A stretch of DNA of 61,770 nucleotides. Origin: a virus. How positions within the stretch are numbered: the stretch's first letter is position 1; the number at the start of each line of letters is the position of its first letter. The position numbers and the translations under genes are program-made. Shown one piece after another: positions 1 to 61,770 of the stretch. Below the pieces are notes generated by a model. The model did not search any database. It had not been told where the DNA came from and saw only the letters and a program-made list of their open reading frames with translations. Location of the stretch: IMG/VR virus record IMGVR_UViG_3300035438_000760, positions 1 through 61,770 of that record. One strand, 5' to 3'.

Positions 1-60
1 CTACAGGTGCTACAGGTGCTACAGGTGCTACAGGTGCTACAGGTGCTACAGGTGCTACAG
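1..60 (+). repeat. 9-bp tandem repeat in collagen-like fibre gene
   Basis: The unit CTACAGGTG is repeated about 6.7 times and encodes Gly-Ala-Thr collagen-like triplets. The same array at 61650-61690 is two units shorter (5 against 7 CTACA units). The copy-number difference is either real heterogeneity or an assembly effect at the circular join. Confidence 0.9.
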
Positions 61-884
61 GAGCGACTGGTGCAACAGGTTCTGCTGGTGCGATGTCTGA
101 GATTGACGCACAAACCTTCTCAAGTTCAACTACTTACACAATCCCTGCCACATCAAAACTGATTGTCGTTGAGTGTATCGGTGCTGGTGGCGGCGGTGGT
201 TCAGGTCGGCGTGGCGGACCTCAAGCAGGTGGTGGCGGCGGTGGTGGTGCGTGGGAACGCTTGTCTATCCCCGTGTCGGAACTTGGTGGTGCTGGAGCGT
301 CTGTGACGGTCACTATTGGTGCGGGCGGTGCTGGTGCGCCACGAGCAACAGTAGATGGCAACGGTAGTTCAGGTTCTAAAGGCGGTAACTCACGCTTCGG
401 CACATTCTATTTCTCAGGTGCTATGGCTGGTAACGGTGGTGGTTCGGGTGGTGCTGGTGAGCGTGGTATGGGGTATACGGGTGGCTTAGCGATGACTGTT
501 GGTTCTGAGTTTGGAACTGGTGGTCGTGCGGCACTTGTTGCTCGTAAAGGTTGGCGTGGTGGTGGTGGCGGTGGTGCTGGTGGATATGCTGGTGCGAGTT
601 CTGAAAGTGACCCACCACTTGCTACTACTGGTCAAACCTATGTCGCAACAACTGGTGGTGGTGGTATTGCTGGAACTGGTGACGGTGGCAACGGCACAGC
701 AGGTGGAACATCACAAGGTGGCGGTGGTGGTTCTAATGGAACATCAAATATGGGTGGTAACGGTGGCAACGGTGGAAACGCTGGTGGTGGTGGTGCTGGC
801 GGTGGTTCGTCAGCAACTCTCATCAACTCCGGCGCAGGTGGTGCTGGCGGAGACGCACAAATTAAGATATGGGTGTTCGGATGA
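3..884 (+). CDS. Collagen-like, glycine-rich tail fibre/adhesin (C-terminal part)
   Basis: This is the 3' part of a gene that begins at 60869 and crosses the ends of the circular sequence; the full product is about 548 residues. The visible part starts with GAT collagen-like triplets. From about position 93 follows a domain beginning [14 protein letters not shown] and then about 200 residues dominated by long glycine runs. This resembles the polyglycine-sandwich adhesin domains placed at the distal end of phage fibres, so it may bind the host surface. The composition makes the homology hard to test by eye. Every other frame here is a composition shadow. Confidence 0.8.
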   Translation, partial: TGATGATGATGATGATGATGATGATGSAGAMSEIDAQTFSSSTTYTIPATSKLIVVECIGAGGGGGSGRRGGPQAGGGGGGGAWERLSIPVSELGGAGASVTVTIGAGGAGAPRATVDGNGSSGSKGGNSRFGTFYFSGAMAGNGGGSGGAGERGMGYTGGLAMTVGSEFGTGGRAALVARKGWRGGGGGGAGGYAGASSESDPPLATTGQTYVATTGGGGIAGTGDGGNGTAGGTSQGGGGGSNGTSNMGGNGGNGGNAGGGGAGGGSSATLINSGAGGAGGDAQIKIWVFG

Positions 885-1072
885 GATGGCTTGAATTGAA
901 CGCCGACGGCGTTGTCGTAAACATTTCTATTTGGAATGGTGTCACCCCATATTCGCCCGCAGGTATCACACAACTTTTACCGTGTGCAGATAACGCTGGC
1001 GTGTCGTTCGGTTGGCAACTCGTTGACGGTGTATGGCAAGCCCCTGTTGAAAACCTATTAGAAGAGAGTTAA
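881..1072 (+). CDS. Small protein downstream of the tail fibre
   Basis: 63 residues, starting MRWLELNADGVVV. The ATG at 881 overlaps the fibre stop codon (ATGA), which indicates translational coupling. The sequence looks like a small beta-rich domain ('NISIWNGVTPY'). Short proteins of this kind often follow tail-fibre genes as chaperones or fibre-end caps. I do not recognise the family, so that role is inferred from position only. Confidence 0.65.
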   Translation: MRWLELNADGVVVNISIWNGVTPYSPAGITQLLPCADNAGVSFGWQLVDGVWQAPVENLLEES

Positions 1073-1075
1073 CCA

Positions 1076-1657
1076 ATGACCACCTATCCCGTACTCCCAA
1101 TCATTATGCCTAGCGATCTTGCTGGTGCGAAGAATGGTGAACTGAACCCTGCCTTGCTTCGTGGCATTAAGGCTCCGAACGGCAAGTTGCATCATCTTGC
1201 CGCTACGGCTTGGAATTGCATGCAGTTAGCGGCGTACTTTGATGGGATTGAGTTGAAGCATGTTGGTGCTTACCGTCCGTTGACGGAACAGGTGAAGTTG
1301 TTTAATTCTCGTTATGCGTTATCGCCAACGGGTCGTAAACCGCAGGTCACGCGCACCTATCAGGGTAAGACTTGGTATTTGAAAAAGGGCATGGCACCAG
1401 CAGGCACCCCCGCTACCAGTAATCATGGCATCGGACTCGCGATAGATATTGCCTCATGCGAGGGTAAGCGTTTGGCGTGGTTGCTTGGCGATTCGTTTGC
1501 TACCAGTAACGCTCTTAAATACGGGTTCACATGGGAAGTTGCAGACTCTAAAAATCCAAACTTTGAGGCATGGCATCTGCGTTATGTTTGTGGCGACAAG
1601 TTGCCACAAGCGGTGCTGGATGCTTTGGTCGCTTTCCCAACTTTGAATGCGAACTGA
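1076..1657 (+). CDS. Endolysin, M15 (VanY/D-Ala-D-Ala carboxypeptidase-like) peptidase
   Basis: 193 residues. The zinc-peptidase core shows 'SNHGIGLAIDIA' (His and Asp ligands) at about residues 115-126 and 'EAWHLRYV' (the WH motif with the third ligand) at about 164-171. These are the hallmarks of the M15B/C family, which cuts peptide stems of peptidoglycan. There is no signal peptide, so it would need a holin; a candidate follows at 1661. A preceding GAGAG serves as ribosome site before ATG 1076. No separate cell-wall binding domain is apparent. Expected to lyse the host at the end of infection. Confidence 0.88.
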   Translation: MTTYPVLPIIMPSDLAGAKNGELNPALLRGIKAPNGKLHHLAATAWNCMQLAAYFDGIELKHVGAYRPLTEQVKLFNSRYALSPTGRKPQVTRTYQGKTWYLKKGMAPAGTPATSNHGIGLAIDIASCEGKRLAWLLGDSFATSNALKYGFTWEVADSKNPNFEAWHLRYVCGDKLPQAVLDALVAFPTLNAN

Positions 1658-1660
1658 GTT

Positions 1661-1858
1661 GTGGATCTCGTCTGGGTACCCATTGCCGTAGCGTTAATCG
1701 GCGGTCCTGTCATGTGGTTTCTGCAACGGTTTGATAAGCGGAATACGCAACAACACGGGTCAAACATGAAAGTTCTGGAGCGCATTGAATCCAAGGTAGA
1801 CCAAGTTGACGAACGGATTTCGGGTCATATTGATTGGCATGCTCACAAAGACAAGTAG
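1661..1858 (+). CDS. Holin-like small membrane protein
   Basis: 65 residues from GTG 1661. One N-terminal membrane segment (about residues 3-22, 'VWVPIAVALIGGPVMWFL') is followed by a basic stretch and a short coiled-coil-like helix ending 'HIDWHAHKDK'. Small one-helix membrane proteins with such tails (DUF2746-like) sit next to lysins in actinobacterial phages. The position directly after the endolysin supports a holin or holin-accessory role. A second holin candidate is at 60268. Confidence 0.65.
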   Translation: MDLVWVPIAVALIGGPVMWFLQRFDKRNTQQHGSNMKVLERIESKVDQVDERISGHIDWHAHKDK

Positions 1859-1920
1859 GGTTTTGTTACTGTGGTGATGCGAATACCACTATTGGGGTAG
1901 CGTTCACTGCGGAGGTAACG

Positions 1921-2184
1921 ATGAGCGAACTTTTGAAGAAGTTGAATCAGGCTGGGACTACAAAAATTTCTCGGTGTGGTGTTGCTTTGTTGAAAGCAAG
2001 TTTGGATCCTGCTGAGTGGGATCAGGTTGCTGTCATTATTGACGGGATGCGAAACGATCGTTTGCGGGCTACGGCTCAAGGGCATACGGCTGTTTGGTTG
2101 TCTGGTGTTCTTAAAGAGCATGGGCATTCGGTTTCTCTTCATACGGTTCAACGACATATACGGAAGGCGTGTGCTTGTGAGTGA
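1921..2184 (+). CDS. Small putative HTH protein
   Basis: 87 residues, starting MSELLKKLNQAG. ATG 1921 is chosen because GGAGG lies just upstream. The C-terminal half ('ISLHTVQRH'-like: 'VSLHTVQRHIRKACACE') looks like the recognition helix of a helix-turn-helix, with a CxC ending. Short proteins with this layout are common in actinobacteriophages and are thought to bind DNA. It precedes and overlaps the phosphoesterase gene. Function unknown. Confidence 0.6.
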   Translation: MSELLKKLNQAGTTKISRCGVALLKASLDPAEWDQVAVIIDGMRNDRLRATAQGHTAVWLSGVLKEHGHSVSLHTVQRHIRKACACE

Positions 2185-3343
2185 TCTTTCTGAGGCGTTA
2201 ACTAATCCGCCGAAGCCGATGCGAGAGCGTCTTGGTGCTTTGGCTGAGTTGTTGGAGCGGTCTGGTATTGATATTGATGAGATTGGCAATGTCCAACGGG
2301 TCAATGTGTATCAGGGGTTCTATAAGGATGAGAACGGTGAAGCGCACACGGTTGACATGCATGGCATCGTGTTGTCGCCTAAGTGGGGCGACGCTCCTGA
2401 ATATCCTGTGGTTCAGCCTGCCGCGCCTACGGTGGTTCGCCCTGTCAAGATCCAGTCCAGTAAGCGGACTAGCAAGTTGACGGTCATTTTGCCTGATCCC
2501 CAGATTGGTTACCGCCGTCTGGATTCTGGTGAGATGTTGACGATGCATGATGAGGATGCGATAGATGTGGCGTTGCAGATTTGTCGTTCTGTCCGTCCAG
2601 ATGCCATCGTGAACTTGGGTGACTTCTTGGATCTCCCAGAGTGGTCTTCTAAGTTTTTGGTTTTGCCAGAGTTTGTGTTGACGACTCAGCCTTCGGTTGA
2701 TCGTGCCCACCTATTTTTGGCTCAACAGAGGGCTATTGCTCCTGATGCGACGATCAGTTTGTTGGCTGGTAACCATGATGATCGGCTGGGGAAGCATGTG
2801 GCTAAGAACGCTATGGCGGCTTTGCGGTTGCGTAGGGCTGGTTTGCCGAATGAGTTGCCTGTGTTGTCGCTTCAGTATTTGTTGCGGTTGGAGGAGTTGG
2901 GTGTGTCGTATGTGTCTGGGTATCCCGCTGGTCGGATCCAGATTGCTAAAGGCGGATATGGTCAAACCCCCCTATATGCCATTCATGGGGAGAAACTGGA
3001 CATCTCTAAGGTTGCTCGTGAGGAACGCCAATCGTTCGTTCAGGGGCACATTCACCGTCAAGCAATGCATGCGATGACCTATGAGGTTCGGGGTGAGCCG
3101 GAGACAGTTTTGGCTTTCTCGCCGGGTTGTCTGTGTCGGATTGATGGTGGTGTTCCCAGCACCAAGTCGGCTGTTGACGAGAGGGGTGTTCCTGTGGTCA
3201 GATGGGAAGCATGGCAACAAGGAATAGCGGTCGTGGAGGAATGCGACGATGGGTTTTATCATGTGGAAATTGTTCCTATTTTTCATGGGCGGGCTGTCTA
3301 CAGAGGGAAGCAGTATGAGGCTCGTAAAGATTCTGTGGGATGA
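2177..3343 (+). CDS. Calcineurin-like metallophosphoesterase
   Basis: 388 residues from GTG 2177, overlapping the previous gene by 8 bases. The metallophosphoesterase motifs appear in order: 'DPQIGYR' (DxH-like position filled by Q), 'GDFLDLPEWS', 'AGNHDDR', 'HGEKLD' and 'GHIHRQ'. This family hydrolyses phosphodiesters or phosphomonoesters with two metal ions. In many phages such enzymes lie near DNA-metabolism or lysis genes and the substrate is unknown. The first ~100 residues form a separate domain with no motif I recognise. Confidence 0.85.
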   Translation: MSDLSEALTNPPKPMRERLGALAELLERSGIDIDEIGNVQRVNVYQGFYKDENGEAHTVDMHGIVLSPKWGDAPEYPVVQPAAPTVVRPVKIQSSKRTSKLTVILPDPQIGYRRLDSGEMLTMHDEDAIDVALQICRSVRPDAIVNLGDFLDLPEWSSKFLVLPEFVLTTQPSVDRAHLFLAQQRAIAPDATISLLAGNHDDRLGKHVAKNAMAALRLRRAGLPNELPVLSLQYLLRLEELGVSYVSGYPAGRIQIAKGGYGQTPLYAIHGEKLDISKVAREERQSFVQGHIHRQAMHAMTYEVRGEPETVLAFSPGCLCRIDGGVPSTKSAVDERGVPVVRWEAWQQGIAVVEECDDGFYHVEIVPIFHGRAVYRGKQYEARKDSVG

Positions 3344-3548
3344 CGCTTATTCGTTGCCTGATGATTGGCACGAGTTGCCGTTGGCTCCGCCTGAGACTCG
3401 TCCTATGACGACTGTTGGGTTCATTGTTTCTGAGTCTAAGTGGGGTGTGGCTGTTGCTCATACGCATGATCCCGATGGTGAGACTTGTGCTGGTGTGATT
3501 GTGATTCCTAAAGGGATGATCCGTAAGATCACTGATTTAGTTGCGTGA
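3315..3548 (+). CDS. Hypothetical protein
   Basis: 77 residues, starting MRLVKILWDDAYS. ATG 3315 has a good ribosome site (AGAGGGAAG) and overlaps the end of the phosphoesterase gene by 29 bases. The protein looks like a small soluble alpha/beta fold, with no motif I can name. Confidence 0.6.
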   Translation: MRLVKILWDDAYSLPDDWHELPLAPPETRPMTTVGFIVSESKWGVAVAHTHDPDGETCAGVIVIPKGMIRKITDLVA

Positions 3549-3669
3549 CTATTACTGTTGGGAATGCGATCTTGATTGGCGGGGTAGTAAGCATTGTCCT
3601 GTGTGTGGTGGTTTGGGTGAGGAACAGGATGACTTCCCACTAAACACCGTTCAAGACGATGTTGACTAG
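3541..3669 (+). CDS. Possible 42-residue zinc-ribbon protein
   Basis: Read from TTG 3541 the frame gives a protein with CWEC and CPVCGG pairs, a typical zinc ribbon, and an acidic tail. A competing reading from GTG 3545 encodes a 32-residue membrane-like peptide ending at 3643. The cysteine spacing makes the zinc ribbon the better candidate, but its start has no strong ribosome site. Confidence 0.4.
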   Translation: MRDYYCWECDLDWRGSKHCPVCGGLGEEQDDFPLNTVQDDVD

Positions 3670-3678
3670 CATACGGTT

Positions 3679-4365
3679 GTGGATTTTGACCTGACTGAGT
3701 TAGAGAAGAAGATGTCGCCGTCTGAGGCGGGTCGTTACGCCGCTGAGATGCGATGGCGTACTCATTCTGGTATGGCTTTGCCCGCTGGTGCAAACACTGT
3801 TTTGTTGCCTGACCGTTTGAATCGTGCTACTGACAACATGTTGGCTAAGGGTGGCAGTGTTTCTCACTTGGGTTTGAACGAGAGCGATGCTGTTTTGCGT
3901 GGTGCGATGATGATGGTGGAGCGCACTTTTAGTGAGGCTCGTATGAATCAGCGGGATTACGAGTTGAATGTGCATGCTCAGAAGTCGTGGCAGGAGGCTC
4001 GTAAGGATCCTTCGGCGATGCTTCATGTGGTTCGTGTTGGTCGCAATATTGCGGCGGTTGCGGTTACGGTTCGTCCGAATGATGCGACGGTGGAGATTCG
4101 GCATTTGAGTTCTACTGGGGTGTTGAAGGGTGCTGGTTCGGCTTTGTTGGGGTCAATTATTAAGAAGGGTGTGAAGGGTGGGCGTACTACTTTTCGGGTT
4201 ACGCCGTCTGAGGAATCTAAGTCTTTTTGGGATGAGTATGGTTTTAGCGGTGCTGTTTATGACCAGTTGGGTAATCCTGATGGGTCGCAGGATTTGGTTG
4301 TGAAGCCTGAGTGGTTGCGTGTTGTAAAGGCTAATTTTGATTCTTCAACGGAAGGTACAGAGTGA
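3679..4365 (+). CDS. Tagged GNAT-like acetyltransferase
   Basis: 228 residues from GTG 3679. Residues 12-29 are a copy of the shared SRSEAG tag ('MSPSEAGRYAAEMRW'). The remaining part resembles a GCN5-type acetyltransferase: 'IRHLSSTGVLKGAGSALL' fits the acetyl-CoA-binding loop, and 'SFWDEYGFSG' is the usual C-terminal strand-helix. The substrate is unknown. It is the first of three consecutive tagged genes and overlaps the next by 4 bases. If the tag directs virion packaging, this would be an injected enzyme; that is inference. Confidence 0.7.
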   Translation: MDFDLTELEKKMSPSEAGRYAAEMRWRTHSGMALPAGANTVLLPDRLNRATDNMLAKGGSVSHLGLNESDAVLRGAMMMVERTFSEARMNQRDYELNVHAQKSWQEARKDPSAMLHVVRVGRNIAAVAVTVRPNDATVEIRHLSSTGVLKGAGSALLGSIIKKGVKGGRTTFRVTPSEESKSFWDEYGFSGAVYDQLGNPDGSQDLVVKPEWLRVVKANFDSSTEGTE

Positions 4366-5492
4366 ACAAGTCATTGGAAAATGTGTTGAAGGCTTTGGAG
4401 CAGGACGCTTTGGCGTTTTGTTCGGAGTCGGATTGGGCGATCGTTGTCGCTGAATGCGAGAGGGCTGGGAATGTTCGTCGTGTTTCTAAGTCGGCTCAGG
4501 TGATTTTGGAGAAGGCTATGTCTCGTTCTGAGGCTGGTCGGTTTGCGGCTGAACAGCGTTGGAAGAATCATGTGAAGGAGGGTGATGGTAGCGGAGGGAG
4601 AATTCCCAATCCGCCCGGGTCGTCGGTTCGTGGCACAAGATCTGCTTTTAAGACTCCAGAATCTAAGGCTAATGCTAAAAAAATGATGCGAGACGCATTG
4701 TTATACGGTGGGTATAACGGTATAGAAGTTGCTGAAATTTTGACTGGCAGAGGAAATAACATTGCCAAAAAACAAAGTCGCAGGTGGTTGAAGTTGTATG
4801 GCTTTACGGACGGTCAAATACGAGAGTTTGTTGGCAGAGACACCGTTGAAACAAGTGGCAGTGGAACTCCTAAAGAGAAATACTCGCCAGTGCAATACCA
4901 AGCGGTTCGGGATGCGATACCTCAAATCAGTGCGGACAATGCTAAGAAGTTGACTCAGTATCTTGCTGATAATGATCTTCTTGGTGGTACTGCTGGGATG
5001 ACTCCTCAGCAGATGCTTGATAAGTGGGTGCCTCATTTGGATCGTGCTTTGGGTGGTAGCGAGACTGCAACTCCTAAAACGGCACCAGTAAAAAGTGGTG
5101 GTGAACGGGGTTCGGGTTCGTTTGATGATGGAACACCTTTTCATGGTAAGTTTTCAAGCCCGACAAACAATGACGGCGAAGGCGACGGCACTTTAGGTAC
5201 CAGCCGTGTTAACCATCCTGTTTACAAAACACCGAAGTATAAGGCTGAAGTGAAAGCGGCGGCTCTGTACCAGTTGCATAACGAGATCGTAAAAATGCAT
5301 CGGCAGGCAGGCAAACAAATTCCAAATTCTGCCAAGCCTTACATGGATGCTCTAAATTCGTTGTCAAATGTCAACGAAATGTACGGCATGGACTCTGGCA
5401 AATCCATTGTTGCTTACACCATTAGCAATATTAAATTTTTTGGTGAGCAAGGCAAAGCGTTAAAAGCGGAGTTGTCCGCTCGGTTGAAATAA
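4362..5492 (+). CDS. Tagged protein of unknown function
   Basis: 376 residues. Residues 1-52 form a helical module ('LENVLKALEQDALAFC...') also present in the products at 5521 and 26280. Residues 53-70 carry the tag ('MSRSEAGRFAAEQRWKNH'). The rest is low-complexity Gly/Ser/Pro linkers separating two helical regions; I recognise no catalytic motif. It sits between the GNAT-like and RelA/SpoT-like tagged genes. Confidence 0.7.
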   Translation: MNKSLENVLKALEQDALAFCSESDWAIVVAECERAGNVRRVSKSAQVILEKAMSRSEAGRFAAEQRWKNHVKEGDGSGGRIPNPPGSSVRGTRSAFKTPESKANAKKMMRDALLYGGYNGIEVAEILTGRGNNIAKKQSRRWLKLYGFTDGQIREFVGRDTVETSGSGTPKEKYSPVQYQAVRDAIPQISADNAKKLTQYLADNDLLGGTAGMTPQQMLDKWVPHLDRALGGSETATPKTAPVKSGGERGSGSFDDGTPFHGKFSSPTNNDGEGDGTLGTSRVNHPVYKTPKYKAEVKAAALYQLHNEIVKMHRQAGKQIPNSAKPYMDALNSLSNVNEMYGMDSGKSIVAYTISNIKFFGEQGKALKAELSARLK

Positions 5493-5520
5493 TCTCTCTC
5501 ACTATTTAAAGGAAACAGTC

Positions 5521-6462
5521 ATGCGACAAGGTTTGGAATCAGTTTTAAAAATGTTGGAGCCGTTTGCTCTCGGATTTTGTTCCGATAGTGAGTGGTCTGA
5601 TGTGGTTGCTGAGTGCGAATATGTTGGTGGTGTTTCTGGTGTGTCGGTTTCGGCTCAAAGGATTTTGGCTAAGGCGGAGTTTGGTTCTCGTTCGGAGGCT
5701 GGTCGTTATGCGGCATTACAGCGTTGGAAGACCCATATCCCTGTTGACGATGTAATCACCGCTTACCCTAATGCGAAACCTGCTGTGGCTGTTGGGGAAC
5801 CGTTCCCTCCTCCTCCTACGCCAGATACTGAACCTGATCCTAAGTATGGTGAGGAAAGCATTCGTCTGGCTAGAGAACTTCGTGCCAAATCGGTGCTTCT
5901 TGAACCTGAAGTTACAAACATGATTTTGGCGGTTGCTCAAAAGACTGGTGCCGAAACGCCTGACCTTAAACATCGTTTGAAGGCAACAGGTAGTCTTGCT
6001 CGCAAGATCCATAATGAGGGTATGGCTGAACATGACGGTGATTTTGTTAAGTCTGCTGAGGGTATCTCAGATGCGATTCGTTACACAATGGTGATTGATG
6101 ATGATAACTATTTGGGTGCGGCTCAGCAGATTATTAAGGATTTTGAGTCCAGTGGATACAAGATTCGTAACAAAAACTTTTGGCAGACGGGCGATCCTTT
6201 TGATGCGATGACTTTAAAGTTGTCTAAGGACGGGGTTACTACTGAGTTGCAGATGTTGACTCCTGCGGCGAAGAAAGCCAAGGAACTGAATCATCCGTTG
6301 TATGAGATTTATCGTGATCCTTCTACACCGATGCTCACTCGGATGAGTGCTTGGAAAAAAATGGTTGATGTAGCCAAGTTAACGCCTCGTCCGTTAGGCT
6401 ATTCCTTATTGTTAACACTTGGAACTTTGGTTCTTCAAAAACCTGATTGGGCGTTGATGTGA
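5521..6462 (+). CDS. Tagged RelA/SpoT-like nucleotide pyrophosphokinase domain protein
   Basis: 313 residues with ribosome site AAAGGAAACAG. Residues 1-53 are the helical module shared with 4362 and 26280, 54-72 the SRSEAG tag, and about 85-105 a proline-rich linker. Residues ~145-270 match the layout of RelA/SpoT-type synthetase domains as I remember them: a basic segment 'LKATGSLARKI', then 'GISDAIRYTMVI', a Gly-Tyr-Lys strand, and 'ELQMLTPAAKKAK' where alarmone synthetases have ExQxRT. Homologues occur in phage-borne and polymorphic toxins. Which nucleotide it would modify cannot be seen. Confidence 0.6.
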   Translation: MRQGLESVLKMLEPFALGFCSDSEWSDVVAECEYVGGVSGVSVSAQRILAKAEFGSRSEAGRYAALQRWKTHIPVDDVITAYPNAKPAVAVGEPFPPPPTPDTEPDPKYGEESIRLARELRAKSVLLEPEVTNMILAVAQKTGAETPDLKHRLKATGSLARKIHNEGMAEHDGDFVKSAEGISDAIRYTMVIDDDNYLGAAQQIIKDFESSGYKIRNKNFWQTGDPFDAMTLKLSKDGVTTELQMLTPAAKKAKELNHPLYEIYRDPSTPMLTRMSAWKKMVDVAKLTPRPLGYSLLLTLGTLVLQKPDWALM

Positions 6463-6659
6463 GATATTTTGCGAGTGATCTTGATGGGCGACCGAACACG
6501 CTGTACCGTTTTGATGTTTCGGGTTCTGACATTGTTGAGGAAAAGTGGACGGGCGTTGATTGGGTTCCGTCTAATGTGCCGTCTGAACATTTGGTTGAGG
6601 GTCAGCACGATATTTGGGAGTTGTCGTATGAGACGGCAAGGAAATTTTTCCCTATTTAA
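6459..6659 (+). CDS. Hypothetical protein
   Basis: 66 residues from GTG 6459, overlapping the stop of the preceding gene (GTGA). The acidic, aromatic sequence 'EEKWTGVDWVPSNVPSEHL' resembles small phage proteins with a WxG-type strand, but I cannot place the family. It ends the 2-6.6 kb operon. Confidence 0.5.
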   Translation: MRYFASDLDGRPNTLYRFDVSGSDIVEEKWTGVDWVPSNVPSEHLVEGQHDIWELSYETARKFFPI

Positions 6660-6677
6660 TTTTGTGAGTGCGAATCT

Positions 6678-6700
6678 TTGACTTAACCATCGTGTAGTAT
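6678..6700 (+). promoter_or_regulatory. Possible promoter of the replication operon
   Basis: TTGACT (6678) and TAGTAT (6695) resemble -35 and -10 boxes but are only 11 bases apart. They lie in the gap before the annealing-protein gene. Weak candidate. Confidence 0.3.
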
Positions 6701-6726
6701 CTCGTCAAGCCTAACGAGGAGGAAAA

Positions 6727-7386
6727 ATGGCAGACATGATGAAAGACTATGTGGAGGTTGCGGAGCGTATCCGTATCTTCCGTGAGAAGTACCCAGAGGG
6801 TTCGTTGCAACCAATGAATCTGGAGAAGCCTTACGAGATTGTGACGGTCGGGGAGAAGACTTTCATTGTCTATTTTGCCGCCGCTTACCGTACTCCCGAC
6901 GATCAGCGACCCGGCATTGGCAGTGCATGGGAGCCGGTTCCCGGTGCTACCAGTTTTACACGCCTGTCCGAACTGATGGTGTGTGAAACCTCGGCTTGGG
7001 GACGCGCAATTGTTGCTGTTTTGGCGGCGGATGCGAAAAAGGTTGCCACGATTGATGAGGTTCGGAATCGTGCGGAGGCTCCTGTTCGTGCAGTTGCACC
7101 AAAGCCAATTGCTAAGGTTGTCGCTCCTAAGCCGTCTGCTGATGAGCCACAGGAATGGGTTGCACCTAAGCAGGTGATCGTTGAACAAACGGAAAAGAAT
7201 GAGGCAAGCATCCATGCTATCGCTGAGTTGGCGAAGCAGGCGGGCATCGCTTCCAAAGAGGAAATGCGGGAGTATTGCTCAATGGTGATTGACCGTGACA
7301 TTGCTTCGTCGTTGGATTTGTCGGCTGAGGATCGGGTGAAAGTCATCATGGCTCTTCGTGAACTGGTCATGGATCCCAAAGAGTGA
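6727..7386 (+). CDS. Single-strand annealing protein candidate (ERF/Rad52-like)
   Basis: 219 residues with a strong ribosome site (GAGGAGG). The N-terminal half ('YVEVAERIRIFREKYPEG') and the signature 'CETSAWGRAIV' near residue 86 match a phage family that promotes annealing of complementary single strands (compare 'CETSAVGRAL' in ERF-like proteins). An Ala/Pro/Lys-rich linker (~120-155) leads to a C-terminal helical domain. With the SSB at 9075 and the nucleases at 28840 and 29674 it could form a recombination module. The assignment rests on remembered motifs. Confidence 0.6.
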   Translation: MADMMKDYVEVAERIRIFREKYPEGSLQPMNLEKPYEIVTVGEKTFIVYFAAAYRTPDDQRPGIGSAWEPVPGATSFTRLSELMVCETSAWGRAIVAVLAADAKKVATIDEVRNRAEAPVRAVAPKPIAKVVAPKPSADEPQEWVAPKQVIVEQTEKNEASIHAIAELAKQAGIASKEEMREYCSMVIDRDIASSLDLSAEDRVKVIMALRELVMDPKE

Positions 7387-8126
7387 GTATCAGGGTCATG
7401 TCATCCATTTGGGAACTTGACCTGCCACCATCTGAGAAGTTAGTTCTTTTGGTCATTGCGGATCATGCCGATGATGATGGTGGGAACGCGTACCCTAGCG
7501 TGGCTCGGATTGCTCGTCGGGCTTCTATTTCTGAGCGTCAAACTCAACGGGTGATCCGTCAGTTATGCGATGACGGGTTTCTGATTGTGGAGGATCGTTT
7601 GGGTGGTGGTGTGGATTGGCGGAGTGATCGTCGCCCTAATCGGTATCAGATTATCGGGGTGTCATCAGCGTCATCTCGTGGTGGTCACGGGGTGACATCT
7701 GTGCGTCACGAGGTGACACTGGGGGGCTCACGAGGTGACATACAGGGCACTCACGAGGTGACACCCATGTCACCCTATACATCCATAGAACCATCCATAG
7801 AACCATCCATAGAAATATCTTGTGCAGAATCGCTTTGTGAGTTGTTAGCGGACTCGTGGGCTTCGTTGAGTTCTGGTGTGAAAAGACCGAAGGTGACGAA
7901 GGCGTGGGTTGATGAGATGGATCGGATGATGCGACTTGATGGTCGTGATGCTGGTTTGGTTGAGGAGGTTTTGAGGTGGTTGCCGTCTGACAGTTTTTGG
8001 TCGGTGAATGTTGGGTCGCCTGTGAAGTTGAGGAAGCATTTTGATCGGTTGATTTTGCAGATGCGAAAGACTGATCGCAGTAGTCGGTTTTCTGGTATTG
8101 AGGAATTTCTTAAGGAGGAATTGTGA
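7383..8126 (+). CDS. Replication initiator-like winged-HTH protein
   Basis: 247 residues from GTG 7383, overlapping the previous stop. The N-terminal ~85 residues are a winged helix ('LVLLVIADHADDDGG', 'ARRASISERQTQRVI') like lambda O/DnaD-type initiators. The central region (~100-145) is encoded by DNA repeats that look like an origin. The C-terminal helical domain (~150-247) could contact the helicase loader encoded next. The arrangement (initiator with internal iterons, then loader) matches lambda O/P logic. Function inferred from architecture and context. Confidence 0.7.
   Translation: MSIRVMSSIWELDLPPSEKLVLLVIADHADDDGGNAYPSVARIARRASISERQTQRVIRQLCDDGFLIVEDRLGGGVDWRSDRRPNRYQIIGVSSASSRGGHGVTSVRHEVTLGGSRGDIQGTHEVTPMSPYTSIEPSIEPSIEISCAESLCELLADSWASLSSGVKRPKVTKAWVDEMDRMMRLDGRDAGLVEEVLRWLPSDSFWSVNVGSPVKLRKHFDRLILQMRKTDRSSRFSGIEEFLKEEL
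7685..7763 (+). repeat. Four iterons TCACGAGGTGACA, probable replication origin
   Basis: Copies start at 7685 (one mismatch, TCACGGGGTGACA), 7706, 7728 and 7751. Spacing is 21, 22 and 23 bp, so the repeats fall in different codon phases and are conserved as DNA rather than protein. Each contains the inverted arms TCAC/GTGA. An inverted half-site, TGTCACC, follows at 7769. They lie inside the initiator gene. Confidence 0.8.
7781..7814 (+). repeat. AT-rich 12-bp repeats beside the iterons (possible unwinding element)
   Basis: ATCCATAGAACC is present almost three times in tandem and encodes a Pro-Ser-Ile-Glu repeat. The position directly beside the iterons and the low GC content fit a DNA-unwinding element. 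Confidence 0.6.
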
Positions 8127-8587
8127 TTAGGACTGAGACGGCAAGCATTGTGGGTGTGTTGGTGGCTGGTTTTCCGAGTGTGAAGATGAGTCGGGAAACG
8201 GTTGAGGTTTGGCATCGTGCTTTGCATGATTTGCCGTTTGAGGATGTGAAGGTTGCTGTTGAGAAGTTGTTGATGACTTCTGAGTGGTTCCCGACGATTG
8301 CTTTGATTCGTAAAGCGACTTTGGATGCGATGGGCATGTTGCCTATGTCGGCGGATGAGGCTTGGGTTGAGATTCTGGGTGCTATCAACGATCATGGTTA
8401 CGCTGGTTACCCCGAATTTTCGCCTCTCGTGCGTGAGGCGGTGTTGCAGGTGGGTTGGCGTGATATTTGCATGTCAACGCAACCTGAGGCGATTAGGAGG
8501 TCTTTCGTGAAGGCGTATGATGCGATTGCTTTGAAGCAGACCCATTTGGTTTTGACTGCACCACTGGAGTTGACAATGGGGGGATAG
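8123..8587 (+). CDS. Helicase loader-like protein (G39P-type)
   Basis: 154 residues from GTG 8123 with ribosome site AAGGAGG. 'VWHRALHDLPFEDVKVAV' and 'TSEWFPTIALIRKA' match a small helical family that includes SPP1 G39P-like helicase loaders. It follows the initiator directly (overlap of 4 bases). No phage helicase gene is visible, so it would load the host DnaB. Confidence is good for the family and moderate for the partner. Confidence 0.7.
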   Translation: MIRTETASIVGVLVAGFPSVKMSRETVEVWHRALHDLPFEDVKVAVEKLLMTSEWFPTIALIRKATLDAMGMLPMSADEAWVEILGAINDHGYAGYPEFSPLVREAVLQVGWRDICMSTQPEAIRRSFVKAYDAIALKQTHLVLTAPLELTMGG

Positions 8588-8603
8588 GAAATGTTGATCG
8601 GTG

Positions 8604-8637
8604 TTGAGGTTGTGGTTTAAGTTTTTTGTGGCAGGAT
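8604..8637 (+). promoter_or_regulatory. Degenerate copy of the TTGACA-GGGGTTTAG promoter family
   Basis: TTGAGGTTGTGGTTTAAG followed by a T-run and GTGGCAGGAT resembles the repeated promoters elsewhere, but the spacing is altered. It precedes the small gene at 8663. Confidence 0.35.
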
Positions 8638-8662
8638 CGTGATCCGTCTAAATGGAGAGATC

Positions 8663-8794
8663 ATGTCGCAAGAGCAGGTTGAAATTTTGTTGAAGTATTT
8701 GTCAAGGTTGACTCCACGGGGTCGTGAAGAGGAGAAGGAATTATTGTGGGTGATGAGGTCATTGAGGGTTACGAAAGTGTCAGCGACACGCTAA
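8663..8794 (+). CDS. 43-residue hypothetical protein
   Basis: ATG 8663 follows GGAGAGATC. The peptide is highly charged and helical ('LTPRGREEEKELLWVM'). It overlaps the next gene by 49 bases if that gene starts at GTG 8746, or not at all if the start is GTG 8821. Confidence 0.45.
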   Translation: MSQEQVEILLKYLSRLTPRGREEEKELLWVMRSLRVTKVSATR

Positions 8795-9078
8795 AGTCTG
8801 CTCAACGAGAGGAGCCTTTAGTGGAATTCGGAACTGTAAATATTGGTGTGAAAGCCGAAAATGAAGATGACTTGTTGAGGCAGTGCGGTTTATTGACTGA
8901 CCAGATGCGAGATCATCAGTTGGCGATCAGCATGTTGAACGATCAGCGTCGGCGGATTGTTCGGCAGTTGCGGTCGTTTCGTGTGCCGTATCGGAAAATT
9001 GCTAATTCGGCTGGAGTGTCGGATCAAGCGTTGTATGCAGATTTGCGTAAGCATCCAGTAGAGGAGACTGCCAAGTGA
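8746..9078 (+). CDS. Putative HTH DNA-binding protein
   Basis: 110 residues from GTG 8746 (ribosome site GGAGAAGG); GTG 8821, preceded by GAGGAG, is an alternative start giving 85 residues. A helix with many Leu/Arg residues leads to 'VPYRKIANSAGVSDQALYADLRKH', a clear helix-turn-helix. It lies between the helicase loader and SSB, so it may regulate the replication operon. Confidence 0.6.
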   Translation: MGDEVIEGYESVSDTLKSAQREEPLVEFGTVNIGVKAENEDDLLRQCGLLTDQMRDHQLAISMLNDQRRRIVRQLRSFRVPYRKIANSAGVSDQALYADLRKHPVEETAK

Positions 9079-9452
9079 ATAATTTGACCATTGTAGGGAA
9101 CATGGTTGCTCAACCTGAAGTGCGATTCACTCCGAGCGGGGTTGCTCAAGCAACTTTCCGTGTTGGTGTCAATCGTCGGTTTCAGTCCGCTGGTGAGTGG
9201 AAGTCTGAAGGGACTTTCTTTACCTGTGTGGCTTGGGCTGAATTGGCTGAAGCGGTCGCAGATGTGAATAAGGGTGACCGTGTGATCGTTGTCGGTCGGA
9301 TGGCTTGCCGTGAGTTTGAGTCCAATGGTGAGAAGCGCAAGGTTTGGGAGATCGCCGTTGAGGATCTTGGGCATAGTTTGAAGCCTTTGAAGTCGGCTAA
9401 GGCTCCAGAACAGGCTCGTGTTGTTGAATCTGAGGCTGAACAGCCGTTCTAA
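9075..9452 (+). CDS. ssb: Single-stranded DNA-binding protein
   Basis: 125 residues from GTG 9075, overlapping the previous stop. OB-fold hallmarks are clear: 'TIVGNMVAQPEVRFTPSGV', 'FRVGVNRRF', 'FFTCVAWAELAEAV' and 'KGDRVIVVGRM'. The C-terminal acidic tail is short and ends EAEQPF rather than the DDDIPF type, which still could contact replication partners. Protects single strands during theta replication and recombination. Confidence 0.92.
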   Translation: MNNLTIVGNMVAQPEVRFTPSGVAQATFRVGVNRRFQSAGEWKSEGTFFTCVAWAELAEAVADVNKGDRVIVVGRMACREFESNGEKRKVWEIAVEDLGHSLKPLKSAKAPEQARVVESEAEQPF

Positions 9453-10201
9453 TGTGGTCGGATCTTTCAACGAAAAAGTTGTTGACTCAAAATAGTGAAC
9501 TTCGCCGTGTTGGTGTTTGGAATTGGACGCTTCCCGCTCATGTTGTGAAACTGAGCAATGGGGAGCGTTTTAATACTTGTCCTAATGCTGGGGCATGTGG
9601 TCGTGTGTGTTATGCGAAGATGGGGACTTACCTTTTTGGCAATGTTCGGGCAAGACACATTCTGAACTTGGAGTATGTGTTGTATGGCGGTGATGATTGG
9701 CAGGAGCAAATGGCTGGAGAGATCGCCCATAAGCGAATGCGACCAACGGGTAAGGCTCACGATCTGCCTTTTGATTCTGGCGATCGTTGGTTATCCGATT
9801 GGATACATAGCGGTGGCAAAGCGGTTCGTATCCATGACGCTGGAGATTTTTTTTCGTCTGAGTATTTGGGGCGGTGGATTTCGCTTGCCCGCATGTTTCC
9901 CGATGTGTTGTTTTACGCCTACACCAAAGAGGTGACGATGGTGAAGGGTGTGGTTTTGCCTGCCAATTTCCGTGTGGTTTTTTCGTTTGGCGGTAAGCAA
10001 GATGATGCGATTGACCGTTCTGTTGACCGTCACGCTGATGTGTTCCCGTCTCTGGCTGAGTTGGTCGGGGCAGGCTATTTTGACCAGAGTGACAACGATC
10101 TTTTGGCGGTAGTTGCCCCGTTGCACAAGATCGGGATCGTGGCGAACAACCTGCCTGTGGCTATTCGTCGGTTTGACGGAAAAAAAATGTCAGAAATATA
10201 G
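9452..10201 (+). CDS. GP88-family phage protein
   Basis: 249 residues. 'CPNAGACGRVCYAKMG' gives a cluster of closely spaced cysteines, and 'VRIHDAGDFFSSEYLGRW' with 'FYAYTKE' completes the pattern of the Gene-product-88 family known from mycobacteriophages. The cysteines could hold a metal or iron-sulfur centre, but the biochemical role is not established. The start at ATG 9452 immediately follows the SSB stop. Confidence 0.7.
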   Translation: MWSDLSTKKLLTQNSELRRVGVWNWTLPAHVVKLSNGERFNTCPNAGACGRVCYAKMGTYLFGNVRARHILNLEYVLYGGDDWQEQMAGEIAHKRMRPTGKAHDLPFDSGDRWLSDWIHSGGKAVRIHDAGDFFSSEYLGRWISLARMFPDVLFYAYTKEVTMVKGVVLPANFRVVFSFGGKQDDAIDRSVDRHADVFPSLAELVGAGYFDQSDNDLLAVVAPLHKIGIVANNLPVAIRRFDGKKMSEI

Positions 10202-10210
10202 CCCAATGAC

Positions 10211-10240
10211 TTGACTATGGTTTAGTGACGGCGTTAGTCT
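10211..10240 (+). promoter_or_regulatory. Promoter, TTGACT - 17/18 bp - TTAGTC/TAGTCT
   Basis: TTGACT at 10211 and a -10 at 10234-10240, with GGTTTAG inside the spacer as in the promoters at 11867, 23135 and others. It drives the genes from 10281. Confidence 0.6.
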
Positions 10241-10280
10241 TCTATTGCGGGTTGAGGGATCCGCATGACAGGAGGACAAA

Positions 10281-10760
10281 ATGACCGAAGCCACCAAAAC
10301 CAACCAGCATGGGTTCCCAATTCAAACCTGTACACGATGCAACGGTTCGGGGCAATACTCATACAACCAAATTCACGGCACAATGTGCTACGGGTGTGGC
10401 GGTTGCGGAACTCAAATCGTCAAAAAAGCAAAGCCTGCATGGATCGCTTTTGTAGCGCATGCAAAATCGCTTAAAGAAACTCACACAAAAGACCTGATAA
10501 GCGGTGTCGCTTACCGAAACGGATTTAAAGGCAGTGTTCCAAAAATAGTTGAGAGCGTTGAAAAGACCGACGAAAAAACTGGCGGTTGGTATCAAAGCGG
10601 AAAATCCGAAAAAGTGTACAACTACTTTTACATCGTCAAATTTGCAGATGGAACAATTGTGAAAGATAGTGGTAGTTATTGGAAACGAACAGTCACGCTT
10701 GAAGATCTGAATGTTGATTTCTACTTGGCTCAAATCCCACAACGAAAGGTGAAAAAATGA
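10281..10760 (+). CDS. DnaJ-like zinc-finger protein
   Basis: 159 residues with ribosome site AGGAGG. The N-terminus has CTRCNGSGQY and CYGCGGCG, two CxxCxGxG-type motifs of the DnaJ cysteine-rich kind. The rest is a lysine-rich soluble domain without a motif I know. There is no J domain, so it is not a co-chaperone by itself. Confidence 0.6.
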   Translation: MTEATKTNQHGFPIQTCTRCNGSGQYSYNQIHGTMCYGCGGCGTQIVKKAKPAWIAFVAHAKSLKETHTKDLISGVAYRNGFKGSVPKIVESVEKTDEKTGGWYQSGKSEKVYNYFYIVKFADGTIVKDSGSYWKRTVTLEDLNVDFYLAQIPQRKVKK

Positions 10761-11194
10761 CCGCACATCATTTGAAGTTCCGAAACATTCGGCAAGATAT
10801 TCAGCAAGCGTCTAAGCAAATGCGACAGGGCTGGGGATCGTTGACCGAACTGGAGCAGAAGTATCGGATCATTGAATGGGTTGCTGAAGCCTCAAGGATT
10901 TACCAACTGCCTCAGCCGAGCGTGGTGTTCCAGCCCAACTCGGATTACTACCATCATGGCGAAGGCGGTTCTATCCACTTGTCAAAGCCGAGTGCTATCA
11001 CTGCATGGCATGAGTTTCGTCATCACTGGCAGGCGATTCGTCCCGATGCATGGTCTGGCGATGAGGAAATTGATGCCCGTAACTGGTCGCTCAGTTTGTT
11101 CCACTCGGTAGCACCACGAACGCTTCGTCGGTTGGCAACTGCCGATCGGGTCATTCATTTAGATGCGAACATGCAGAACCGAGCCGTTCGGTGA
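10757..11194 (+). CDS. Putative HEFRHH metallopeptidase-like protein
   Basis: 145 residues, overlapping the previous gene by 4 bases. 'AWHEFRHHW' matches the HExxH zinc site followed by an extra His, and 'ARNWSLSLFHSVAP' could supply another ligand. The layout recalls small ImmA/IrrE-like or minigluzincin phage proteins. The peptidase activity is a guess from the motif. Confidence 0.5.
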   Translation: MTAHHLKFRNIRQDIQQASKQMRQGWGSLTELEQKYRIIEWVAEASRIYQLPQPSVVFQPNSDYYHHGEGGSIHLSKPSAITAWHEFRHHWQAIRPDAWSGDEEIDARNWSLSLFHSVAPRTLRRLATADRVIHLDANMQNRAVR

Positions 11195-11241
11195 GCGCAC
11201 ATTTTGGATCGCAACAATCGTTAACTAAGCAGGAGGAAAAA

Positions 11242-11571
11242 ATGACCAAAACGAAAGCACAGATAGTTCGGGAACATCCCCGATATTTTTCAAAAGCCAA
11301 CAATAAATTCTTTGGCTCAAAAATTGAGTATGTCGGTGTTGCTGATGTGAATGGTGACGACTGGTTTGTCACGAGCGAGTACGACAAGTACGGGGCAACG
11401 GGATACAAGCGTTTGTTTTCAGTTCGCCGAGCCAACGCCAACAAGCCCAGCGAAGTTGAAACAGTTGGAAAGTTTTGTGGCTACGACAATCTGCACGATG
11501 CGATCACCGCATTGACAAAAAGTGTGGTTGAAGTTGCTGTCACGCAAATTATCGGCGGGGTTCCACAATGA
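11242..11571 (+). CDS. Hypothetical protein
   Basis: 109 residues, starting MTKTKAQIVREHP. The start is set by the strong GCAGGAGG site 8 bases upstream. The sequence suggests an alpha/beta fold with 'KFFGSKIEYVGVADVNGDDWFVT'-type strands. I do not recognise it. Confidence 0.55.
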   Translation: MTKTKAQIVREHPRYFSKANNKFFGSKIEYVGVADVNGDDWFVTSEYDKYGATGYKRLFSVRRANANKPSEVETVGKFCGYDNLHDAITALTKSVVEVAVTQIIGGVPQ

Positions 11572-11870
11572 GTGCAATGAGAAATTTCGTGAAAGGGATG
11601 GGGCATTGCATTGCTCGTGTGAATCATCCCGATGGCACTAGCCGCGTGTATGGTCCTTTTATTTCTGGTGAGTGGTGCCTCCGATGGATGGATCACCAGT
11701 ATGAGGAGGGTTTCACTCGCGGGTTTATTGTTGAGCCATTGCGAACGCCTGATCGGGAGCGGGATTATTCGGCATGGTGGAATCCTGAATCAATTATGAC
11801 CGACGATCATTTCAAGGCTGAGTTTGTGAACTGGGGAAAAGAATCTTTGGAAATGTTCCCTTTGACTTGA
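11568..11870 (+). CDS. Hypothetical protein
   Basis: 100 residues, coupled to the preceding gene through ATGA overlap. Tryptophan-rich ('GEWCLRWMDHQYEEGF'), probably a small soluble domain. Its stop codon lies within the -35 box of the promoter that follows. Confidence 0.55.
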   Translation: MSAMRNFVKGMGHCIARVNHPDGTSRVYGPFISGEWCLRWMDHQYEEGFTRGFIVEPLRTPDRERDYSAWWNPESIMTDDHFKAEFVNWGKESLEMFPLT

Positions 11871-11895
11871 CTGGGGTTTAGTTTTCTGTAAGAAT
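11867..11895 (+). promoter_or_regulatory. Promoter of the TTGACA-GGGGTTTAG family
   Basis: TTGACT (11867-11872), 17-bp spacer beginning GGGGTTTAG, then AAGAAT (11890-11895). It lies upstream of the amidoligase gene, with a leader hairpin at 11905-11919. Confidence 0.75.
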
Positions 11896-11904
11896 ACTTA
11901 TGGA

Positions 11905-11919
11905 GGGAGAGAGGCTCCC
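11905..11919 (+). promoter_or_regulatory. Leader hairpin GGGAG-AGAGG-CTCCC
   Basis: A perfect 5-bp stem with loop AGAGG lies just downstream of the promoter. The identical element occurs at 23795-23809 behind another promoter of the same family. A post-transcriptional role is inferred. Confidence 0.5.
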
Positions 11920-11936
11920 GCCAGAGAGGGGAAAAG

Positions 11937-12839
11937 ATGACACGCTCATTCACCGCCGACTTATCCAAGTCGGCTCGTCGGGCACACCGTTCCCGCCAGC
12001 AAGCCAAACTGGATGCCAACCGAACGCTGAGCAAGCGGACATTCGGCATTGAGATTGAGTATGTGGGGACTCCGCTCAAGCGTCAAGTAGCCGAAGCCCT
12101 GAGCCTTGCTCTCGGCGAACATGTCCATGTCACGGGCTACCACTCCAACACCTGCTACACCTGCGGTCGCCAAGATGTTGGCTACGGTCAATGGAAAGTT
12201 TGCCATGACGGTTCGCTTGGCGGTCGGGGCTACGGTGCCGACTCCACCACTGGCGAGATTGTCTCTCCTGTCCTAACGGGCGAAGAGGGAATTGACAAAG
12301 TGAAAATCGTACTGGCAACACTCCGAGCGGTCGGTGCGAAAGCCTCCGCCAAGTGCGGGATCCACATCCACGCTGGTGCTAAAGACCTAACCGCCAACGG
12401 ACTACAGCGACTGGTCAAGAACTACGGTCAAGTGCAGGACGAGATCTACACTTGGCTCCCCAGTCGCCGAGCGTCGGGTGTCTACTCACCAAAACTGCGG
12501 ACTCGGAGTCTTGACAGTCTCTACCTCGGAGTCAAGCAATTCAAAGAGCAGGGATACGCTGGAGAACTTGGCTCTAAGTACGCTGGCTTGAACATCAGCC
12601 CGCTCGCCCGAATCGGAACTGTGGAATTCCGCATGCACCAAGGTTCAGTGGATACCAACATCCTCGCTCCTTGGATCCGATTTGTCCTCGGCTTCGTAGA
12701 TAGCCAAGTGGATGACGAGAACTTGGTAGGCACCACGATTCCCACTAACGAATCGGTCTTGACCTACTTAGTTGACGGGAAGTACCTACCCGCCAAGAGT
12801 GCCGAAAAAATTGCCCAGCGTGTCGGTCGCTGGAACTAA
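11937..12839 (+). CDS. Putative amidoligase (glutamine-synthetase-fold)
   Basis: 300 residues. 'FGIEIEYVGTPLK' at about residues 38-50 and 'KCGIHIHAGAKDL' near 140 are the metal/ATP-binding signatures of the Amidoligase_2 family. 'CYTCGRQ' adds a zinc-like pair, and 'VEFRMHQGSVD' resembles the family's C-terminal strand. The family forms amide bonds on peptides or cell-wall components using ATP. The next gene is a class II glutamine amidotransferase, a pairing known in bacterial and phage neighbourhoods. The substrate cannot be read from sequence. Confidence 0.75.
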   Translation: MTRSFTADLSKSARRAHRSRQQAKLDANRTLSKRTFGIEIEYVGTPLKRQVAEALSLALGEHVHVTGYHSNTCYTCGRQDVGYGQWKVCHDGSLGGRGYGADSTTGEIVSPVLTGEEGIDKVKIVLATLRAVGAKASAKCGIHIHAGAKDLTANGLQRLVKNYGQVQDEIYTWLPSRRASGVYSPKLRTRSLDSLYLGVKQFKEQGYAGELGSKYAGLNISPLARIGTVEFRMHQGSVDTNILAPWIRFVLGFVDSQVDDENLVGTTIPTNESVLTYLVDGKYLPAKSAEKIAQRVGRWN

Positions 12840-12856
12840 CAGGAGGGAAACAGAAC

Positions 12857-13618
12857 ATGTGCGGAATCTCAGGATTCAGTCTCACCAAGTGCGACGCTAA
12901 GAAAGTTGACAGCAGGATCCTTGCTAGTTGTCTTCTAAAAAACATTGAGCATCGTGGGCGACATGCCACGGGTGCCTCATGGACAGAGACAATGGATGAG
13001 GGTCTGATGTGGTGGTACAGCAAGGCTCCGATCCCAGCATCGGAATTTGACGGTCACCTAGAACAAATGCCAAAGCACACTCGCCGAGCATTGCTCCATG
13101 TACGGTACGCCACCACTGGCGATCCCGAAGATGAGAACAACAACCATCCGATCATCGTGCCATCGTCATCGGGCGGATCGGTCATCGGTGTTCACAACGG
13201 GATCATCAACAACTACCAGCAGATCATGGATGACATTGGTGCCGAATGGATTGGCGAAGTGGACTCTCAAGCCCTTTTCCACCTTGCGGGTACTGAAGAC
13301 TTCACCAAAGAAAAGTTTCGCCAAGTTCAGGGTTCAGCAGCGGTTGCTTATGTTGACACTGCCGAACCGACAACGATCAAACTGGTTCGTATGTCAATGC
13401 GACCCTTGTGGATTGCCCAGACTGAAGACGGCTCAACACTTTGGTCATCAGAGGAAGATGCACTGCTGGATGCCATGAGTGTGGTAGGACTTACAGCAGA
13501 TTTTGTTATGGAGGTTCCCGAATGGACAATGGTTACTATCAACGATGCTCGTCTAGATTCCGTAGAGCAGATTGTTCGCCCTACAGCATTGAGTGGTCAG
13601 ATGGTCATGTTTCGGTAG
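12857..13618 (+). CDS. Class II glutamine amidotransferase
   Basis: 253 residues with ribosome site AGGAGGG. It begins MCGISGFS, so Cys2 becomes the N-terminal nucleophile after methionine removal. 'EHRGRHATGASW', 'LLHVRYATTGD' and 'VIGVHNGIINNY' are conserved GATase-II elements. It lacks a sugar-isomerase or synthetase domain, so it would pass ammonia to a partner, most plausibly the amidoligase encoded just upstream. Confidence 0.85.
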   Translation: MCGISGFSLTKCDAKKVDSRILASCLLKNIEHRGRHATGASWTETMDEGLMWWYSKAPIPASEFDGHLEQMPKHTRRALLHVRYATTGDPEDENNNHPIIVPSSSGGSVIGVHNGIINNYQQIMDDIGAEWIGEVDSQALFHLAGTEDFTKEKFRQVQGSAAVAYVDTAEPTTIKLVRMSMRPLWIAQTEDGSTLWSSEEDALLDAMSVVGLTADFVMEVPEWTMVTINDARLDSVEQIVRPTALSGQMVMFR

Positions 13619-13671
13619 GGCACACTCCCCGACGACTGCTTAAAGGGATCGGGGACATTCAGTTCCCGCCT

Positions 13672-13812
13672 ATGTCGGTCAAAGAGATCAAGATTGAATT
13701 GGCACGACGATGCGAAACCTTGTTGAGTATTGACTGCCCAATATCGGAAGACGATCTTGAATTTCTAGAGTTCTTGGCGAAAGTCGGGTTCATAGATTTT
13801 TATGTTGGATGA
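13672..13812 (+). CDS. 46-residue hypothetical protein
   Basis: Starts MSVKEIKIELARRC. Acidic and helical, with no known motif and only a weak ribosome site. Overlaps the start of the WhiB-like gene by 11 bases. Bases 13619-13671 upstream hold no gene I can support. Confidence 0.4.
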   Translation: MSVKEIKIELARRCETLLSIDCPISEDDLEFLEFLAKVGFIDFYVG

Positions 13813-14263
13813 CTTTTGGGATTCTGCCGTTTGCAAAACGGAGCAAGTCCCGATAGGAATCTTTTTTGGATCTGAAGATGAAAGCCCGCCAGAGCGGACA
13901 CTTAGAATCGCTATGGCTAAATCTATTTGCCAACGATGCGATGTCATTGACGAGTGTTTGCAGATGGCGATCGCAAATGATGAGCGGGGAATCTGGGGAG
14001 GGAAAACCGAGAACGAGCGGTATCGGGGTTCTACCGTCCTAATTTCGGATCCGATGGTACCTGTAGTGCCCGTAGAGCCTGTCGCCAGATCAATTTGGGT
14101 AACCATAGCCGACTCTAATGGGGTAGTGCTACAGATGACTAGGAGGTTCACTCCGATGACATGGCAAATCGTGGTGGACGGCATTGTTCGCTACGAAAAG
14201 TATGTAGAAGGCGAAGCGTGGATCGTTTGGAACAGGGCAGTTGAAAGCAGGATGCGATACTGA
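13802..14263 (+). CDS. whiB: WhiB-family iron-sulfur regulator
   Basis: 153 residues. Four cysteines are in the WhiB arrangement: C near residue 10, then C-X2-C-X5-C in 'ICQRCDVIDEC', followed by the beta-turn 'GIWGG'. WhiB proteins are found in actinobacteria and their phages, bind a 4Fe-4S cluster and act with the housekeeping sigma factor. After the turn come a valine/proline-rich linker and an extra ~60-residue domain not typical of the family. Confidence 0.85.
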   Translation: MLDDFWDSAVCKTEQVPIGIFFGSEDESPPERTLRIAMAKSICQRCDVIDECLQMAIANDERGIWGGKTENERYRGSTVLISDPMVPVVPVEPVARSIWVTIADSNGVVLQMTRRFTPMTWQIVVDGIVRYEKYVEGEAWIVWNRAVESRMRY

Positions 14264-14342
14264 TTAGACTCAGACGAGGTTGTTGCCGATCCCCCTCACG
14301 GCGACGACTTAGGAACTCTGAGTGCCTCCTACTCAAGTTTCC

Positions 14343-14375
14343 AAACGGGCAGTGTCTTTGGCACTGCCCGTTTGC
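14343..14375 (+). terminator. Strong hairpin, likely terminator
   Basis: A 12-bp perfect stem (AAACGGGCAGTG and CACTGCCCGTTT, 14343-14354 and 14362-14373) with a 7-base loop. Its own sequence supplies a short A/T flank on either side, so it could act in both directions. It closes the WhiB transcript and abuts the next promoter. Confidence 0.7.
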
Positions 14376-14381
14376 TATTGT
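14371..14381 (+). promoter_or_regulatory. Extended -10 promoter for a leaderless transcript
   Basis: TTTGC followed by TATTGT (14376-14381) is an extended -10 (TGC before the hexamer). Six bases later comes ATG 14388, the spacing of a leaderless start. No ribosome-binding site precedes this gene. Confidence 0.55.
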
Positions 14382-14387
14382 GCCACC

Positions 14388-15044
14388 ATGCAAATAGATG
14401 AGGTGGCTATCAATGCGATTACCCGACACCCCAAAAACGCCCGTCAAGGCGAAGTGTCTCGGATCGTGGAATCAATTAAAGCGAACGGGTTCTTTGCCCC
14501 GCTGGTAGTCCAACGGTCAACGGGATTCATTCTGGTGGGCAACCATCGGTATCAAGCCGCGTGTGACACTGGGATGACCACGATCCCCGTTCACTATGTG
14601 GACTGTGACGATGCTCAGGCTCGGCGGATCATGTTGGCGGACAACAAAACCAGTGATCGTGCCAGATATGAGAAAGACATTCTTGCTGAACTGCTCCAAG
14701 AAGCCCTCGGTGACGGTGGACTATTTGGTACAGCGTTTGATCCGTCTGAAGTAGACAAACTGCTACAGGAAGCGTCCGCTGGTGACGCTCCAACGGTTGA
14801 ACAGTTTGATCTCATCCCGTATGAGCGCACCTTTTTTCTGGTCGGGGCACCAATAAGCCTGCATGCGACCATTGCCGATGCATTGGATCGTCTACAAATT
14901 GAACACGAGGAAATTGATTATGAGCATGCCCAAGATTCGTCGGAAGACCCGCCCGTTCTTCAGAGCGAGGAAGGACAAGAACGAGAACTCGCACTTGGAC
15001 GAGAAGGCTTGGTTGAGAGCGGAGACAATTCGCTTGATTGGTAA
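14388..15044 (+). CDS. ParB/sulfiredoxin-like nuclease-domain protein
   Basis: 218 residues. The N-terminal ~100 residues match the ParB N-domain fold: 'HPKNARQGEVSRIVESI', 'GFFAPLVV' and 'LVGNHRYQAA'. 'MLADNKTSDRARY' is typical of phage ParB-like proteins that accompany DNA methyltransferases. The C-terminal part is acidic. Probably leaderless (see 14371). Its exact activity (nuclease, CTP switch or adaptor) is unknown. Confidence 0.8.
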   Translation: MQIDEVAINAITRHPKNARQGEVSRIVESIKANGFFAPLVVQRSTGFILVGNHRYQAACDTGMTTIPVHYVDCDDAQARRIMLADNKTSDRARYEKDILAELLQEALGDGGLFGTAFDPSEVDKLLQEASAGDAPTVEQFDLIPYERTFFLVGAPISLHATIADALDRLQIEHEEIDYEHAQDSSEDPPVLQSEEGQERELALGREGLVESGDNSLDW

Positions 15045-15567
15045 ACCTCAGGTGAGCGTCTTGGATGCTTACGCTGGGGAAGGTCATGTGTGGATGCGAA
15101 CTCAAGAGTTGATCCCTGATGTGGTGATCTTGAGGATGGCGATTGAGAAACGCAAAAGTGCTGCGGAGCAGAACGCCATTGTTGGGGACAACATGAAAGT
15201 GCTACCAACTTTGGATCTTCAACAGTTTGATCTGATTGATCTGGACGCTTTCGGTTTTCCGACTGAGCAGATTCGGATCTGTGCTGAGAAGGCTCCGAAT
15301 GTTCCCGTGGTGATGACGGCGATCGCTAACCATTACGCACCAACCCCGTACACGGTCACTGATGCCGTTGGTATTCCTGAGCATTGGCGAAAGGTTGACG
15401 GACCGTATCCGCACATGTTGTTCGCTAAGAAGCGTTGGACATATTGGGAACATTATTTGTGGTCGTTGGGTTATCGGCATGCGACCAGAATTCACATGCC
15501 AGATTTTGGTTACACAAAACGCTATGAAGTGTTGTGGAGTGACGAAGCATGGGCTAAAGTGCAGTAA
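14920..15567 (+). CDS. Class I SAM methyltransferase-like protein
   Basis: 215 residues from ATG 14920 (site GAGGAAATT), overlapping the ParB-like gene by 125 bases in another frame. 'VLDAYAGEGHVW' is a SAM-binding motif I, and 'FDLIDLDAFGFP' lies where motif IV would be, with DAFGFP in place of the NPPY of N6-adenine methyltransferases. A basic N-terminus precedes it. It could modify tRNA/rRNA or DNA. It sits at the head of the modification-gene cluster. Confidence 0.6.
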   Translation: MSMPKIRRKTRPFFRARKDKNENSHLDEKAWLRAETIRLIGKPQVSVLDAYAGEGHVWMRTQELIPDVVILRMAIEKRKSAAEQNAIVGDNMKVLPTLDLQQFDLIDLDAFGFPTEQIRICAEKAPNVPVVMTAIANHYAPTPYTVTDAVGIPEHWRKVDGPYPHMLFAKKRWTYWEHYLWSLGYRHATRIHMPDFGYTKRYEVLWSDEAWAKVQ

Positions 15568-15590
15568 CAATTTTGTTGAGAGGGGTTTAA

Positions 15591-15758
15591 ATGGAGACAG
15601 TTAAGACAGCAGTTGCCGAATTAAATGACCGACAAATTTTGGTCATGTTTTTTGAAGACGGAACTTTGCACATTGCTGAACGAGAGAATTCGTGGGACAC
15701 ATGGGGTCGCCCTGTGTACACGCAATTTGCAACAATGGGCGAAAGCACAAAACACTGA
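15591..15758 (+). CDS. 55-residue hypothetical protein
   Basis: ATG 15591 follows GAGAGGGG. The peptide 'METVKTAVAELNDRQ...' is a compact alpha/beta-like domain. Its stop codon overlaps the start of the cytosine methyltransferase (TGATG), so the two are translationally coupled; it may help that enzyme. Confidence 0.6.
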   Translation: METVKTAVAELNDRQILVMFFEDGTLHIAERENSWDTWGRPVYTQFATMGESTKH

Positions 15759-16855
15759 TGCGATTCATTGAACTGTTTGCTGGAATCGGAGCGTTCAGAC
15801 TTGGCTTAGAAAACACTGGGCACGAATGTGTCTGGGCAAACGAGTGGTTGCCTAAACCACGAAGCATTTATACACACAATTTCGGAGAGGAACCCGATGG
15901 ACGAGACATTACAACTGTTCAACATGGAGACATCCCAGAAGCCGACCTCATTTGTGGAGGATTTCCTTGTGCCACTTTTAGCATTGCTGGAAGAAGATCA
16001 GGATTTTCGCTGGACGACACCAGAGGCACACTCGCTTTTGAAATGTTTAGGCTCGCTAGGGATAAAAGAATTCCATACATCCTCTTTGAGAATGTCAAAG
16101 GACTACTCAACCACGATGCAGGAAGAACATTCCAAATTATCCTCGGTGTCTTGGATGCGATGGGGTATGACTCACAATGGGAACTGCTTGACAGCCAAAA
16201 CTTTGGAGTCCCGCAACACAGAGAGCGCATCTTCCTTGTCGCAAATCTTAGAGGACACCCCAGACCCAAAGTATTTCCTATCGGAAGAACGGAGCAATGC
16301 GATGATGAACCGATCCAAAGTGAAGAAGGGATCCAAGTCGCCCAGTGGCGACGAGGCTATTTCCGCACCTACCGATCAAATGGTGTTCCCACTCTGACGG
16401 CAAATATGGGGCTTGGTGGCAACAATGTCCCCTATGTGACAGGACGCGTCCCTCGTGATGTAGATGTGTTTCCAACATTGGACGGTCACTATTGGAAAGG
16501 GATCCAAAACAATCAAGGTCGTGGGGCAGTCAGATCAATTGTCCGTCCCGTTTTGGATGTCAACCGTTTAAGCAAAGGTTTGAATGGGCGAATGATTAAA
16601 GATGACAACGACCCGATGTATACGATCACCGCTCAGGATCGTCACGGGGTTTATCTTGACGACGGCGAAAAAAGTCGGATCCGCAAGTTGACACCATTGG
16701 AATGCGAAAGACTTCAAGGGTTACCTGATGGGTGGACAGAATTTTACGCTGACGGCAAAAAAGTTTCTGACTCAGAACGCTACGAGCGGTGTGGACGGAC
16801 GATCACAATTCAAGTGGTAGAGGCAATAGGGAGAAGGTTGTATGACTTCTGGTAA
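15758..16855 (+). CDS. dcm: C5-cytosine DNA methyltransferase with altered motif X
   Basis: 365 residues. The motifs appear in order: 'IELFAGIGAFRLGLE' (I), 'GGFPCATFS' (IV, catalytic Cys71), 'FENVKGLL' (VI, residues 110-117), 'FGVPQHRERIF' (VIII), then a target-recognition region and 'LTPLECERLQGLPDGW' (IX). Motif X, normally G-N-(A/S)-(V/I), reads 'CGRTITIQVVEAIG', with Arg347 where Asn is expected. It overlaps by 14 bases a gene for a CmoA-like enzyme. It modifies cytosine in phage DNA, probably against restriction; the altered residue may affect which SAM derivative is used. The 570-base open frame at 15828-16397 inside it is a shadow. Confidence 0.9.
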   Translation: MRFIELFAGIGAFRLGLENTGHECVWANEWLPKPRSIYTHNFGEEPDGRDITTVQHGDIPEADLICGGFPCATFSIAGRRSGFSLDDTRGTLAFEMFRLARDKRIPYILFENVKGLLNHDAGRTFQIILGVLDAMGYDSQWELLDSQNFGVPQHRERIFLVANLRGHPRPKVFPIGRTEQCDDEPIQSEEGIQVAQWRRGYFRTYRSNGVPTLTANMGLGGNNVPYVTGRVPRDVDVFPTLDGHYWKGIQNNQGRGAVRSIVRPVLDVNRLSKGLNGRMIKDDNDPMYTITAQDRHGVYLDDGEKSRIRKLTPLECERLQGLPDGWTEFYADGKKVSDSERYERCGRTITIQVVEAIGRRLYDFW

Positions 16856-17507
16856 TTTTTCGTTTGACACAATTCAAAATTTTGACCAACACATCCGTAA
16901 TTCAATACCTAACTACGATCTGTTGTTTGACGCTGTTGTGTCAGTATCAAAATTTTTCAGTGACCCTGAAGCAACAATGATTGATGTTGGCTGTTCAACT
17001 GGACAAATGTTGGACGCTATGCCTCACACTGGATTAAAAATTGGGGTAGATCAGTCAGCAAACCTTTTGCCTATGGTTTCTGACGGGTCAACCATGTTTA
17101 AACATAGCGATATCCGTGATTTTAACTTTTTGGAGTACGGAAAAACTTGTTTTGTCACTTCAATTTTTACTCTTCAATTCTTACCGTTCAACGATCGCTA
17201 CAAAATACTGGTGGATATTTATCAGTCACTAAAAGCAGGTGGCGGATTTTTGTGGGCAGAAAAAGTGACATGCGAACACGGCAACGATCAAGATCTAATG
17301 ACTTTTGCCCATTACGATTTTAAACGCAGATCGTTTTCTGCTGAACAAATTCTTCGCAAGGAAGAAGATTTGCGTGGGCTTATGCATTGCAACACAAGCA
17401 ACGGTAACCACCAGTTAGCCCGTCAAGCAGGTTTTGGTGACGGTTTGTTGGTGTGGAAATTTTTTAATTTTGAATGTTACTTATATCGCAAATCGTTTGA
17501 CCGATGA
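16842..17507 (+). CDS. CmoA-like SAM-dependent enzyme
   Basis: 221 residues. The sequence follows E. coli CmoA (carboxy-SAM synthase) closely by memory: 'FDQHIRNSIPNYDLL', 'IDVGCSTG' (47-54), 'FTLQFLPFNDRYKIL', 'IYQSLKAGGGF', 'DFKRRSFSAEQI' and C-terminal 'FFNF'. Where CmoA has Arg199 (QKRSMLE, contacting the carboxylate), this protein appears to have Glu174 (LRKEEDL). It may therefore make a different SAM analogue or act as a methyltransferase. It starts inside the last codons of the cytosine methyltransferase gene. Confidence 0.75.
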   Translation: MTSGNFSFDTIQNFDQHIRNSIPNYDLLFDAVVSVSKFFSDPEATMIDVGCSTGQMLDAMPHTGLKIGVDQSANLLPMVSDGSTMFKHSDIRDFNFLEYGKTCFVTSIFTLQFLPFNDRYKILVDIYQSLKAGGGFLWAEKVTCEHGNDQDLMTFAHYDFKRRSFSAEQILRKEEDLRGLMHCNTSNGNHQLARQAGFGDGLLVWKFFNFECYLYRKSFDR

Positions 17508-17575
17508 ATTGGCGTGAAGTTAGATTTAAAACAGGTGAGTTAGCAGGGTTAAACATTTACATTGAGGAGGAAATT

Positions 17576-17803
17576 ATGGGTTACGAAGATTCGGGTGCAT
17601 GCCCGCTATGCCATGTTGGATGTTTGGATGAGTGTGAGTCAGATTGTTTGTCTCGTGATCTTGTCTTCAGGCGATTTGTCAGAGTGGGCAACGAATTGAA
17701 ATTAGCGTTGGAATTGATGATGCGAACTTTGCCCTCTCGTGACGATCGGATTCGTATGGAGGAAACCATTGACGAATGGAAATTTATGGCTGGTTCACTG
17801 TGA
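17576..17803 (+). CDS. Small cysteine-rich protein
   Basis: 75 residues from ATG 17576, chosen for the strong GAGGAGG site. ATG 17504, which overlaps the previous stop, would add 24 residues and cannot be excluded. 'CPLCHVGCLDECESDC' suggests a zinc-binding knuckle, followed by helices. Confidence 0.55.
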   Translation: MGYEDSGACPLCHVGCLDECESDCLSRDLVFRRFVRVGNELKLALELMMRTLPSRDDRIRMEETIDEWKFMAGSL

Positions 17804-17886
17804 GTACCTTGATTAGTATCACGATTGCCGTCATCGCAATTATTTTGACTGAGATTTTTGTTCGTCGCATGTTCAAAGATGACTGA
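17800..17886 (+). CDS. 28-residue membrane peptide
   Basis: GTG 17800 overlaps the previous stop. The peptide 'MSTLISITIAVIAIILTEIF' is one membrane helix followed by RRMFKDD, so basic residues lie inside. The stop overlaps the next ATG (TGATG). The tight coupling on both sides supports translation. Confidence 0.5.
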   Translation: MSTLISITIAVIAIILTEIFVRRMFKDD

Positions 17887-18026
17887 TGGATAGCCACAAG
17901 CACCACAAACCGCTTTTGTGTACCAGATGCGATCAACCGATTGGTTGGGCATGGGGTTTCACGGACACGGGACAGAAGTTTGGATATTTGAAATGTCACG
18001 AATGTGAGGGAGGTCAGGATGAGTGA
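17886..18026 (+). CDS. 46-residue zinc-ribbon protein
   Basis: Starts MDSHKHHKPLLCTRCDQ; two CxxC pairs (CTRC and CHEC) separated by 22 residues form a typical zinc ribbon. It overlaps both neighbouring genes by a few bases. Confidence 0.6.
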   Translation: MDSHKHHKPLLCTRCDQPIGWAWGFTDTGQKFGYLKCHECEGGQDE

Positions 18027-18207
18027 GCAGAAAACTTTTTCGCACCGTTTGATTGTTGCTGATATGGCTGATGCTATTTGTCGTGTGTGTGATGTGTGTG
18101 GTTCGGCTCCGAATGTTCAGCAGGTTCGGTTGAGTTGGTTGTTTCCTACTCGTAAAGGGTTGGAGATCAGTTGCCCGAATGGTCCGCATGAGTTGGTGGA
18201 TCTATGA
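18019..18207 (+). CDS. Small cysteine-containing protein
   Basis: 62 residues from ATG 18019 (site GGGAGG). 'CRVCDVCG' near residue 21 and 'SCPNGPHEL' near the end could bind zinc. Part of the run of small coupled genes. Confidence 0.55.
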   Translation: MSEQKTFSHRLIVADMADAICRVCDVCGSAPNVQQVRLSWLFPTRKGLEISCPNGPHELVDL

Positions 18208-18380
18208 GTAAGCAGGCGTGGGTTTGTTGTGATGCTGTTAAGCCTGTCGGGTTTACTTACTATCTGAATGTGACGGTGTGTGATGTGTGTTTCACAAAGT
18301 TCCCGTACTATGACTGCTTTTGTGAGTTGGTACATGAGTGTGTGCCAAATAAATGGTTGGAGGGAAGCAATGACTTTTGA
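18204..18380 (+). CDS. 58-residue cysteine-rich protein
   Basis: ATG 18204 overlaps the previous stop (ATGA). Cysteines at 'VCCDAV', 'VCDVCF', 'DCFCEL' and 'HECVP' suggest one or two metal sites. Not recognised. Confidence 0.55.
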   Translation: MSKQAWVCCDAVKPVGFTYYLNVTVCDVCFTKFPYYDCFCELVHECVPNKWLEGSNDF

Positions 18381-18609
18381 TGAATGGGTTGAAGAGGGTA
18401 TTTCGCAGGGTTGGGTGTCACCGTTTGTGTGTGAGATCCATGATGGGGTTCCGATGTCTTTGGATGAAGAGATAGCGATGCAAGACGGCGACGAATCGTG
18501 TATTTGGATAATGCGAGGGTATGCAAGCAAGGAAGAGAAGTTAGCGGTTGAGGATTTCAGTCCGCATGCTTTGTGGCGTAAGCCTTACGCTTTTCGGAAG
18601 GATCACTGA
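18370..18609 (+). CDS. Hypothetical protein
   Basis: 79 residues from ATG 18370, with GGAGGGAAG upstream. Acidic N-terminus 'MTFDEWVEEGISQGW'; no known motif. It overlaps the previous gene by 11 bases. Confidence 0.55.
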   Translation: MTFDEWVEEGISQGWVSPFVCEIHDGVPMSLDEEIAMQDGDESCIWIMRGYASKEEKLAVEDFSPHALWRKPYAFRKDH

Positions 18610-18815
18610 TGCATTTTTTTGAGGTGGATGACCAGAACGGTGATCTGGTTGATCTGATTCCGTTTTGTTCTGATTGGTGTCATCGCAGTTGGTGTTTGTC
18701 TGGCGGTGGTGTCTATGGTGGTTGGAATGGTGCGCGTGAAGTTGAGTATTCAACGGTGTGTGCGTGGTGTCAAGAAAAAATTGTGGGTTACGGAGATCTT
18801 GAGGAGGATCAGTGA
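18609..18815 (+). CDS. Small cysteine-rich protein
   Basis: 68 residues. 'FCSDWCHRSWC' and 'VCAWCQEKI' form two cysteine clusters consistent with a treble-clef or ribbon zinc site. Coupled to both neighbours. Confidence 0.55.
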   Translation: MHFFEVDDQNGDLVDLIPFCSDWCHRSWCLSGGGVYGGWNGAREVEYSTVCAWCQEKIVGYGDLEEDQ

Positions 18816-19294
18816 GCGATATTGATGTGGAGATGGTTGAACAGTTCGTGCAGTTAGTTGTTGCGGATCGGTCGTGGATGGAAAGGGCATCGTGTCGTGG
18901 GGTTGACCCGAATTTGTTTCATTCAGAGTTTGGTGACTTTGGTACACAAAAAGATGCTTTGTTGATCTGTAACGGGGTGAAGGCGACTCGGAAAACTCTC
19001 GGTGTTAGTCCGTGCCCAGTTCGGGATCAGTGTTTGGAGTATGTAATGTCTTTACCTGCCCGTACTGATACTCACGGGGTGTATGGCGGGACTACTCATA
19101 AACAGCGGGTGGGTTTGAGGCGTTCTCGTGGGATAACGAAGAGTAAGCCTCGGTCACCTTGTGGTACTCAGGCGGGGTATCGGTCGCATTTGCGGTTTAA
19201 CGAAAAAACTTGTGATGAATGTCGGAAAGCCAATGCTCTTCACAAAATGTTGTTATTAGAATCCAAGAATGCCCGAAATGCCGTTTCAGCCTAA
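18812..19294 (+). CDS. whiB: WhiB-family regulator with expanded cluster loop
   Basis: 160 residues from GTG 18812, overlapping the previous stop. 'ASCRGVDPNLFH', 'CPVRDQCLEYV' and the turn 'GVYGGTTHKQR' are WhiB features. The usual C-X2-C is replaced by C-X14-C ('LLICNGV...SPC'), so the cluster loop is enlarged. A C-terminal domain has 'PCGTQAGYRSHLRF' and 'TCDECRKAN', a second cysteine set. Likely a transcription regulator of actinobacterial promoters. Confidence 0.82.
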   Translation: MSDIDVEMVEQFVQLVVADRSWMERASCRGVDPNLFHSEFGDFGTQKDALLICNGVKATRKTLGVSPCPVRDQCLEYVMSLPARTDTHGVYGGTTHKQRVGLRRSRGITKSKPRSPCGTQAGYRSHLRFNEKTCDECRKANALHKMLLLESKNARNAVSA

Positions 19295-19514
19295 GAAGAC
19301 CAGATATCCGTCTACGGTTCAGGAGATGTTTTGGTTATGCGAACAGATGAAGGAGGCAGAAGCGTCTGGGGAGGAAGCCCCGTTTGATGTTTTGTTGTCT
19401 TCGGCGTTTGTGCATGATGTGGCGTTTCGTATTTTGAGGTTGGAGAATGCTTTACTCAACCTTGTTGGTGATGCGAATGGTGACACCGACGATGTAGAGT
19501 TTCCGTTTAGTTGA
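19269..19514 (+). CDS. Hypothetical protein
   Basis: 81 residues, starting MPEMPFQPKKTR, overlapping the WhiB gene by 26 bases. Helical and acidic, with no recognised motif. It ends the small-gene cluster before the non-coding region. Confidence 0.5.
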   Translation: MPEMPFQPKKTRYPSTVQEMFWLCEQMKEAEASGEEAPFDVLLSSAFVHDVAFRILRLENALLNLVGDANGDTDDVEFPFS

Positions 19515-19722
19515 AGAAACCCGTTTTGGGTCACGCCGACAGTGTGCATGTCGTTCAGGGGTTGTATCCGTTGGAGGGTATGAGTCGCAAAACACGGGTG
19601 CGTGGGTAGATCCCCTTATGCGAACCGATTCTAGGTGAAGCGTGTAATTGGGGAGCCACGAATCCGTGAGGACGAATTAGAAGATTAGGACATGAGCCGT
19701 GTCGTTAAAGATTAGGTCGGGA

Positions 19723-19742
19723 CTTCCGTAGGGCAACGGAAG
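19723..19742 (+). other. 7-bp perfect hairpin in the non-coding region
   Basis: CTTCCGT (19723-19729), loop AGGGCA, ACGGAAG (19736-19742). It is followed by GGGGTGG rather than a T-run, so it is not a simple terminator. Confidence 0.5.
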
Positions 19743-19983
19743 GGGTGGTGACAAATGCAAGTCTGTGACGATACCCGTGTACAGGATGACCCTATACACC
19801 ACCCGCTACCACACAGCCCACCACACAGGCACACACAGGGCTATACAGGGCACCACAGCGTACCCAGATAGGTCACTCTCTCCCCTGTGGCACACCCTCG
19901 CACCTAGAAACAACACACCCTCACACCCAGAAACACCCCCACATACACCCCCCTACACACCACGCTGACACACACACCACCAG

Positions 19984-19989
19984 TACCAT
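19984..19989 (+). promoter_or_regulatory. Possible -10 box of a leaderless terS transcript
   Basis: TACCAT lies exactly six bases upstream of ATG 19996. There is no ribosome site. Supported mainly by the same spacing at four other genes. Confidence 0.4.
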
Positions 19990-19995
19990 ACCCAC

Positions 19996-20475
19996 ATGGG
20001 CAGAAACAGCAAACTCACACCAGAAACACACACCAAAATCATCGGAGCAATCAAAGCAGGCAACTACCTAGAAACAGCCGCCGCATACGCAGGAATAGAC
20101 CAAGGCACCCTACACAGATGGCTAAACCGAGGTCAAGACGAAACAGAAACAGACCCACGATACAGCCAGTTCCGCGAGGCAGTACAAAACGCAAGAGCCG
20201 AAGCCGAAGCACGAAATGTCGCACTCATACAAAGAGCCGCCAACGAAGGCACATGGCAAGCCGCCGCATGGTACCTAGAACGAACAGCCTCAAACAGATG
20301 GGGACGCAGAGCCGCACTAGAAGTCACTGGCGAGGGCGGGGGAGCCGTACAGATCGCAGTTGACACCGATGCACTGGAGGCGAAAGTTCGGGCGATCCTC
20401 GGAGGGAGCGTCAAAGAGGTCGGCGCAAGTGTCAAGGAACTAGCCCCACCTGTGGATAAACCCCTGCATAGTTAA
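19996..20475 (+). CDS. terS: Terminase small subunit-like HTH protein
   Basis: 159 residues. The N-terminal helix-turn-helix ('ETAAAYAGIDQGTLHRWL') and the helical middle ('AEAEARNVALIQRAA', 'WQAAAWYLERT', 'WGRRAALEVTG') match the homeodomain-like terminase small subunit/DNA-binding family. It lies next to the large subunit. Codon use is strongly C/A-ended, unlike neighbouring genes. It would recognise the packaging site. Confidence 0.8.
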   Translation: MGRNSKLTPETHTKIIGAIKAGNYLETAAAYAGIDQGTLHRWLNRGQDETETDPRYSQFREAVQNARAEAEARNVALIQRAANEGTWQAAAWYLERTASNRWGRRAALEVTGEGGGAVQIAVDTDALEAKVRAILGGSVKEVGASVKELAPPVDKPLHS

Positions 20476-20510
20476 TGCATAAACATACAAAACGCTGTGG
20501 ATAACTAGGG

Positions 20511-20588
20511 CTGACCAGCCATAATGTCATAATGGATATTATGGGCGGAATGAAACACGGAAAGTGCCCCTGACCAGCACTTATGTCA
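20511..20588 (+). repeat. 19-bp direct repeat pair
   Basis: CTGACCAGCCATAATGTCA (20511-20529) and CTGACCAGCACTTATGTCA (20570-20588) match at 16 of 19 positions and are 59 bp apart. Confidence 0.75.
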
Positions 20589-20592
20589 AAAG

Positions 20593-20606
20593 CGAACACT
20601 TGTTCG
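20593..20606 (+). repeat. Operator-like palindrome
   Basis: CGAACA-CT-TGTTCG is a perfect 6-bp inverted repeat with a 2-base centre, typical of a dimeric regulator site. Confidence 0.5.
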
Positions 20607-20640
20607 TGACAAAAGCCCTAGACCAACAGTATGCCACATC

Positions 20641-20703
20641 ACCGCAGGTCGCACCAGCACAAACACAACAAACCTGCGACATAACCGCAGGTGCCACCAG
20701 CAC
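20641..20703 (+). repeat. 20-bp direct repeat pair
   Basis: ACCGCAGGTCGCACCAGCAC (20641-20660) and ACCGCAGGTGCCACCAGCAC (20684-20703) match at 18 of 20 positions. An inverted copy of the core, ACCTGCG, lies between them. Confidence 0.75.
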
Positions 20704-20872
20704 TAATGCACCCAAAAATTGTGACACCCGCCCCCCAAAATCAAAGTACCCATATATGTGATGTTTGGTGTGTGTATTGTTGGGTTTTGTATGACCCCCC
20801 CCTTTGTTTTTGTTGCGACCCCGAAAAATTTTTGCAGTTTTTTTGGTTTGGTTTGGTTGGGTGATTGGTGCG

Positions 20873-22492
20873 ATGGATGATGCTTTGGTTTTGAGGGTTT
20901 TGGGTTTGGGTGTTGAGGAGCGGGCTTCGCTGTTTGAACACTTGACTGGGGTTGAGCGTGTTGCTTTGTTTAAGTCGTTGGAGGAATTTTCTGGTAACCC
21001 GTGGGCGAGGTTTGTTTCGGATCCTGTTGGGTTTGTGGAGCAGGGTTTGGGGGAATCTTTGTGGTCACGACAACGAGAAATCTTGGAAGCGGTCAGGGAT
21101 AACAAGCGTGTTGTTGTTCCAGCGTGTCACGCACCCGGCAAAACCCATTTGGCGGCTCGTGCGGTCGCATGGTGGATCTCGTGCCATCCGCCGGGTACCG
21201 CTCAGGTGGTTACAACGGCGACAACTTTCCGTCAAGTCCGCAACTTGCTGTGGGTTCAGATCAGAAGGCTCCATGCGAAACATAATTTGCCCGGTGTCAC
21301 CGCTCAAGTTGAATGGAAAATCGGTTCCGAGATCTGTGGGTACGGTTTCTCTGCTCCCGCTTGGGACGAAACTGCTGTCCAAGGTGTTCACGCACCTCAC
21401 CTTTTGATCGTTGTAGACGAAGCAGGAGGCATTTCTAACAAATTAGGGCAATCTTTAGAGGCTTTAATGACAGGTGGACACACCAGACTGCTCGTAATCG
21501 GCAACCCGCCCGTAGATATTGAAGATTCATGGTTTGAAAGGGCATGTTCCAGCCCACTTTATGTAAATATCCCTATTTCGGCGTATGACACCCCCAATTT
21601 CACTGGAGAACCGACCGATATATGCGGATCTTGCCCTCCAGAAGTAGAAAAACACTATGTAGGCACCCATCTCGTGGACAAAGAATGGGTTGACGAAGTA
21701 ACACAAGAATTCGGTGGCGATTCACCATTCGCTATCGCCCGTGTACATGCGAAGTTCCCCAGAGCCGCCCCAAACAAAGTCATCCCCATGTCATGGTGTG
21801 AATCAGCACAAGAAAACGACACCCCAGTGTTCGGAGATCAACTCCGATTAGGCGTAGATGTCGCCGCAGACGGCGGAGACGAACTCGTCATCGCCAGAGC
21901 AGACGGATACCGAGTCAAACTCGTCCACCACTCCTCAGGAATGGCAAACGCCAGCGCAGTAGATGTAGCAGGCAAAGTCCTAGAAGCCATCCAAGAAGCC
22001 GAACTCATCGCCCTAGGCAGATCCCACAAACACCGCGTCACCGTCAAAGTAGACGGCATCGGAGTCGGCTGGGGAGTCGTCGGACTACTCCAACAATGGG
22101 GAAAAGAAGGCAGACACCACAGTGCGATCATCAATGTCAATGTCTCCAGATCAGCCAGATCCCAAAAATTTAAAAACCAGCGAGCCGAAATGTGGTGGAA
22201 CACCCGCCAACTCCTCATGCCCGACCCACAAAACGACAACCAACAACAAGTGCGACTAGATGTAGACCGCCGAACCATCGCCCAACTCTCATCACCGCTG
22301 TACTCCGCCGACTCATCAGGACGAATCGTCATAGAATCCAAACGAGAAATCAAACGCCGATCAGGAACCTCCCCAGACCGAGCAGAAGCAGTCCTCCTAG
22401 CCCTCTACGAACCACCCGGCGGAATCATCGGAGACGCAATCACCCCAATCGTCATCCACCAAATGAACCCATGGGATCTCAGCACAATATAG
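20873..22492 (+). CDS. terL: Terminase large subunit
   Basis: 539 residues from ATG 20873. The ATPase domain shows a Walker A-like 'PACHAPGKTHLAA' and Walker B 'LLIVVDEAGG'. The nuclease domain shows 'GVDVAADGGDE', 'VKVDGIGVG' and 'SPDRAEAVLLAL'. It packages DNA into the procapsid together with the small subunit and the portal encoded at 31962. The 5' part uses G/T-ended codons, while from about 21800 to the end codons become C/A-ended, so the gene looks mosaic. Confidence 0.93.
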   Translation: MDDALVLRVLGLGVEERASLFEHLTGVERVALFKSLEEFSGNPWARFVSDPVGFVEQGLGESLWSRQREILEAVRDNKRVVVPACHAPGKTHLAARAVAWWISCHPPGTAQVVTTATTFRQVRNLLWVQIRRLHAKHNLPGVTAQVEWKIGSEICGYGFSAPAWDETAVQGVHAPHLLIVVDEAGGISNKLGQSLEALMTGGHTRLLVIGNPPVDIEDSWFERACSSPLYVNIPISAYDTPNFTGEPTDICGSCPPEVEKHYVGTHLVDKEWVDEVTQEFGGDSPFAIARVHAKFPRAAPNKVIPMSWCESAQENDTPVFGDQLRLGVDVAADGGDELVIARADGYRVKLVHHSSGMANASAVDVAGKVLEAIQEAELIALGRSHKHRVTVKVDGIGVGWGVVGLLQQWGKEGRHHSAIINVNVSRSARSQKFKNQRAEMWWNTRQLLMPDPQNDNQQQVRLDVDRRTIAQLSSPLYSADSSGRIVIESKREIKRRSGTSPDRAEAVLLALYEPPGGIIGDAITPIVIHQMNPWDLSTI

Positions 22493-22586
22493 CCCCTGAG
22501 CAGGACTTTTACAAAAAAATTTCTTATGGCACTGCGGGTGGTCGTTTAAGTATCTATCGCTAATAGTGTAAATTGTTAAACAACAG

Positions 22587-23138
22587 TTGACAAATCTGGG
22601 GGTTGACCGTTATTCCGCCCGATGGTTGACTGATGCGATGCCTTCTTGGAGCAGATATGTATTTAATGAGGTTCACGCCGAACCATACGACCTTGGAATT
22701 CAAGGTTTAACTTTCAATGTCTCCGCTGAAGCATCAGTTACAACCGCAACGCCTATTTATTTTGAATTTCGCACCAGCACCAAAACACCAGTAATTTTGC
22801 ATTACATGTCGCAGGCGTTAGATGCTTCGTGTCGCTTTACAATTTATGAAGCCCCATCATTGACCATTGGTACAACCGAAATTCCGTCTGTAAATACCCA
22901 TCGCCAGATTGGGACAACAGCGACAATGAAAATGTACTCAAATCCGACTTCAGTGTCTGCTGGAACAACGCTATCCACCCAAATAGTTGGCAGTGGCGAC
23001 CATCGCAGTGGCGGTACAACAGACGATTCGGCAATTTGGACATTAAAAACCAATACCTCGTATGTTGCGAAGGTGGAAAACCTTGGAAACCAAACAGCGA
23101 CTTACAACTTAACGATGACTTGGCGAGAATTGACTTGA
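22587..23138 (+). CDS. Beta-sandwich virion protein (fibre-like)
   Basis: 183 residues from TTG 22587; ATG 22638 is an alternative start giving 166 residues. No ribosome site is visible for either. The sequence is strand-rich, with 'NVSAEASVTTATPIYFEFRT', 'MKMYSNPTSVSAGT' and 'NTSYVAKVENLGNQ', matching small phage virion or fibre proteins of jelly-roll type as I remember them. Probably a head or tail decoration. It sits alone between terminase and the small-gene region. Confidence 0.55.
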   Translation: MTNLGVDRYSARWLTDAMPSWSRYVFNEVHAEPYDLGIQGLTFNVSAEASVTTATPIYFEFRTSTKTPVILHYMSQALDASCRFTIYEAPSLTIGTTEIPSVNTHRQIGTTATMKMYSNPTSVSAGTTLSTQIVGSGDHRSGGTTDDSAIWTLKTNTSYVAKVENLGNQTATYNLTMTWRELT

Positions 23139-23163
23139 CAGGGGTTTAGTTTTGTGCCATGCT
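23135..23163 (+). promoter_or_regulatory. Promoter of the TTGACA-GGGGTTTAG family
   Basis: TTGACA (23135-23140), 17-bp spacer with GGGGTTTAG, then CATGCT (23158-23163). It drives 23182. The stop of the preceding gene is part of the -35 box. Confidence 0.75.
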
Positions 23164-23181
23164 CTCTTCGGAGGGAAAAAT

Positions 23182-23358
23182 ATGGCGAAATGCATAAACT
23201 GCGGACAACAACTTCGCAAGGCGAAAGCCGACAGTGACTATTCGTGGATCGGCAAGACCGATAACCAAGAATCCTGCTATGCGGGAGCGACTCAAATGCC
23301 TGACGGCAGGTTTGTCTCTAATCAAGACCACTGCACAGCAAAGGAGAACAACGGTTGA
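23182..23358 (+). CDS. 58-residue zinc-ribbon-like protein
   Basis: Starts MAKCINCGQQLRKAK behind a CGGAGGG site. An N-terminal CxxC and two further single cysteines suggest a metal site. First gene behind the promoter at 23135. Confidence 0.6.
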   Translation: MAKCINCGQQLRKAKADSDYSWIGKTDNQESCYAGATQMPDGRFVSNQDHCTAKENNG

Positions 23359-23771
23359 ACCAGCAATTAGGACGACACAATTTGCGTTCTGTCAACGATG
23401 TCAAGTCATATAGTCGGGGCAGGGCTGGACAATATGGACGGGGAACACTTCGCACCCCAGTGCCTGTTTACAACATCCACGAACCAAACAAGCCCAAAAC
23501 AAAAACTGAAGATCAGCCAGAAGCACAATTGGATAAAAGAAAAGCCAACGCTCACACATACGGTGTTTGCGGTTACCTTCAGAAATGCCAAACCTGCAAA
23601 AAATACTTTGTTTGGATAAAAGAAGATGAGAAGAACAAAATTTATGCCGTCACAAGCGAGGGGTTGCAGTGGAAATTGGTGATGGGTGATTGGAAAAAAT
23701 ACGAGCGGTTTGTGTATGACCCGAACAGTAAGCCTGCTTGGGTTTGTGAGCAAGACTTGACAGGGGTTTAG
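23355..23771 (+). CDS. Hypothetical protein with CxxC
   Basis: 138 residues from TTG 23355, which overlaps the previous stop and has AAGGAG upstream. A lysine/proline-rich middle leads to 'CQTCKKYFVW'. The last residues (DLTGV) and the stop codon are encoded by the next promoter's TTGACAGGGGTTTAG. Confidence 0.5.
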   Translation: MNQQLGRHNLRSVNDVKSYSRGRAGQYGRGTLRTPVPVYNIHEPNKPKTKTEDQPEAQLDKRKANAHTYGVCGYLQKCQTCKKYFVWIKEDEKNKIYAVTSEGLQWKLVMGDWKKYERFVYDPNSKPAWVCEQDLTGV

Positions 23772-23785
23772 TTTTGTGGAAGAAT
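23757..23785 (+). promoter_or_regulatory. Promoter of the TTGACA-GGGGTTTAG family
   Basis: TTGACA (23757-23762), 17-bp spacer, AAGAAT (23780-23785). A leader hairpin follows at 23795-23809. Confidence 0.78.
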
Positions 23786-23794
23786 TCTTTTGCG

Positions 23795-23809
23795 GGGAGA
23801 GAGGCTCCC
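23795..23809 (+). promoter_or_regulatory. Leader hairpin GGGAG-AGAGG-CTCCC
   Basis: Identical to the hairpin at 11905-11919, in the same position relative to promoter and start codon. Confidence 0.5.
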
Positions 23810-23827
23810 AGCAGAAAGGAGGGACAG

Positions 23828-23929
23828 ATGATCCGCCTGATTTACGCTCTGGTCATCTCAAACTCTTGGTCTAGCATTTTCCAGTATTCAGTTTTCCAGT
23901 TGAAACTGGCTGTAGGGGTCGTCAAATGA
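23828..23929 (+). CDS. 33-residue hydrophobic peptide
   Basis: ATG 23828 has a very strong site (AAAGGAGGG). 'MIRLIYALVISNSWSSIF' may be a membrane helix. Its stop overlaps the next ATG (ATGA). Could be a small membrane protein or a leader peptide. Confidence 0.45.
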   Translation: MIRLIYALVISNSWSSIFQYSVFQLKLAVGVVK

Positions 23930-24042
23930 CCGCCCAACCCAAGGACGGATTGCACCGATGCGACTGCGGTTGCAAATACTGGGATGGCAAAAAATGCCAC
24001 TCTTGCGGTCAAAAATGGATCTTAAAGAAAGGAACCAAATGA
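23926..24042 (+). CDS. 38-residue zinc-ribbon protein
   Basis: MTAQPKDGLHRCDCGC followed by 'KKCHSCGQKW': two cysteine pairs in a compact zinc ribbon. Coupled by overlapping ATGA codons at both ends. Confidence 0.6.
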   Translation: MTAQPKDGLHRCDCGCKYWDGKKCHSCGQKWILKKGTK

Positions 24043-24302
24043 ATTACAAATGCACGAGCAAAGGTTGCACAGGGGTGTTTCCAGAAATTGGAATCCGCTA
24101 CGACGACGAGACATATATCAGGAAATGCGATCTGTGCGGTCGCTGGTTGGTTGATATCAACTACTCCTATTACGAAGTCAGTGGGATAGTCAACAATGCC
24201 GAAAATGCAGTAGAGATTGCCCGCACGAAGCACCAAGGGTGGAAAGACGGCTGGGGAAAAACTTCAGTGTTTAACTTAATGAAAATGGAGGTAGCGCAAT
24301 GA
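24039..24302 (+). CDS. Small zinc-binding-like protein
   Basis: 87 residues, starting MNYKCTSKGCTGVFPE. 'CTSKGC' and 'CDLCGRW' form a likely zinc ribbon; the rest is helical. Coupled to both neighbours. Confidence 0.6.
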   Translation: MNYKCTSKGCTGVFPEIGIRYDDETYIRKCDLCGRWLVDINYSYYEVSGIVNNAENAVEIARTKHQGWKDGWGKTSVFNLMKMEVAQ

Positions 24303-24598
24303 CAACCACGAAAACCTACAACCGATTGGATCGGCAAAAAAGAGATTTGTATGGCAAGTTGCAGGAACTTGAATGGCAAATTGTTCACATGCGAAACCAG
24401 TCTGAGCAAGGTCGCTTTGATGCCAAGCACATCCAGCACCGAGCACTGCAATTGGTTACAGCGTCGGTTCAGATGTTGGAAGTGATTGCTGAGATTGTTG
24501 CTCAGGAGCAAGTGATTGCCGATGCTCACGATGCTAGTTACCAAAGCGAGATGGCAGAAATCCAAGAAGCGGTTGCCAATGACTTGACAGGGGTTTAG
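24299..24598 (+). CDS. Helical hypothetical protein
   Basis: 99 residues, mostly long helices with heptad-like leucines ('RDLYGKLQELEWQIVHM', 'MLEVIAEIVAQEQVI'), so probably a coiled coil. The end (NDLTGV) and stop are encoded within the following promoter. Confidence 0.55.
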   Translation: MTTTKTYNRLDRQKRDLYGKLQELEWQIVHMRNQSEQGRFDAKHIQHRALQLVTASVQMLEVIAEIVAQEQVIADAHDASYQSEMAEIQEAVANDLTGV

Positions 24599-24612
24599 TT
24601 TTCTGTCAGACT
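24584..24612 (+). promoter_or_regulatory. Promoter of the TTGACA-GGGGTTTAG family
   Basis: TTGACA (24584-24589), 17-bp spacer, CAGACT (24607-24612). Drives 24636. Confidence 0.75.
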
Positions 24613-24635
24613 TCTTGTACAAGGAAAGGAGCCAA

Positions 24636-25040
24636 ATGACCAGTTACACCCACCAAGAAGCCAAAACCCTCAAAGCGGAACTTCGGGAACTTGCCTCGCA
24701 GGTTCTGGAATACAAAGCAATCGCTTACATGGTTGCCAAAGAACAAACCGCTCACCAGCGTCGGACACACCAGCCCGCTGGCGAAAGCAAGAGGTGGTAC
24801 GCAGGTTCAAAAATCGCTGGCATGAGTTGGATGGAATTCGCTCTAGCGTTCGGTCTTGAGGACAAGATGCACATCCACATCGGCGACGATCAAGGCAGGC
24901 ACTACACCAAAAAAGAAGCCATTGAGATTCGCACCGAAGCATGCGAAGAAGAATTCGTCCGCTTCATGTTCCACCACTCCTACGACGATCCCGAAGAATT
25001 CAAAAAAGTAATCGCTTTCTTAAAAAAGGAGGAAATATGA
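24636..25040 (+). CDS. Hypothetical protein
   Basis: 134 residues from ATG 24636 (site AAAGGAG). An N-terminal helix precedes a mixed domain with 'MSWMEFALAFGLEDKMHIHIGDD'. The C-terminus is acidic and helical. I do not recognise it. It overlaps the next gene by 4 bases. Confidence 0.55.
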   Translation: MTSYTHQEAKTLKAELRELASQVLEYKAIAYMVAKEQTAHQRRTHQPAGESKRWYAGSKIAGMSWMEFALAFGLEDKMHIHIGDDQGRHYTKKEAIEIRTEACEEEFVRFMFHHSYDDPEEFKKVIAFLKKEEI

Positions 25041-25531
25041 CAACTACCGAACAACGGCACCAAGTTCAACTGAAAATAGATGAACTGGTTGAGTTTATGA
25101 ATGAGGCGGGAGCAAGGTATTTCGCCGAGCATTACACCTATGTGGATGCACCAACTTACGGTCAAAAAGAAGGACAAAAATTTACGAGGGTTGGGGTGAT
25201 GCGACCGTCAGGGCAGGTTGGAACTTGCACTTTCATTGACCGCAACACTGGCGATGTTTACAAGCCTGCTGGCATGAACACACGAGCGGTTGGCATCCGA
25301 TACAACTTGCTCAACGAAGAATCTTGGGCACTGCTCAAGCAACTGTGGGATCCCCACGGTGGCTGGCTCTACCTAGATCGGATCCGCCCAAATGCGACAG
25401 GGGAACAGGTTCTGTACCCCGACCAGCGGGCATTGAACCGTCAGCAGGAAGAACCAGCAACGCCAGCGACACCGATCAGCGAAATCAATTTTGAGGATCT
25501 TCGCCGAATTGCATTGGAAGATAATTCTTGA
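25037..25531 (+). CDS. Hypothetical protein
   Basis: 164 residues with ribosome site AAAGGAGG. Strand-rich middle 'RVGVMRPSGQVGTCTFIDRNTGDVYKPAG' resembles a small beta domain found in several phage early proteins of unknown role. The C-terminal linker is proline/threonine-rich. Confidence 0.55.
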   Translation: MTTTEQRHQVQLKIDELVEFMNEAGARYFAEHYTYVDAPTYGQKEGQKFTRVGVMRPSGQVGTCTFIDRNTGDVYKPAGMNTRAVGIRYNLLNEESWALLKQLWDPHGGWLYLDRIRPNATGEQVLYPDQRALNRQQEEPATPATPISEINFEDLRRIALEDNS

Positions 25532-25596
25532 GCGAACAGCACACTTCAGGAATCTTTGATCGTTATAGAAGTATGAACAAAAAACAGGAGGACAAC

Positions 25597-26190
25597 ATGT
25601 ACACATGCGAATGCCAACACTCTGAGGAATACCTTGAGTATTTTAAAGAGTTAGCAAAACTGCCCGACGAAAGCAAAAAATTGCTGAAGGTCATTATGGA
25701 ACCGTTTGAGGGCGAAGAGTTTTCAGTCAAGTGCAAGGGCTGTGCTGATCTTGAGTTGATGAGCGCAATGGTTGAAGCGTCTGGTCTGCCTGAAGTGGAA
25801 TTTGATTGGAGCGATCCTTGCCCAGCCGATTTTGTCACTCTTGCGGACGAAGATATCAATCTGAAAGCCCAAGAGATCGCACGAGCAATCGTTTCGGGTG
25901 AGTCAATTTCGCCAGCAAGCAACCGCAAACTGCTAATGCACTGGGCGGGCATTGATGACGATGAGGTTTACTGCCGATATGTGGAAATTGGAAACTGGAT
26001 TGCGGAAGATCGCAAACTTCGTGAGATGGACGATGAAGAAATGGATGATTACCATCGTGCGAAAGACGAAATGAAAGGTTTGATTGACGAGATCATGTCG
26101 CCAGAGTTAATCGCTGAGGCATTGAAGCATTACGAAGAAATCAAGTCGGTCACGGATTCGCTTGAGCGTTTGTGGGAAGCCGAAGAGTAG
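25597..26190 (+). CDS. Acidic helical hypothetical protein
   Basis: 197 residues from ATG 25597, chosen for CAGGAGG. TTG 25528 and ATG 25573 are in-frame alternatives. The N-terminus has 'CECQHS', with 'KCKGCADLE' near residue 48. The protein is strongly acidic. No family recognised. A terminator follows. Confidence 0.55.
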   Translation: MYTCECQHSEEYLEYFKELAKLPDESKKLLKVIMEPFEGEEFSVKCKGCADLELMSAMVEASGLPEVEFDWSDPCPADFVTLADEDINLKAQEIARAIVSGESISPASNRKLLMHWAGIDDDEVYCRYVEIGNWIAEDRKLREMDDEEMDDYHRAKDEMKGLIDEIMSPELIAEALKHYEEIKSVTDSLERLWEAEE

Positions 26191-26210
26191 GGAAGTCAGC
26201 GGGTTCAGAA

Positions 26211-26236
26211 AAGGGACGGGCGACCGTCCCTTTTTT
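26211..26236 (+). terminator. Rho-independent terminator
   Basis: A 9-bp perfect stem (AAGGGACGG/CCGTCCCTT) with loop GCGA runs into six T residues. It separates the small-gene operon from the tagged topoisomerase. Confidence 0.9.
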
Positions 26237-26267
26237 GTTGCTTAAATACGGTTCAGCACTACTGGGG

Positions 26268-26273
26268 TATGGT
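26268..26273 (+). promoter_or_regulatory. -10 box of a leaderless transcript
   Basis: TATGGT lies six bases before ATG 26280. The preceding ACTACTGGG is shared with the promoter at 41174. No ribosome site is present. Confidence 0.5.
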
Positions 26274-26279
26274 GAGCGG

Positions 26280-27332
26280 ATGGTTATGCCTGCCTCCACA
26301 CAATTTATTTTGAAGCAACTGGAGCCGTTCGCTCAGTGTGAGCCTCATATCTGGGATTTGGTTGTGCAGGAAGTTGAGTCGCATGGACTCAACCAGATCA
26401 GTAAGTCATCCATGATTGAGTTGAAGGTGGCTAAGGCTGGTTGGGAGCGTATGGAGAAAGCAAGGTACGCATCTCGCAGTGAAGCGTCACGATTCGCCGC
26501 CGAACAGCGGTGGAAAGGGCATGCGAAGAAAGAACCGTCTTCAGGTATGCGGAAAGCGACAGTTGCCGAACGAAAGCAATTGGGTGTCCCTCCCGCGTGG
26601 ACTGATGTAGAAATTGCTGACAGTCCAAAGGGTGTTAACGGTTTATTGTTTAGAGGTATTGATGCGAAAGGTCGTGTGCAGTCCAAGTACACCGAAGAGC
26701 ATTCTGCTAAACGATCTAAATTGAAGTTTAAACGGATTTTGGAATTGGAAACTCATTTAGGAAAGTTAGATGCAACGCTTGAAAAGGGTGTGAAATCTGG
26801 AGATGAGCATGCCGTGTGTCTTTCAATTATTCGCCAAGGCGGTTGCAGACCCGGATCGGATAACGAAACTTTGGGTACGGTCAAGGCTTTTGGGGCTACA
26901 ACTTTGGAGGCTCGTCATGTGAAGGTGGCTGGCGATGTTGTGAAACTGGATTTTGTTGGCAAGTCGGGCAAGCAGAATCAGATTGAAATTAAGGATAAAA
27001 ACCTTGCTTCGGCGATGCGAACCTTGTTAAAAGGGAAGGGCAAGTCGGACAAAGTGTTTGCTTCGGTGGATGCTCCGTCTTTGCTTGAGTATCAGCGGAC
27101 AATTTTGCCTAAGAAGTTTTTGTTGAAAGATTTGCGGACTTCGTTGGGGACTAAAACGGCTTTGTTGGCGATCAAAAAAATGGCGGTTCCGAAAACTAAG
27201 ACTGCTTACAAGAAAGCGAAGTCTGAGATCGGCAAAATTGTTTCGGAAAAGTTGGGTAATACGCCTGCTATTGCGTTGCAAAGTTATATCAACCCGATGG
27301 TTTTTGGAGTTTGGGAGGGTGTCAGTGAGTGA
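26280..27332 (+). CDS. Tagged type IB DNA topoisomerase
   Basis: 350 residues. Residues 1-60 are the helical module shared with 4362 and 5521; 63-81 the tag ('RYASRSEASRFAAEQRW'). Then comes a bacterial-type TopIB: 'VPPAWTDVEIA' and 'GIDAKGRVQSKY' (N domain), 'CRPGSDNETLG' (Arg190), 'LDFVGKSGK' (Lys228), 'LLKDLRTSLGT' (Arg286) and 'GNTPAIALQSYINP' (Tyr336 nucleophile). All active-site positions are present. It would relax supercoils by a 3'-phosphotyrosine intermediate. The tag suggests it may travel in the virion, which is inferred. Confidence 0.85.
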   Translation: MVMPASTQFILKQLEPFAQCEPHIWDLVVQEVESHGLNQISKSSMIELKVAKAGWERMEKARYASRSEASRFAAEQRWKGHAKKEPSSGMRKATVAERKQLGVPPAWTDVEIADSPKGVNGLLFRGIDAKGRVQSKYTEEHSAKRSKLKFKRILELETHLGKLDATLEKGVKSGDEHAVCLSIIRQGGCRPGSDNETLGTVKAFGATTLEARHVKVAGDVVKLDFVGKSGKQNQIEIKDKNLASAMRTLLKGKGKSDKVFASVDAPSLLEYQRTILPKKFLLKDLRTSLGTKTALLAIKKMAVPKTKTAYKKAKSEIGKIVSEKLGNTPAIALQSYINPMVFGVWEGVSE

Positions 27333-27498
27333 TATTTCTGAAGAGGAAAATGCGTGGGCGGTTGCTGAGATGCAAAAGTTGATGGTCAAGATCAGTCCCG
27401 AAATGGTTGATGTTGGCACTTGGGATGACTGCATGGATGACGAGCCAGAGTCAAGCGAATACATAGCAATGGAAAAGGAAGTGGATGATGAAGATTGA
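27325..27498 (+). CDS. Small acidic protein
   Basis: 57 residues from GTG 27325 with GGGAGGG upstream, overlapping the topoisomerase gene by 8 bases. Highly acidic ('DDCMDDEPESSEY'), possibly a DNA mimic or assembly adaptor; the role is unknown. Confidence 0.5.
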   Translation: MSDISEEENAWAVAEMQKLMVKISPEMVDVGTWDDCMDDEPESSEYIAMEKEVDDED

Positions 27499-28516
27499 CC
27501 AGTTGATTGGTTTAATTCGGGATAATGGTCGTTTGGATTCGGCGACTTTCAATATTGTTGAACGGGAGATTCGCGGGAATGCGATGTCTAAGTCAACGGT
27601 GCTGATCGTTCGGTCAATGTTTGACAAAATGGAGAAGGCTGATCGGTCTTCTGCTGGTCGTATAGCGGCTCAAGCCCGCTGGAAGGGGCATGTGAAGCAA
27701 CAGCCAGTTCCAGCGCAAGGTGGGGCATCTGGAGTGGCTCCTGCGGGTGTTAAGGGCTATCAACGCCCCGAAATTTTTAAAGTTAAGACGGTTGAGGCGG
27801 CGATCGCCATGATGAACGAGGGCAAGACCGTTGAATTAGAAAATGATGGTCAGGCTCACACTCTTTTGGTGGAGTTAGCCAGAATTGCTAACGATGCGAA
27901 GATAAAAGGTCGGGAAGCCCCGAACTATGACTTGTGCAAAGTGACTGTGCCGGGCACAAACCTTTTTTGTGGTGAGAACAAGGGGATCCCTCGTTCCAAG
28001 ATGCCTCAGTTAAGGAGTAAGCCTGTTGCTGGTTCTGAAGCGGACAAGTTGCCTCGTAACCAGTGGGGTGAGGTTGAAGGTGCGCCAATATTCCAGAAGC
28101 ATTTGGAGGATCTGGGTATTTCGGTGAAGAGCCAGACAATGCGAGCGTCGCAATTGAAGGCAACCCAACTTGATATGAAAGGCACTCAGATTGCCTTGAT
28201 GATGACTGACTCAAAGTTTGATCCCAAGGGTGAAGAGATTTGGGTGACTCGTGATGGCTACATTTTGGATGGGCATCATCGTTGGGCGGCGACGGTTGGT
28301 CGTGACTTGGCTGACGGAAAAATCGGTGATCTTGATTTGAAGGTCAAAGTTATTGATGCTCCGATTTCTGAGATTCTTCCGATGGCAAATTCGTGGACTC
28401 AAGAAATTGGTTTGAAGGCGATTGCTGGTCCTGCTACTGCTCCGAATGCTTCGGGTGCGATGGAGCCTGCTACGGATGTCAAAAAGAAATCTGGTGGTTG
28501 TGGTTGTGGTTGCTAA
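27485..28516 (+). CDS. Tagged ParB-like protein
   Basis: 343 residues. A helical N-terminal module is followed by a tag variant at 53-69 ('DRSSAGRIAAQARWKGH'). Residues ~225-305 contain 'IWVTRDGYILDGHHRWAA', the ParB/Srx-fold signature with DGHHR. The C-terminus ends in GCGCGC after a lysine patch, a possible metal site or lipid/thioester anchor. ParB-like domains of this type occur in polyvalent phage proteins. The molecular function is not established. Confidence 0.7.
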   Translation: MMKIDQLIGLIRDNGRLDSATFNIVEREIRGNAMSKSTVLIVRSMFDKMEKADRSSAGRIAAQARWKGHVKQQPVPAQGGASGVAPAGVKGYQRPEIFKVKTVEAAIAMMNEGKTVELENDGQAHTLLVELARIANDAKIKGREAPNYDLCKVTVPGTNLFCGENKGIPRSKMPQLRSKPVAGSEADKLPRNQWGEVEGAPIFQKHLEDLGISVKSQTMRASQLKATQLDMKGTQIALMMTDSKFDPKGEEIWVTRDGYILDGHHRWAATVGRDLADGKIGDLDLKVKVIDAPISEILPMANSWTQEIGLKAIAGPATAPNASGAMEPATDVKKKSGGCGCGC

Positions 28517-28517
28517 T

Positions 28518-28546
28518 TTGACACGGTAACTAAATAGTGGTATACT
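28518..28546 (+). promoter_or_regulatory. Promoter TTGACA - 17 bp - TATACT
   Basis: Near-perfect sigma70-type promoter (28518-28523 and 28541-28546) without the GGGGTTTAG spacer. Drives 28565 and the nuclease genes. Confidence 0.85.
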
Positions 28547-28564
28547 CTCTCTGAAGGAGGGTAT

Positions 28565-28813
28565 GTGAAACCAAAGTATGTAGACCCAGTAGCAGATTGC
28601 AAGTTGCTTGCAATGGTTATAAAAGGAAAAGAAGTCAACGCTGGCGATCTCGTCGCTGTCAACAAGGTCAGCGAAAAACTTGTGTTCCGATTCATCTGGA
28701 TTCCAGACGGATCGGTCGCTTGTTTTGATCCCACCACTGGCAAGTATCGGAACTTCCGAGCCACCGATGTGCGACTTCCAAAAGTGAAGCGCAATCGTCG
28801 GCAACTGCTGTAG
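28565..28813 (+). CDS. Hypothetical protein
   Basis: 82 residues from GTG 28565 behind GAAGGAGGG. A compact basic beta-like domain ('NKVSEKLVFRFIWIPDGSVA'). First gene after the promoter at 28518; not recognised. Confidence 0.6.
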   Translation: MKPKYVDPVADCKLLAMVIKGKEVNAGDLVAVNKVSEKLVFRFIWIPDGSVACFDPTTGKYRNFRATDVRLPKVKRNRRQLL

Positions 28814-28839
28814 CCTTCTAACAAAATTAGGAGGGTGTC

Positions 28840-29664
28840 ATGTTTAAAGATGTTGATGGTCGTTTGTGGTTTCGCCAATCTTGGTTGAAAGAATTTTTGG
28901 ATTGCCCAGAGCGGGCACGATTGAAGGCTGTAACAAAAGACCAGCCGAGACAAACCTCTGACGCGGCTCTGATCGGTACCAGCGTCCACACCGCTATTCA
29001 GGGTGTTCTTGAGGGACGAGTGGATGCGACAGACATTGAGGATGCGTGTAACGAAGCCGTGTTGGACATGTTGACCACCGACGATGTGGTTTTCAACAAA
29101 TACGAAGCCGAACAATTGCCCGGTCACGCCCGCAGGTGCGCTCGCGCATGGGTGGACGGAATTCTCCCCCATGTGGAATTGGGCGGGACTTGTGAAAAGA
29201 ATTTCTCAGTCGTTGTCATGGAAATTGATGGCATTGAGGTCGGGCTGACTGGCACGATTGACTACATGTCTCCAACCGAGAACACGCTGTGGGATTGGAA
29301 GACCGCTGGCAAAAGGTATTCGCAGAAGCAGTACCAAAAAGGATCCATTCAGGCTTCCACCTATGCGACGGCGATGAGTCTCCAGAAGCAAATTGAATTA
29401 CCGATGAATTTCAACTTCGGTGTGATGGTTCGGTCGGATAAGAACGCTAGTAGCCAGATCGTGACCGTAGAACGCCGTCAGGAGCATTCAGAATGGTTTC
29501 TGAAGCAGTTGGGCGATGTGGCTAGGTTCGCCATCCGTTTTGGGGCTGAAGACGAGTGGGCGAAGAATGAGGAGTCGTATTTGTGTTCCAAGGTTTGGTG
29601 CAACTTTTACGCCGACTGTCGTGGCAAGTACATATCGGAAGAGGCTGACGGGTTCGTTGGCTAG
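28840..29664 (+). CDS. RecB/Cas4-like PD-(D/E)XK exonuclease
   Basis: 274 residues with site GGAGGG. 'WLKEFLDCPERARLK' (N-terminal Cys), 'GTSVHTAIQGVL', 'GTIDYMSPTENTLWDWKTA' (nuclease D...D-x-K core), 'QASTYATAM' and C-terminal 'CSKVWCNFYADCRG' match the Cas4/AddB-like layout with four cysteines for an iron-sulfur cluster. It would resect double-strand ends, supplying single strands to the annealing protein at 6727. Confidence 0.85.
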   Translation: MFKDVDGRLWFRQSWLKEFLDCPERARLKAVTKDQPRQTSDAALIGTSVHTAIQGVLEGRVDATDIEDACNEAVLDMLTTDDVVFNKYEAEQLPGHARRCARAWVDGILPHVELGGTCEKNFSVVVMEIDGIEVGLTGTIDYMSPTENTLWDWKTAGKRYSQKQYQKGSIQASTYATAMSLQKQIELPMNFNFGVMVRSDKNASSQIVTVERRQEHSEWFLKQLGDVARFAIRFGAEDEWAKNEESYLCSKVWCNFYADCRGKYISEEADGFVG

Positions 29665-29673
29665 TATGCGAAG

Positions 29674-29991
29674 GTGCTGGAAGCCGAGTTTCAAAAGGAA
29701 GTTGTCGCTTTAGCGAAATTGACGGGGTGGTTAGTCATGCATACCCGTCCTGCTTTGAACCAGTCTGGCAAGTGGTCTACGCCGATTCAGGGGCACAAGG
29801 GTTTTCCCGATCTGGTTCTCAGCCATAGAAATCGCGGCACTGTGTTTGCCGAATTGAAAGCCGAAAAAGGCAGGTTGAGTCCTGAGCAGAAAATTTGGCT
29901 GGAAGTGTTGGCGGAGAGCGGATGCGAAGTCCATGTGTGGCGACCGTCTGACATGCAAGAAATCGCAGACCGATTTCAAAGAAAGACTTGA
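29674..29991 (+). CDS. VRR-NUC domain nuclease
   Basis: 105 residues from GTG 29674. 'GHKGFPDLVLSHRN' and 'VFAELKAEKGRLSPEQ' give the PD...ExK core of VRR-NUC nucleases, and 'HVWRPSDMQEI' is the usual ending. Stand-alone phage members are thought to act as Holliday-junction resolvases or structure-specific nucleases. It follows the exonuclease by 9 bases. Confidence 0.85.
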   Translation: MLEAEFQKEVVALAKLTGWLVMHTRPALNQSGKWSTPIQGHKGFPDLVLSHRNRGTVFAELKAEKGRLSPEQKIWLEVLAESGCEVHVWRPSDMQEIADRFQRKT

Positions 29992-30016
29992 CACGGGTTT
30001 AGTTTTCTGGAAGACT
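29988..30016 (+). promoter_or_regulatory. Promoter of the TTGACA-GGGGTTTAG family
   Basis: TTGACA (29988-29993), 17-bp spacer with CGGGTTTAG, AAGACT (30011-30016). The stop of the VRR-NUC gene overlaps the -35 box. Confidence 0.75.
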
Positions 30017-30038
30017 TCTTTTGTCGGAGGGAGACAGA

Positions 30039-30278
30039 ATGACACACACAGCATTCACCGCAACCGCACCTGACGGGTTCGTCTGGAAGCGCAAAACAAA
30101 AGGGCACTTCAGCCACGCAGTTCTTGGCTTTAACCCTTACCTCGGAGACTGGCACATCGTAGGTTTCCGCTCATCACTTGACTCAGCACAAAAAGAAGCA
30201 CTGAAAGCAAGCGGTGGCATCGGATCATGGAGTCCTTACAGCGAAGTAATCATCGTTGAGACAGTTGAGGTGAAGTGA
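30039..30278 (+). CDS. Hypothetical protein
   Basis: 79 residues from ATG 30039 (site CGGAGGG). 'GFVWKRKTKGHFSHAVLGF' suggests a small beta-rich domain. Unknown. Confidence 0.55.
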   Translation: MTHTAFTATAPDGFVWKRKTKGHFSHAVLGFNPYLGDWHIVGFRSSLDSAQKEALKASGGIGSWSPYSEVIIVETVEVK

Positions 30279-30607
30279 TGCAAAACACGGATCCAACAAA
30301 ACTGGCTCGCCGACAAGACCCGCACACATCTCGTGCAGGTGCCAAAGATGTAGCACCACGGTCAGGATCGCAGAAAGCGAAACTGCTGGAAGCGTATGCG
30401 AACCATCCTGACGGGCTGACCGACGAGGAAGCAGGCGTTTTGTCAGGCTTGGCTAACAACCACGGATGCGGGTACTGGAAGCGGTGTTCGGATTTGGAGC
30501 GGGAAGGGCTGATCCAGCGAACATTGTTCACCCGCCCAGCGTCTACAGGTAATCAACAGATCGTGAGAGCGATCACGGAAACAGGAAGAAAGGTAGTGGG
30601 AAAATGA
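30278..30607 (+). CDS. Winged-helix DNA-binding protein
   Basis: 109 residues from ATG 30278, overlapping the previous stop. 'LLEAYANHPDGLTDEEAGVL' and 'GCGYWKRCSDLEREGLI' form a winged helix seen in phage regulators. It lies within the promoter-rich region and could regulate it. Confidence 0.6.
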   Translation: MQNTDPTKLARRQDPHTSRAGAKDVAPRSGSQKAKLLEAYANHPDGLTDEEAGVLSGLANNHGCGYWKRCSDLEREGLIQRTLFTRPASTGNQQIVRAITETGRKVVGK

Positions 30608-30783
30608 ATTTACGCTGGCTTTGTTGGGCGTTGTTGTTCAATTGGGTGGCAATGATTTTTGTGGCGTTTGCCGAACCGAGTGGATTGGCTTTTGTCACGA
30701 TTATGTTCATCGGTTTGTCGTCGGGGTTGTTGGCATTGGGGATGCGAAAGTTGGATCCCGATAATAAATACTTTGACTATTGA
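30604..30783 (+). CDS. 59-residue membrane protein
   Basis: Two hydrophobic helices ('WLCWALLFNWVAMIFVAF' and 'FVTIMFIGLSSGLLAL') separated by a short loop, then a charged end. ATG 30604 overlaps the previous stop. The holin/superinfection role, if any, is unknown. Confidence 0.6.
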   Translation: MNLRWLCWALLFNWVAMIFVAFAEPSGLAFVTIMFIGLSSGLLALGMRKLDPDNKYFDY

Positions 30784-30784
30784 C

Positions 30785-30813
30785 TTGACAGGGGTTTAGT
30801 TCTGTGGAAGAAT
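30785..30813 (+). promoter_or_regulatory. Promoter of the TTGACA-GGGGTTTAG family
   Basis: TTGACA (30785-30790), 17-bp spacer, AAGAAT (30808-30813). Drives 30837. Confidence 0.78.
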
Positions 30814-30836
30814 TCTTGTACGAGGAAAGGAGCCAA

Positions 30837-31124
30837 ATGACCGCACGAGCAATTCTCACTGATCTTCTCAAAGAAAACGGAGATCCAGTCCGAGCAGATG
30901 GTGGGGCACTTGAACAAGACGGCTGGAAATGCGTAAAAGTTTGTTCCGCTTGCAACGGCAAAGTTGTCTTTGTCCAGTCAATCAAAACCAGCAAGTGGTA
31001 CCTTGCCGACTGCTACCCATACTGCAACGAAAACCTTGGCACTCCACGCCAAAAATGGTTCTATGTCAAATCCGCACCACACTTCAAGTCTTGTCAGAAT
31101 CGTCAGAGAAAGGATTTAGGTTGA
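30837..31124 (+). CDS. Zinc-ribbon-like protein
   Basis: 95 residues from ATG 30837 (site AAAGGAG). '[14 protein letters not shown]', 'DCYPYCNEN' and 'FKSCQNR' give cysteines for one or two zinc sites. Unknown role. Confidence 0.55.
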
Positions 31125-31147
31125 TGAAAATAGTTGAGGGAGGATCA

Positions 31148-31306
31148 ATGACCAAGAAATATAAAATTGTCCGTATGTGGAAATTGGACAAGAAAGACAA
31201 AATAATTAAGCGTGGACTTACGCTTGAAGAGGCTCAAGCACACTGCAAAGACCCAAACACTAGAAAGGCTGGAGTTTGGTTTGACGGATACGAGGAGGAT
31301 GTTTAA
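31148..31306 (+). CDS. 52-residue hypothetical protein
   Basis: Starts [18 protein letters not shown] behind GGGAGGATC. Resembles a short basic domain with '[14 protein letters not shown]', a motif seen in small phage proteins. Unknown. Confidence 0.5.
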
Positions 31307-31464
31307 TGAGCCAAAAACCAGTTCAACCAACCGAAACCCTTTTAGACGGGACTTTACAACGCCACTACGGGAGTTGCCCATGCTCAGAATGCGAAGCGTG
31401 GGCTTGGGCATTGCTTGATTGGGAAGAAGCAGAACGCAAACTAGGAAGGGATCCACACCGATGA
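31306..31464 (+). CDS. 52-residue hypothetical protein
   Basis: ATG 31306 overlaps the previous stop (TAATG) with GAGGAGG upstream. 'YGSCPCSECEAWAWALLDW' carries a cysteine cluster. Confidence 0.5.
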   Translation: MSQKPVQPTETLLDGTLQRHYGSCPCSECEAWAWALLDWEEAERKLGRDPHR

Positions 31465-31895
31465 CAATCAAAATTCAAAATTGGGAAAAGCGAGTGAAAG
31501 AAGCGTTTGAAGGTGATTTGCCGCCGATAGTCAAAGTTGAACGCTACGAAAAAAACCATGACTCCAGCGAGTTGATGCGAATGCTTATCAAGACTGCGGA
31601 ATACGGGGTTCGGGTTTCGTTTTCTACTGGGAAAATTGAAGACATTGTTGTCCCACCGTTCTCTCGCTTGACCGAGTTGGAAGGTTTGGTCATTCCAGCG
31701 GATCACGGCGGAATGTCTGATGTGCATCTGGGAGCCAACTTCAAATTGATCTTGCCCATCCATCATTTCTATGGTGTTACCACCGTTACTTTCGGATGCG
31801 ACCATGAAATGGATCATCGGCAGAAAGGTCGTTGCTACTACGAGTCGCAATGCTCTAAGTGCAGTTATTCGTATTGCGTTGACTCTGGCGACTAA
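31461..31895 (+). CDS. Hypothetical protein with C-terminal cysteines
   Basis: 144 residues, coupled by ATGA. The C-terminal 'CDHEMDHRQKGRC' and 'CSKCSYSYC' suggest a zinc ribbon; the N-terminal part is alpha/beta. Last gene before the head operon. Confidence 0.5.
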   Translation: MTIKIQNWEKRVKEAFEGDLPPIVKVERYEKNHDSSELMRMLIKTAEYGVRVSFSTGKIEDIVVPPFSRLTELEGLVIPADHGGMSDVHLGANFKLILPIHHFYGVTTVTFGCDHEMDHRQKGRCYYESQCSKCSYSYCVDSGD

Positions 31896-31918
31896 AGCAA
31901 ACTGAAGTAAAAGCCAAG

Positions 31919-31947
31919 TGGGGTGATGCTTCGGCTCACCCCATTTT
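31919..31947 (+). terminator. Rho-independent terminator before the head operon
   Basis: TGGGGTGA (31919-31926) pairs with TCACCCCA (31936-31943), loop of 9, followed by TTTT. Confidence 0.75.
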
Positions 31948-31955
31948 GCTATCCT
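31947..31955 (+). promoter_or_regulatory. Extended -10 promoter for leaderless portal transcript
   Basis: TGC then TATCCT (31950-31955), six bases before GTG 31962. Same layout as at 14371: terminator, TTTGC-TATNNT, start codon. Confidence 0.6.
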
Positions 31956-31961
31956 CGCCAT

Positions 31962-33401
31962 GTGGCTGACATGCGTGAACTAGGAACATCAGGATTTCAA
32001 CATTCTGGCGGTTCTGTCACAGACGAATTTTTAGCGAATCTTCAAGGCATTCGTGGTATTCGTACATGGCGTGAAATGGCTGATAACGATCCTGTGGTCG
32101 GTGCGATGCTGTTTGCTGTTGAACGGCTAATCCTGAATCTGAAATGGAAAGTAGATCCATTTATTGAAGAAGGTAAGACCAAAGCATCTAAGAAAGATGA
32201 AAAGGTCGCCGAATTTGTTGAGCAATGCTTGTATGACATGGAAAATTCGTGGGACGGTACTGTCGCTGAGATCCTGTCGTTTTTGACTTACGGCTGGTCG
32301 TACTCCGAGATCGTTTACAAGAAGCGGGGCGGGATGGACACCAAAGACAAGTCCAAACGATCCAAATTTAATGACCAGAAAATTGGTTGGAGAAAGATTT
32401 CTAACCGAGCGCAAGAAACATTGTTCCAGTGGGATATTGACGAATCTGGCGATGTGAGAGCAATGCAACAATTAGATCCTTCTGCTGGTAAGGGTCTGGT
32501 GTCAATTCCCATTGAGAAGGCTCTGCACTTCCGTACAACCTCCGCTAGAAACAATCCTGAAGGGCGAAGCCTTTTACGCAATGCGTACCGCCCGTGGCGA
32601 TTTAAACGCACCATTGAAGAAATTGAAGCGATCGGCATTGAACGAGATCTGGCTGGTCTGCCAGTTGCTTATGTACCTCCGTCCATGCTTTCGTCCACCG
32701 CAACATCAGATGAGGTGTCTGCCCGCAATGCGATCCAAAGCATGGTTCGTGGAATCAAACGAAACCAAAACGAAGGCATCCTTTTCCCGCTCGCTTTTGA
32801 TGAAGGCGGACGGGAGATGTACAAACTGACTCTTCTGTCCAGTGGTGGCAACCGCCAGTTCAACACTGATGCCATTGTTGCCCGCTATGACCAGCGAATC
32901 ACAATGACAATTCTGGCTGACTTCATTTTGTTGGGTCACGAAAAAGTCGGTTCGTTTGCTTTGGGGTCGTCAAAGATTGACTTATTCTTGACTGCGATCG
33001 CCCAGATGACCGCCCAGATTTCTGATGTGTTCAACAAGGATGCTGTTCCGAGACTGTTGAAGTTAAACGGCATGGATCCTCAGCGCGCACCCGTGATGCG
33101 AGTAGAAGAGTTGCAGTCCACCGATCTAACTGTTCTTGGCGACTTCATCACCAAAATGGCTGGTGCTGGAGCGTTGCAAGTTGACTCTGGTCTGGATGAG
33201 TTTGTTCGTGATCTTGCTGGCTTGCCACCAAAGGTTGAAGAAGAAGGTGCTTTACAACAAGGTGCTCAGATGCAACCGAATGCGATGCCCCAACCTCCTG
33301 TAGCACCGCAGTCTGCTCCGCCCGCTGAAGCGCAATCCGCTGAAGCGCAACCTGCTCAAGCGTCTGGTAGTGGTTCGGTTGAAGACTACATTATTCAATA
33401 A
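31962..33401 (+). CDS. Portal protein
   Basis: 479 residues from GTG 31962. The upstream ATG at 31926 lies inside the terminator stem and is unlikely. 'ADNDPVVGAMLFAVERLI', 'YGWSYSEIVYKKRGG', 'RSLLRNAYRPW' and 'YDQRITMTILADFI' match the DUF935/Gp6-like portal family. The C-terminus is Gln/Ala/Pro-rich. It forms the DNA gate at the capsid vertex and docks terminase. Apparent leaderless translation. Confidence 0.9.
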   Translation: MADMRELGTSGFQHSGGSVTDEFLANLQGIRGIRTWREMADNDPVVGAMLFAVERLILNLKWKVDPFIEEGKTKASKKDEKVAEFVEQCLYDMENSWDGTVAEILSFLTYGWSYSEIVYKKRGGMDTKDKSKRSKFNDQKIGWRKISNRAQETLFQWDIDESGDVRAMQQLDPSAGKGLVSIPIEKALHFRTTSARNNPEGRSLLRNAYRPWRFKRTIEEIEAIGIERDLAGLPVAYVPPSMLSSTATSDEVSARNAIQSMVRGIKRNQNEGILFPLAFDEGGREMYKLTLLSSGGNRQFNTDAIVARYDQRITMTILADFILLGHEKVGSFALGSSKIDLFLTAIAQMTAQISDVFNKDAVPRLLKLNGMDPQRAPVMRVEELQSTDLTVLGDFITKMAGAGALQVDSGLDEFVRDLAGLPPKVEEEGALQQGAQMQPNAMPQPPVAPQSAPPAEAQSAEAQPAQASGSGSVEDYIIQ

Positions 33402-34269
33402 AGCCTCATCTTTGACTCTAAACGAGATCGGGATGGCTGATGCTGTCTCCCAAATTTCGTCAAGTTTGTCTAAGAGTCTGTTGGGCGTTATTGGTGGTTC
33501 TTCAGATGGCGCAACCGCTTTAGGTCGGCTGAGTTCGGTTGACATTCTGGATCAACTTCAAGAGTTAACGCCAGCGATTATCGGTCCGTTGATGAACGAA
33601 CTTGAATTGTCTGCTGTGGATGCGATCGCTTCCATCCCGCCACAGTTAAGTATCGGAGTCAGTTTCAATACCACTGACCCTCGCGCACTAGCGTGGGCGA
33701 CCCAGCGGGCTGGCGAGTTTGTTGTTCAAGTCAGTGACGAAGTTCGTACCCAAATCAGAGATCTGATCTCTCGTGGTTACCGTGACCAAATGACCGTAGA
33801 TGCCATTGCAAGAGAACTGCGAAACATTGTTGGTTTGCATTCTCGTTGGGCGACCGCCGTTGAAAACATGTACGCCAAAACTCTTAGCGGGCTTGTCAAT
33901 TCGGGTGTGGCGTTAGGTATGGCTACTACGCAGGCGACCAGTCTTGCGGGGGCGTATCGGGACAAGTTGATTGCTTCACGGGCTAACACGATCGCCAGAA
34001 CCGAAGTCATCGGGGCTAATAACGCTGGACGCTATTTGGGGTGGCAACAGTTCATGCAACAGTCTGGTTATCCGCCGAACTTGATGCAGAAAGAATGGGT
34101 TGTTGGTCCTGATGGTTGGCAGGGTATCAATGTATGCGATCTGTGTCTTGAGTTAGATGGCACGACTGTTGGTGTGAATGATGAGTTTCCTAGTGGTCGG
34201 TTGATGCCTCCGTTGCATCCGAATTGTCGTTGTACTGCTTTGCTGATTTTTCCTGAGGATGGTTTGTGA
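33370..34269 (+). CDS. Minor head protein (SPP1 gp7/Mu F-like)
   Basis: 299 residues from GTG 33370 (overlapping the portal gene); ATG 33433 would give 278. 'ANTIARTEVIGANNAGRYLGW' and the C-terminal 'VCDLCLELDGT' with 'PPLHPNCRCTAL' are hallmarks of the F-like head-morphogenesis domain. Found inside or under the portal and may be ejected with DNA. Confidence 0.88.
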   Translation: MVRLKTTLFNKASSLTLNEIGMADAVSQISSSLSKSLLGVIGGSSDGATALGRLSSVDILDQLQELTPAIIGPLMNELELSAVDAIASIPPQLSIGVSFNTTDPRALAWATQRAGEFVVQVSDEVRTQIRDLISRGYRDQMTVDAIARELRNIVGLHSRWATAVENMYAKTLSGLVNSGVALGMATTQATSLAGAYRDKLIASRANTIARTEVIGANNAGRYLGWQQFMQQSGYPPNLMQKEWVVGPDGWQGINVCDLCLELDGTTVGVNDEFPSGRLMPPLHPNCRCTALLIFPEDGL

Positions 34270-35972
34270 TGCCGTACAAGATTGAGCAGAGGGCTGACAA
34301 GTTTGTTGTTGTTCGTGAGGACGACGGGAGAGTTGTTGGTACGCATTCGTCTAGGGCTAAAGCAACGGCTCAGTTGAAAGCGTTGTATATCCATGTTAAG
34401 GATGCCATTGAGAAAGCGAAGTTCGGTTCACGAAGCGAAGCAGGCAAGTACGCCGCCCACATTCGGTGGATGCGAGAGCGGGGTATGGAACCGTTAACGC
34501 CTGATGCTTGGCGTAGCCAGAACGCTCAACCAGTGGAGCCGACAAGAAGTTCGTATGAGAGTTCGTTGGATGCGATCACAAGTTTTGCTAGTAACGAGTT
34601 TCAAAGCAGATTGCGTGATGCTGGTAATGAAATAAATGCGCGGTCGTATGACAACGGAAGACCTGTTTCAGTGAAGGACTATTTGCTTATCAATGAAATG
34701 TCCAAAGTTGCAGTCCGTGATCCTAATGATCCTCAAAACACATTGGTTATTTGTTCTCCTCCTTTGATGGCAGTTGAACGAGAAGTCAATGAACTAGGCG
34801 GATTAGTACATGATGCGATATTAGAAAAGATGAAGCAAGAAGGGTTCTTGTTGCCAAACGGCGAATTTGATGAGACTCAACAAAAAGAGTTACGCAAAGT
34901 TAGAGAAGAATCAGAGTCTGTTGTTCAAAGCATTGCGGACAAGGGCAAGGAACTTGGACTGCAAATGTATACCTCCGAAACAAGGGGTGTTCAAACTTCA
35001 AAAATGAAAGTCATGTGGCGTGGGGCTGATGATATTGATGCTTCAAAAATGCCTCCAGAACTTCGTGCGCTTCACGAAAGTTGGCGCGACGCAGAAAAAG
35101 AATTGGATGGTGTGCCGTGGAGTTTACGAGATGCGAACACCGTTTTGAGAGATCGGGTAGAGAAAGCGGAAAAAGATTTTACCGAACTTGCGCTTAGTGA
35201 ATTTGAAACTTGGTTTGATGCTAACCACAATCCGTCTGGCGGTAGTCATGTCAGTCGGTTGACTGAACTTAAAAAAATTGCGGCGGACGCTAGTAGGGCT
35301 AGTTATAATGCACCTACTTATATTGATCGTTACCGTCACACTTTCGCTGAGGTTTTGAAAGATCTTGGTGTTTCTGGTCAGTCTCAAATTGGGACATCCG
35401 ATCAACTCAGAATTTCAAGCGGGACAGCATCCAAAGAACTTAAAGATAAATTTGTGAAACAAATTCACACATATTTTCCTGCTTCAACAATTCAAACTTT
35501 TAAAAATAAATATCCGCAAGGTTTGAAATTGACTAAATCAAATTCTGGTGGTCATTGGGTTGACTCTCAAGTAAAAATTCAATCCGATTTAACTCTTGAA
35601 ACAAATCTCCATGAATTTATGCATGCTGTAACCTATGCAGATCCGAGGGCTAACTTTGTTGAACGAGCGTTTTACATGCGACGACGAACTGATGGTGGTC
35701 GTGGCAATCAGCCGATTCAAGAAAGAGTTAAAAACGGGTGGGAGAAACCTAAAAAGACTTATGACGGCGGTAGAGGTAAACGGAGCGACTCAGAGTACAT
35801 TCGTGACGAGTTCCATTCGGAATATACGGGCAGGTACTACGACTCTGGGCATACCGAAACGATGACAACTGGTCTTGATCGTATTGCTGGGCGAGGTTCT
35901 AGTATTGAGGATCAAGATCACACAAACACTGTTATAGGTTTGCTTGTAGCGATTGGGTTGGGTTTCAAATGA
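34269..35972 (+). CDS. Tagged polyvalent protein with zinc peptidase domain
   Basis: 567 residues from ATG 34269. A short N-terminal strand domain precedes the tag at 52-68 ('FGSRSEAGKYAAHIRW'). A long charged helical middle leads to a metallopeptidase-like end: 'TNLHEFMHAVTYADP' (HExxH) and 'HTETMTTGLDRI' as possible third ligand. The last ~120 residues are related to the end of the next protein. Tag and position right after the minor head protein suggest virion packaging and delivery into the host, where it might process host or phage proteins. Confidence 0.72.
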   Translation: MPYKIEQRADKFVVVREDDGRVVGTHSSRAKATAQLKALYIHVKDAIEKAKFGSRSEAGKYAAHIRWMRERGMEPLTPDAWRSQNAQPVEPTRSSYESSLDAITSFASNEFQSRLRDAGNEINARSYDNGRPVSVKDYLLINEMSKVAVRDPNDPQNTLVICSPPLMAVEREVNELGGLVHDAILEKMKQEGFLLPNGEFDETQQKELRKVREESESVVQSIADKGKELGLQMYTSETRGVQTSKMKVMWRGADDIDASKMPPELRALHESWRDAEKELDGVPWSLRDANTVLRDRVEKAEKDFTELALSEFETWFDANHNPSGGSHVSRLTELKKIAADASRASYNAPTYIDRYRHTFAEVLKDLGVSGQSQIGTSDQLRISSGTASKELKDKFVKQIHTYFPASTIQTFKNKYPQGLKLTKSNSGGHWVDSQVKIQSDLTLETNLHEFMHAVTYADPRANFVERAFYMRRRTDGGRGNQPIQERVKNGWEKPKKTYDGGRGKRSDSEYIRDEFHSEYTGRYYDSGHTETMTTGLDRIAGRGSSIEDQDHTNTVIGLLVAIGLGFK

Positions 35973-38350
35973 TTAGGTTCGGGTATGTTCAGAGCGGTGT
36001 TCAGCGTTTCGCTGAGTGGACTGAAGAGTTTGGGCTTGTATGCGAAGACGATTTGCTTGATGCCGTCAATCTTTTGATTGGGGCTAAGGCTCCTGTTCGG
36101 TGTTCGTGGGTCGGGTATTTGATGGAAGCGTCGCTTGATACGGCTGTGCAGGCGTGGGGGACTATCAATAAGGCATTAAAGTGGTGTAATGGTGTTGAGT
36201 TGGTTCGTTGTACGCCACCATTGATTGAGTATGACGAGTTCTCGGATCCTGAAGAGGATCTGGTTGAGAAGGCTATGTCTCGTAGCGAAGCAGGCAGAAT
36301 AGCCGCAGAGGCAAGATGGAAGAACCATGTCAAAGCGTCTGTAGCAAATTCAATTATTGATCGTGTTAAGGCGTATGGCGGTTTGTCGGTCAAAATGTTG
36401 ACTGGTGAAGAGCCAACTTCTGGCTACATGGTTGCTCAAAGAGGTCACAATCGTGAAGTGCCAAGTGCCGACTTTTTTGATCCCGCTAAAGGGCAGGCGA
36501 TTCTCAAGAAGTATTTGATTGAAAAAAGGGATGTTTTCGGAAAGGAACAGTACCTAGGTTTATGGTACGATTCCGCAAACGATGAAGTTGTTTTAGATGT
36601 AGTTGACAACATACAGAAGAAGAGCGATGCGACCCGTGAGGGTGCGGAAAGAAATCAGCAGGCGATTTGGGATGTCAAAGGACAAAGAGAAATCAGCACA
36701 GGCGGTTCAGGAGACAGAGAGTCCGAACCAGCCATTGATGTTAGTAAAACCGCAGGTTCCGTTATCGGAGATGGACGACGACGAGATTGGGCTTTTCGCC
36801 AAAGATATTTGGGAGAAGTTTATGGAGACACGCAAGCCTTAATTGAGTTTGATAAAGCGAAGTTCAGTTCACGATCTGAAGCAGGTAAGTACGCCGCTCA
36901 TATTCGTTGGATGAATCAGAGGGGTATGACCCCGATGACGGTTGACCAGTGGAAATCACAAAACACTGGTGGTTCTGAGCGCATGCGAAAGATCCAAGAG
37001 TTGCAGATGGATGTGTCAGAGCGACTGAGAAAGTTCAATATTCTTTTGGGTGAGTCGCATGTTTTCCAAGATGGTATTTGGAACAGTTACGCAGAAAGCA
37101 AAATAAGTCAGGGTACAAATAAAGTTTTGTTGGTTCAGCCTGAAGACTGGGAAAAAACTGAGATTCCTTCAAAGGGCACCCCTGCTCAGTTGTGGGCTGT
37201 AGAGGTTCCAACAAGCATTAACGATTTTGATTACAAGGTTGCTGTTCCTAATGCTGAAGTCATGCGATTGATGGAAGATGTCAAAACTTTAGGTGGGTTA
37301 ATAGAAGATGAGGCTTTGGCACGGGCAAACGCAAGTTCGTCAGAGGTAATAGATCCTGTTGTGTCAACTATGGAGTTCAAAAGAAAAATAACTGGTCTTC
37401 AGCAAGAGATTAAAAATAATGAATGGCTCATGCATTACGGTATGAAAAGTTTAGTGAATTTCCTTGGGGATCCCGACAACGAGAAAACTAAATTTGAAGA
37501 ATGGGTTGATTCTGGTCTGCCTTCAAAAATAAGTGCTTCACAAAACGCAGTGAGCGAATTTGGTGAATTTGGGGAAAAAACCGTTCAAGACATTATTGAT
37601 AAATACGATGTTCGTGATTTTGACAAGTTTGTAGATGTTATGAACAATGAAATATTGTCTTCTCAAACAGCGGTAAGCGAAGCAGGTTTTGACCAAAACT
37701 CGTTAGCAAAATATAGGCGTGAAGTGTTGCGTGAGATTCGTCCGCACAGTACGGATGAAGGCATGCACAATGAAATAATTACGGGCAACCCTAAAGATAG
37801 CGGTACTGCGCTTGAATCTCATGTTGCAAAAGCAATGCGATTGTTGCCTTCAGCGTGGGTTGAAAAATTGAAGAACTACACAAAACAACACAACGCTCAA
37901 GGGAAAATGAGTATTACACCTGCCGTTGAAGGCAGATCCGGCTACAGCGAACCACATCATTTCATTCAAACTTCAACCGATGCCCAGCCGATGACTCTTG
38001 TCCATGAGTTAATCCATGCTGTTGAAGCGTCTAATCCTGCCATGCGGGTGATGGTCAACTCTTTCCATATCAATAGACGATTCGGTAATTTCAGAGCGGA
38101 TGACGAAAAGTTTGGTAGCACTTTCAGCAAAAGGTTACTAGGCAAATATGAGGAAGAAAAAAATGGGTTTGTGGAAGACAGTTACGCCGATAAATATTCT
38201 GGTCGTGAATATCCGTCTTATGAGTTGACTGCTCGTGAGCAGTTAACAACGGGTACCGACATGTCGTTGTTTGTTAACAACATGCGAACGCATGGTTTGA
38301 TTGACTTGGATCAGTTGAATTTTACTTTAGGAATGTGGGCTTCAGCATGA
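35969..38350 (+). CDS. Two-tag polyvalent protein with zinc peptidase domain
   Basis: 793 residues. Layout: unique N-terminal module (1-100); first tag 103-120 ('MSRSEAGRIAAEARWKNH'); a domain with 'SGYMVAQRGHNREV', 'YLGLWYDSANDEVVLDV' and 'ERNQQAIWD' resembling a domain common in actinophage polyvalent proteins; second tag near 298-315; helical middle; C-terminal peptidase 'MTLVHELIHAVEASNP' (HExxH) with 'TAREQLTTGTDM'. Tags sit at domain borders. A second plausible frame at 36603-36842 raises the possibility of a frameshift. Confidence 0.72.
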   Translation: MIRFGYVQSGVQRFAEWTEEFGLVCEDDLLDAVNLLIGAKAPVRCSWVGYLMEASLDTAVQAWGTINKALKWCNGVELVRCTPPLIEYDEFSDPEEDLVEKAMSRSEAGRIAAEARWKNHVKASVANSIIDRVKAYGGLSVKMLTGEEPTSGYMVAQRGHNREVPSADFFDPAKGQAILKKYLIEKRDVFGKEQYLGLWYDSANDEVVLDVVDNIQKKSDATREGAERNQQAIWDVKGQREISTGGSGDRESEPAIDVSKTAGSVIGDGRRRDWAFRQRYLGEVYGDTQALIEFDKAKFSSRSEAGKYAAHIRWMNQRGMTPMTVDQWKSQNTGGSERMRKIQELQMDVSERLRKFNILLGESHVFQDGIWNSYAESKISQGTNKVLLVQPEDWEKTEIPSKGTPAQLWAVEVPTSINDFDYKVAVPNAEVMRLMEDVKTLGGLIEDEALARANASSSEVIDPVVSTMEFKRKITGLQQEIKNNEWLMHYGMKSLVNFLGDPDNEKTKFEEWVDSGLPSKISASQNAVSEFGEFGEKTVQDIIDKYDVRDFDKFVDVMNNEILSSQTAVSEAGFDQNSLAKYRREVLREIRPHSTDEGMHNEIITGNPKDSGTALESHVAKAMRLLPSAWVEKLKNYTKQHNAQGKMSITPAVEGRSGYSEPHHFIQTSTDAQPMTLVHELIHAVEASNPAMRVMVNSFHINRRFGNFRADDEKFGSTFSKRLLGKYEEEKNGFVEDSYADKYSGREYPSYELTAREQLTTGTDMSLFVNNMRTHGLIDLDQLNFTLGMWASA

Positions 38351-40743
38351 AACTTGTTTGGGTAACCGTTGACGGTGAAACAATTTTGTGGGATGAAGGT
38401 GTTTTGGATGCTTCGCCTGACTTTTTTGAAAATGTTGCGTTGTTGGTTGATGCGAAGGTTCGTGTTCGTTCTCCACGGTATTACTTTGCTGAGGATGTGG
38501 CTCGGATGGATTCTCCGTTTGGGGCTTTGTTGACTGTTGAGTTTTTGTTGGATTTGTTGAATGTGGGTTTGGTTGAGGCTCCGATGCTTTTTGGTGAAGC
38601 GGATCCTTTGTTGACTGATAATGATTCTTTGGTTGTTTCTGTTGAGAAGGCTATGTCTCGGAGTGAAGCGGGCAAGTATGCGGCGGAGCAACGCTGGAAG
38701 AACCATGCGAAGAAAGAAACAACAAAGCAAGAAACGCTTCTATCTCCTACTGATGACGCTGAGATTGCTAGGGCTACTGGTCGCCCGTTGAGTTGGGCGT
38801 TGCCCGCTACACGAGATCCTGAATTAAATGAAATTTTGGGTCGGCTGGTAGCAGATTTTTCTTCGTCGCCACCGAGGTATCACGAATATGATCGTGTTGT
38901 CCGTGATCCAGCCACAAAAGAGTTGCTCAAGTATTTGGAAAGCAAAGGCATTGTTGGGAAATCGGATTTTGAGGCGGGTAAAACCAATGCTGGGATTATG
39001 GCTGTTGGGTTGCTTCTGAATGGCTTGCAAGCAAACAGTTCTTCGGCGTGGTCAACTTCGGTTCCAAAAGGGTTTGCTCCGTATTTTAAAGCACGAATGA
39101 TTGCTGAGGAAGGTTCTCCAGTAATCAATGTTAATGCGTATGCGCTTAACCAAATCATTAGTAGTGGCAGGTACAAAACCCAGTTTGAAACTCAAGAGTC
39201 AAACGGTGCGTTGAACCCGTATATTCGTGCGGCTTTTGAGTCAGGTGCAATGGGTTTGCACCCAAACATGGATGCGACTAAGCGTCCCGTGTACGGGACA
39301 ATGCAATCGCATGATTCAATTGGCAATACTCACCCAATGAGCCAATACGGTACAATTTCGCTTCAGTTGAACGAAAGTGTTCGTGAGCGTTCAACGGTTT
39401 CGTATAACGATTCTTTGGGTATGTCTATAGAGACTGCACCTGCTGACAGTACGGGCAAAGAGTTGGATCGGATGTTTAATACTGGTTCAAAGGGTGGACA
39501 TCTTGATTATGTTGAGACTCAGATTCATGGTGGTGTTTCGTTTAGCGATGTGAAAGCAATATGGGTGAATGAGAAGTATGCGCCCGGTGATTTTGAAAAT
39601 GTGACCGCGATATTGGATAAGTATGGGTTGTCCAATATCCCTGTGATGCGTGTTGGTGTTGATGATTTCTACAAAGCGAAGTTTAGTTCACGGAGTGAGG
39701 CTGGCAAGTATGCGGCGCATATTCGTTGGATGAACCAGCGTGGTTTGACTCCGATGACGGCTGACCAGTGGACTGCTAGTCAGAGTGCTGATGCGACACC
39801 TGTTGTTACGGCTCCGACTCGTGTGACGGCTAGTGGTGTGGATTGGGATCAGCCTGTACCACAGTTCAAAACTGTTGATGAAGCGCAAGCGTGGATTGAT
39901 GCGAAGTGGGGTAAGCGTGATGGTGGTTTACCAGACAGAGAATTTAAGATTGCCCTCACTGAAGGCAAGCGCATGAGCGGTTATTTTTCGTATGGGTTTG
40001 CAAACATTGAGGCAACACAACATTGGATTGAAAAAATAGATCAGGTGTTTAAAGAATTTCCTGAAATAGCAAACGCAGTTAGTTTTGTTGCGTCTGCTGA
40101 ACCTCCGTATGGATATGAACGCGCTCTCGGTTGGGCGGGTCGTGCATCAGCGTCGTTATATTTTAACCGTGGTATTTGTTCCGATCTTAATCTTGTGGAC
40201 GCTACGATTAAAGAATGGAAAAAGACGGGTTATTGCGCTACAAATGACCCGACTGCTGTTTTGTGGCATGAATTTGGTCATCATTTAGGTTATGCGGCGG
40301 GTAACGCTAATTTGTATGGCAACCTGACAGAGGTACGCATGCCTAGAACTTCGCAACCTCTTGCCGACATTAACCAGAGAGATCAAAAAGCGTATGAGAA
40401 GGCTATTCGGGTATTGGTTAAGCCTTTGATAATTAAAAGTATTAACAACGACCGAAAAGTAAAAGGGTTGAAACCGTTGCACTTTAAAGGGTTGTCCGAG
40501 GCAATGTCGGGTAATAGCAGAACTAAAGACTCTGACGCTTTAACTTGGCGTGACGAAATCAAAAAGCAGTTAAGCACTTATTCGTTGAGTAACTATAACG
40601 AAATGATTGCCGAATCGTTTGCCCAATATGCACACGGAGTATTTACTGGTGCTGAAATATCACCGTTGGCTAGAGGAGTTGTTGAAGGTTTACGGGGCTA
40701 TATTGCAGGTAAGCCGTTAGTACCGTCAGGAGGATCGCAATGA
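38347..40743 (+). CDS. Two-tag polyvalent protein: DUF3626-like domain plus zinc peptidase
   Basis: 798 residues from ATG 38347. Tag one at 103-120 ('MSRSEAGKYAAEQRWKNH'). The following domain has 'YGTISLQLNESVRERST' and 'LDYVETQIHGGVSFSDV', which resemble DUF3626 (an ART-like fold, from memory). Tag two is near 446-462. The C-terminal domain carries 'AVLWHEFGHHLGYAAG' (HExxHH) and 'EMIAESFAQYAHG', a gluzincin-type ligand. Domain borders again coincide with tags. Probably packaged and injected, which is inference. Confidence 0.72.
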   Translation: MKLVWVTVDGETILWDEGVLDASPDFFENVALLVDAKVRVRSPRYYFAEDVARMDSPFGALLTVEFLLDLLNVGLVEAPMLFGEADPLLTDNDSLVVSVEKAMSRSEAGKYAAEQRWKNHAKKETTKQETLLSPTDDAEIARATGRPLSWALPATRDPELNEILGRLVADFSSSPPRYHEYDRVVRDPATKELLKYLESKGIVGKSDFEAGKTNAGIMAVGLLLNGLQANSSSAWSTSVPKGFAPYFKARMIAEEGSPVINVNAYALNQIISSGRYKTQFETQESNGALNPYIRAAFESGAMGLHPNMDATKRPVYGTMQSHDSIGNTHPMSQYGTISLQLNESVRERSTVSYNDSLGMSIETAPADSTGKELDRMFNTGSKGGHLDYVETQIHGGVSFSDVKAIWVNEKYAPGDFENVTAILDKYGLSNIPVMRVGVDDFYKAKFSSRSEAGKYAAHIRWMNQRGLTPMTADQWTASQSADATPVVTAPTRVTASGVDWDQPVPQFKTVDEAQAWIDAKWGKRDGGLPDREFKIALTEGKRMSGYFSYGFANIEATQHWIEKIDQVFKEFPEIANAVSFVASAEPPYGYERALGWAGRASASLYFNRGICSDLNLVDATIKEWKKTGYCATNDPTAVLWHEFGHHLGYAAGNANLYGNLTEVRMPRTSQPLADINQRDQKAYEKAIRVLVKPLIIKSINNDRKVKGLKPLHFKGLSEAMSGNSRTKDSDALTWRDEIKKQLSTYSLSNYNEMIAESFAQYAHGVFTGAEISPLARGVVEGLRGYIAGKPLVPSGGSQ

Positions 40744-40976
40744 CAATGGGAATATCAATGTGTTGGGCGTGTAAGCACTCAAGAGGTAACGCAACTGAAA
40801 TAGATGAAATATTGACAGGGACATGCGATGCGTTTCCTGATGGTATCCCTCTTGAAATTTATGCAGGCGGGTTTGACCATCGCCAAAAATTTGCTGGTGA
40901 TAACGGTGTTAGGTTTGAACCAGTGACCGAAGAAGAAGGTTCTTTGGCTGTGAGCATGGTTGAGGACAATTTATGA
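40740..40976 (+). CDS. Small cysteine-containing protein
   Basis: 78 residues from ATG 40740. 'SMCWACKHSRGN', 'GTCDAFPDGIPLEI' and 'FDHRQKFAGDNGVRFEP' match a short protein often found beside phage head genes; a zinc site is possible. Function unknown. Confidence 0.6.
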   Translation: MTMGISMCWACKHSRGNATEIDEILTGTCDAFPDGIPLEIYAGGFDHRQKFAGDNGVRFEPVTEEEGSLAVSMVEDNL

Positions 40977-41155
40977 TTTTGATTGCAATGGTGGACGATG
41001 CGAAGGTGTTTGACATTGAAGACGATGACCCGATGTGGGGTACTCGTGTCATTCTGGAGCGTGGAGGCGTTGAAAGCGCACCGCTTTTGTTGGAAAATGT
41101 GGTTACCAAAATGTCTATGAGCAACTGGCGATGGGTCAACCCCCCTACTAAATAG
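40973..41155 (+). CDS. 60-residue hypothetical protein
   Basis: Starts MILIAMVDDAKVFDIEDDD; ATG 40973 overlaps the previous stop. Acidic; unknown. Confidence 0.5.
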   Translation: MILIAMVDDAKVFDIEDDDPMWGTRVILERGGVESAPLLLENVVTKMSMSNWRWVNPPTK

Positions 41156-41173
41156 TGACTACTGGGTTTACTG

Positions 41174-41179
41174 TAAGGT
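41174..41179 (+). promoter_or_regulatory. -10 box of a leaderless transcript
   Basis: TAAGGT lies exactly six bases before ATG 41186. ACTACTGGG upstream is shared with 26257-26265. No ribosome site. Confidence 0.5.
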
Positions 41180-41185
41180 TCTGGC

Positions 41186-42076
41186 ATGGATACAACCGAA
41201 ATTGACCAGTGGATAAACGGCGATCTTTCTTGGGAAGATCTTTCGGAGAGCGCACAAACGGCTATTGACGGTGAAGTTGACGATGCGAAGCCTGTTGCCA
41301 GTATGGAGTTAGTCCACAAGTCGGTTGCTGAGAAGCGGTTTACTTTAGGTCCGTGGTATATCCCGAACCGTTTGGATGCTCATAATGAGTGGACAGACTC
41401 TGATGAGTTGCAGGCTGGCTTGTGGGATTATGTCCGCAAGGGTGATCGTGGTATCCGTTTACAGCACAATCGTGACATTGTGGCTGGAGAATGGGTTGAG
41501 GCAATGCAACTTCCTGTTCCTGTCCAGATGCAGAAAGCGGCAAACGGAGAAACTGTTGAATACCCTGAAGGAACCGTTTTTCTTGGTGTTGTGTGGAAAC
41601 AGTGGGCGTGGGATCTCGTGAAGAACGGCAAAATCAAAGGTTTTTCTATTGGTGGTTCGTCGGCTCGGTTGCCAATTGAGCCTGTCAATAAGGGAATCAA
41701 GGTTTCTCCGACTTTCATTCCTGCTTTGATCCGTGTCTTGGGTAAGAGTTATGCGGTTCGCCCAGATGAGGGCGGTGTCCGTGTTTCTTCAGGTTTGGAC
41801 TTTGTTGTTTTTGATCCGTTCCAAGTGGATTTGGTTACTAAGTCGGTTTCGGATGGCTTTGTTGCTGATGCGAATCAGGTGTTGGCGTTTTCGCAGGCTA
41901 TTTTGACTGGCGGGATAGATCATGGTTTGTGGGTCAATACTGGTGATTCATGGTCGTTTGTGAAAGCGAAGTTTGGGTCACGGGTTGAGGCTGGTAAGTA
42001 TGCGGAGCATGTTCGTCGGGCTGTCGCTTCGGGGGAGACTCCTTTGGGTGTGGTTGAGTTTTCCGAAAATCTGTAA
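41186..42076 (+). CDS. Prohead protease (XkdF-like) with C-terminal tag
   Basis: 296 residues. 'LGPWYIPNRLDAHNEWTDSDEL' in part, 'IRLQHNRDIVAGEWVE' and 'IKGFSIGGSSAR' match XkdF-type prohead proteases; His94 and Ser154 are candidate catalytic residues. Residues 263-278 are a copy of the shared tag ('FGSRVEAGKYAEHVRR'). The protease thus carries the same element as the large packaged proteins, which may be its target or its own cleavage/packaging site. Apparently translated without a leader. Confidence 0.82.
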   Translation: MDTTEIDQWINGDLSWEDLSESAQTAIDGEVDDAKPVASMELVHKSVAEKRFTLGPWYIPNRLDAHNEWTDSDELQAGLWDYVRKGDRGIRLQHNRDIVAGEWVEAMQLPVPVQMQKAANGETVEYPEGTVFLGVVWKQWAWDLVKNGKIKGFSIGGSSARLPIEPVNKGIKVSPTFIPALIRVLGKSYAVRPDEGGVRVSSGLDFVVFDPFQVDLVTKSVSDGFVADANQVLAFSQAILTGGIDHGLWVNTGDSWSFVKAKFGSRVEAGKYAEHVRRAVASGETPLGVVEFSENL

Positions 42077-42083
42077 CTTTGGC

Positions 42084-42112
42084 TTGACCACGGTTTAGAG
42101 TTTTGATATCCT
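42084..42112 (+). promoter_or_regulatory. Promoter TTGACC - 17 bp - TATCCT
   Basis: TTGACC (42084-42089) and TATCCT (42107-42112), with CGGTTTAG in the spacer as in the repeated promoters. Drives the cyclotransferase gene. Confidence 0.75.
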
Positions 42113-42130
42113 TTGAATGAAGGAGGGTAA

Positions 42131-42514
42131 ATGAAACCAATTGCTGTATACGGAACCCTGATAAAAGGATTCCACAACTCACGACTGTGGGATGGGCTTG
42201 CTACTTACGAGGAGTGCATCATCCACGATTTCCGTCTTGTCACTCACGGGTGGTACCCGTATGCGATACCAGACGAGGGATCAACCACAGTCGGTCAAAT
42301 CATTACACCGACAAGCAAGGTCAACGCTTCAACGATCTTGTCTCGGCTTGATTATTTGGAAGGTGTTCCTCACCACTACAGTCGTGAATCTGCAACTGTT
42401 GAACTTGAAGATGGTGCGATTGTTACTGCATGGATTTATGTTCCTGTAAGTGATGAATCAGGACTGGATCCTGTGCCAGAAAACAACTGGCGACTTTACG
42501 CAAGTCTTGTTTAG
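42131..42514 (+). CDS. Gamma-glutamylcyclotransferase-like (AIG2/GGCT) protein
   Basis: 127 residues with site GAAGGAGGG. 'IAVYGTLIKGFHN' is the GGCT substrate loop (YGTL), 'LDYLEGVPHHYSRE' carries the catalytic-type Glu, and 'TAWIYVP' closes the fold. The family converts gamma-glutamyl amines or peptides to 5-oxoproline. It sits inside the head operon under its own promoter. The role in infection is unknown. Confidence 0.8.
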   Translation: MKPIAVYGTLIKGFHNSRLWDGLATYEECIIHDFRLVTHGWYPYAIPDEGSTTVGQIITPTSKVNASTILSRLDYLEGVPHHYSRESATVELEDGAIVTAWIYVPVSDESGLDPVPENNWRLYASLV

Positions 42515-42543
42515 TTGATGTAGTTCAGGGTTATCAGTACCGT
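42515..42543 (+). promoter_or_regulatory. Promoter TTGATG - 17 bp - TACCGT
   Basis: TTGATG (42515-42520) and TACCGT (42538-42543) lie 8 bases upstream of ATG 42552. No ribosome site is visible, so a leaderless transcript is possible. Confidence 0.45.
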
Positions 42544-42551
42544 TCTCTGCG

Positions 42552-43247
42552 ATGGCTTCGCGGAAAATGGTAAACATGAACATTGAAGAGACTTCTGGTG
42601 TTGACCATCCCGCGCACATGGACGAAGGATGGATCCTTATGAAGAACTCTGGTTTGAACACCGAAGATTTTGAAACGATTGAAAAAATGGTCGCTTTGGA
42701 ATCAGAACTTGCTGACGCTCAGGCTCGCCTTGCCTCTTTGGAAAACGAAGAAGCCGAAGATGAGTTGGAAGATATGGGCGAGATGGACGACGATGCGATG
42801 ATGAAGTCGGCACCGCCTGCTGTCCGTGAAGCATTGTTGAAGGCTCGTAACGAGGCTTTTGTTGCTCAGGAAGAACTACGCAAAGAGCGTGAAGTTCGTC
42901 TTGACGCTCACGCAATCGCTAAGAGCATGGACAATTATGGCAATCTTGCCATTGACCACGAAGAATTTGGTCCTGCTCTCCGCCGTTTGGAAGAACTTGA
43001 TTCAACGGTCGTTGAGATCATCGCTAAGGCTTTGCAGTCCGCTAACGCTCAGGCTGAATCAGCCAACATTTTTGCCGAAATCGGCTCTTCATACATGCCA
43101 ACTACTGCTGGCAGTTTCCAGAAGATTGAATCGCTCGCTAAGTCCGCTGTGACCAAGGGCGAATATAAGACCGTTGAGCAAGCAATCGCTGGCTTGATTG
43201 AAACCAACCCTTCGTTGTACGCAGAGTACATCGCTGAAACCCGCTGA
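42552..43247 (+). CDS. Capsid scaffold protein
   Basis: 231 residues; ATG 42570 is a second possible start. 'EETSGVDHPAHMDEGWILMK' in part is the N-terminal motif often joined to XkdF-type proteases and scaffolds. Next come a strongly acidic coiled coil (~50-140) and a helical C-terminal region. Location between protease and capsid genes supports scaffold function. Confidence 0.8.
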   Translation: MASRKMVNMNIEETSGVDHPAHMDEGWILMKNSGLNTEDFETIEKMVALESELADAQARLASLENEEAEDELEDMGEMDDDAMMKSAPPAVREALLKARNEAFVAQEELRKEREVRLDAHAIAKSMDNYGNLAIDHEEFGPALRRLEELDSTVVEIIAKALQSANAQAESANIFAEIGSSYMPTTAGSFQKIESLAKSAVTKGEYKTVEQAIAGLIETNPSLYAEYIAETR

Positions 43248-43265
43248 CCAGAAGAGGACACACTC

Positions 43266-43661
43266 ATGGCATACGAAATTTCCAATTACAGCGTCAAAAT
43301 CACCCTTGTCGCCGCCGCTGACCTTAGTGCGAAGCAGTATTACTTCGTCAAGATCAATACTTCGGGTCAAGCCGCGCTTTGCTCAGGTGTTACTGACAAG
43401 CCGATTGGCGTTCTCCAGAACACTCCGACCGCTGGTCAAGAAGCCCAAGTTCTAGTTATTGGTGGAACTAAGGTCGTTTGTTCCGCAAGCCTAGACGAAG
43501 GTGTTGCCATTGGCACCACTGCGGCTGGCAAGGCTGGAGCAAAGGTCGTCGGAACCGACACCACTAACTACATCGTCGGTCAGATCATCCTTGCGGGTGG
43601 AGCCGACTTGGATATTGCAACCGCTGTTATCAACTGTGCATCGCCTGCCCGCGCCGCCTGA
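43266..43661 (+). CDS. Capsid decoration protein
   Basis: 131 residues, strand-rich, with 'QYYFVKINTSGQAALC', 'PIGVLQNTPTAGQEAQVLV' and 'GVAIGTTAAGKAGA', matching DUF2190-like head-cement proteins. Immediately upstream of the major capsid gene. Confidence 0.82.
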   Translation: MAYEISNYSVKITLVAAADLSAKQYYFVKINTSGQAALCSGVTDKPIGVLQNTPTAGQEAQVLVIGGTKVVCSASLDEGVAIGTTAAGKAGAKVVGTDTTNYIVGQIILAGGADLDIATAVINCASPARAA

Positions 43662-43678
43662 GTAAAAAGGAATAAATC

Positions 43679-44629
43679 ATGCCCCAGCCCACACAAAATC
43701 AGGTACATGTTGATGCGATTCTGACGAACATCAGTGTCGCTTACATGCAAAAAGCCGAAAATTTCATTGCAAACAAGATCTTCCCGATCGTTCCTGTTGA
43801 GAAGCAGTCGGACAAGTTCTTCAAGTACACCAAGAACGACTGGTTCCGTGACGAAGCACAGCGACGCGCTGATGCGACGGAATCTGCTGGTGGCGGTTAC
43901 AACTTGTCAACCGATTCGTACAACGCTGAAGTGTGGGCTTTCCACAAGGATGTTGGCGATCAGACTCGTGCAAATGCTGATGCTCCTATCAATGTGGATC
44001 GTGAAGCGGTTGAGTTCATTACGAGCCGTTTGTTGCTCAAGATGGAAACTGAATTCGTTTCAAGTTATTTCACGAGTGGCATTTGGGCTACCGACAACAC
44101 TCCGTCAAACTTGTGGTCGGATTACACCAACAGTGATCCGTTGAACGATGTTGAAGATGCGAAGCGAGCAATCCTTTCCACTACTGGTTTTGAACCGAAC
44201 ACGCTTGTGCTTGGTTACGATGTTTTCAAGGAATTGAAGAATCACCCAGATCTCGTTGACCGTATCAAGTACACCTCGTCTTCGGTTATTACGACCGACA
44301 TGATCGCTCGTATGTTTGATGTTGATCGTGTTGTGGTTTCAAAGGCTGTTAAGGCAACCAACAATGAAGGTGCCACTGGTGCTTATGACTTCACTGCTGG
44401 TAAGAATGCGCTCTTGTGCTATTCGGCTCCGTCACCGGGTCTTCTCCAGCCGTCTGCTGGTTACATCATGTCTTGGACTGGTGTTTCTGGTGGTCTTGGT
44501 CAGACGATCGGTTCAAGCCGTTTCCGTATGGAATCAGTGAAGGCTGACCGTATTGAAGCAGAAATGGCTTTTGACATGAAGGTCGTTGCCGCTGACCTCG
44601 GTTACTTCTTCGCCAGCGTGGTTTCGTGA
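43679..44629 (+). CDS. Major capsid protein
   Basis: 316 residues. Starts 'MPQPTQNQVHVDAILTNI' and shows 'FIANKIFPIVPVEKQSDKF', 'TRANADAPINVDREAVEFI' and 'GFEPNTLVLGYDVF', typical of the gpE-like major capsid family with HK97 fold. The best-expressed late gene should be this one; codons are clean and the ribosome site AAAAAGG is good. Confidence 0.92.
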   Translation: MPQPTQNQVHVDAILTNISVAYMQKAENFIANKIFPIVPVEKQSDKFFKYTKNDWFRDEAQRRADATESAGGGYNLSTDSYNAEVWAFHKDVGDQTRANADAPINVDREAVEFITSRLLLKMETEFVSSYFTSGIWATDNTPSNLWSDYTNSDPLNDVEDAKRAILSTTGFEPNTLVLGYDVFKELKNHPDLVDRIKYTSSSVITTDMIARMFDVDRVVVSKAVKATNNEGATGAYDFTAGKNALLCYSAPSPGLLQPSAGYIMSWTGVSGGLGQTIGSSRFRMESVKADRIEAEMAFDMKVVAADLGYFFASVVS

Positions 44630-44862
44630 GCGAATGGCTTGTGCTTAAGCCGATCAAGGTCGGTGGAGGCAATTTCATTCAAACTGGTGAACGAGTTCTT
44701 GCTGACAATTGGCGGAATCGTCGCTCTCTTGAATCTGGACGCTATATCCAGAGGATTGAGGTTACGGTTCCGCCTGTTGACAGCGATGCGATCGTTGAAG
44801 ATGTAGTTAAGCCCGTTAAGAAAGTTGGGCGACCGCCGAAGGTTGCTGTAGAGGAAGGTTGA
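44626..44862 (+). CDS. Small head-associated protein
   Basis: 78 residues from GTG 44626, overlapping the capsid stop. 'GRPPKVAVEEG' at the end is an AT-hook-like basic patch. Unknown role, likely head completion. Confidence 0.6.
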   Translation: MSEWLVLKPIKVGGGNFIQTGERVLADNWRNRRSLESGRYIQRIEVTVPPVDSDAIVEDVVKPVKKVGRPPKVAVEEG

Positions 44863-44866
44863 TTCA

Positions 44867-45292
44867 ATGACTTGGAGTTACGGAGGCGATCCTGCTAACT
44901 CCATTGTTGATCGGGTCAGGTTTTTGTCAGGTGATACTGACACTACGAACCAGCAGGTAAGTAACGAAGAGATTTCGTTCTTGTTGTCGGAGAATAACTC
45001 TGACGCTTATTTGTCGGCGGCTGGCGTGTGTGAGGCGGCGGCTTCTAAGGCTTCGGGTAAGGCTGATTATTCTCGTAGTGTTGGCGATTTGTCTATTTCT
45101 ACTCAGTATTCGGCGCATGCTAACTCTTTGTTGAAGTTGGCTGAGGTTTTGCGTATGAAGGCTTCTCGTCGTACTCCCCCGTCTGTGAATTTCTATACGG
45201 ATGACAGTGGGAATGTGTTTGGGGCTATGAAGTTTGCTATTGATATGGATCGTAATAATGGTTCTGCTGAGTCTCGGACTGCTGTGGATTGA
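44867..45292 (+). CDS. Head-tail connector (adaptor) protein
   Basis: 141 residues. 'VDRVRFLSGDTDTTNQQVSNEE' in part is the gp6-like adaptor signature, followed by helices. Codons change to a strongly T/G-ended style from here to about 46.4 kb. Confidence 0.8.
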   Translation: MTWSYGGDPANSIVDRVRFLSGDTDTTNQQVSNEEISFLLSENNSDAYLSAAGVCEAAASKASGKADYSRSVGDLSISTQYSAHANSLLKLAEVLRMKASRRTPPSVNFYTDDSGNVFGAMKFAIDMDRNNGSAESRTAVD

Positions 45293-45295
45293 TGT

Positions 45296-45625
45296 ATGGC
45301 GTTGGAGACTGCTTTTTTGGAGTTGATGCCTCAGACGGTGACTGTTTATTCTCAGACGGCTAAGACGGAGTATGGGGTTCAGTCGTGGTCGGCTTCGGGG
45401 ACTTCTGTTAATTGTCGTGTGATGGAGACTGGGACTTTGGTGCATGATGCGAATGGTCGTCAGGTGTATGAGACTGGCAAGATCATTTTTTATGGGACTC
45501 CTACGGTGAGTTTGAGTTCTCGGATTGCTTTGCCTGATGGTTCTTTCCCTGTGTTGTTGTCGGTGAATGTTCATAGTGATGAAAATGGGCTTAGTCATAC
45601 CAGTGTCAGTTTTGGTCGTGCCTGA
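45296..45625 (+). CDS. Head closure/stopper protein
   Basis: 109 residues. Small strand-rich protein ('QTVTVYSQTAKTEYGVQSW') between adaptor and gp10-like genes, matching the head-tail stopper position and style. Confidence 0.75.
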   Translation: MALETAFLELMPQTVTVYSQTAKTEYGVQSWSASGTSVNCRVMETGTLVHDANGRQVYETGKIIFYGTPTVSLSSRIALPDGSFPVLLSVNVHSDENGLSHTSVSFGRA

Positions 45626-46035
45626 TGGCTCGTGTGGGGAATGCGACGATCAGTCTGGTTGGTGAGAATCGGATGATTGAGGCTTTGCGGTATTTGGGTC
45701 CGTCTGGGGCGGTGCCGAAGGTTGGGTCTGCGTTGTATATGGTCGCTAATAAGGTGTTTAATGAGTCTCAGAGGCAGGTGCCGTTTAGGACTGGTGCTTT
45801 GCAGTCGTCTGGGTTTGTGTCGCCGTATTCGTTTGATGGTAAGACGGTTCATGTTCGGATTTCGTATGGTAATACGGCTGTTGCCTATGCTGAGAAGCAA
45901 CACGACATTAACTTTCCGCATGCACCGGGGCGTAAGTGGCATTATTTGAGCGATCCGCTTAACGATAATCGTAAGGATTTTGAGTTGCAGATGAATACTG
46001 CGTTGATGCGACTGTTGAAGAAGGTGATGTACTGA
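45625..46035 (+). CDS. HK97 gp10-like tail completion protein
   Basis: 136 residues. 'NESQRQVPFRTGALQSSGFV' is the conserved gp10-like core. Overlaps both neighbours by single bases. Confidence 0.82.
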   Translation: MARVGNATISLVGENRMIEALRYLGPSGAVPKVGSALYMVANKVFNESQRQVPFRTGALQSSGFVSPYSFDGKTVHVRISYGNTAVAYAEKQHDINFPHAPGRKWHYLSDPLNDNRKDFELQMNTALMRLLKKVMY

Positions 46036-46430
46036 TGGCTGTTTTGGATGCTTTGGGTGCCCGTTTGCAGTCTGCTGGGGTGGGGACTTTGGGTACAAAT
46101 TTGTGGTTGTCGCAGATGCAGTACACCCCTGATGCTTCGGTTGTTTTGATGGAACAACAGGGTGGGGTGGATCATGTCTTTGGTGCTTCGGTAGCGGGGA
46201 CATATAGGCACACTGTGCTGGTTGTGGCTCGTGCTGGGCGTAATGATTACCCGTCAGCCCGTTCTAAGATGCAGAGCGTTCAGGCGAGTCTGGGTGCTAT
46301 TAGAAACGAAACGATTTCGGGGGTTGCTTTTATGTCGGTTTTGGATACTACGGGTCTTTATCCTGCTGGGATGGATGGTGATGAGCGTCCTATGGTCGCT
46401 TGTGAGTTCACTTGTTGGGTGACACCGTGA
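46035..46430 (+). CDS. Tail terminator protein
   Basis: 131 residues. 'LDALGARLQSAGVGTLGTNL' and 'RNDYPSARSKMQSVQ' match the tail-terminator family that caps the tail tube. Confidence 0.78.
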   Translation: MAVLDALGARLQSAGVGTLGTNLWLSQMQYTPDASVVLMEQQGGVDHVFGASVAGTYRHTVLVVARAGRNDYPSARSKMQSVQASLGAIRNETISGVAFMSVLDTTGLYPAGMDGDERPMVACEFTCWVTP

Positions 46431-46645
46431 ACGAGGGCTTGGTGGCGGTGCATAAGGCTTTGTTGGCGGCTCAGGCTTGTTTGGATGCCGCTCAGTCTGC
46501 TTTGGTGGCGGCATTGACGATCCAATCCGACTTTGAGGATGCGACGACTTGCCCGCACCCACCAGATGCTCGGATCAATGTGACAACTATGGGTTCTGAT
46601 TCGGAAAGAGACGAGTTCTGTAATGCCTGCGGAAAAAATATCTGA
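46427..46645 (+). CDS. Small alanine-rich protein with CxxC
   Basis: 72 residues from GTG 46427 (overlaps previous stop). An N-terminal alanine-rich helix is followed by 'TTCPHP' and 'EFCNACGKNI', a probable zinc site. Overlaps the Com-like gene. Confidence 0.55.
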   Translation: MNEGLVAVHKALLAAQACLDAAQSALVAALTIQSDFEDATTCPHPPDARINVTTMGSDSERDEFCNACGKNI

Positions 46646-46790
46646 GCCAGATCCGTATGGTCGCCAGATCCGTCCAGCGGACGAAAACCCTCGCTGTTGG
46701 AGGTGTGCCCGCCTTTTGGCTATCCGTTTGACCCGTCCGTGGCAGGTGATGTGCCCTCGTTGTAAAGCACAAAACAGTCAGGAAACTTGA
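46623..46790 (+). CDS. Com-like zinc-ribbon protein
   Basis: 55 residues. 'RCWRCARLLAIRL' and 'VMCPRCKAQNSQET' match the phage Mu Com family (translational activator of mom), a small zinc ribbon. Start ATG 46623 overlaps the previous gene by 23 bases. Mu Com promotes translation of a DNA-modification gene. No mom gene is visible, so it may regulate other late mRNAs. Confidence 0.7.
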   Translation: MPAEKISEPDPYGRQIRPADENPRCWRCARLLAIRLTRPWQVMCPRCKAQNSQET

Positions 46791-46802
46791 CCTAAACGGA
46801 TT

Positions 46803-47369
46803 ATGACGGTAGGGTTACGACTCATGTTGAGACGGATGCTTGTTTTGTCGGTTTTGTTGGTTGGTTGTGGCAGTTTGAAGGGGGCTGATTCCCCGCCGAC
46901 AACTTCGGCGACGATGCGAACAGATCCTCCTGTGACTGTTCCAGAAACAACTGTGGTGACCCCGACCATCACTACTGTTCCCGTGACTACCACGACTGAG
47001 GTTGATTGGATTGGTGTCGCTGAGACTTGGGCTTTGCAAACCGATGTGGCTCGTTTTGTTCACGGGCGTTGCGGTGAGTGGCATGATCTGGCAATGTCGG
47101 TCGGTTGGCATGAAGACGAATGGGCGACATTAAGCACCGTTCTTTGGACTGAATCACGATGCGATCCTTCTGCTTGGAACGGACATGATGCGGGATTGAG
47201 CCAGATCAATCAGATTCATACGGCATGGTTGGCGGAGATGGGCTTTAAACATCCTGATGACATGTTTGATCCTGCGTTGAATTTGGCGTTTGCTTACAAG
47301 TTGTATTCGTCAAGGGAAGAGAAGGGTCAGTGCGGTTGGAAGCCGTGGACTGAACCCTGCACCGACTAA
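46803..47369 (+). CDS. Lipoprotein with lytic-transglycosylase-like domain
   Basis: 188 residues. N-terminal lipoprotein signal 'LVLSVLLVGCGS' (lipobox Cys22), a Thr/Pro/Val-rich linker (~30-65), then a lysozyme-like domain with 'TESRCDPSAWNGHDAGLSQIN' in part (catalytic Glu) and 'HTAWLAEMGF'. It would be anchored outside the host membrane. Possible roles: wall-remodelling for exit or superinfection exclusion. Such a gene between tail genes is unusual. Confidence 0.72.
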   Translation: MTVGLRLMLRRMLVLSVLLVGCGSLKGADSPPTTSATMRTDPPVTVPETTVVTPTITTVPVTTTTEVDWIGVAETWALQTDVARFVHGRCGEWHDLAMSVGWHEDEWATLSTVLWTESRCDPSAWNGHDAGLSQINQIHTAWLAEMGFKHPDDMFDPALNLAFAYKLYSSREEKGQCGWKPWTEPCTD

Positions 47370-47463
47370 ACGAGAGTTCAGACGATGCGATGATGGTTGT
47401 GGCGTACACTCAAGTTGTCGTGACCATAGTGTCCCCAGCCCATCCGTGACCTTTGTGTCTAGG

Positions 47464-47480
47464 GCGCGCTGGGAACGCGC
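47464..47480 (+). other. Small GC hairpin upstream of 47498
   Basis: GCGCG-CTGGGAA-CGCGC (47464-47480) with no T-run. It could be an attenuator or mRNA-protecting leader for the tail genes. Confidence 0.35.
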
Positions 47481-47497
47481 GTCTAAAAGGATTCTTT

Positions 47498-47722
47498 GTG
47501 GCGAAGTACAAGGTGTTAATCGGAATTAATACTCCAAGCAATCGGTTTGAACCCGATGCTTTAGTTGACCACACCTCCATTCCGTCCAAGTCCATCAAAT
47601 GGTTGACCGAACAAAAAGCCATTGAACTTGTTTCTGGTAAAGCACCCGAAGTGGCTGAAGAAGTCATTGAAGAAGCGGTTGAAGAAGTTGTTGACGAGGC
47701 AGTTGAAGAAGGCGGTTTCTGA
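47498..47722 (+). CDS. Small acidic tail-associated protein
   Basis: 74 residues from GTG 47498 (site AAAAGGA). 'YKVLIGINTPSNRFEPDALVD' in part is a conserved start among small proteins preceding major tail genes; the C-terminal third is an acidic Glu/Val repeat. Confidence 0.65.
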   Translation: MAKYKVLIGINTPSNRFEPDALVDHTSIPSKSIKWLTEQKAIELVSGKAPEVAEEVIEEAVEEVVDEAVEEGGF

Positions 47723-48447
47723 TGGCGTTCGTTCACGGTAAATCAACGGTCGTTCTTTGCAATGCGACGAACATGTCGCCGTATTTGAAGGAAGTTTCGT
47801 CTAACCACGGTGTAGACATGTCGGATGTGACCGCTTTTGGTACTACTGGCACCAAGGCGTACCTACCGGGTTTGAAAGACGGCAAGATTTCGGCTTCTGG
47901 AATGTTTGACGGTGCTACTGGTGCTATTGACTCGGTGTTTCAAGCGGCACTTGGTGCCTCAAGCGTTGTTGAAATATCTGTGTTCCCTGATACCGATGCG
48001 ATAGGTAAGCGTGGGTTCATTGCTGAATGCTGGGAAACCTCATACAACTTGTCTAGTCCCGTTGCTGATGTGGTTCAGGCTTCAGCCGAATTTCAGGCAA
48101 CTGGCGGAGTGGACTATTCGGTCAGCCTTCAGGCTCTCACTACCGTTACCGTTACTGGTAACGGTACGGGTGTAGACAACACCTCATCTACCGCTAATGG
48201 TGGTGTAGGAATGTTGCATGTGACCGCCAATACTGGGAGCGTCACAACCATTATCAAGATCCAGCATTCAGTTGACAACACCACTTTTACTGATCTTGTC
48301 ACTTTTACTTCCGTCCCGACTGTCACAACGACTTCGGAAAGAATCGTGGTTGCTCCGGGAACCACAGTTAACCGTTACCTGCGAGTCATTCGGACTATCT
48401 CTGGAACGGGTTCAATCACCTATCAAACCTCATTCGCACGAAAGTAA
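47722..48447 (+). CDS. Major tail protein with extra C-terminal domain
   Basis: 241 residues. The first ~135 residues ('MAFVHGKSTVVL', 'VDMSDVTAFGTTGTKAYLPG', 'VADVVQASAEFQATGG') are paralogous to the next product. Residues ~140-241 form a separate Thr/Val-rich beta domain that likely decorates the tube. Confidence 0.8.
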   Translation: MAFVHGKSTVVLCNATNMSPYLKEVSSNHGVDMSDVTAFGTTGTKAYLPGLKDGKISASGMFDGATGAIDSVFQAALGASSVVEISVFPDTDAIGKRGFIAECWETSYNLSSPVADVVQASAEFQATGGVDYSVSLQALTTVTVTGNGTGVDNTSSTANGGVGMLHVTANTGSVTTIIKIQHSVDNTTFTDLVTFTSVPTVTTTSERIVVAPGTTVNRYLRVIRTISGTGSITYQTSFARK

Positions 48448-48456
48448 GGAACCATC

Positions 48457-48876
48457 ATGGCATTTGTACACGGAAAAGCGGCAGTATTTAAACTGGACAA
48501 CTCTGGCGGAACTTTGACCGACCTCAGTTCATACCTCATGGAAATTTCGTTTCCTGAGAGCATTGACACGGCTGATGTAACTGCTTTCAGCCCCGCTGGT
48601 GGTGCTAAGGCATACATCGTCGGTTTGAAAGATGCGAAGATCTCGTTGACTGGCAAGTGGGATTCAGCGTTTGACGCTCTCATTGCCGCTGTTCTCGGTC
48701 AGACTGCTTCGCTTTCATTTGAATACGGTCCTGCTGGTTCAACCGCTGGCTTGGTCAAGTATTCTGGCGAGTCATTCGTGACCGCATACAACATCGGATC
48801 GCCAGTTGGCGATGTCGTTTCCGCTTCGGTGGAATTGCAAGTAACAGGTGCCGTAACCCGCGGTACTTGGTCATAA
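48457..48876 (+). CDS. Second major tail protein (short paralogue)
   Basis: 139 residues. Starts 'MAFVHGKAAVFK' and shares 'DTADVTAFSPAGGAKAYIVG' and 'VGDVVSASVELQVTGAV' with 47722, without the additional domain. Two tube proteins in one phage could give a mixed tube or a specialised tail end. Confidence 0.8.
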   Translation: MAFVHGKAAVFKLDNSGGTLTDLSSYLMEISFPESIDTADVTAFSPAGGAKAYIVGLKDAKISLTGKWDSAFDALIAAVLGQTASLSFEYGPAGSTAGLVKYSGESFVTAYNIGSPVGDVVSASVELQVTGAVTRGTWS

Positions 48877-48899
48877 TTAACAACCTATAAGGAGCAAAA

Positions 48900-49250
48900 G
48901 TGTCCCTTCGTGACCGAATTTTAGCCGCCAATGACATTGAGTCAAAGGTGTTCCATGTAGCCCAATGGGGTATTGATATTGAATTGCGAACGCTCAGTGC
49001 TTCTGATCGTGCCCAATTGGTCAGTTCCTGTATGAGTGCTGACGGGACGGTTGATATTCAAAAGATGTACCCGTCGCTCATCATTGCGTGTGTTTACGAT
49101 CCCGAAACTGGTGGTCGTGTTTTCTCTATTGAAGACATGGATGCCATTTCAGATAAGTCTGCGTCTGCTGTGGAGTTTGTGGCACAGAAGGCAATGGAAA
49201 TGTCGGGTATGAAGCCTGATGCGATTGATGAAGAGGGAAAAGGCAATTAG
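48900..49250 (+). CDS. Tail assembly chaperone (short form)
   Basis: 116 residues, starting at GTG (site AAGGAGC). Located between tail tube and tape measure, as expected for a gpG-like chaperone. It ends at 49250 if no frameshift occurs. Confidence 0.85.
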   Translation: MSLRDRILAANDIESKVFHVAQWGIDIELRTLSASDRAQLVSSCMSADGTVDIQKMYPSLIIACVYDPETGGRVFSIEDMDAISDKSASAVEFVAQKAMEMSGMKPDAIDEEGKGN

Positions 49251-49432
49251 CCGATCCTGAATATAGGTATTACTTCGTCCTTTCAGAGCGTTTGGGGCGG
49301 ACAGTTGAAGAGTTGTTGTGGGGATCACCAAATCATCGTCCGTTGAGTTCAGACGAACTGATTGGGTGGGCGGCACATGACAAATTAACTGCGTGGGAGC
49401 GTGAACAAGCGATGGCGAAGGCGAGAAGATAG
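48900..49432 (+). CDS. Tail assembly chaperone, -1 frameshift product
   Basis: Slippage by -1 on G GGA AAA (49235-49241) joins the first 114 codons to a 63-codon extension (49241-49432, starting RQLADPEYRYY), giving about 177 residues. This mirrors lambda G/GT. The extension contains 'FVLSERLGRTVEELLW' and ends just before the tape-measure start. Confidence 0.85.
49235..49241 (+). promoter_or_regulatory. Programmed -1 frameshift site GGGAAAA
   Basis: The heptamer is in the correct phase (G GGA AAA) three codons before the stop of the short chaperone. Confidence 0.88.
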
Positions 49433-49435
49433 CAA

Positions 49436-52400
49436 ATGGCTATAACCGTTGACGCTGTACTTGGTGCTGATGTATCTGGCTTTGTCTCAGGAATGGGGCA
49501 GGCTCAACAGGCGTTCTCAAATACTGCTAAAACAATCACTAATGGCACCAATGCGATGGGGTCTAGTCTCCAGAATACGACCAACGCCAGTAACGCTTTT
49601 TCTGAAGCGGCAGTCAAAATGGGTGTCGCTATTGGTGCGGCAGGGTTGGCGTTAGTTAGTTTTAGCCGTAAGTCATTCGCGGTGGCGGCAGATGTTGCCG
49701 AAATGAATGTGGCGATGGAGGCTGTTGGCAAGTCGTCGGGTGTTGGTGGTAAAGCGTTGACGGATGCCGCAACGGCTGTTCGTAAACAGGGTATTGAGAT
49801 GAAGGCATCTCAAGAGATCGCTTTGCTTTTTGTGAAGTCAAACCTTGATTTGGCGGATGCGAGCAAGTTGGCTCGTGTTGCTCAAGACTTTGCCGTGTTG
49901 TCGCAACGAAACTCAACTGATGTCGCTAAAACGCTTGCTTACGCTATTCAGACTGGTAACAGTATGTTGCTTAAGGGTGTGGGTATCACTAAGTACGCTG
50001 GTGAAGCGTATTCGGAGTATGCAACCACTTTGGGCAAGTCGTCTAACAACTTGACTAACTCGGAACGCCAACAAGCGATCTTGAACATGGTTATGGCTGA
50101 GGGAGCCAAGGTTGCTGGTACTTATGAAGCCGCAATGACTGAATCTGGCAAGGTGCTTCGTTCGTTCCCTCGTATTATCAATGACATTCAGTTGGAGTTC
50201 GGCAACCTGTTTTTGGATGGTTTTGGTCCTGTTATTTTGTCGGCGTATTCAACTTTAAAGCAGTTCTCTTTGATGATTCGTGAGGGTGGTGCTTTGCATC
50301 CGATCATCACTGCTTTGACACAATCGTTTACGACTTTGATTTCGCCATTAGAAGGTGTTTTTAAAAACATGAAGCATGCGATGGAAATGTTCCAGACAGG
50401 CAATGTTGATATTAAGGCTGTTTCGGATCGGATAACCGAGTTACTTCCAATGATTACTGCCTTGTCTGTCGGTTTAGGTGCGTTTGCAGGAAAAAAGATT
50501 CTTGGTGATCTTCCAGTTTTTGGAAAACTTTTAGACTCAATGACAAAAAGTATTAGTCCATTAGGGCTTGGTATAGCGACACTTATTTTGATGTCGCCAG
50601 AACTTCGTGCCGTCTTTATGGATCTGTTAAAGAGTTTGGAACCTTTATTGCCCGTGGTCATGGATCTTGGCAAAACCATTATGGATTCCATGAGTCAAGT
50701 AATGACAGCAATCGCCGATGTTGCTCAAGGCACCGAAGGTTCAATAGTTTCCATTCTGACTGGAATGATCAATGCGATCTCAGCAATCAGTGTTGTCGTT
50801 TTGCCTACTGTTAACGGGTTAGCGTCGCTGTTAACTGTTTTGACTGGCAACAAAGTAGCGATGGCGGCGTTGTTGCCGATCATTATGGCTTTTGTTGTTC
50901 AAAAGAAGTTGATGGGTCTTAATGCTGACGGTTCGGCTAAATCTTTGCAACGATTGGTCACGGGCTTCAAAACTTTTGGTGCAAACATACAAGAAAACAT
51001 TAGATATCAAAAGGCTTTAGCACAAGGCAATGGTCTAACAATCACTTCGTTCCAAGCATTAAGGGCGGCGGGTGTCACCACTTTTGTGGCGTTGAAGACA
51101 AGTGTGCAAGCATTTATGACTTCAATTTTACCAATGCTCGCCCTGATGGTTGCTATTCAACTTGTGTTTGCGGCAATCGGTGCGTTTGGTGCTAAACAAA
51201 AAGAGAACGCCGCTCGTACTAAAGAGATGAGTGAGGCTTTGCGTGACAACACGAAAGCGTTGCTTGAAAACAAAGAGGCTCTCCTTGAGGGTGCCGATGG
51301 TTCCGAACTTTTGTCGGACGCTATTTTTAAAACTGGTGAGGATAGTGCAAAACTTGTTAAGGCTTTTGGTCAAATTGGCGAGGTAGCAAGTTTAGATAAA
51401 TTTGCTTCGGCTCACGACAATTTTAAGCAGTTCGCTACAGAAATTTTGATGGCTCATGGTGCTACTGAAAAAGCCGCAAAGTCAATGGCAAGTTATATCA
51501 ACAGTACAGATGATAACGATTTTGCTAATACCCGTTGGCTTGCTATTGAAACTTCTGGTTCTTTTATTGGTGTTGCTAAAGCGTTGGAAGAAATTCAAGA
51601 CCAGATTGAAAAAACTGATTTCACAAAGATGGTTCAGGATCAAGTTGACATGATGATGGGTTCTGGTCAGATCACTACGGGGATGCGACGAGAGGCTCAG
51701 GCTTTGGCTGATGCTGAAGCAGAAATGAACGGTTACGGCGAAGCCGCTAAGGCGGCGGCTTTTGAAAATCATTTGATGGCTCTTGCTACTGATTATGCTC
51801 GGCGAATGCTTAACGGCGAAAGCGAGGCTGTTGAAATAGGTATCAGGCTTCACGGCGAGTTGATGATGAATAAGCGTGAACTGAACAAGTTGAATAAAGA
51901 AGAGCGGGTTGTTGTCAAGTCGTTAACTGAAGCATATTTAGAGTTGCAGGTTGCTAATGGCGGTAATGCTGTTGCGTTAGATGACTATGCGAAGACTGTT
52001 CAGGGTTCGTATCGTGACACGATCTTGTTGTTTAGGGCGAACAGGTCGTTGGCTGGTTCTATTAAGTCGGCTACTGACGAAATTTTGTCGGGTAAGCAAA
52101 CTTGGGATGATTTTAAGAACAGTGCGTATGACATTGGTGATGCGATATTGACTTACAACAAGAATTTGATTGACCAGAAGTTGCCGTTGGATGAGGTTGC
52201 TTCTAAAACTGCTGAGTTTGTTCAGAATATGATTGGTGCTGGTGTTCAGGCTGGTTGGAGTAAGGAAGCGATCAAAGAAGTTGTTGACGCTATGAATTTG
52301 GTGAATGGCACTACGGCTCATCTGTATTTTGATTTGTCGTCGGCTCAGGCGGCGTTGGATACTTTGGCGGCTGTTTATTCGGCGGTCTATCTGATTAGCG

Positions 52401-53845
52401 GTGACGAGGCTGGCATGAAAAAGATGACTGATGCAATGGCTGAGGCTCAGAACGCTGTAAACAGTTTCAATAACAAGAAAGTCAACCCGAAAGGTGGCGG
52501 TGGCGGTTCTAAGAAGGAAGATCCGTTTGCGTGGGTTAAGGGTTGGGTTGACAATCTTGTGTCGTATGCGAACACTGAGATTTCTAGTTCTGCTCTTGCC
52601 GATCTTTTAGGTTTGAATCCTGAGAAGTCCACTGGTGACAAAGTTCGTGGTGTGTTTAAGGATTTGAATGATGAGGCTAAGAAGTTGGGTCTTCAGAACA
52701 TTCCTGCGGTTGCTCAAGCGTTGGAAAAATTGGGTCAGAAGTATGAAGAGTTGGCGAAGATGGCTGAGGCTCGTGATCTTTTGGGCGGTCGTATTGAGGA
52801 AACGAAAACAAAAATTGGTGAGTTGGAGTCATTAGTTTCTGGTTTGGCTGACACTTTGAAGAGCCTTCAGGAAGAGGCTGGCGGTATTGCTGAGGGTTAC
52901 GGTCTGGATATTGTTGGTGCTATTTTGCCGACGAATGGGGCTTTGGAGCAGGCTCGTGCGGCGTTGACTGAGTATCAGCGGTTGGTTGACGAGCGCAACA
53001 CGATCATTCAGAACGCTAAAGACTATGCGATACAAGTAGCGACGAGCATGATGCCTCCGTTGAGTGAATCCAATACGGTTGCTCGTGCTTCAAAGGTTCT
53101 TCGTCAGGCTAAAGAGTTCCGTGACGGCATTATGGAGATGCGAGATCGTGGTTTCCCGAAGGACATGATCGCCGAAGTTATTGGTGCGGGTGTTGTTCAG
53201 GGTGGCAAGTTGGCTCGTGGTTTGTTGGCTATGTCGGCTGGCGATTTGTCTGAGTTGGTTGGTATTCGTTCCCAGATTGCGGATGTGGCTGTTGATACGG
53301 CTACTGCGGCGACGAACATCATGTTTGATCCTGCTCAGATTGAAGCCATGAATACTGCTATTGCTACGCAGGGTCAACTTGTGACGGATCTTTGGAGCGG
53401 TGTTATTGCTACGGCTCAGACGGCGTTAGTAGATGCTCAAACTGAGTTGGCTAATCAAAACACTTTGTTGGCTGATTTGAACACGCAGTTGGCGGATGCG
53501 AACACTGCTATCGCTCGGTTAATTAGTGCTATTCAGGTTGAGTTCCATGATGCCATGTTTGAATTTCTGGCTGGGTTCAATGGTGCTATTGATCGTCTTG
53601 GGACACCTAGTTTGGCTGGTGTAACTCCGTTTGCTAGTGGCGGCATCGTGACTATGCCAACAATTGGTCTGGTGGGCGAGGCTGGGGCTGAGGCAATAAT
53701 TCCTTTGTCGCAATTGGGTTCTATGGGGACAACGAATGTGTATGTGACTGTGCAGGGAACGGTTACTAGCGAAAAGAATCTTGTTGAAACAGTTCGTATT
53801 GGTTTGTTAAAGGCTCAGAAATCTGGAAGAGCGGTAACGATATGA
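49436..53845 (+). CDS. Tape measure protein
   Basis: 1469 residues, the largest protein. N-terminal 'VDAVLGADVSGFVSGMGQAQQAF' in part, hydrophobic stretches around 115-600, long helical coils, and the C-terminal motif 'VGEAGAEAIIPLSQLG' typical of tape measures. It sets tail length; at about 0.15 nm per residue the tail would be around 220 nm (rule of thumb). Confidence 0.93.
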   Translation: MAITVDAVLGADVSGFVSGMGQAQQAFSNTAKTITNGTNAMGSSLQNTTNASNAFSEAAVKMGVAIGAAGLALVSFSRKSFAVAADVAEMNVAMEAVGKSSGVGGKALTDAATAVRKQGIEMKASQEIALLFVKSNLDLADASKLARVAQDFAVLSQRNSTDVAKTLAYAIQTGNSMLLKGVGITKYAGEAYSEYATTLGKSSNNLTNSERQQAILNMVMAEGAKVAGTYEAAMTESGKVLRSFPRIINDIQLEFGNLFLDGFGPVILSAYSTLKQFSLMIREGGALHPIITALTQSFTTLISPLEGVFKNMKHAMEMFQTGNVDIKAVSDRITELLPMITALSVGLGAFAGKKILGDLPVFGKLLDSMTKSISPLGLGIATLILMSPELRAVFMDLLKSLEPLLPVVMDLGKTIMDSMSQVMTAIADVAQGTEGSIVSILTGMINAISAISVVVLPTVNGLASLLTVLTGNKVAMAALLPIIMAFVVQKKLMGLNADGSAKSLQRLVTGFKTFGANIQENIRYQKALAQGNGLTITSFQALRAAGVTTFVALKTSVQAFMTSILPMLALMVAIQLVFAAIGAFGAKQKENAARTKEMSEALRDNTKALLENKEALLEGADGSELLSDAIFKTGEDSAKLVKAFGQIGEVASLDKFASAHDNFKQFATEILMAHGATEKAAKSMASYINSTDDNDFANTRWLAIETSGSFIGVAKALEEIQDQIEKTDFTKMVQDQVDMMMGSGQITTGMRREAQALADAEAEMNGYGEAAKAAAFENHLMALATDYARRMLNGESEAVEIGIRLHGELMMNKRELNKLNKEERVVVKSLTEAYLELQVANGGNAVALDDYAKTVQGSYRDTILLFRANRSLAGSIKSATDEILSGKQTWDDFKNSAYDIGDAILTYNKNLIDQKLPLDEVASKTAEFVQNMIGAGVQAGWSKEAIKEVVDAMNLVNGTTAHLYFDLSSAQAALDTLAAVYSAVYLISGDEAGMKKMTDAMAEAQNAVNSFNNKKVNPKGGGGGSKKEDPFAWVKGWVDNLVSYANTEISSSALADLLGLNPEKSTGDKVRGVFKDLNDEAKKLGLQNIPAVAQALEKLGQKYEELAKMAEARDLLGGRIEETKTKIGELESLVSGLADTLKSLQEEAGGIAEGYGLDIVGAILPTNGALEQARAALTEYQRLVDERNTIIQNAKDYAIQVATSMMPPLSESNTVARASKVLRQAKEFRDGIMEMRDRGFPKDMIAEVIGAGVVQGGKLARGLLAMSAGDLSELVGIRSQIADVAVDTATAATNIMFDPAQIEAMNTAIATQGQLVTDLWSGVIATAQTALVDAQTELANQNTLLADLNTQLADANTAIARLISAIQVEFHDAMFEFLAGFNGAIDRLGTPSLAGVTPFASGGIVTMPTIGLVGEAGAEAIIPLSQLGSMGTTNVYVTVQGTVTSEKNLVETVRIGLLKAQKSGRAVTI

Positions 53846-56715
53846 CACTTCCAGTTATAGATGTTCAAATACGCCCTGACTCAACATTTATTGTTAGTGG
53901 TACTGGAATTCTTGGTACAAGCGTACTGGGAGCATCTTTTTTGCTTGGACCTCCTGCCGCCGCTCTTGTTTCAATCGTGGGTCAATCTATGGATGTGAGT
54001 ATTCATAGAGGTAGAACTAGAGCAACTGATAGTTTTGATACGGGTAATGCGACTGTTACTTTTCTTGACACTACTGGTCAATTTAATCCTGATAATACGA
54101 GTTCTAGTTTGTACCCGTATGTTCTTCCGTTAAGACAGTTTCGTATTTCGGCGACGGTTGGTTCAACGGTTTATCAATTGTTTAATGGTTATACGACTAA
54201 ATACACTTATCAATTTGAACCGGGTGTGGACGCTGTTTTTGTAACTATTGAAGCGGAAGATGCTTTTAGAGTTTTAAGCATGTCGTCGGTGGTAGAAATA
54301 CCGTCTGCTACTTATGCCGAATATAGTGGTCCAAGAATTACAAAAATTTTGAATCAACTCAATGTTCCTACAAGCATTCGTTCAATTTCAACTGGTGCCA
54401 CTCAGGTTGATGATGATTTTGGTACAGTTCGTACAGGTCTTGAAGCGTTACAACAAGTTGAAGAAGCGGAGTTGGGCGCATATTTTATTGATAAAAAAGG
54501 TTTTCATACATTCCGTGGTCGTCAAGATCTTCAGTTGTTAGCCGGTGGAGTTACGAAAACCCCTATAGTTTTTGATGAATCTGCTGGTTTGCCATATAAC
54601 GCAGTTCAAGTTGCCTATGATGACGAGCAAATTATTAACTATGTGACTGTTGATGGTAGTTCGCTTAATGGTGCTGAAGCGTTTGACTCGCCAAGTATTG
54701 AAAATTATTTCAATAGAACGCTTAACAAAACTAATTCGTTGTTGACTACTGATGCGGAAGCGACATCTCAAGCGAATTATCTTCTTGGTTTCCGCAAAGA
54801 TCCTAAAGTGACTATTGACTCTATTGATTTTAATGTTTCGGGGTTAGATACTGAAACTAGAACAAACTTAATTACTAACCCGTCTTTTGAAACTAATACA
54901 ACGGGTTGGGCTTCGGCTCAATCCCCTATCGTTGTTTCGCCAATTGTTGGTTTTGCGGGTACAAATTCTTTGTTAGTGCGATTGTCATCAATTGACACAA
55001 ATATGGTTTATACGGTACCTACAGCATCTTCTGTTGGTACTTATGTATTTTCTATGTATTGCTACACTCCTATCGGTTCACCTTTTGCGGGTAGAACTAT
55101 TAGTGTTAATACAGAAGGTGGAAGCGCAACAGTTTCGGCGGTTTCGCAAAGCAGTGCGACTCTTGTTGCTGGTTCGTGGGTTCGTTTTTCAACAACTAAA
55201 AATGTCACAGTTGCTGGAACTATAGTTTTGGTTTCTCGTTTATCAGGTTCATTGCAGGCTTTTGCGCCCCGAACAAATTTGATATCCAATCCATCGTTTG
55301 AGACGAATGTTTTAGGTTGGAATGCTAACGGTTCTACGAATACGAGAGTAGCGGGAACTTGGGGTATGGGAAGTTTTGTATATAGGATCGTGGCGACGGG
55401 CACAGGTAACTCTGGAACATTTACATCTGTCAATGCTTTTCCCGTGACACCCGGTGGTTCATACACGGTTAGTTTTTTTGCTAAGTCTATTTCGGGGACT
55501 TTACGCAAATTGTATATCGGGATATATTTTTCTGACGCAAGCGGTGGGTTTATCAATCAATTCTTTACTGGTAAATTCTTAACTACAGGTGTGCAGAGGT
55601 TTTCTATAACGGCAACAGCACCTGCTCTTGCGGCTACTGGTGGGATTTTTGCGTACACATTAGACGGGGGTACAACCAGTGACACATTTGAAATGGACAG
55701 TGTGCTTGTTGAGCAGTCTTCAGAACTGAACAGTTATTTTGACGGGACAAGACCGGGGGCAACTTGGACAGGTGCTGTTAACAACTCAACATCAATTCTT
55801 CCTCGCACGAATCTAATTTTGAATCCGTCGTTTGAGTCTGATGTTGCGAACTGGAATACTACGAGCAGTAGTTGTACCAATACAAGAACGGCTGGCACTA
55901 TTGCTGGTGGTAGTGGCTCATGGTCAATGGTGTCAGTCGCAACAGTTACAACACAATATGGTCCGTCATGTGGCGGTACGGGTGTGTTCCCTATTTCAGA
56001 GGGTGCTACCTACACTTTTTCTGCACAAGTGTTGAGACTTGTGGGTTCACGAACTTACAGCGCACGCATTGACTGGTACGACAGCGGTGGTGTTTTTATT
56101 AGTTTGGCGAATAGTTCAGCCAATGCTTGCGCTACGAGCACCCGTCTATCTATTACAGGTACAGCACCAGCAGGTGCAGTCAGAGCAGACCTACGCCTAA
56201 TAAGTACCAATACGGGTGCGCTCGGCGACAGTCATCAGATAGACGCTGTAATGTTTGAGGATTCGTCAACATTAAATCCTTACTTTGACGGATCAACTAA
56301 CAGCGATACAAGTTGGACGGGCATAGTCAACAACTCCACCTCAATTCAAAACCAGACACTTCATTTTGACGCTGGAATGTTTGAGCAAACAAATAATGTT
56401 TCTACATATTTTGACGGTGCCACATCGTCTCGTGGTTTTACTTCGTGGACAGGCACAGCACACGGTTCAACCTCGGTTATGTTGTCTGATGCCGAATCAG
56501 TAGTTAATGCCGAATTACTTGACCCAGTTACTATAACCAAAAACTATGCGAACGGAACAATTTCACGCACTTTGACCGTGCAAGGTATTACCCATTCAAT
56601 AACTCCGGGTAACTGGGAAATGTCACTGGAATTAGCAGAACCAGTCGGTGGTGACGGTTTGGTATTGGACTCGCCAAACGCAGGAATTTTAGACAACAAC
56701 ATATTGGTTTATTAA
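53842..56715 (+). CDS. Minor tail protein with repeated carbohydrate-binding-like modules
   Basis: 957 residues. N-terminal ~330 residues form the tail-tip domain ('IRPDSTFIVSGTGILG', 'VEIPSATYAEYSGPRITKIL'). Then come three modules starting 'TNLITNPSFETN', 'TNLISNPSFETN' and 'TNLILNPSFESD', each with 'YFDG..WTG' ends, like CBM4/9 jelly rolls. The C-terminal ~60 residues return to the tip domain ('NWEMSLELAEPVGG'). It probably sits at the tail tip and binds host glycans. Confidence 0.82.
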   Translation: MTLPVIDVQIRPDSTFIVSGTGILGTSVLGASFLLGPPAAALVSIVGQSMDVSIHRGRTRATDSFDTGNATVTFLDTTGQFNPDNTSSSLYPYVLPLRQFRISATVGSTVYQLFNGYTTKYTYQFEPGVDAVFVTIEAEDAFRVLSMSSVVEIPSATYAEYSGPRITKILNQLNVPTSIRSISTGATQVDDDFGTVRTGLEALQQVEEAELGAYFIDKKGFHTFRGRQDLQLLAGGVTKTPIVFDESAGLPYNAVQVAYDDEQIINYVTVDGSSLNGAEAFDSPSIENYFNRTLNKTNSLLTTDAEATSQANYLLGFRKDPKVTIDSIDFNVSGLDTETRTNLITNPSFETNTTGWASAQSPIVVSPIVGFAGTNSLLVRLSSIDTNMVYTVPTASSVGTYVFSMYCYTPIGSPFAGRTISVNTEGGSATVSAVSQSSATLVAGSWVRFSTTKNVTVAGTIVLVSRLSGSLQAFAPRTNLISNPSFETNVLGWNANGSTNTRVAGTWGMGSFVYRIVATGTGNSGTFTSVNAFPVTPGGSYTVSFFAKSISGTLRKLYIGIYFSDASGGFINQFFTGKFLTTGVQRFSITATAPALAATGGIFAYTLDGGTTSDTFEMDSVLVEQSSELNSYFDGTRPGATWTGAVNNSTSILPRTNLILNPSFESDVANWNTTSSSCTNTRTAGTIAGGSGSWSMVSVATVTTQYGPSCGGTGVFPISEGATYTFSAQVLRLVGSRTYSARIDWYDSGGVFISLANSSANACATSTRLSITGTAPAGAVRADLRLISTNTGALGDSHQIDAVMFEDSSTLNPYFDGSTNSDTSWTGIVNNSTSIQNQTLHFDAGMFEQTNNVSTYFDGATSSRGFTSWTGTAHGSTSVMLSDAESVVNAELLDPVTITKNYANGTISRTLTVQGITHSITPGNWEMSLELAEPVGGDGLVLDSPNAGILDNNILVY

Positions 56716-56726
56716 AGGAGAAACTT

Positions 56727-57233
56727 ATGGCTTATACAACACTCAATGTCGCTTATATTAATGGTGACACATTTTATGCGGCGGATATCAACGCTACTAA
56801 TACTGTTGCCAATGCTATATCTAATGGTACTAACCAAGTTCTTGTTACGGCTAAGGGTGACATACTTACAGGTAGCGCAACTGCTAACAATTTGGTTAAA
56901 ACTGGTGTTGGTTCTAATAACACGGTACTTTATGCGAACAGCGCACAGTCTGGTGGTGTTTCGTGGGGGTTGATAACTTCGGCGATGATTACGCCAGCAA
57001 CGATCACTGGTGGCGGTGGCGGGAATTTAGCGGGCACAACTGTTGCCGCTTCAAACATTGTTGCTAACACGATCACTTCTGCTCAGTGTTTAGCGAACGG
57101 TGCGACGACTTCTATTGTGAGTATTGGTACGGCGTTGGCTTCGGCTACTTCATCCAAGATCCATTTTAAAGCGACTGCTGGTGCCCCTACTTCTGGTGGG
57201 GCTATTGGCGACATCTGGTTTGTGATGGCTTAG
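56727..57233 (+). CDS. Minor tail/fibre protein
   Basis: 168 residues. 'YINGDTFYAADINATN' and 'GSNNTVLYANSAQSGGVSWG' are typical of fibre proteins with triple-stranded beta repeats; site AAAGGAG. Confidence 0.7.
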   Translation: MAYTTLNVAYINGDTFYAADINATNTVANAISNGTNQVLVTAKGDILTGSATANNLVKTGVGSNNTVLYANSAQSGGVSWGLITSAMITPATITGGGGGNLAGTTVAASNIVANTITSAQCLANGATTSIVSIGTALASATSSKIHFKATAGAPTSGGAIGDIWFVMA

Positions 57234-57234
57234 T

Positions 57235-58281
57235 ATGCCGAATACTTATGTTCAGACTGGTGCTGGTACTTATACCGAGATCGCTGGGACTAAAGGTATT
57301 TTTGCTCAGACGGGTGCGGCTGCTTATACCCGTGTGTGGCAGGCGTATGTTAAGACCGGTGCTTCAACTTGGGTGAAGGTGTATCAATTTGACACTGCCA
57401 ATCCTGTTATCAATGCCAATAGAACTACGACAGGTTTGGCTAATGCGAACATGAGGTTTGCTTGGTCTGGTGGGGCGTTGGTTACTGATGCTGATTCTGG
57501 TGTTGCTTCAGTGAAGATTCAGGTTCAGTACACGCCTTGGGGTGGTTCGGGTGAGGGTTGGACTGATTGGCAGACTTTGACTTTGGCGCAGTGGCAGGCG
57601 ACTTCGGGTTCGTTTGATTTCACTCCTTCAACTGCGAAGCGTCGCCAGTGGAGTGGAACCACAGAAACGGTCAGTCGGTACTATGTCGGTTTCCGAGTTG
57701 TTGCTGTTGACAATGTGGGACTTACAACAAATTCATCAGAAGTTGCTAATCTCACTAAACCGTATGGATCGGTGACTGTTTTGCCGAATAGCACTGGTGC
57801 GAGCGGTGCGGACTCGTATGCTGTCAGCCCTGCTGGGTGGGCTGGCTTAACAAATGGTGGTGTTCGTTTCGGTGACGGTACTTCTGTTGGTTTAGGTAAC
57901 TGGACAAACGGTGCGTACTTTTACAACACACAACTTCAGGATGCTTGCTCTGGTTATGCCCCAGATTCTGGAACATTTGTTGTTCAGCGTAAAGGCTCAC
58001 TGGGTATTTCGGGCAATGCGTACTTCAAGTACCACGGCAACACATTCTCCACAGGAACGACAAACGCTACTTTTGGTGGCGACTTTGTTGTGTTTGATCT
58101 TACTGGTCCCAATGTTTCGGGAACTCTTTCCATGCCTGCGAACTGGTTGTCTGCTATTCCGTCTGGGACGGCTAGAGGTTTCGGTATGTTAAACGGTGGG
58201 GCTAGTACCGTTATTAAAGTGCTTTACTCACATGGCGAATTGTTCAGTACAACAGGCACGATCACTCTTACTTTCACATAA
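57235..58281 (+). CDS. Minor tail protein
   Basis: 348 residues. N-terminal 'TYVQTGAGTYTEIAG' repeats of the 'Y-x-T-G-A' kind, followed by a fibronectin-like domain ('SGVASVKIQVQYTPWGG') and a beta-rich C-terminus. Tail-tip or fibre component. Confidence 0.7.
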   Translation: MPNTYVQTGAGTYTEIAGTKGIFAQTGAAAYTRVWQAYVKTGASTWVKVYQFDTANPVINANRTTTGLANANMRFAWSGGALVTDADSGVASVKIQVQYTPWGGSGEGWTDWQTLTLAQWQATSGSFDFTPSTAKRRQWSGTTETVSRYYVGFRVVAVDNVGLTTNSSEVANLTKPYGSVTVLPNSTGASGADSYAVSPAGWAGLTNGGVRFGDGTSVGLGNWTNGAYFYNTQLQDACSGYAPDSGTFVVQRKGSLGISGNAYFKYHGNTFSTGTTNATFGGDFVVFDLTGPNVSGTLSMPANWLSAIPSGTARGFGMLNGGASTVIKVLYSHGELFSTTGTITLTFT

Positions 58282-58290
58282 GGACAAAAC

Positions 58291-58344
58291 ATGGCAAACG
58301 ATTTTAAAACAACAATGACTCAACAAGATTTGGGGATTAACTGA
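58291..58344 (+). CDS. Possible 17-residue leader peptide
   Basis: MANDFKTTMTQQDLGIN from ATG 58291, with AAGGAC site; its stop overlaps the next start (TGATG). Could be a coupling leader or a remnant of a fibre gene. Confidence 0.35.
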   Translation: MANDFKTTMTQQDLGIN

Positions 58345-58817
58345 TGTCTATCAATCCGAATACATTGTTTTTAGCCGGGCAGGTTTTAACTTCTGACCAA
58401 GCGAACCGTTTTCCTCGTGGGGTGATGGCGTTTGCGTCATCGCCGACTAACTACACATTGACTGCCAGCGACGCACTAGCGACGGGCATGACTGTTACAT
58501 GGTCAGCAGTCGCTGACCGTTACTACCGAATCACCTACTACGAACCTCTTGTTTCAACTCCCGCAGTATCAGGAGGAGTAACAAACCTCAGAATCAAAGA
58601 CGGGGCAACCACCCTCCAATACGGATCAATCAGAACTAACAGCGCAACTTTTACTCAAGGGAATGTGAATGTCGTACTGATTGCTACATGGGCGACTTCA
58701 GCAACACGAACTCTCACGGGGCAAGTATCAGTAAGTTCTACCACTGGCACACCGTTACTTAATCGCGCGTCGGCTTATCCAGCGTTCATGCTTGTGGAAG
58801 ATATCGGTCCTGCCTAA
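58344..58817 (+). CDS. Minor tail protein
   Basis: 157 residues. 'FPRGVMAFASSPTNYTLT', 'DRYYRITYYEPLV' and 'NLRIKDGATTLQYG' match a DUF7298-type domain frequent in actinobacteriophage fibres (from memory). Overlaps the next gene by one base. Confidence 0.68.
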   Translation: MSINPNTLFLAGQVLTSDQANRFPRGVMAFASSPTNYTLTASDALATGMTVTWSAVADRYYRITYYEPLVSTPAVSGGVTNLRIKDGATTLQYGSIRTNSATFTQGNVNVVLIATWATSATRTLTGQVSVSSTTGTPLLNRASAYPAFMLVEDIGPA

Positions 58818-60016
58818 TGTCTGCTACACCTTCGTTCGGTCAGGGTACTCCTGTTACTTCAAGGGCACTTAATGCTACTTTCGCTACTTTGTTGACTGGT
58901 GATTATGACTTTTCTAACATCAATGCGACAGGAACAATAAATGCAGGTGGATTGATTACTAGCACGACTGGTTTTTCTGGTTCTGGTGCAAGCCTTACAT
59001 CGTTGAACGCAACGAACTTGTCTAGTGGAACTGTTGCCTCGGATCGTCTTCCATCAGTCAACATTGGTACTACCTCTGTCGCTTTGAGTCGGGCGAGTGG
59101 CGCATTGACTCTCGCTGGTATCACACTCACATCACCTACTTTTACTGCACCCGTTCTTGGTACACCAGCGAGCGGTGCGTTGACTAACTGCACCCTCATT
59201 CCTGCTGGACAATTAACGGGAACTACGCTCAACGCTGGAGTCACTGCCTCATCGCTAACAAGTGTCGGAACTTTGACAGGGTTGACAAGTTCGGGAACTG
59301 TTGAAGCGTCGCTCGGTGCTTTGGGAACGACTGCTACTAACTCGCTTATCCATTTCAAGTTGACATCAACGACGAACAACAACGACTTCTTGTTACTCAC
59401 AGCGAACAGACTTGCCAATGGTACAACTTGGGACTCAGCGGCTTACACGATACAGCGTCTCGTTGATGCGACATACATGGGGTTCATTCGTTTCGGTGAT
59501 GGTGCTAGCGGTCAGAATGTACAGATCGGTGTCAACGCTACAAAGTATCTCGCCGTTTCTTCTACAGCAACGAATGTGACTGGGCTTTTAACAGCAGATA
59601 ATATTTGGAATACTTCAACAGCAACTACGACTTTGACTGGTTTCCAGTATGTTGTGCGCTCTACTGGTGCGTTCCCTGCTTACAATCATTTCACATCAAT
59701 GCGAGAAGGCAAACGCAATATCGTAACCATTGCAGATAGTGGCACATTGATTGACCAACTCAATCCTGTTACATATCAAGCGAAGATTGACGAAACTGAT
59801 GACGAGATTTCTGCTGGGTGGAAAGACCGTGATCTTGAGTACGGTTTCATTGCTGAAGAAGTAGCAGAAGTTGGCACAGGTTTTCTTGCTCAGTACATGG
59901 ATGATGGAGAAGGCAATTTGAAACCAGCAGGGTGGAAGTGGCAAGGGGTAGTATCTGTTTTAGTAGCAGAAGTACAAAGTGTTCGTAAACGACTAGAGGA
60001 GTTGGAAAAAGTATGA
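58817..60016 (+). CDS. Tail fibre with S74-like C-terminal chaperone domain
   Basis: 399 residues. The N-terminal and middle parts are low-complexity Ser/Thr/Gly repeats ('GTPASGALTNCTL'). The C-terminal ~110 residues show 'SMREGKRNIVTI', 'LNPVTYQAKID', 'YGFIAEEVAEVG' and a helical end 'VRKRLEELEKV', the Peptidase S74 intramolecular chaperone. It trimerises the fibre and usually cleaves itself before the Ser. Confidence 0.85.
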   Translation: MSATPSFGQGTPVTSRALNATFATLLTGDYDFSNINATGTINAGGLITSTTGFSGSGASLTSLNATNLSSGTVASDRLPSVNIGTTSVALSRASGALTLAGITLTSPTFTAPVLGTPASGALTNCTLIPAGQLTGTTLNAGVTASSLTSVGTLTGLTSSGTVEASLGALGTTATNSLIHFKLTSTTNNNDFLLLTANRLANGTTWDSAAYTIQRLVDATYMGFIRFGDGASGQNVQIGVNATKYLAVSSTATNVTGLLTADNIWNTSTATTTLTGFQYVVRSTGAFPAYNHFTSMREGKRNIVTIADSGTLIDQLNPVTYQAKIDETDDEISAGWKDRDLEYGFIAEEVAEVGTGFLAQYMDDGEGNLKPAGWKWQGVVSVLVAEVQSVRKRLEELEKV

Positions 60017-60147
60017 ACGAGCAACCACAAGTGGATGCACAAAAAGTGATTGATGATCTTTTGGATCAGTTGAAGCAAGCGAATTTGCAGATGGCTATTT
60101 TGCGGGTGATGTTGAGTGACGCTAACTCAACTCCTTCAGACGACTAA
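60013..60147 (+). CDS. 44-residue helical protein
   Basis: ATG 60013 overlaps the fibre stop (ATGA). 'AQKVIDDLLDQLKQANLQM' is one amphipathic helix, perhaps a short coiled coil that associates with the fibre. Confidence 0.55.
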   Translation: MNEQPQVDAQKVIDDLLDQLKQANLQMAILRVMLSDANSTPSDD

Positions 60148-60207
60148 ACGGTTGTTGATATCAGATTTGATAACAATCACGCTTTAGTCAGATGCGATAG
60201 CAGTTAA

Positions 60208-60231
60208 CCAACCGACCTTTATCGGGGTTGG
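60208..60231 (+). terminator. Hairpin between fibre and holin-like genes
   Basis: CCAACC (60208-60213) pairs with GGTTGG (60226-60231) with an extra inner GA/TC pair. No T-run follows, so termination is uncertain. Confidence 0.4.
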
Positions 60232-60239
60232 TATGTGAT

Positions 60240-60248
60240 TGCTATGGT
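60240..60248 (+). promoter_or_regulatory. Extended -10 (TGC-TATGGT)
   Basis: TTGCTATGGT upstream of the holin-like gene has the TGC extension seen at 14371 and 31947, here about 20 bases before the ATG, so with a normal leader. Confidence 0.4.
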
Positions 60249-60267
60249 TGTAGTTGGAGTCTGACAA

Positions 60268-60525
60268 ATGAAAAAGTTCATCAACATCGCTAATCGTATA
60301 GTGGCAACCTTTTTAACCTCGGCATTAAGCATCGTCGGTGGTTCTTCAGTGCTGAACGCATTCACAGACAACGATATTTCGGTACTCCAGTCGGCTTGTC
60401 TGGCTGGGTTTGTGGCTTGTGTTCAAGTGGTTGAACGGCTGGCTAAAGCGTCTTTGGACGGTGCGCTGACTTATACCGAAATCAACGAGGCGTTTTTGCC
60501 AACCAAAAAGGCGGACGATAATTGA
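60268..60525 (+). CDS. Putative holin
   Basis: 85 residues. Two hydrophobic segments ('IVATFLTSALSIVGGSSVL' and 'VLQSACLAGFVACVQVV') with a short loop and a charged C-terminus match r1t-type holins. Located between fibre genes rather than next to the endolysin, though on the circular genome the distance is only about 2.4 kb. Confidence 0.68.
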   Translation: MKKFINIANRIVATFLTSALSIVGGSSVLNAFTDNDISVLQSACLAGFVACVQVVERLAKASLDGALTYTEINEAFLPTKKADDN

Positions 60526-60872
60526 TGCCTGCTGGGACTTACAACATCACGGCAGAGCAGGGTGCGACATTCTCCAGAGTTTTAACTTGGCGAGATTCTG
60601 CTAACGCTTTAATTAACTTGACGGGCTATACCGCACGAATGCAAGTAAGAACTGACTATGCGAGTTCAACTGCGGAATTGTCGTTGACGACCGAGAACGG
60701 CAAGATCACCCTCGGTGGTGCTTTGGGTACGATCACCCTTTTGGTGTCGGCATCAGATATGGCATTGGTGCCAGCACGAAGTTTTGTTTACGATCTTGAG
60801 ATGGTGAATGGTGCGACGGTGACGAGGCTTGTTGAGGGGTCTTTTGCGGTTAAGGCTGAGGTTACGCGGTGA
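60525..60872 (+). CDS. Small tail protein
   Basis: 115 residues from ATG 60525 (overlaps the previous stop). '[24 protein letters not shown]' in part and '[18 protein letters not shown]' match a short beta-rich tail protein family upstream of fibres. Confidence 0.75.
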
Positions 60873-61770
60873 GTGTGACGCTCAATGACACGCCGTTTAC
60901 GGTTAGTGTGACTGAGACTAATAATGTGACGGTGACGCAAACCAGTCAGAGTGTTTCAATTCAGGATGTGGGTACGCAAGGTATTCAAGGGGCGACGGGG
61001 GCTACGGGTGCTACCACAACTAATGCGAGTGTGTTGGTTTCGGGGACTCTTGACAATGCACGATTGCCTGCAAGCGCGACAACGATTACATCGGTGGGTA
61101 CTTTAACTTCTTTGGCAGTTAGTGGTGATTTAGCCGTTGATACAAATGTTTTGTATGTTGATTCAACCACCAACCGTGTTGGTGTCGGTACAAATGCTCC
61201 GTTAACGGCACTTCAAGTGGTAGGCACTGTTACTGCAACAACATTTGATGGCGTATTAGCGTCAACAATGACTGCCACGACTCAGGCTCTTGCTGATAAC
61301 TCAACCAAGGTTGCTACTACGGCGTTTGTGATTGCTAATGCTGGTGCTGGACCGCAAGGGGCTACAGGGGCTACAGGGGCTACAGGGGCTACGGGGGCTA
61401 CAGGTCCAACAGGTTTAACTGGGGCAACTGGTGCTACCGGTCCGCAAGGTTTACAGGGTGCTACAGGTGCAACGGGTTCTGTTGGAGCGCAAGGTATTCA
61501 AGGTGACACTGGTGCTACTGGTGCAACGGGCGCAACAGGTCCAATAGGTTTAACTGGCTCAACGGGGTCTGCTGGTGCGACGGGTGCAACTGGTGCTACT
61601 GGACTTCAGGGTGCTACAGGTCCGACGGGTTCTGTTGGAGCGCAAGGTGCTACAGGTGCTACAGGTGCTACAGGTGCTACAGGTGCTACAGGAGCGACTG
61701 GTGCAACAGGTTCTGCTGGTGCGATGTCTGAGATTGACGCACAAACCTTCTCAAGTTCAACTACTTACAC
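60869..61770 (+). CDS. Collagen-like tail fibre/adhesin (N-terminal part)
   Basis: Starts at GTG 60869 (overlapping the previous stop) and stays open to the end of the window; the reading frame continues at position 3. An N-terminal attachment domain is followed by '[16 protein letters not shown]' and '[13 protein letters not shown]', motifs of phage fibres, and from ~61350 by Gly-X-Y repeats ('[16 protein letters not shown]'). With the 3-884 segment the protein is ~548 residues. Confidence 0.85.
61650..61770 (+). repeat. Terminal redundancy with window start
   Basis: Identical to 19-139. The offset implies a circular length of 61631 bp, or 18 bp more if the longer repeat count is correct. 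Confidence 0.92.

Follow-up and report, generated by a model that had tools for sequence, protein, structure and literature searches.

What does one short peptide do on nine unrelated proteins of a single phage? The question is raised by a 61,770-nt record of a virus of bacteria (IMG/VR record IMGVR_UViG_3300035438_000760), analysed over its whole length and referred to here as the window. A first-pass annotation had noticed an SRSEAG-type repeat in it and proposed a head-targeting or protease-processing element on virion-borne effectors. We consider it likely that the tag is a 'cut-and-carry' module, in which a cut site for the XkdF protease and a short helix are placed before each virion cargo domain.

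A peptide tag under selection

All of the 11 repeat copies in nine proteins that had been reported were recovered by a profile search, in nine plus-strand ORFs and with scores of 21.7-41.8 bits, against a top score of 0.6 bits in the codon-shuffle control (50 shuffles of the window, six frames each). The SRSEAG consensus stood as a repeat but not as a strict string, as only 7 copies have SRSEAG and 4 of the 11 depart from it (non-strict cores: SPSEAG, SRSEAS, DRSSAG and SRVEAG). Two subtypes were present in the window, EKAMSRSEAGRxAAEQRWKNH and the longer KAKFxSRSEAGKYAAHIRWMxxRGxxPxTxDxW. Pfam models run against 38 diverse tags gave scattered weak matches only, and no known Pfam motif fits the tag.

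The copies agreed in 71 of 201 comparisons of fourfold-degenerate third bases (35%), where codon usage alone predicts 32-37%, and the near-invariant serine alternates between TCN and AGY codons from copy to copy. As the serine codon classes alternate and the third bases are saturated, it is the amino-acid sequence of the tag that is under selection. A recent DNA repeat or gene conversion was ruled out by this codon saturation among the window copies.

An upstream lysine motif and a capped helix

The tag is most likely a composite, as read from its sequence, of an upstream cut-site motif and a short capped helix. The motif, [LIVMF]-x-K-[AG], is found upstream of the core in 90% of copies and was absent from the first-pass account. 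Counted as [LIVMF]-x-K-[AGS] at most 12 residues upstream of the core, it was present in 90% of 251 copies compared to 5.5% of control windows and 12% of shuffles, the shuffle controls being imperfect for helical, Ala-rich proteins. The motif was picked after viewing the tag sequences, a choice that does not bear on the scaffold and protease data given below. The most likely processing site is [LIVMF]-x-K|[AG] (the bar marking the predicted cut), 2-8 residues upstream of the SRSEAG core, and its putative enzyme is the prohead protease. The proposal of a targeting or processing element was thus upheld as a marker of head-module cargo, but the cut is more likely to fall at this upstream site than in SRSEAG. 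In the window, 10 of the 11 copies have A at P1', and the GNAT copy is atypical in having K there (ELEK|K). Semi-tryptic ends, suggested earlier as a proteomic readout, would miss the predicted cut because its P1 is Lys, where trypsin also cuts.

The helix is the most conserved part of the tag, with the consensus forms [ST]RSEAGRYAAxxRW or [DN]RSAAGRYAAxxRW. It is basic, usually with three Arg and often one Lys, and its Trp is nearly invariant. The cap residue covaries with the residue three positions on (S/T-E 105:4, D/N-E 7:45; p = 1e-27, a value that overstates independence, being computed on copies from related phages). AlphaFold models begin the helix at the cap or immediately after it, with low confidence (pLDDT ~73 in the protease and ~44 in the GNAT protein), and the overall confidence of the tagged protease model (pTM 0.40) is too low to place tag docking. 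After the helix a second K-motif was not enriched (33 sites against 46 expected), and the helix is therefore predicted to stay on the cargo. It is most likely a docking element that takes the cargo into the head or holds it there. The XkdF phages Laroye, Ottawa and ValentiniPuff have the K-motif without the tag, and the helix is thus dispensable for head assembly itself; Laroye and Ottawa are cultured Arthrobacter phages.

Tagged and untagged genes of the window

The placing of tags at domain borders, proposed earlier, was borne out: one copy precedes each domain, with up to five per protein over the whole tag family. All genes described here lie on the plus strand. The GNAT-type acetyltransferase (3679..4365) has one N-terminal tag (core 3715-3756; predicted cut ELEK|K after 3708); a homologue, L036, scored above the Acetyltransf_10 cut-off and the best Foldseek match was GCN5 (E 5e-7), so that Pfam on the homologue and fold agree on the label given from the sequence alone. 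A cargo protein labelled phrog_13953, a label that names no function (4362..5492), also carries one tag (core 4521-4562; predicted cut ILEK|A after 4514). In the RelA/SpoT-like protein (5521..6462; core 5686-5727; predicted cut ILAK|A after 5673) the earlier label is confirmed by a match to PDB 8vx3 'SaSAS' (E 4.6e-11), which makes it a small alarmone synthetase. Topoisomerase IB (26172..27332; core 26472-26513; predicted cut RMEK|A after 26459) was likewise correctly named, as judged from PF01028 (E 2.4e-17). The ParB-like label (27485..28516; DRSSAG tag, core 27641-27682; predicted cut KMEK|A after 27637) agrees with the assignment to PHROG 2859, its one source.

The terminase large subunit (20804..22492; phrog_2), the portal protein (31923..33401; phrog_113) and the MuF-type head morphogenesis protein (33370..34269) are untagged in the window. 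They are followed by three large tagged proteins. The HExxH (zincin-like) cargo (34266..35972) has a GTHxSRAKAxAQLKALY module at its N-terminus ahead of the tag (core 34428-34469; predicted cut AIEK|A after 34415). The other two are two-domain proteins with a tag before each domain. One (35969..38350; cores 36278-36319 and 36869-36910) has predicted cuts LVEK|A after 36271 and EFDK|A after 36856, and HELIH in its second domain; the other (38335..40743; cores 38656-38697 and 39688-39729), with predicted cuts SVEK|A after 38649 and DFYK|A after 39675, consists of DUF3626 and then a domain with HEFGH.

The lysine motif in scaffold and protease

The gene of the head maturation protease (41186..42076) lies between portal/MuF and scaffold/capsid. 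Its naming as an XkdF-type protease was sustained by Peptidase_S78_2 (PF14550; 38.3 bits, cut-off 24). The protein reads VHK45|S directly before its catalytic domain (predicted cut after 41320), and this Lys45 is invariant (20/20). The C-terminal tag, counted earlier as one of the copies, has lost key residues and is not intact (S to V, A to E, W to R; core 41978-42019; FVK260|A, predicted cut after 41965). In relatives the corresponding tag joins the protease to a further domain, a Zeta toxin in several, and the window phage has no such domain. What its protease carries is thus the decayed remnant of a tag that once led into a domain since lost.

We infer that the gene at 42552..43247 is the scaffold from its place before the major capsid gene (43679..44629; phrog_1005, E 5e-99; no tag) and from its sequence character; its family, PHROG 13547, has no assigned function. 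The protein lacks the tag helix and has five predicted cut sites (MMK85|S, LLK97|A, IAK124|S, IAK159|A and LAK197|S). Over the scaffolds examined, and independently of the tags, [LIVMF]xK[AS] was found at 132 sites against 17 expected (~7-fold), and five motif Lys columns are kept in 20-23 of 23 scaffolds. No other P1 residue exceeded 3-fold (Arg 0.08-fold, Glu 0.47-fold). Counts of the same motif were 25 against 45 expected in portal proteins and 344 against 315 in cargo domains, and the scaffolds of T7, lambda and P22 had no comparable enrichment. When whole proteomes were ranked by the motif, the scaffold headed the list in each of three isolated phages (Laroye, ValentiniPuff and Ottawa), and XkdF came next in two of them, Laroye and Ottawa; the window had these two proteins in the opposite order, XkdF ranking first and the scaffold second. 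Cleavage of the HK97 capsid protein at K103/S104 is proven (PMC10275583), and this site reads FNK|S, which fits [LIVMF]-x-K|[AS]. The recurrence of the motif in scaffold and protease would be consistent with an HK97-like x-K|S/A specificity.

Phage and cargo confinement of the tag

The tag family comprises about 300 copies in 224 proteins from dozens of IMG/VR phage contigs; searches with two tag variants matched 59 and 61 IMG/VR stretches. Among 84,980 prokaryote genomes there were no strict matches, and the 34 relaxed ones all looked like chance (best 20.5 bits). On whole contigs the copies lie within head genes and adjoin the XkdF (Peptidase_S78_2) protease. The family is therefore of phages, not of mostly non-phage homologues, and its expected association with XkdF-type proteases was found in 9 of the 11 whole tag-bearing records. 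Tags were carried by 21 of 27 distinct XkdF homologues and 1 of 41 MuF homologues (L063), and by none of the homologues of portal (0/42), capsid (0/19), scaffold (0/24), terminase (0/17) or tape measure (0/5) proteins. Laroye, ValentiniPuff and Ottawa have no tags, nor has any phage in the isolate collection, and phage isolates yielded no near-DNA relatives of the window head region.

The tagged domains belong to dozens of cargo families and include ADP-ribosyltransferases (some Alt-like), ART-PolyVal, Zeta toxin, GNAT, alarmone synthetase, topoisomerase IB, ParB-like, HExxH and DUF3626. The first tag lies at a median of about 60-70 residues into the ORF, measured stop-to-stop. Unrelated biochemical domains are joined in single polypeptides, ART-PolyVal, RelA/SpoT, GNAT and other domains characteristic of polyvalent proteins are present, and the genes adjoin those of MuF, portal and prohead protease. 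This repertoire suggests that the tagged cargo is of the 'polyvalent', injected-effector kind, with injection as a prediction.

Proposed mechanism and alternatives

What was observed is a shared tag of two parts, confined to phages and to cargo, with cap covariation and with its K-motif recurring in scaffold and protease. From here we infer cleavage, packaging, ejection and the binding target of the helix. Precursors of the cargo, the longest made of five tag-domain units, would enter the procapsid during its assembly, along with scaffold and protease. At maturation, cuts by the protease would fall at several [LIVMF]-x-K|[AS] sites in the scaffold, ahead of the catalytic domain in the protease itself, and just upstream of each tag helix in every precursor. 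These cuts would remove the N-terminal propeptide and split the domains, each keeping a helix at its new N-terminus, and the freed effectors would be ejected with the DNA into the next cell. To the wider proposal, a general head-delivery system in which a modular peptide loads any domain as part of a polyprotein, the maturation protease frees each and payloads swap at the tag, we give an even chance.

Part of these data would also fit a cut site followed by a helix that binds packaged DNA or the portal instead of serving procapsid entry: the helix is basic with its nearly invariant Trp, and the predicted cut keeps it on the mature protein, while the T4 signal is removed. The tags, however, match no Pfam DNA-binding family, and we regard this as unlikely. 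Distinctly unlikely is a targeting-only reading, in which the entire tag would direct proteins to the head as the T4 sequence does and the conserved Lys would be part of the docking surface. That tags are on cargo and not on portal, capsid or scaffold proteins, that T4 and P1 package unrelated proteins via short N-terminal signals, and that the helix is the best-conserved part would all agree with it. But one signal per polypeptide should be enough, yet a tag stands before each of up to five domains; internal tags are conserved like first ones (median 44.4 vs 45.0 bits); and scaffold and protease have K-motifs with no helix behind them, a motif that also fits the HK97 cut.

Cleavage at SRSE|AG, as by the head proteases of phiKZ (S-x-E) and T4 (x-E), is very improbable despite letters that resemble the phiKZ motif (S-x-E|A): roughly one copy in three has Ala in place of Glu, a change that tracks the N-cap as in a capping box; scaffolds are poor in P1 Glu; and the protease here is XkdF/S78_2, not T4-type. 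A recombination linker for swapping cargo domains, with no virion role, is the least probable of these readings. Cargo exchange at the tag is real, as 637 of 846 homologous pre-tag pairs have cargo that is not detectably related. However, codon saturation in the window means that no DNA is shared and the peptide is strongly selected, and a neutral linker would neither share a motif with scaffold and protease nor avoid shell proteins. The cut-and-carry module remains our preferred reading.

Significance and comparison with known systems

Selection of head cargo by phages is known in few cases (T4, P1). With the tag as a search label, the predicted injected payload of a phage can be listed from its sequence, many of the domains being of unknown function. 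For XkdF/S78_2 proteases, [LIVMF]-x-K|[AS] is put forward as a specific substrate motif, one found in their scaffolds too, and as cultured phages carry it, the specificity is open to testing there. Should the helix suffice for packaging, it would be a portable loading signal for such phages. If true, head delivery as read here would parallel viral polyprotein processing, put by phages to the delivery of effectors.

The capsid targeting sequence of T4 (IPI-III and Alt; gp21 protease) is likewise a short peptide common to unrelated proteins and linked to a head-protease cut; here too one peptide is borne by unrelated proteins, assigned to the head by gene context, and the cargo families include an Alt-like ADP-ribosyltransferase. 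The T4 signal, however, is N-terminal, single, ~10 residues long, cut after Glu and removed. The present tag is not confined to one copy at the extreme N-terminus but internal and repeated before each domain, and instead of x-x-E, the Glu being variable, it has a Lys motif after which the cut is predicted, with the helix retained. In SPN3US and phiKZ several ejection proteins also have N-terminal propeptides cut by the head protease, but that protease is of another family and cuts after A/S-x-E, and the propeptides are long and without a repeated helix. HK97 gp4 (Peptidase S78) and the gp5 delta domain are similar in that the K103|S104 cut fits the motif; the difference is that the HK97 scaffold is fused to the capsid protein, and gp4 is S78 and XkdF S78_2, likened by cut motif. 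We know of no tagged cargo in HK97. Phage P1 resembles the present case in that an N-terminal segment of <30 residues sends large anti-host proteins such as DarB to the head; the Dar proteins have no common consensus, whereas here one is common to up to a dozen copies per phage. The polyvalent proteins (Iyer et al. 2017, PMC5512222) have the same domain repertoire, multi-domain layout, MuF/portal/prohead-protease neighbours and predicted injection. The passages of that paper covered here record no common inter-domain tag or protease site, whereas the present tag marks nearly every domain and ties the domains to XkdF.

Results

We observed the following for the peptide shared by unrelated proteins of the window, which consists of an upstream [LIVMF]-x-K motif and a SRSEAG-type helix core. 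The 11 copies in nine proteins described in the first-pass annotation are all in place on the + strand (genes at 3679, 4362, 5521, 26280, 27485, 34269, 35969, 38347 and 41186). They score 21.7–41.8 bits with a profile built from the family, and 50 shuffles of the window peak at 0.6. The proposed consensus held only in part: the tag is present in 11 copies but the literal string SRSEAG in seven, its terminal His is confined to some copies, and the copy on the XkdF head maturation protease (41186–42076, + strand) is degenerate. The copies fall into two subtypes. At fourfold sites, 71 of 201 comparisons across the window copies agree, which is the level expected from codon usage; the synonymous sites are thus saturated. 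This saturation rules out a young DNA repeat as the origin of the copies, and on sequence grounds indicates that the peptide is kept by selection.

The motif [LIVMF]-x-K-[AGS] lies within 12 residues upstream of the helix in 90% of 251 copies, versus 5.5% of control windows from the same proteins. The predicted cut sites in the window (position marked by |) are LEK|K, LEK|A, LAK|A, MEK|A, MEK|A, IEK|A, VEK|A, FDK|A, VEK|A, FYK|A and FVK|A. Scaffolds, whose sequences were not used to define the motif, are enriched in [LIVMF]xK[AS] (132 sites versus 17 expected). When all residues were scanned at P1, the residue before the predicted cut, Lys alone was prominent in the scaffolds (7.7-fold) and Arg was nearly missing (0.08-fold). 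Five motif-Lys columns are conserved, each in 20–23 of the 23 scaffolds, and the Lys just ahead of the XkdF catalytic domain is invariant (20/20). Ranking of whole proteomes by the motif placed scaffold and protease top or nearly so, for the window as well as for isolated phages. Predicted N-terminal propeptides of the cargo, the putative virion-borne effectors behind the tags, are enriched (102 versus 45) and capsid proteins only slightly (19 versus 11.5); no enrichment was found in the portal, the cargo domains, the 40 residues downstream of the tag, or the scaffolds of T7, lambda and P22. The HK97 capsid has a proven cut at K103/S104 (PMC10275583), which reads FNK|S.

Two isolated-phage proteins annotated as 'RNA ligase' or 'aldolase class I', Laroye gp18 (L026:14381-15502) and Ottawa gp87 (L028:27868-29007), are XkdF proteases, and these annotations look wrong. 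Both have an N-terminal domain with two HxT motifs, linked via a [LIVMF]xK|[AS] site; by eye, this domain appears to resemble a 2H phosphoesterase.

Among 162 distinct cores, R8, S9, A11, A15, A16, R19 and W20 are near-invariant. One of S, T, D or N precedes R, and this residue covaries with the position three further on: S/T is paired with E in 105 of 109 cores, while for D/N the partner is usually A or S (45 of 52), at p = 1e-27, a value inflated by the relatedness of the phages. This would be the pattern expected of a helix capping box. In the AlphaFold model of the window protease, helix 266–281 begins directly after the cap residue (pLDDT about 73); in that of the GNAT protein, a low-confidence helix (16–29) near the cap residue is separate from the well-predicted domain. 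The covariation and the modelled helix start lead us to read the Glu of SRSE as a predicted helix-cap residue.

Of 27 distinct XkdF proteases, 21 carry the tag, as does 1 of 41 MuF proteins; it is on none of the portals (0/42), capsid proteins (0/19), scaffolds (0/24), terminases (0/17) and tape-measure proteins (0/5). The sole tagged MuF seen, of 2276 residues, combines a MuF domain with several tag-domain units (L063:5133-11963, - strand, a related phage stretch). Tagged genes lie chiefly between MuF and scaffold, with smaller clusters ahead of the portal and behind the tail genes. At least 30 residues continue after the tag in all but eight copies, most of them truncated by contig ends and one being the window protease copy. 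Post-tag domains include ADP-ribosyltransferases (some Alt-like), Zeta toxin, GNAT, topoisomerase IB, ParB-like, alarmone-synthetase and DUF3626, a set matching the repertoire of the polyvalent proteins described by Iyer et al. (PMC5512222). Direct reading revealed HExxH in each of the window's three large proteins. The first cargo protein behind MuF starts with an N-terminal module, MPYKIEQRADKFVVVREDDGRVVGTHSSRAKATAQLKALY (phrog_3684; ∼22 distinct proteins; window:34266-34400), which may be a second head-related module.

The left tagged cluster (window:3679-6462) is located behind tail genes in a relative (the contig of L011/L025). From this placement, the window probably represents a genome that is circularly permuted and has been opened arbitrarily. 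An amidoligase-family gene (window:11937-12839) lies in the untagged portion.

In relatives, a tag C-terminal to the XkdF protease joins it to another domain (Zeta toxin in several). In the window and the related stretch L009 this domain is lost and the tag damaged; in L016/L019 the remnant FVKGSMSRSEAERAY is, by eye, all that remains. As the tag decays where the extra domain is gone, it seems to serve the domain behind it.

In IMG/VR viral contigs, a strict DNA back-translation of the tag matched 59 stretches; it had no match in 84,980 prokaryote genomes. The variant GDRSAAGRYAA gave 61 further viral stretches, on contigs partly shared with the first. None of 34 relaxed-pattern stretches in genomes was tag-like by score (best 20.5 bits). 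In total, ∼300 copies, which are not independent events, were collected from 224 distinct tagged proteins, with a maximum of five per protein. Judged by protease sequence, the isolated relatives are phages of Arthrobacter and Microbacterium; the tag is absent from the full genomes of three isolated relatives (Laroye, Ottawa and ValentiniPuff), and a search across all 50,697 phage records gave no match.

Discussion

From these patterns we infer that tagged cargo would be packaged, cut and ejected. Scaffold, protease and tagged precursors would co-assemble in the procapsid interior. At maturation, XkdF would cleave the scaffold at several sites, release its own catalytic domain and cut immediately upstream of every tag helix, so that propeptides would be shed and multi-domain precursors split, the helix staying on each released effector. 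The helix appears dispensable for cutting because scaffold sites have none, and would therefore need another role; the simplest candidate is docking, whether to the scaffold, the shell, the portal or DNA. Internal copies are as conserved as first copies; each domain thus appears to require its own tag, which counts against targeting alone.

A per-domain repeated signal, cut after Lys and with its helix retained on the cargo, was not found in the searchable open literature. A head-entry signal on unrelated proteins, coupled to head-protease cleavage, is already known from T4, and a packaging signal from phage P1.
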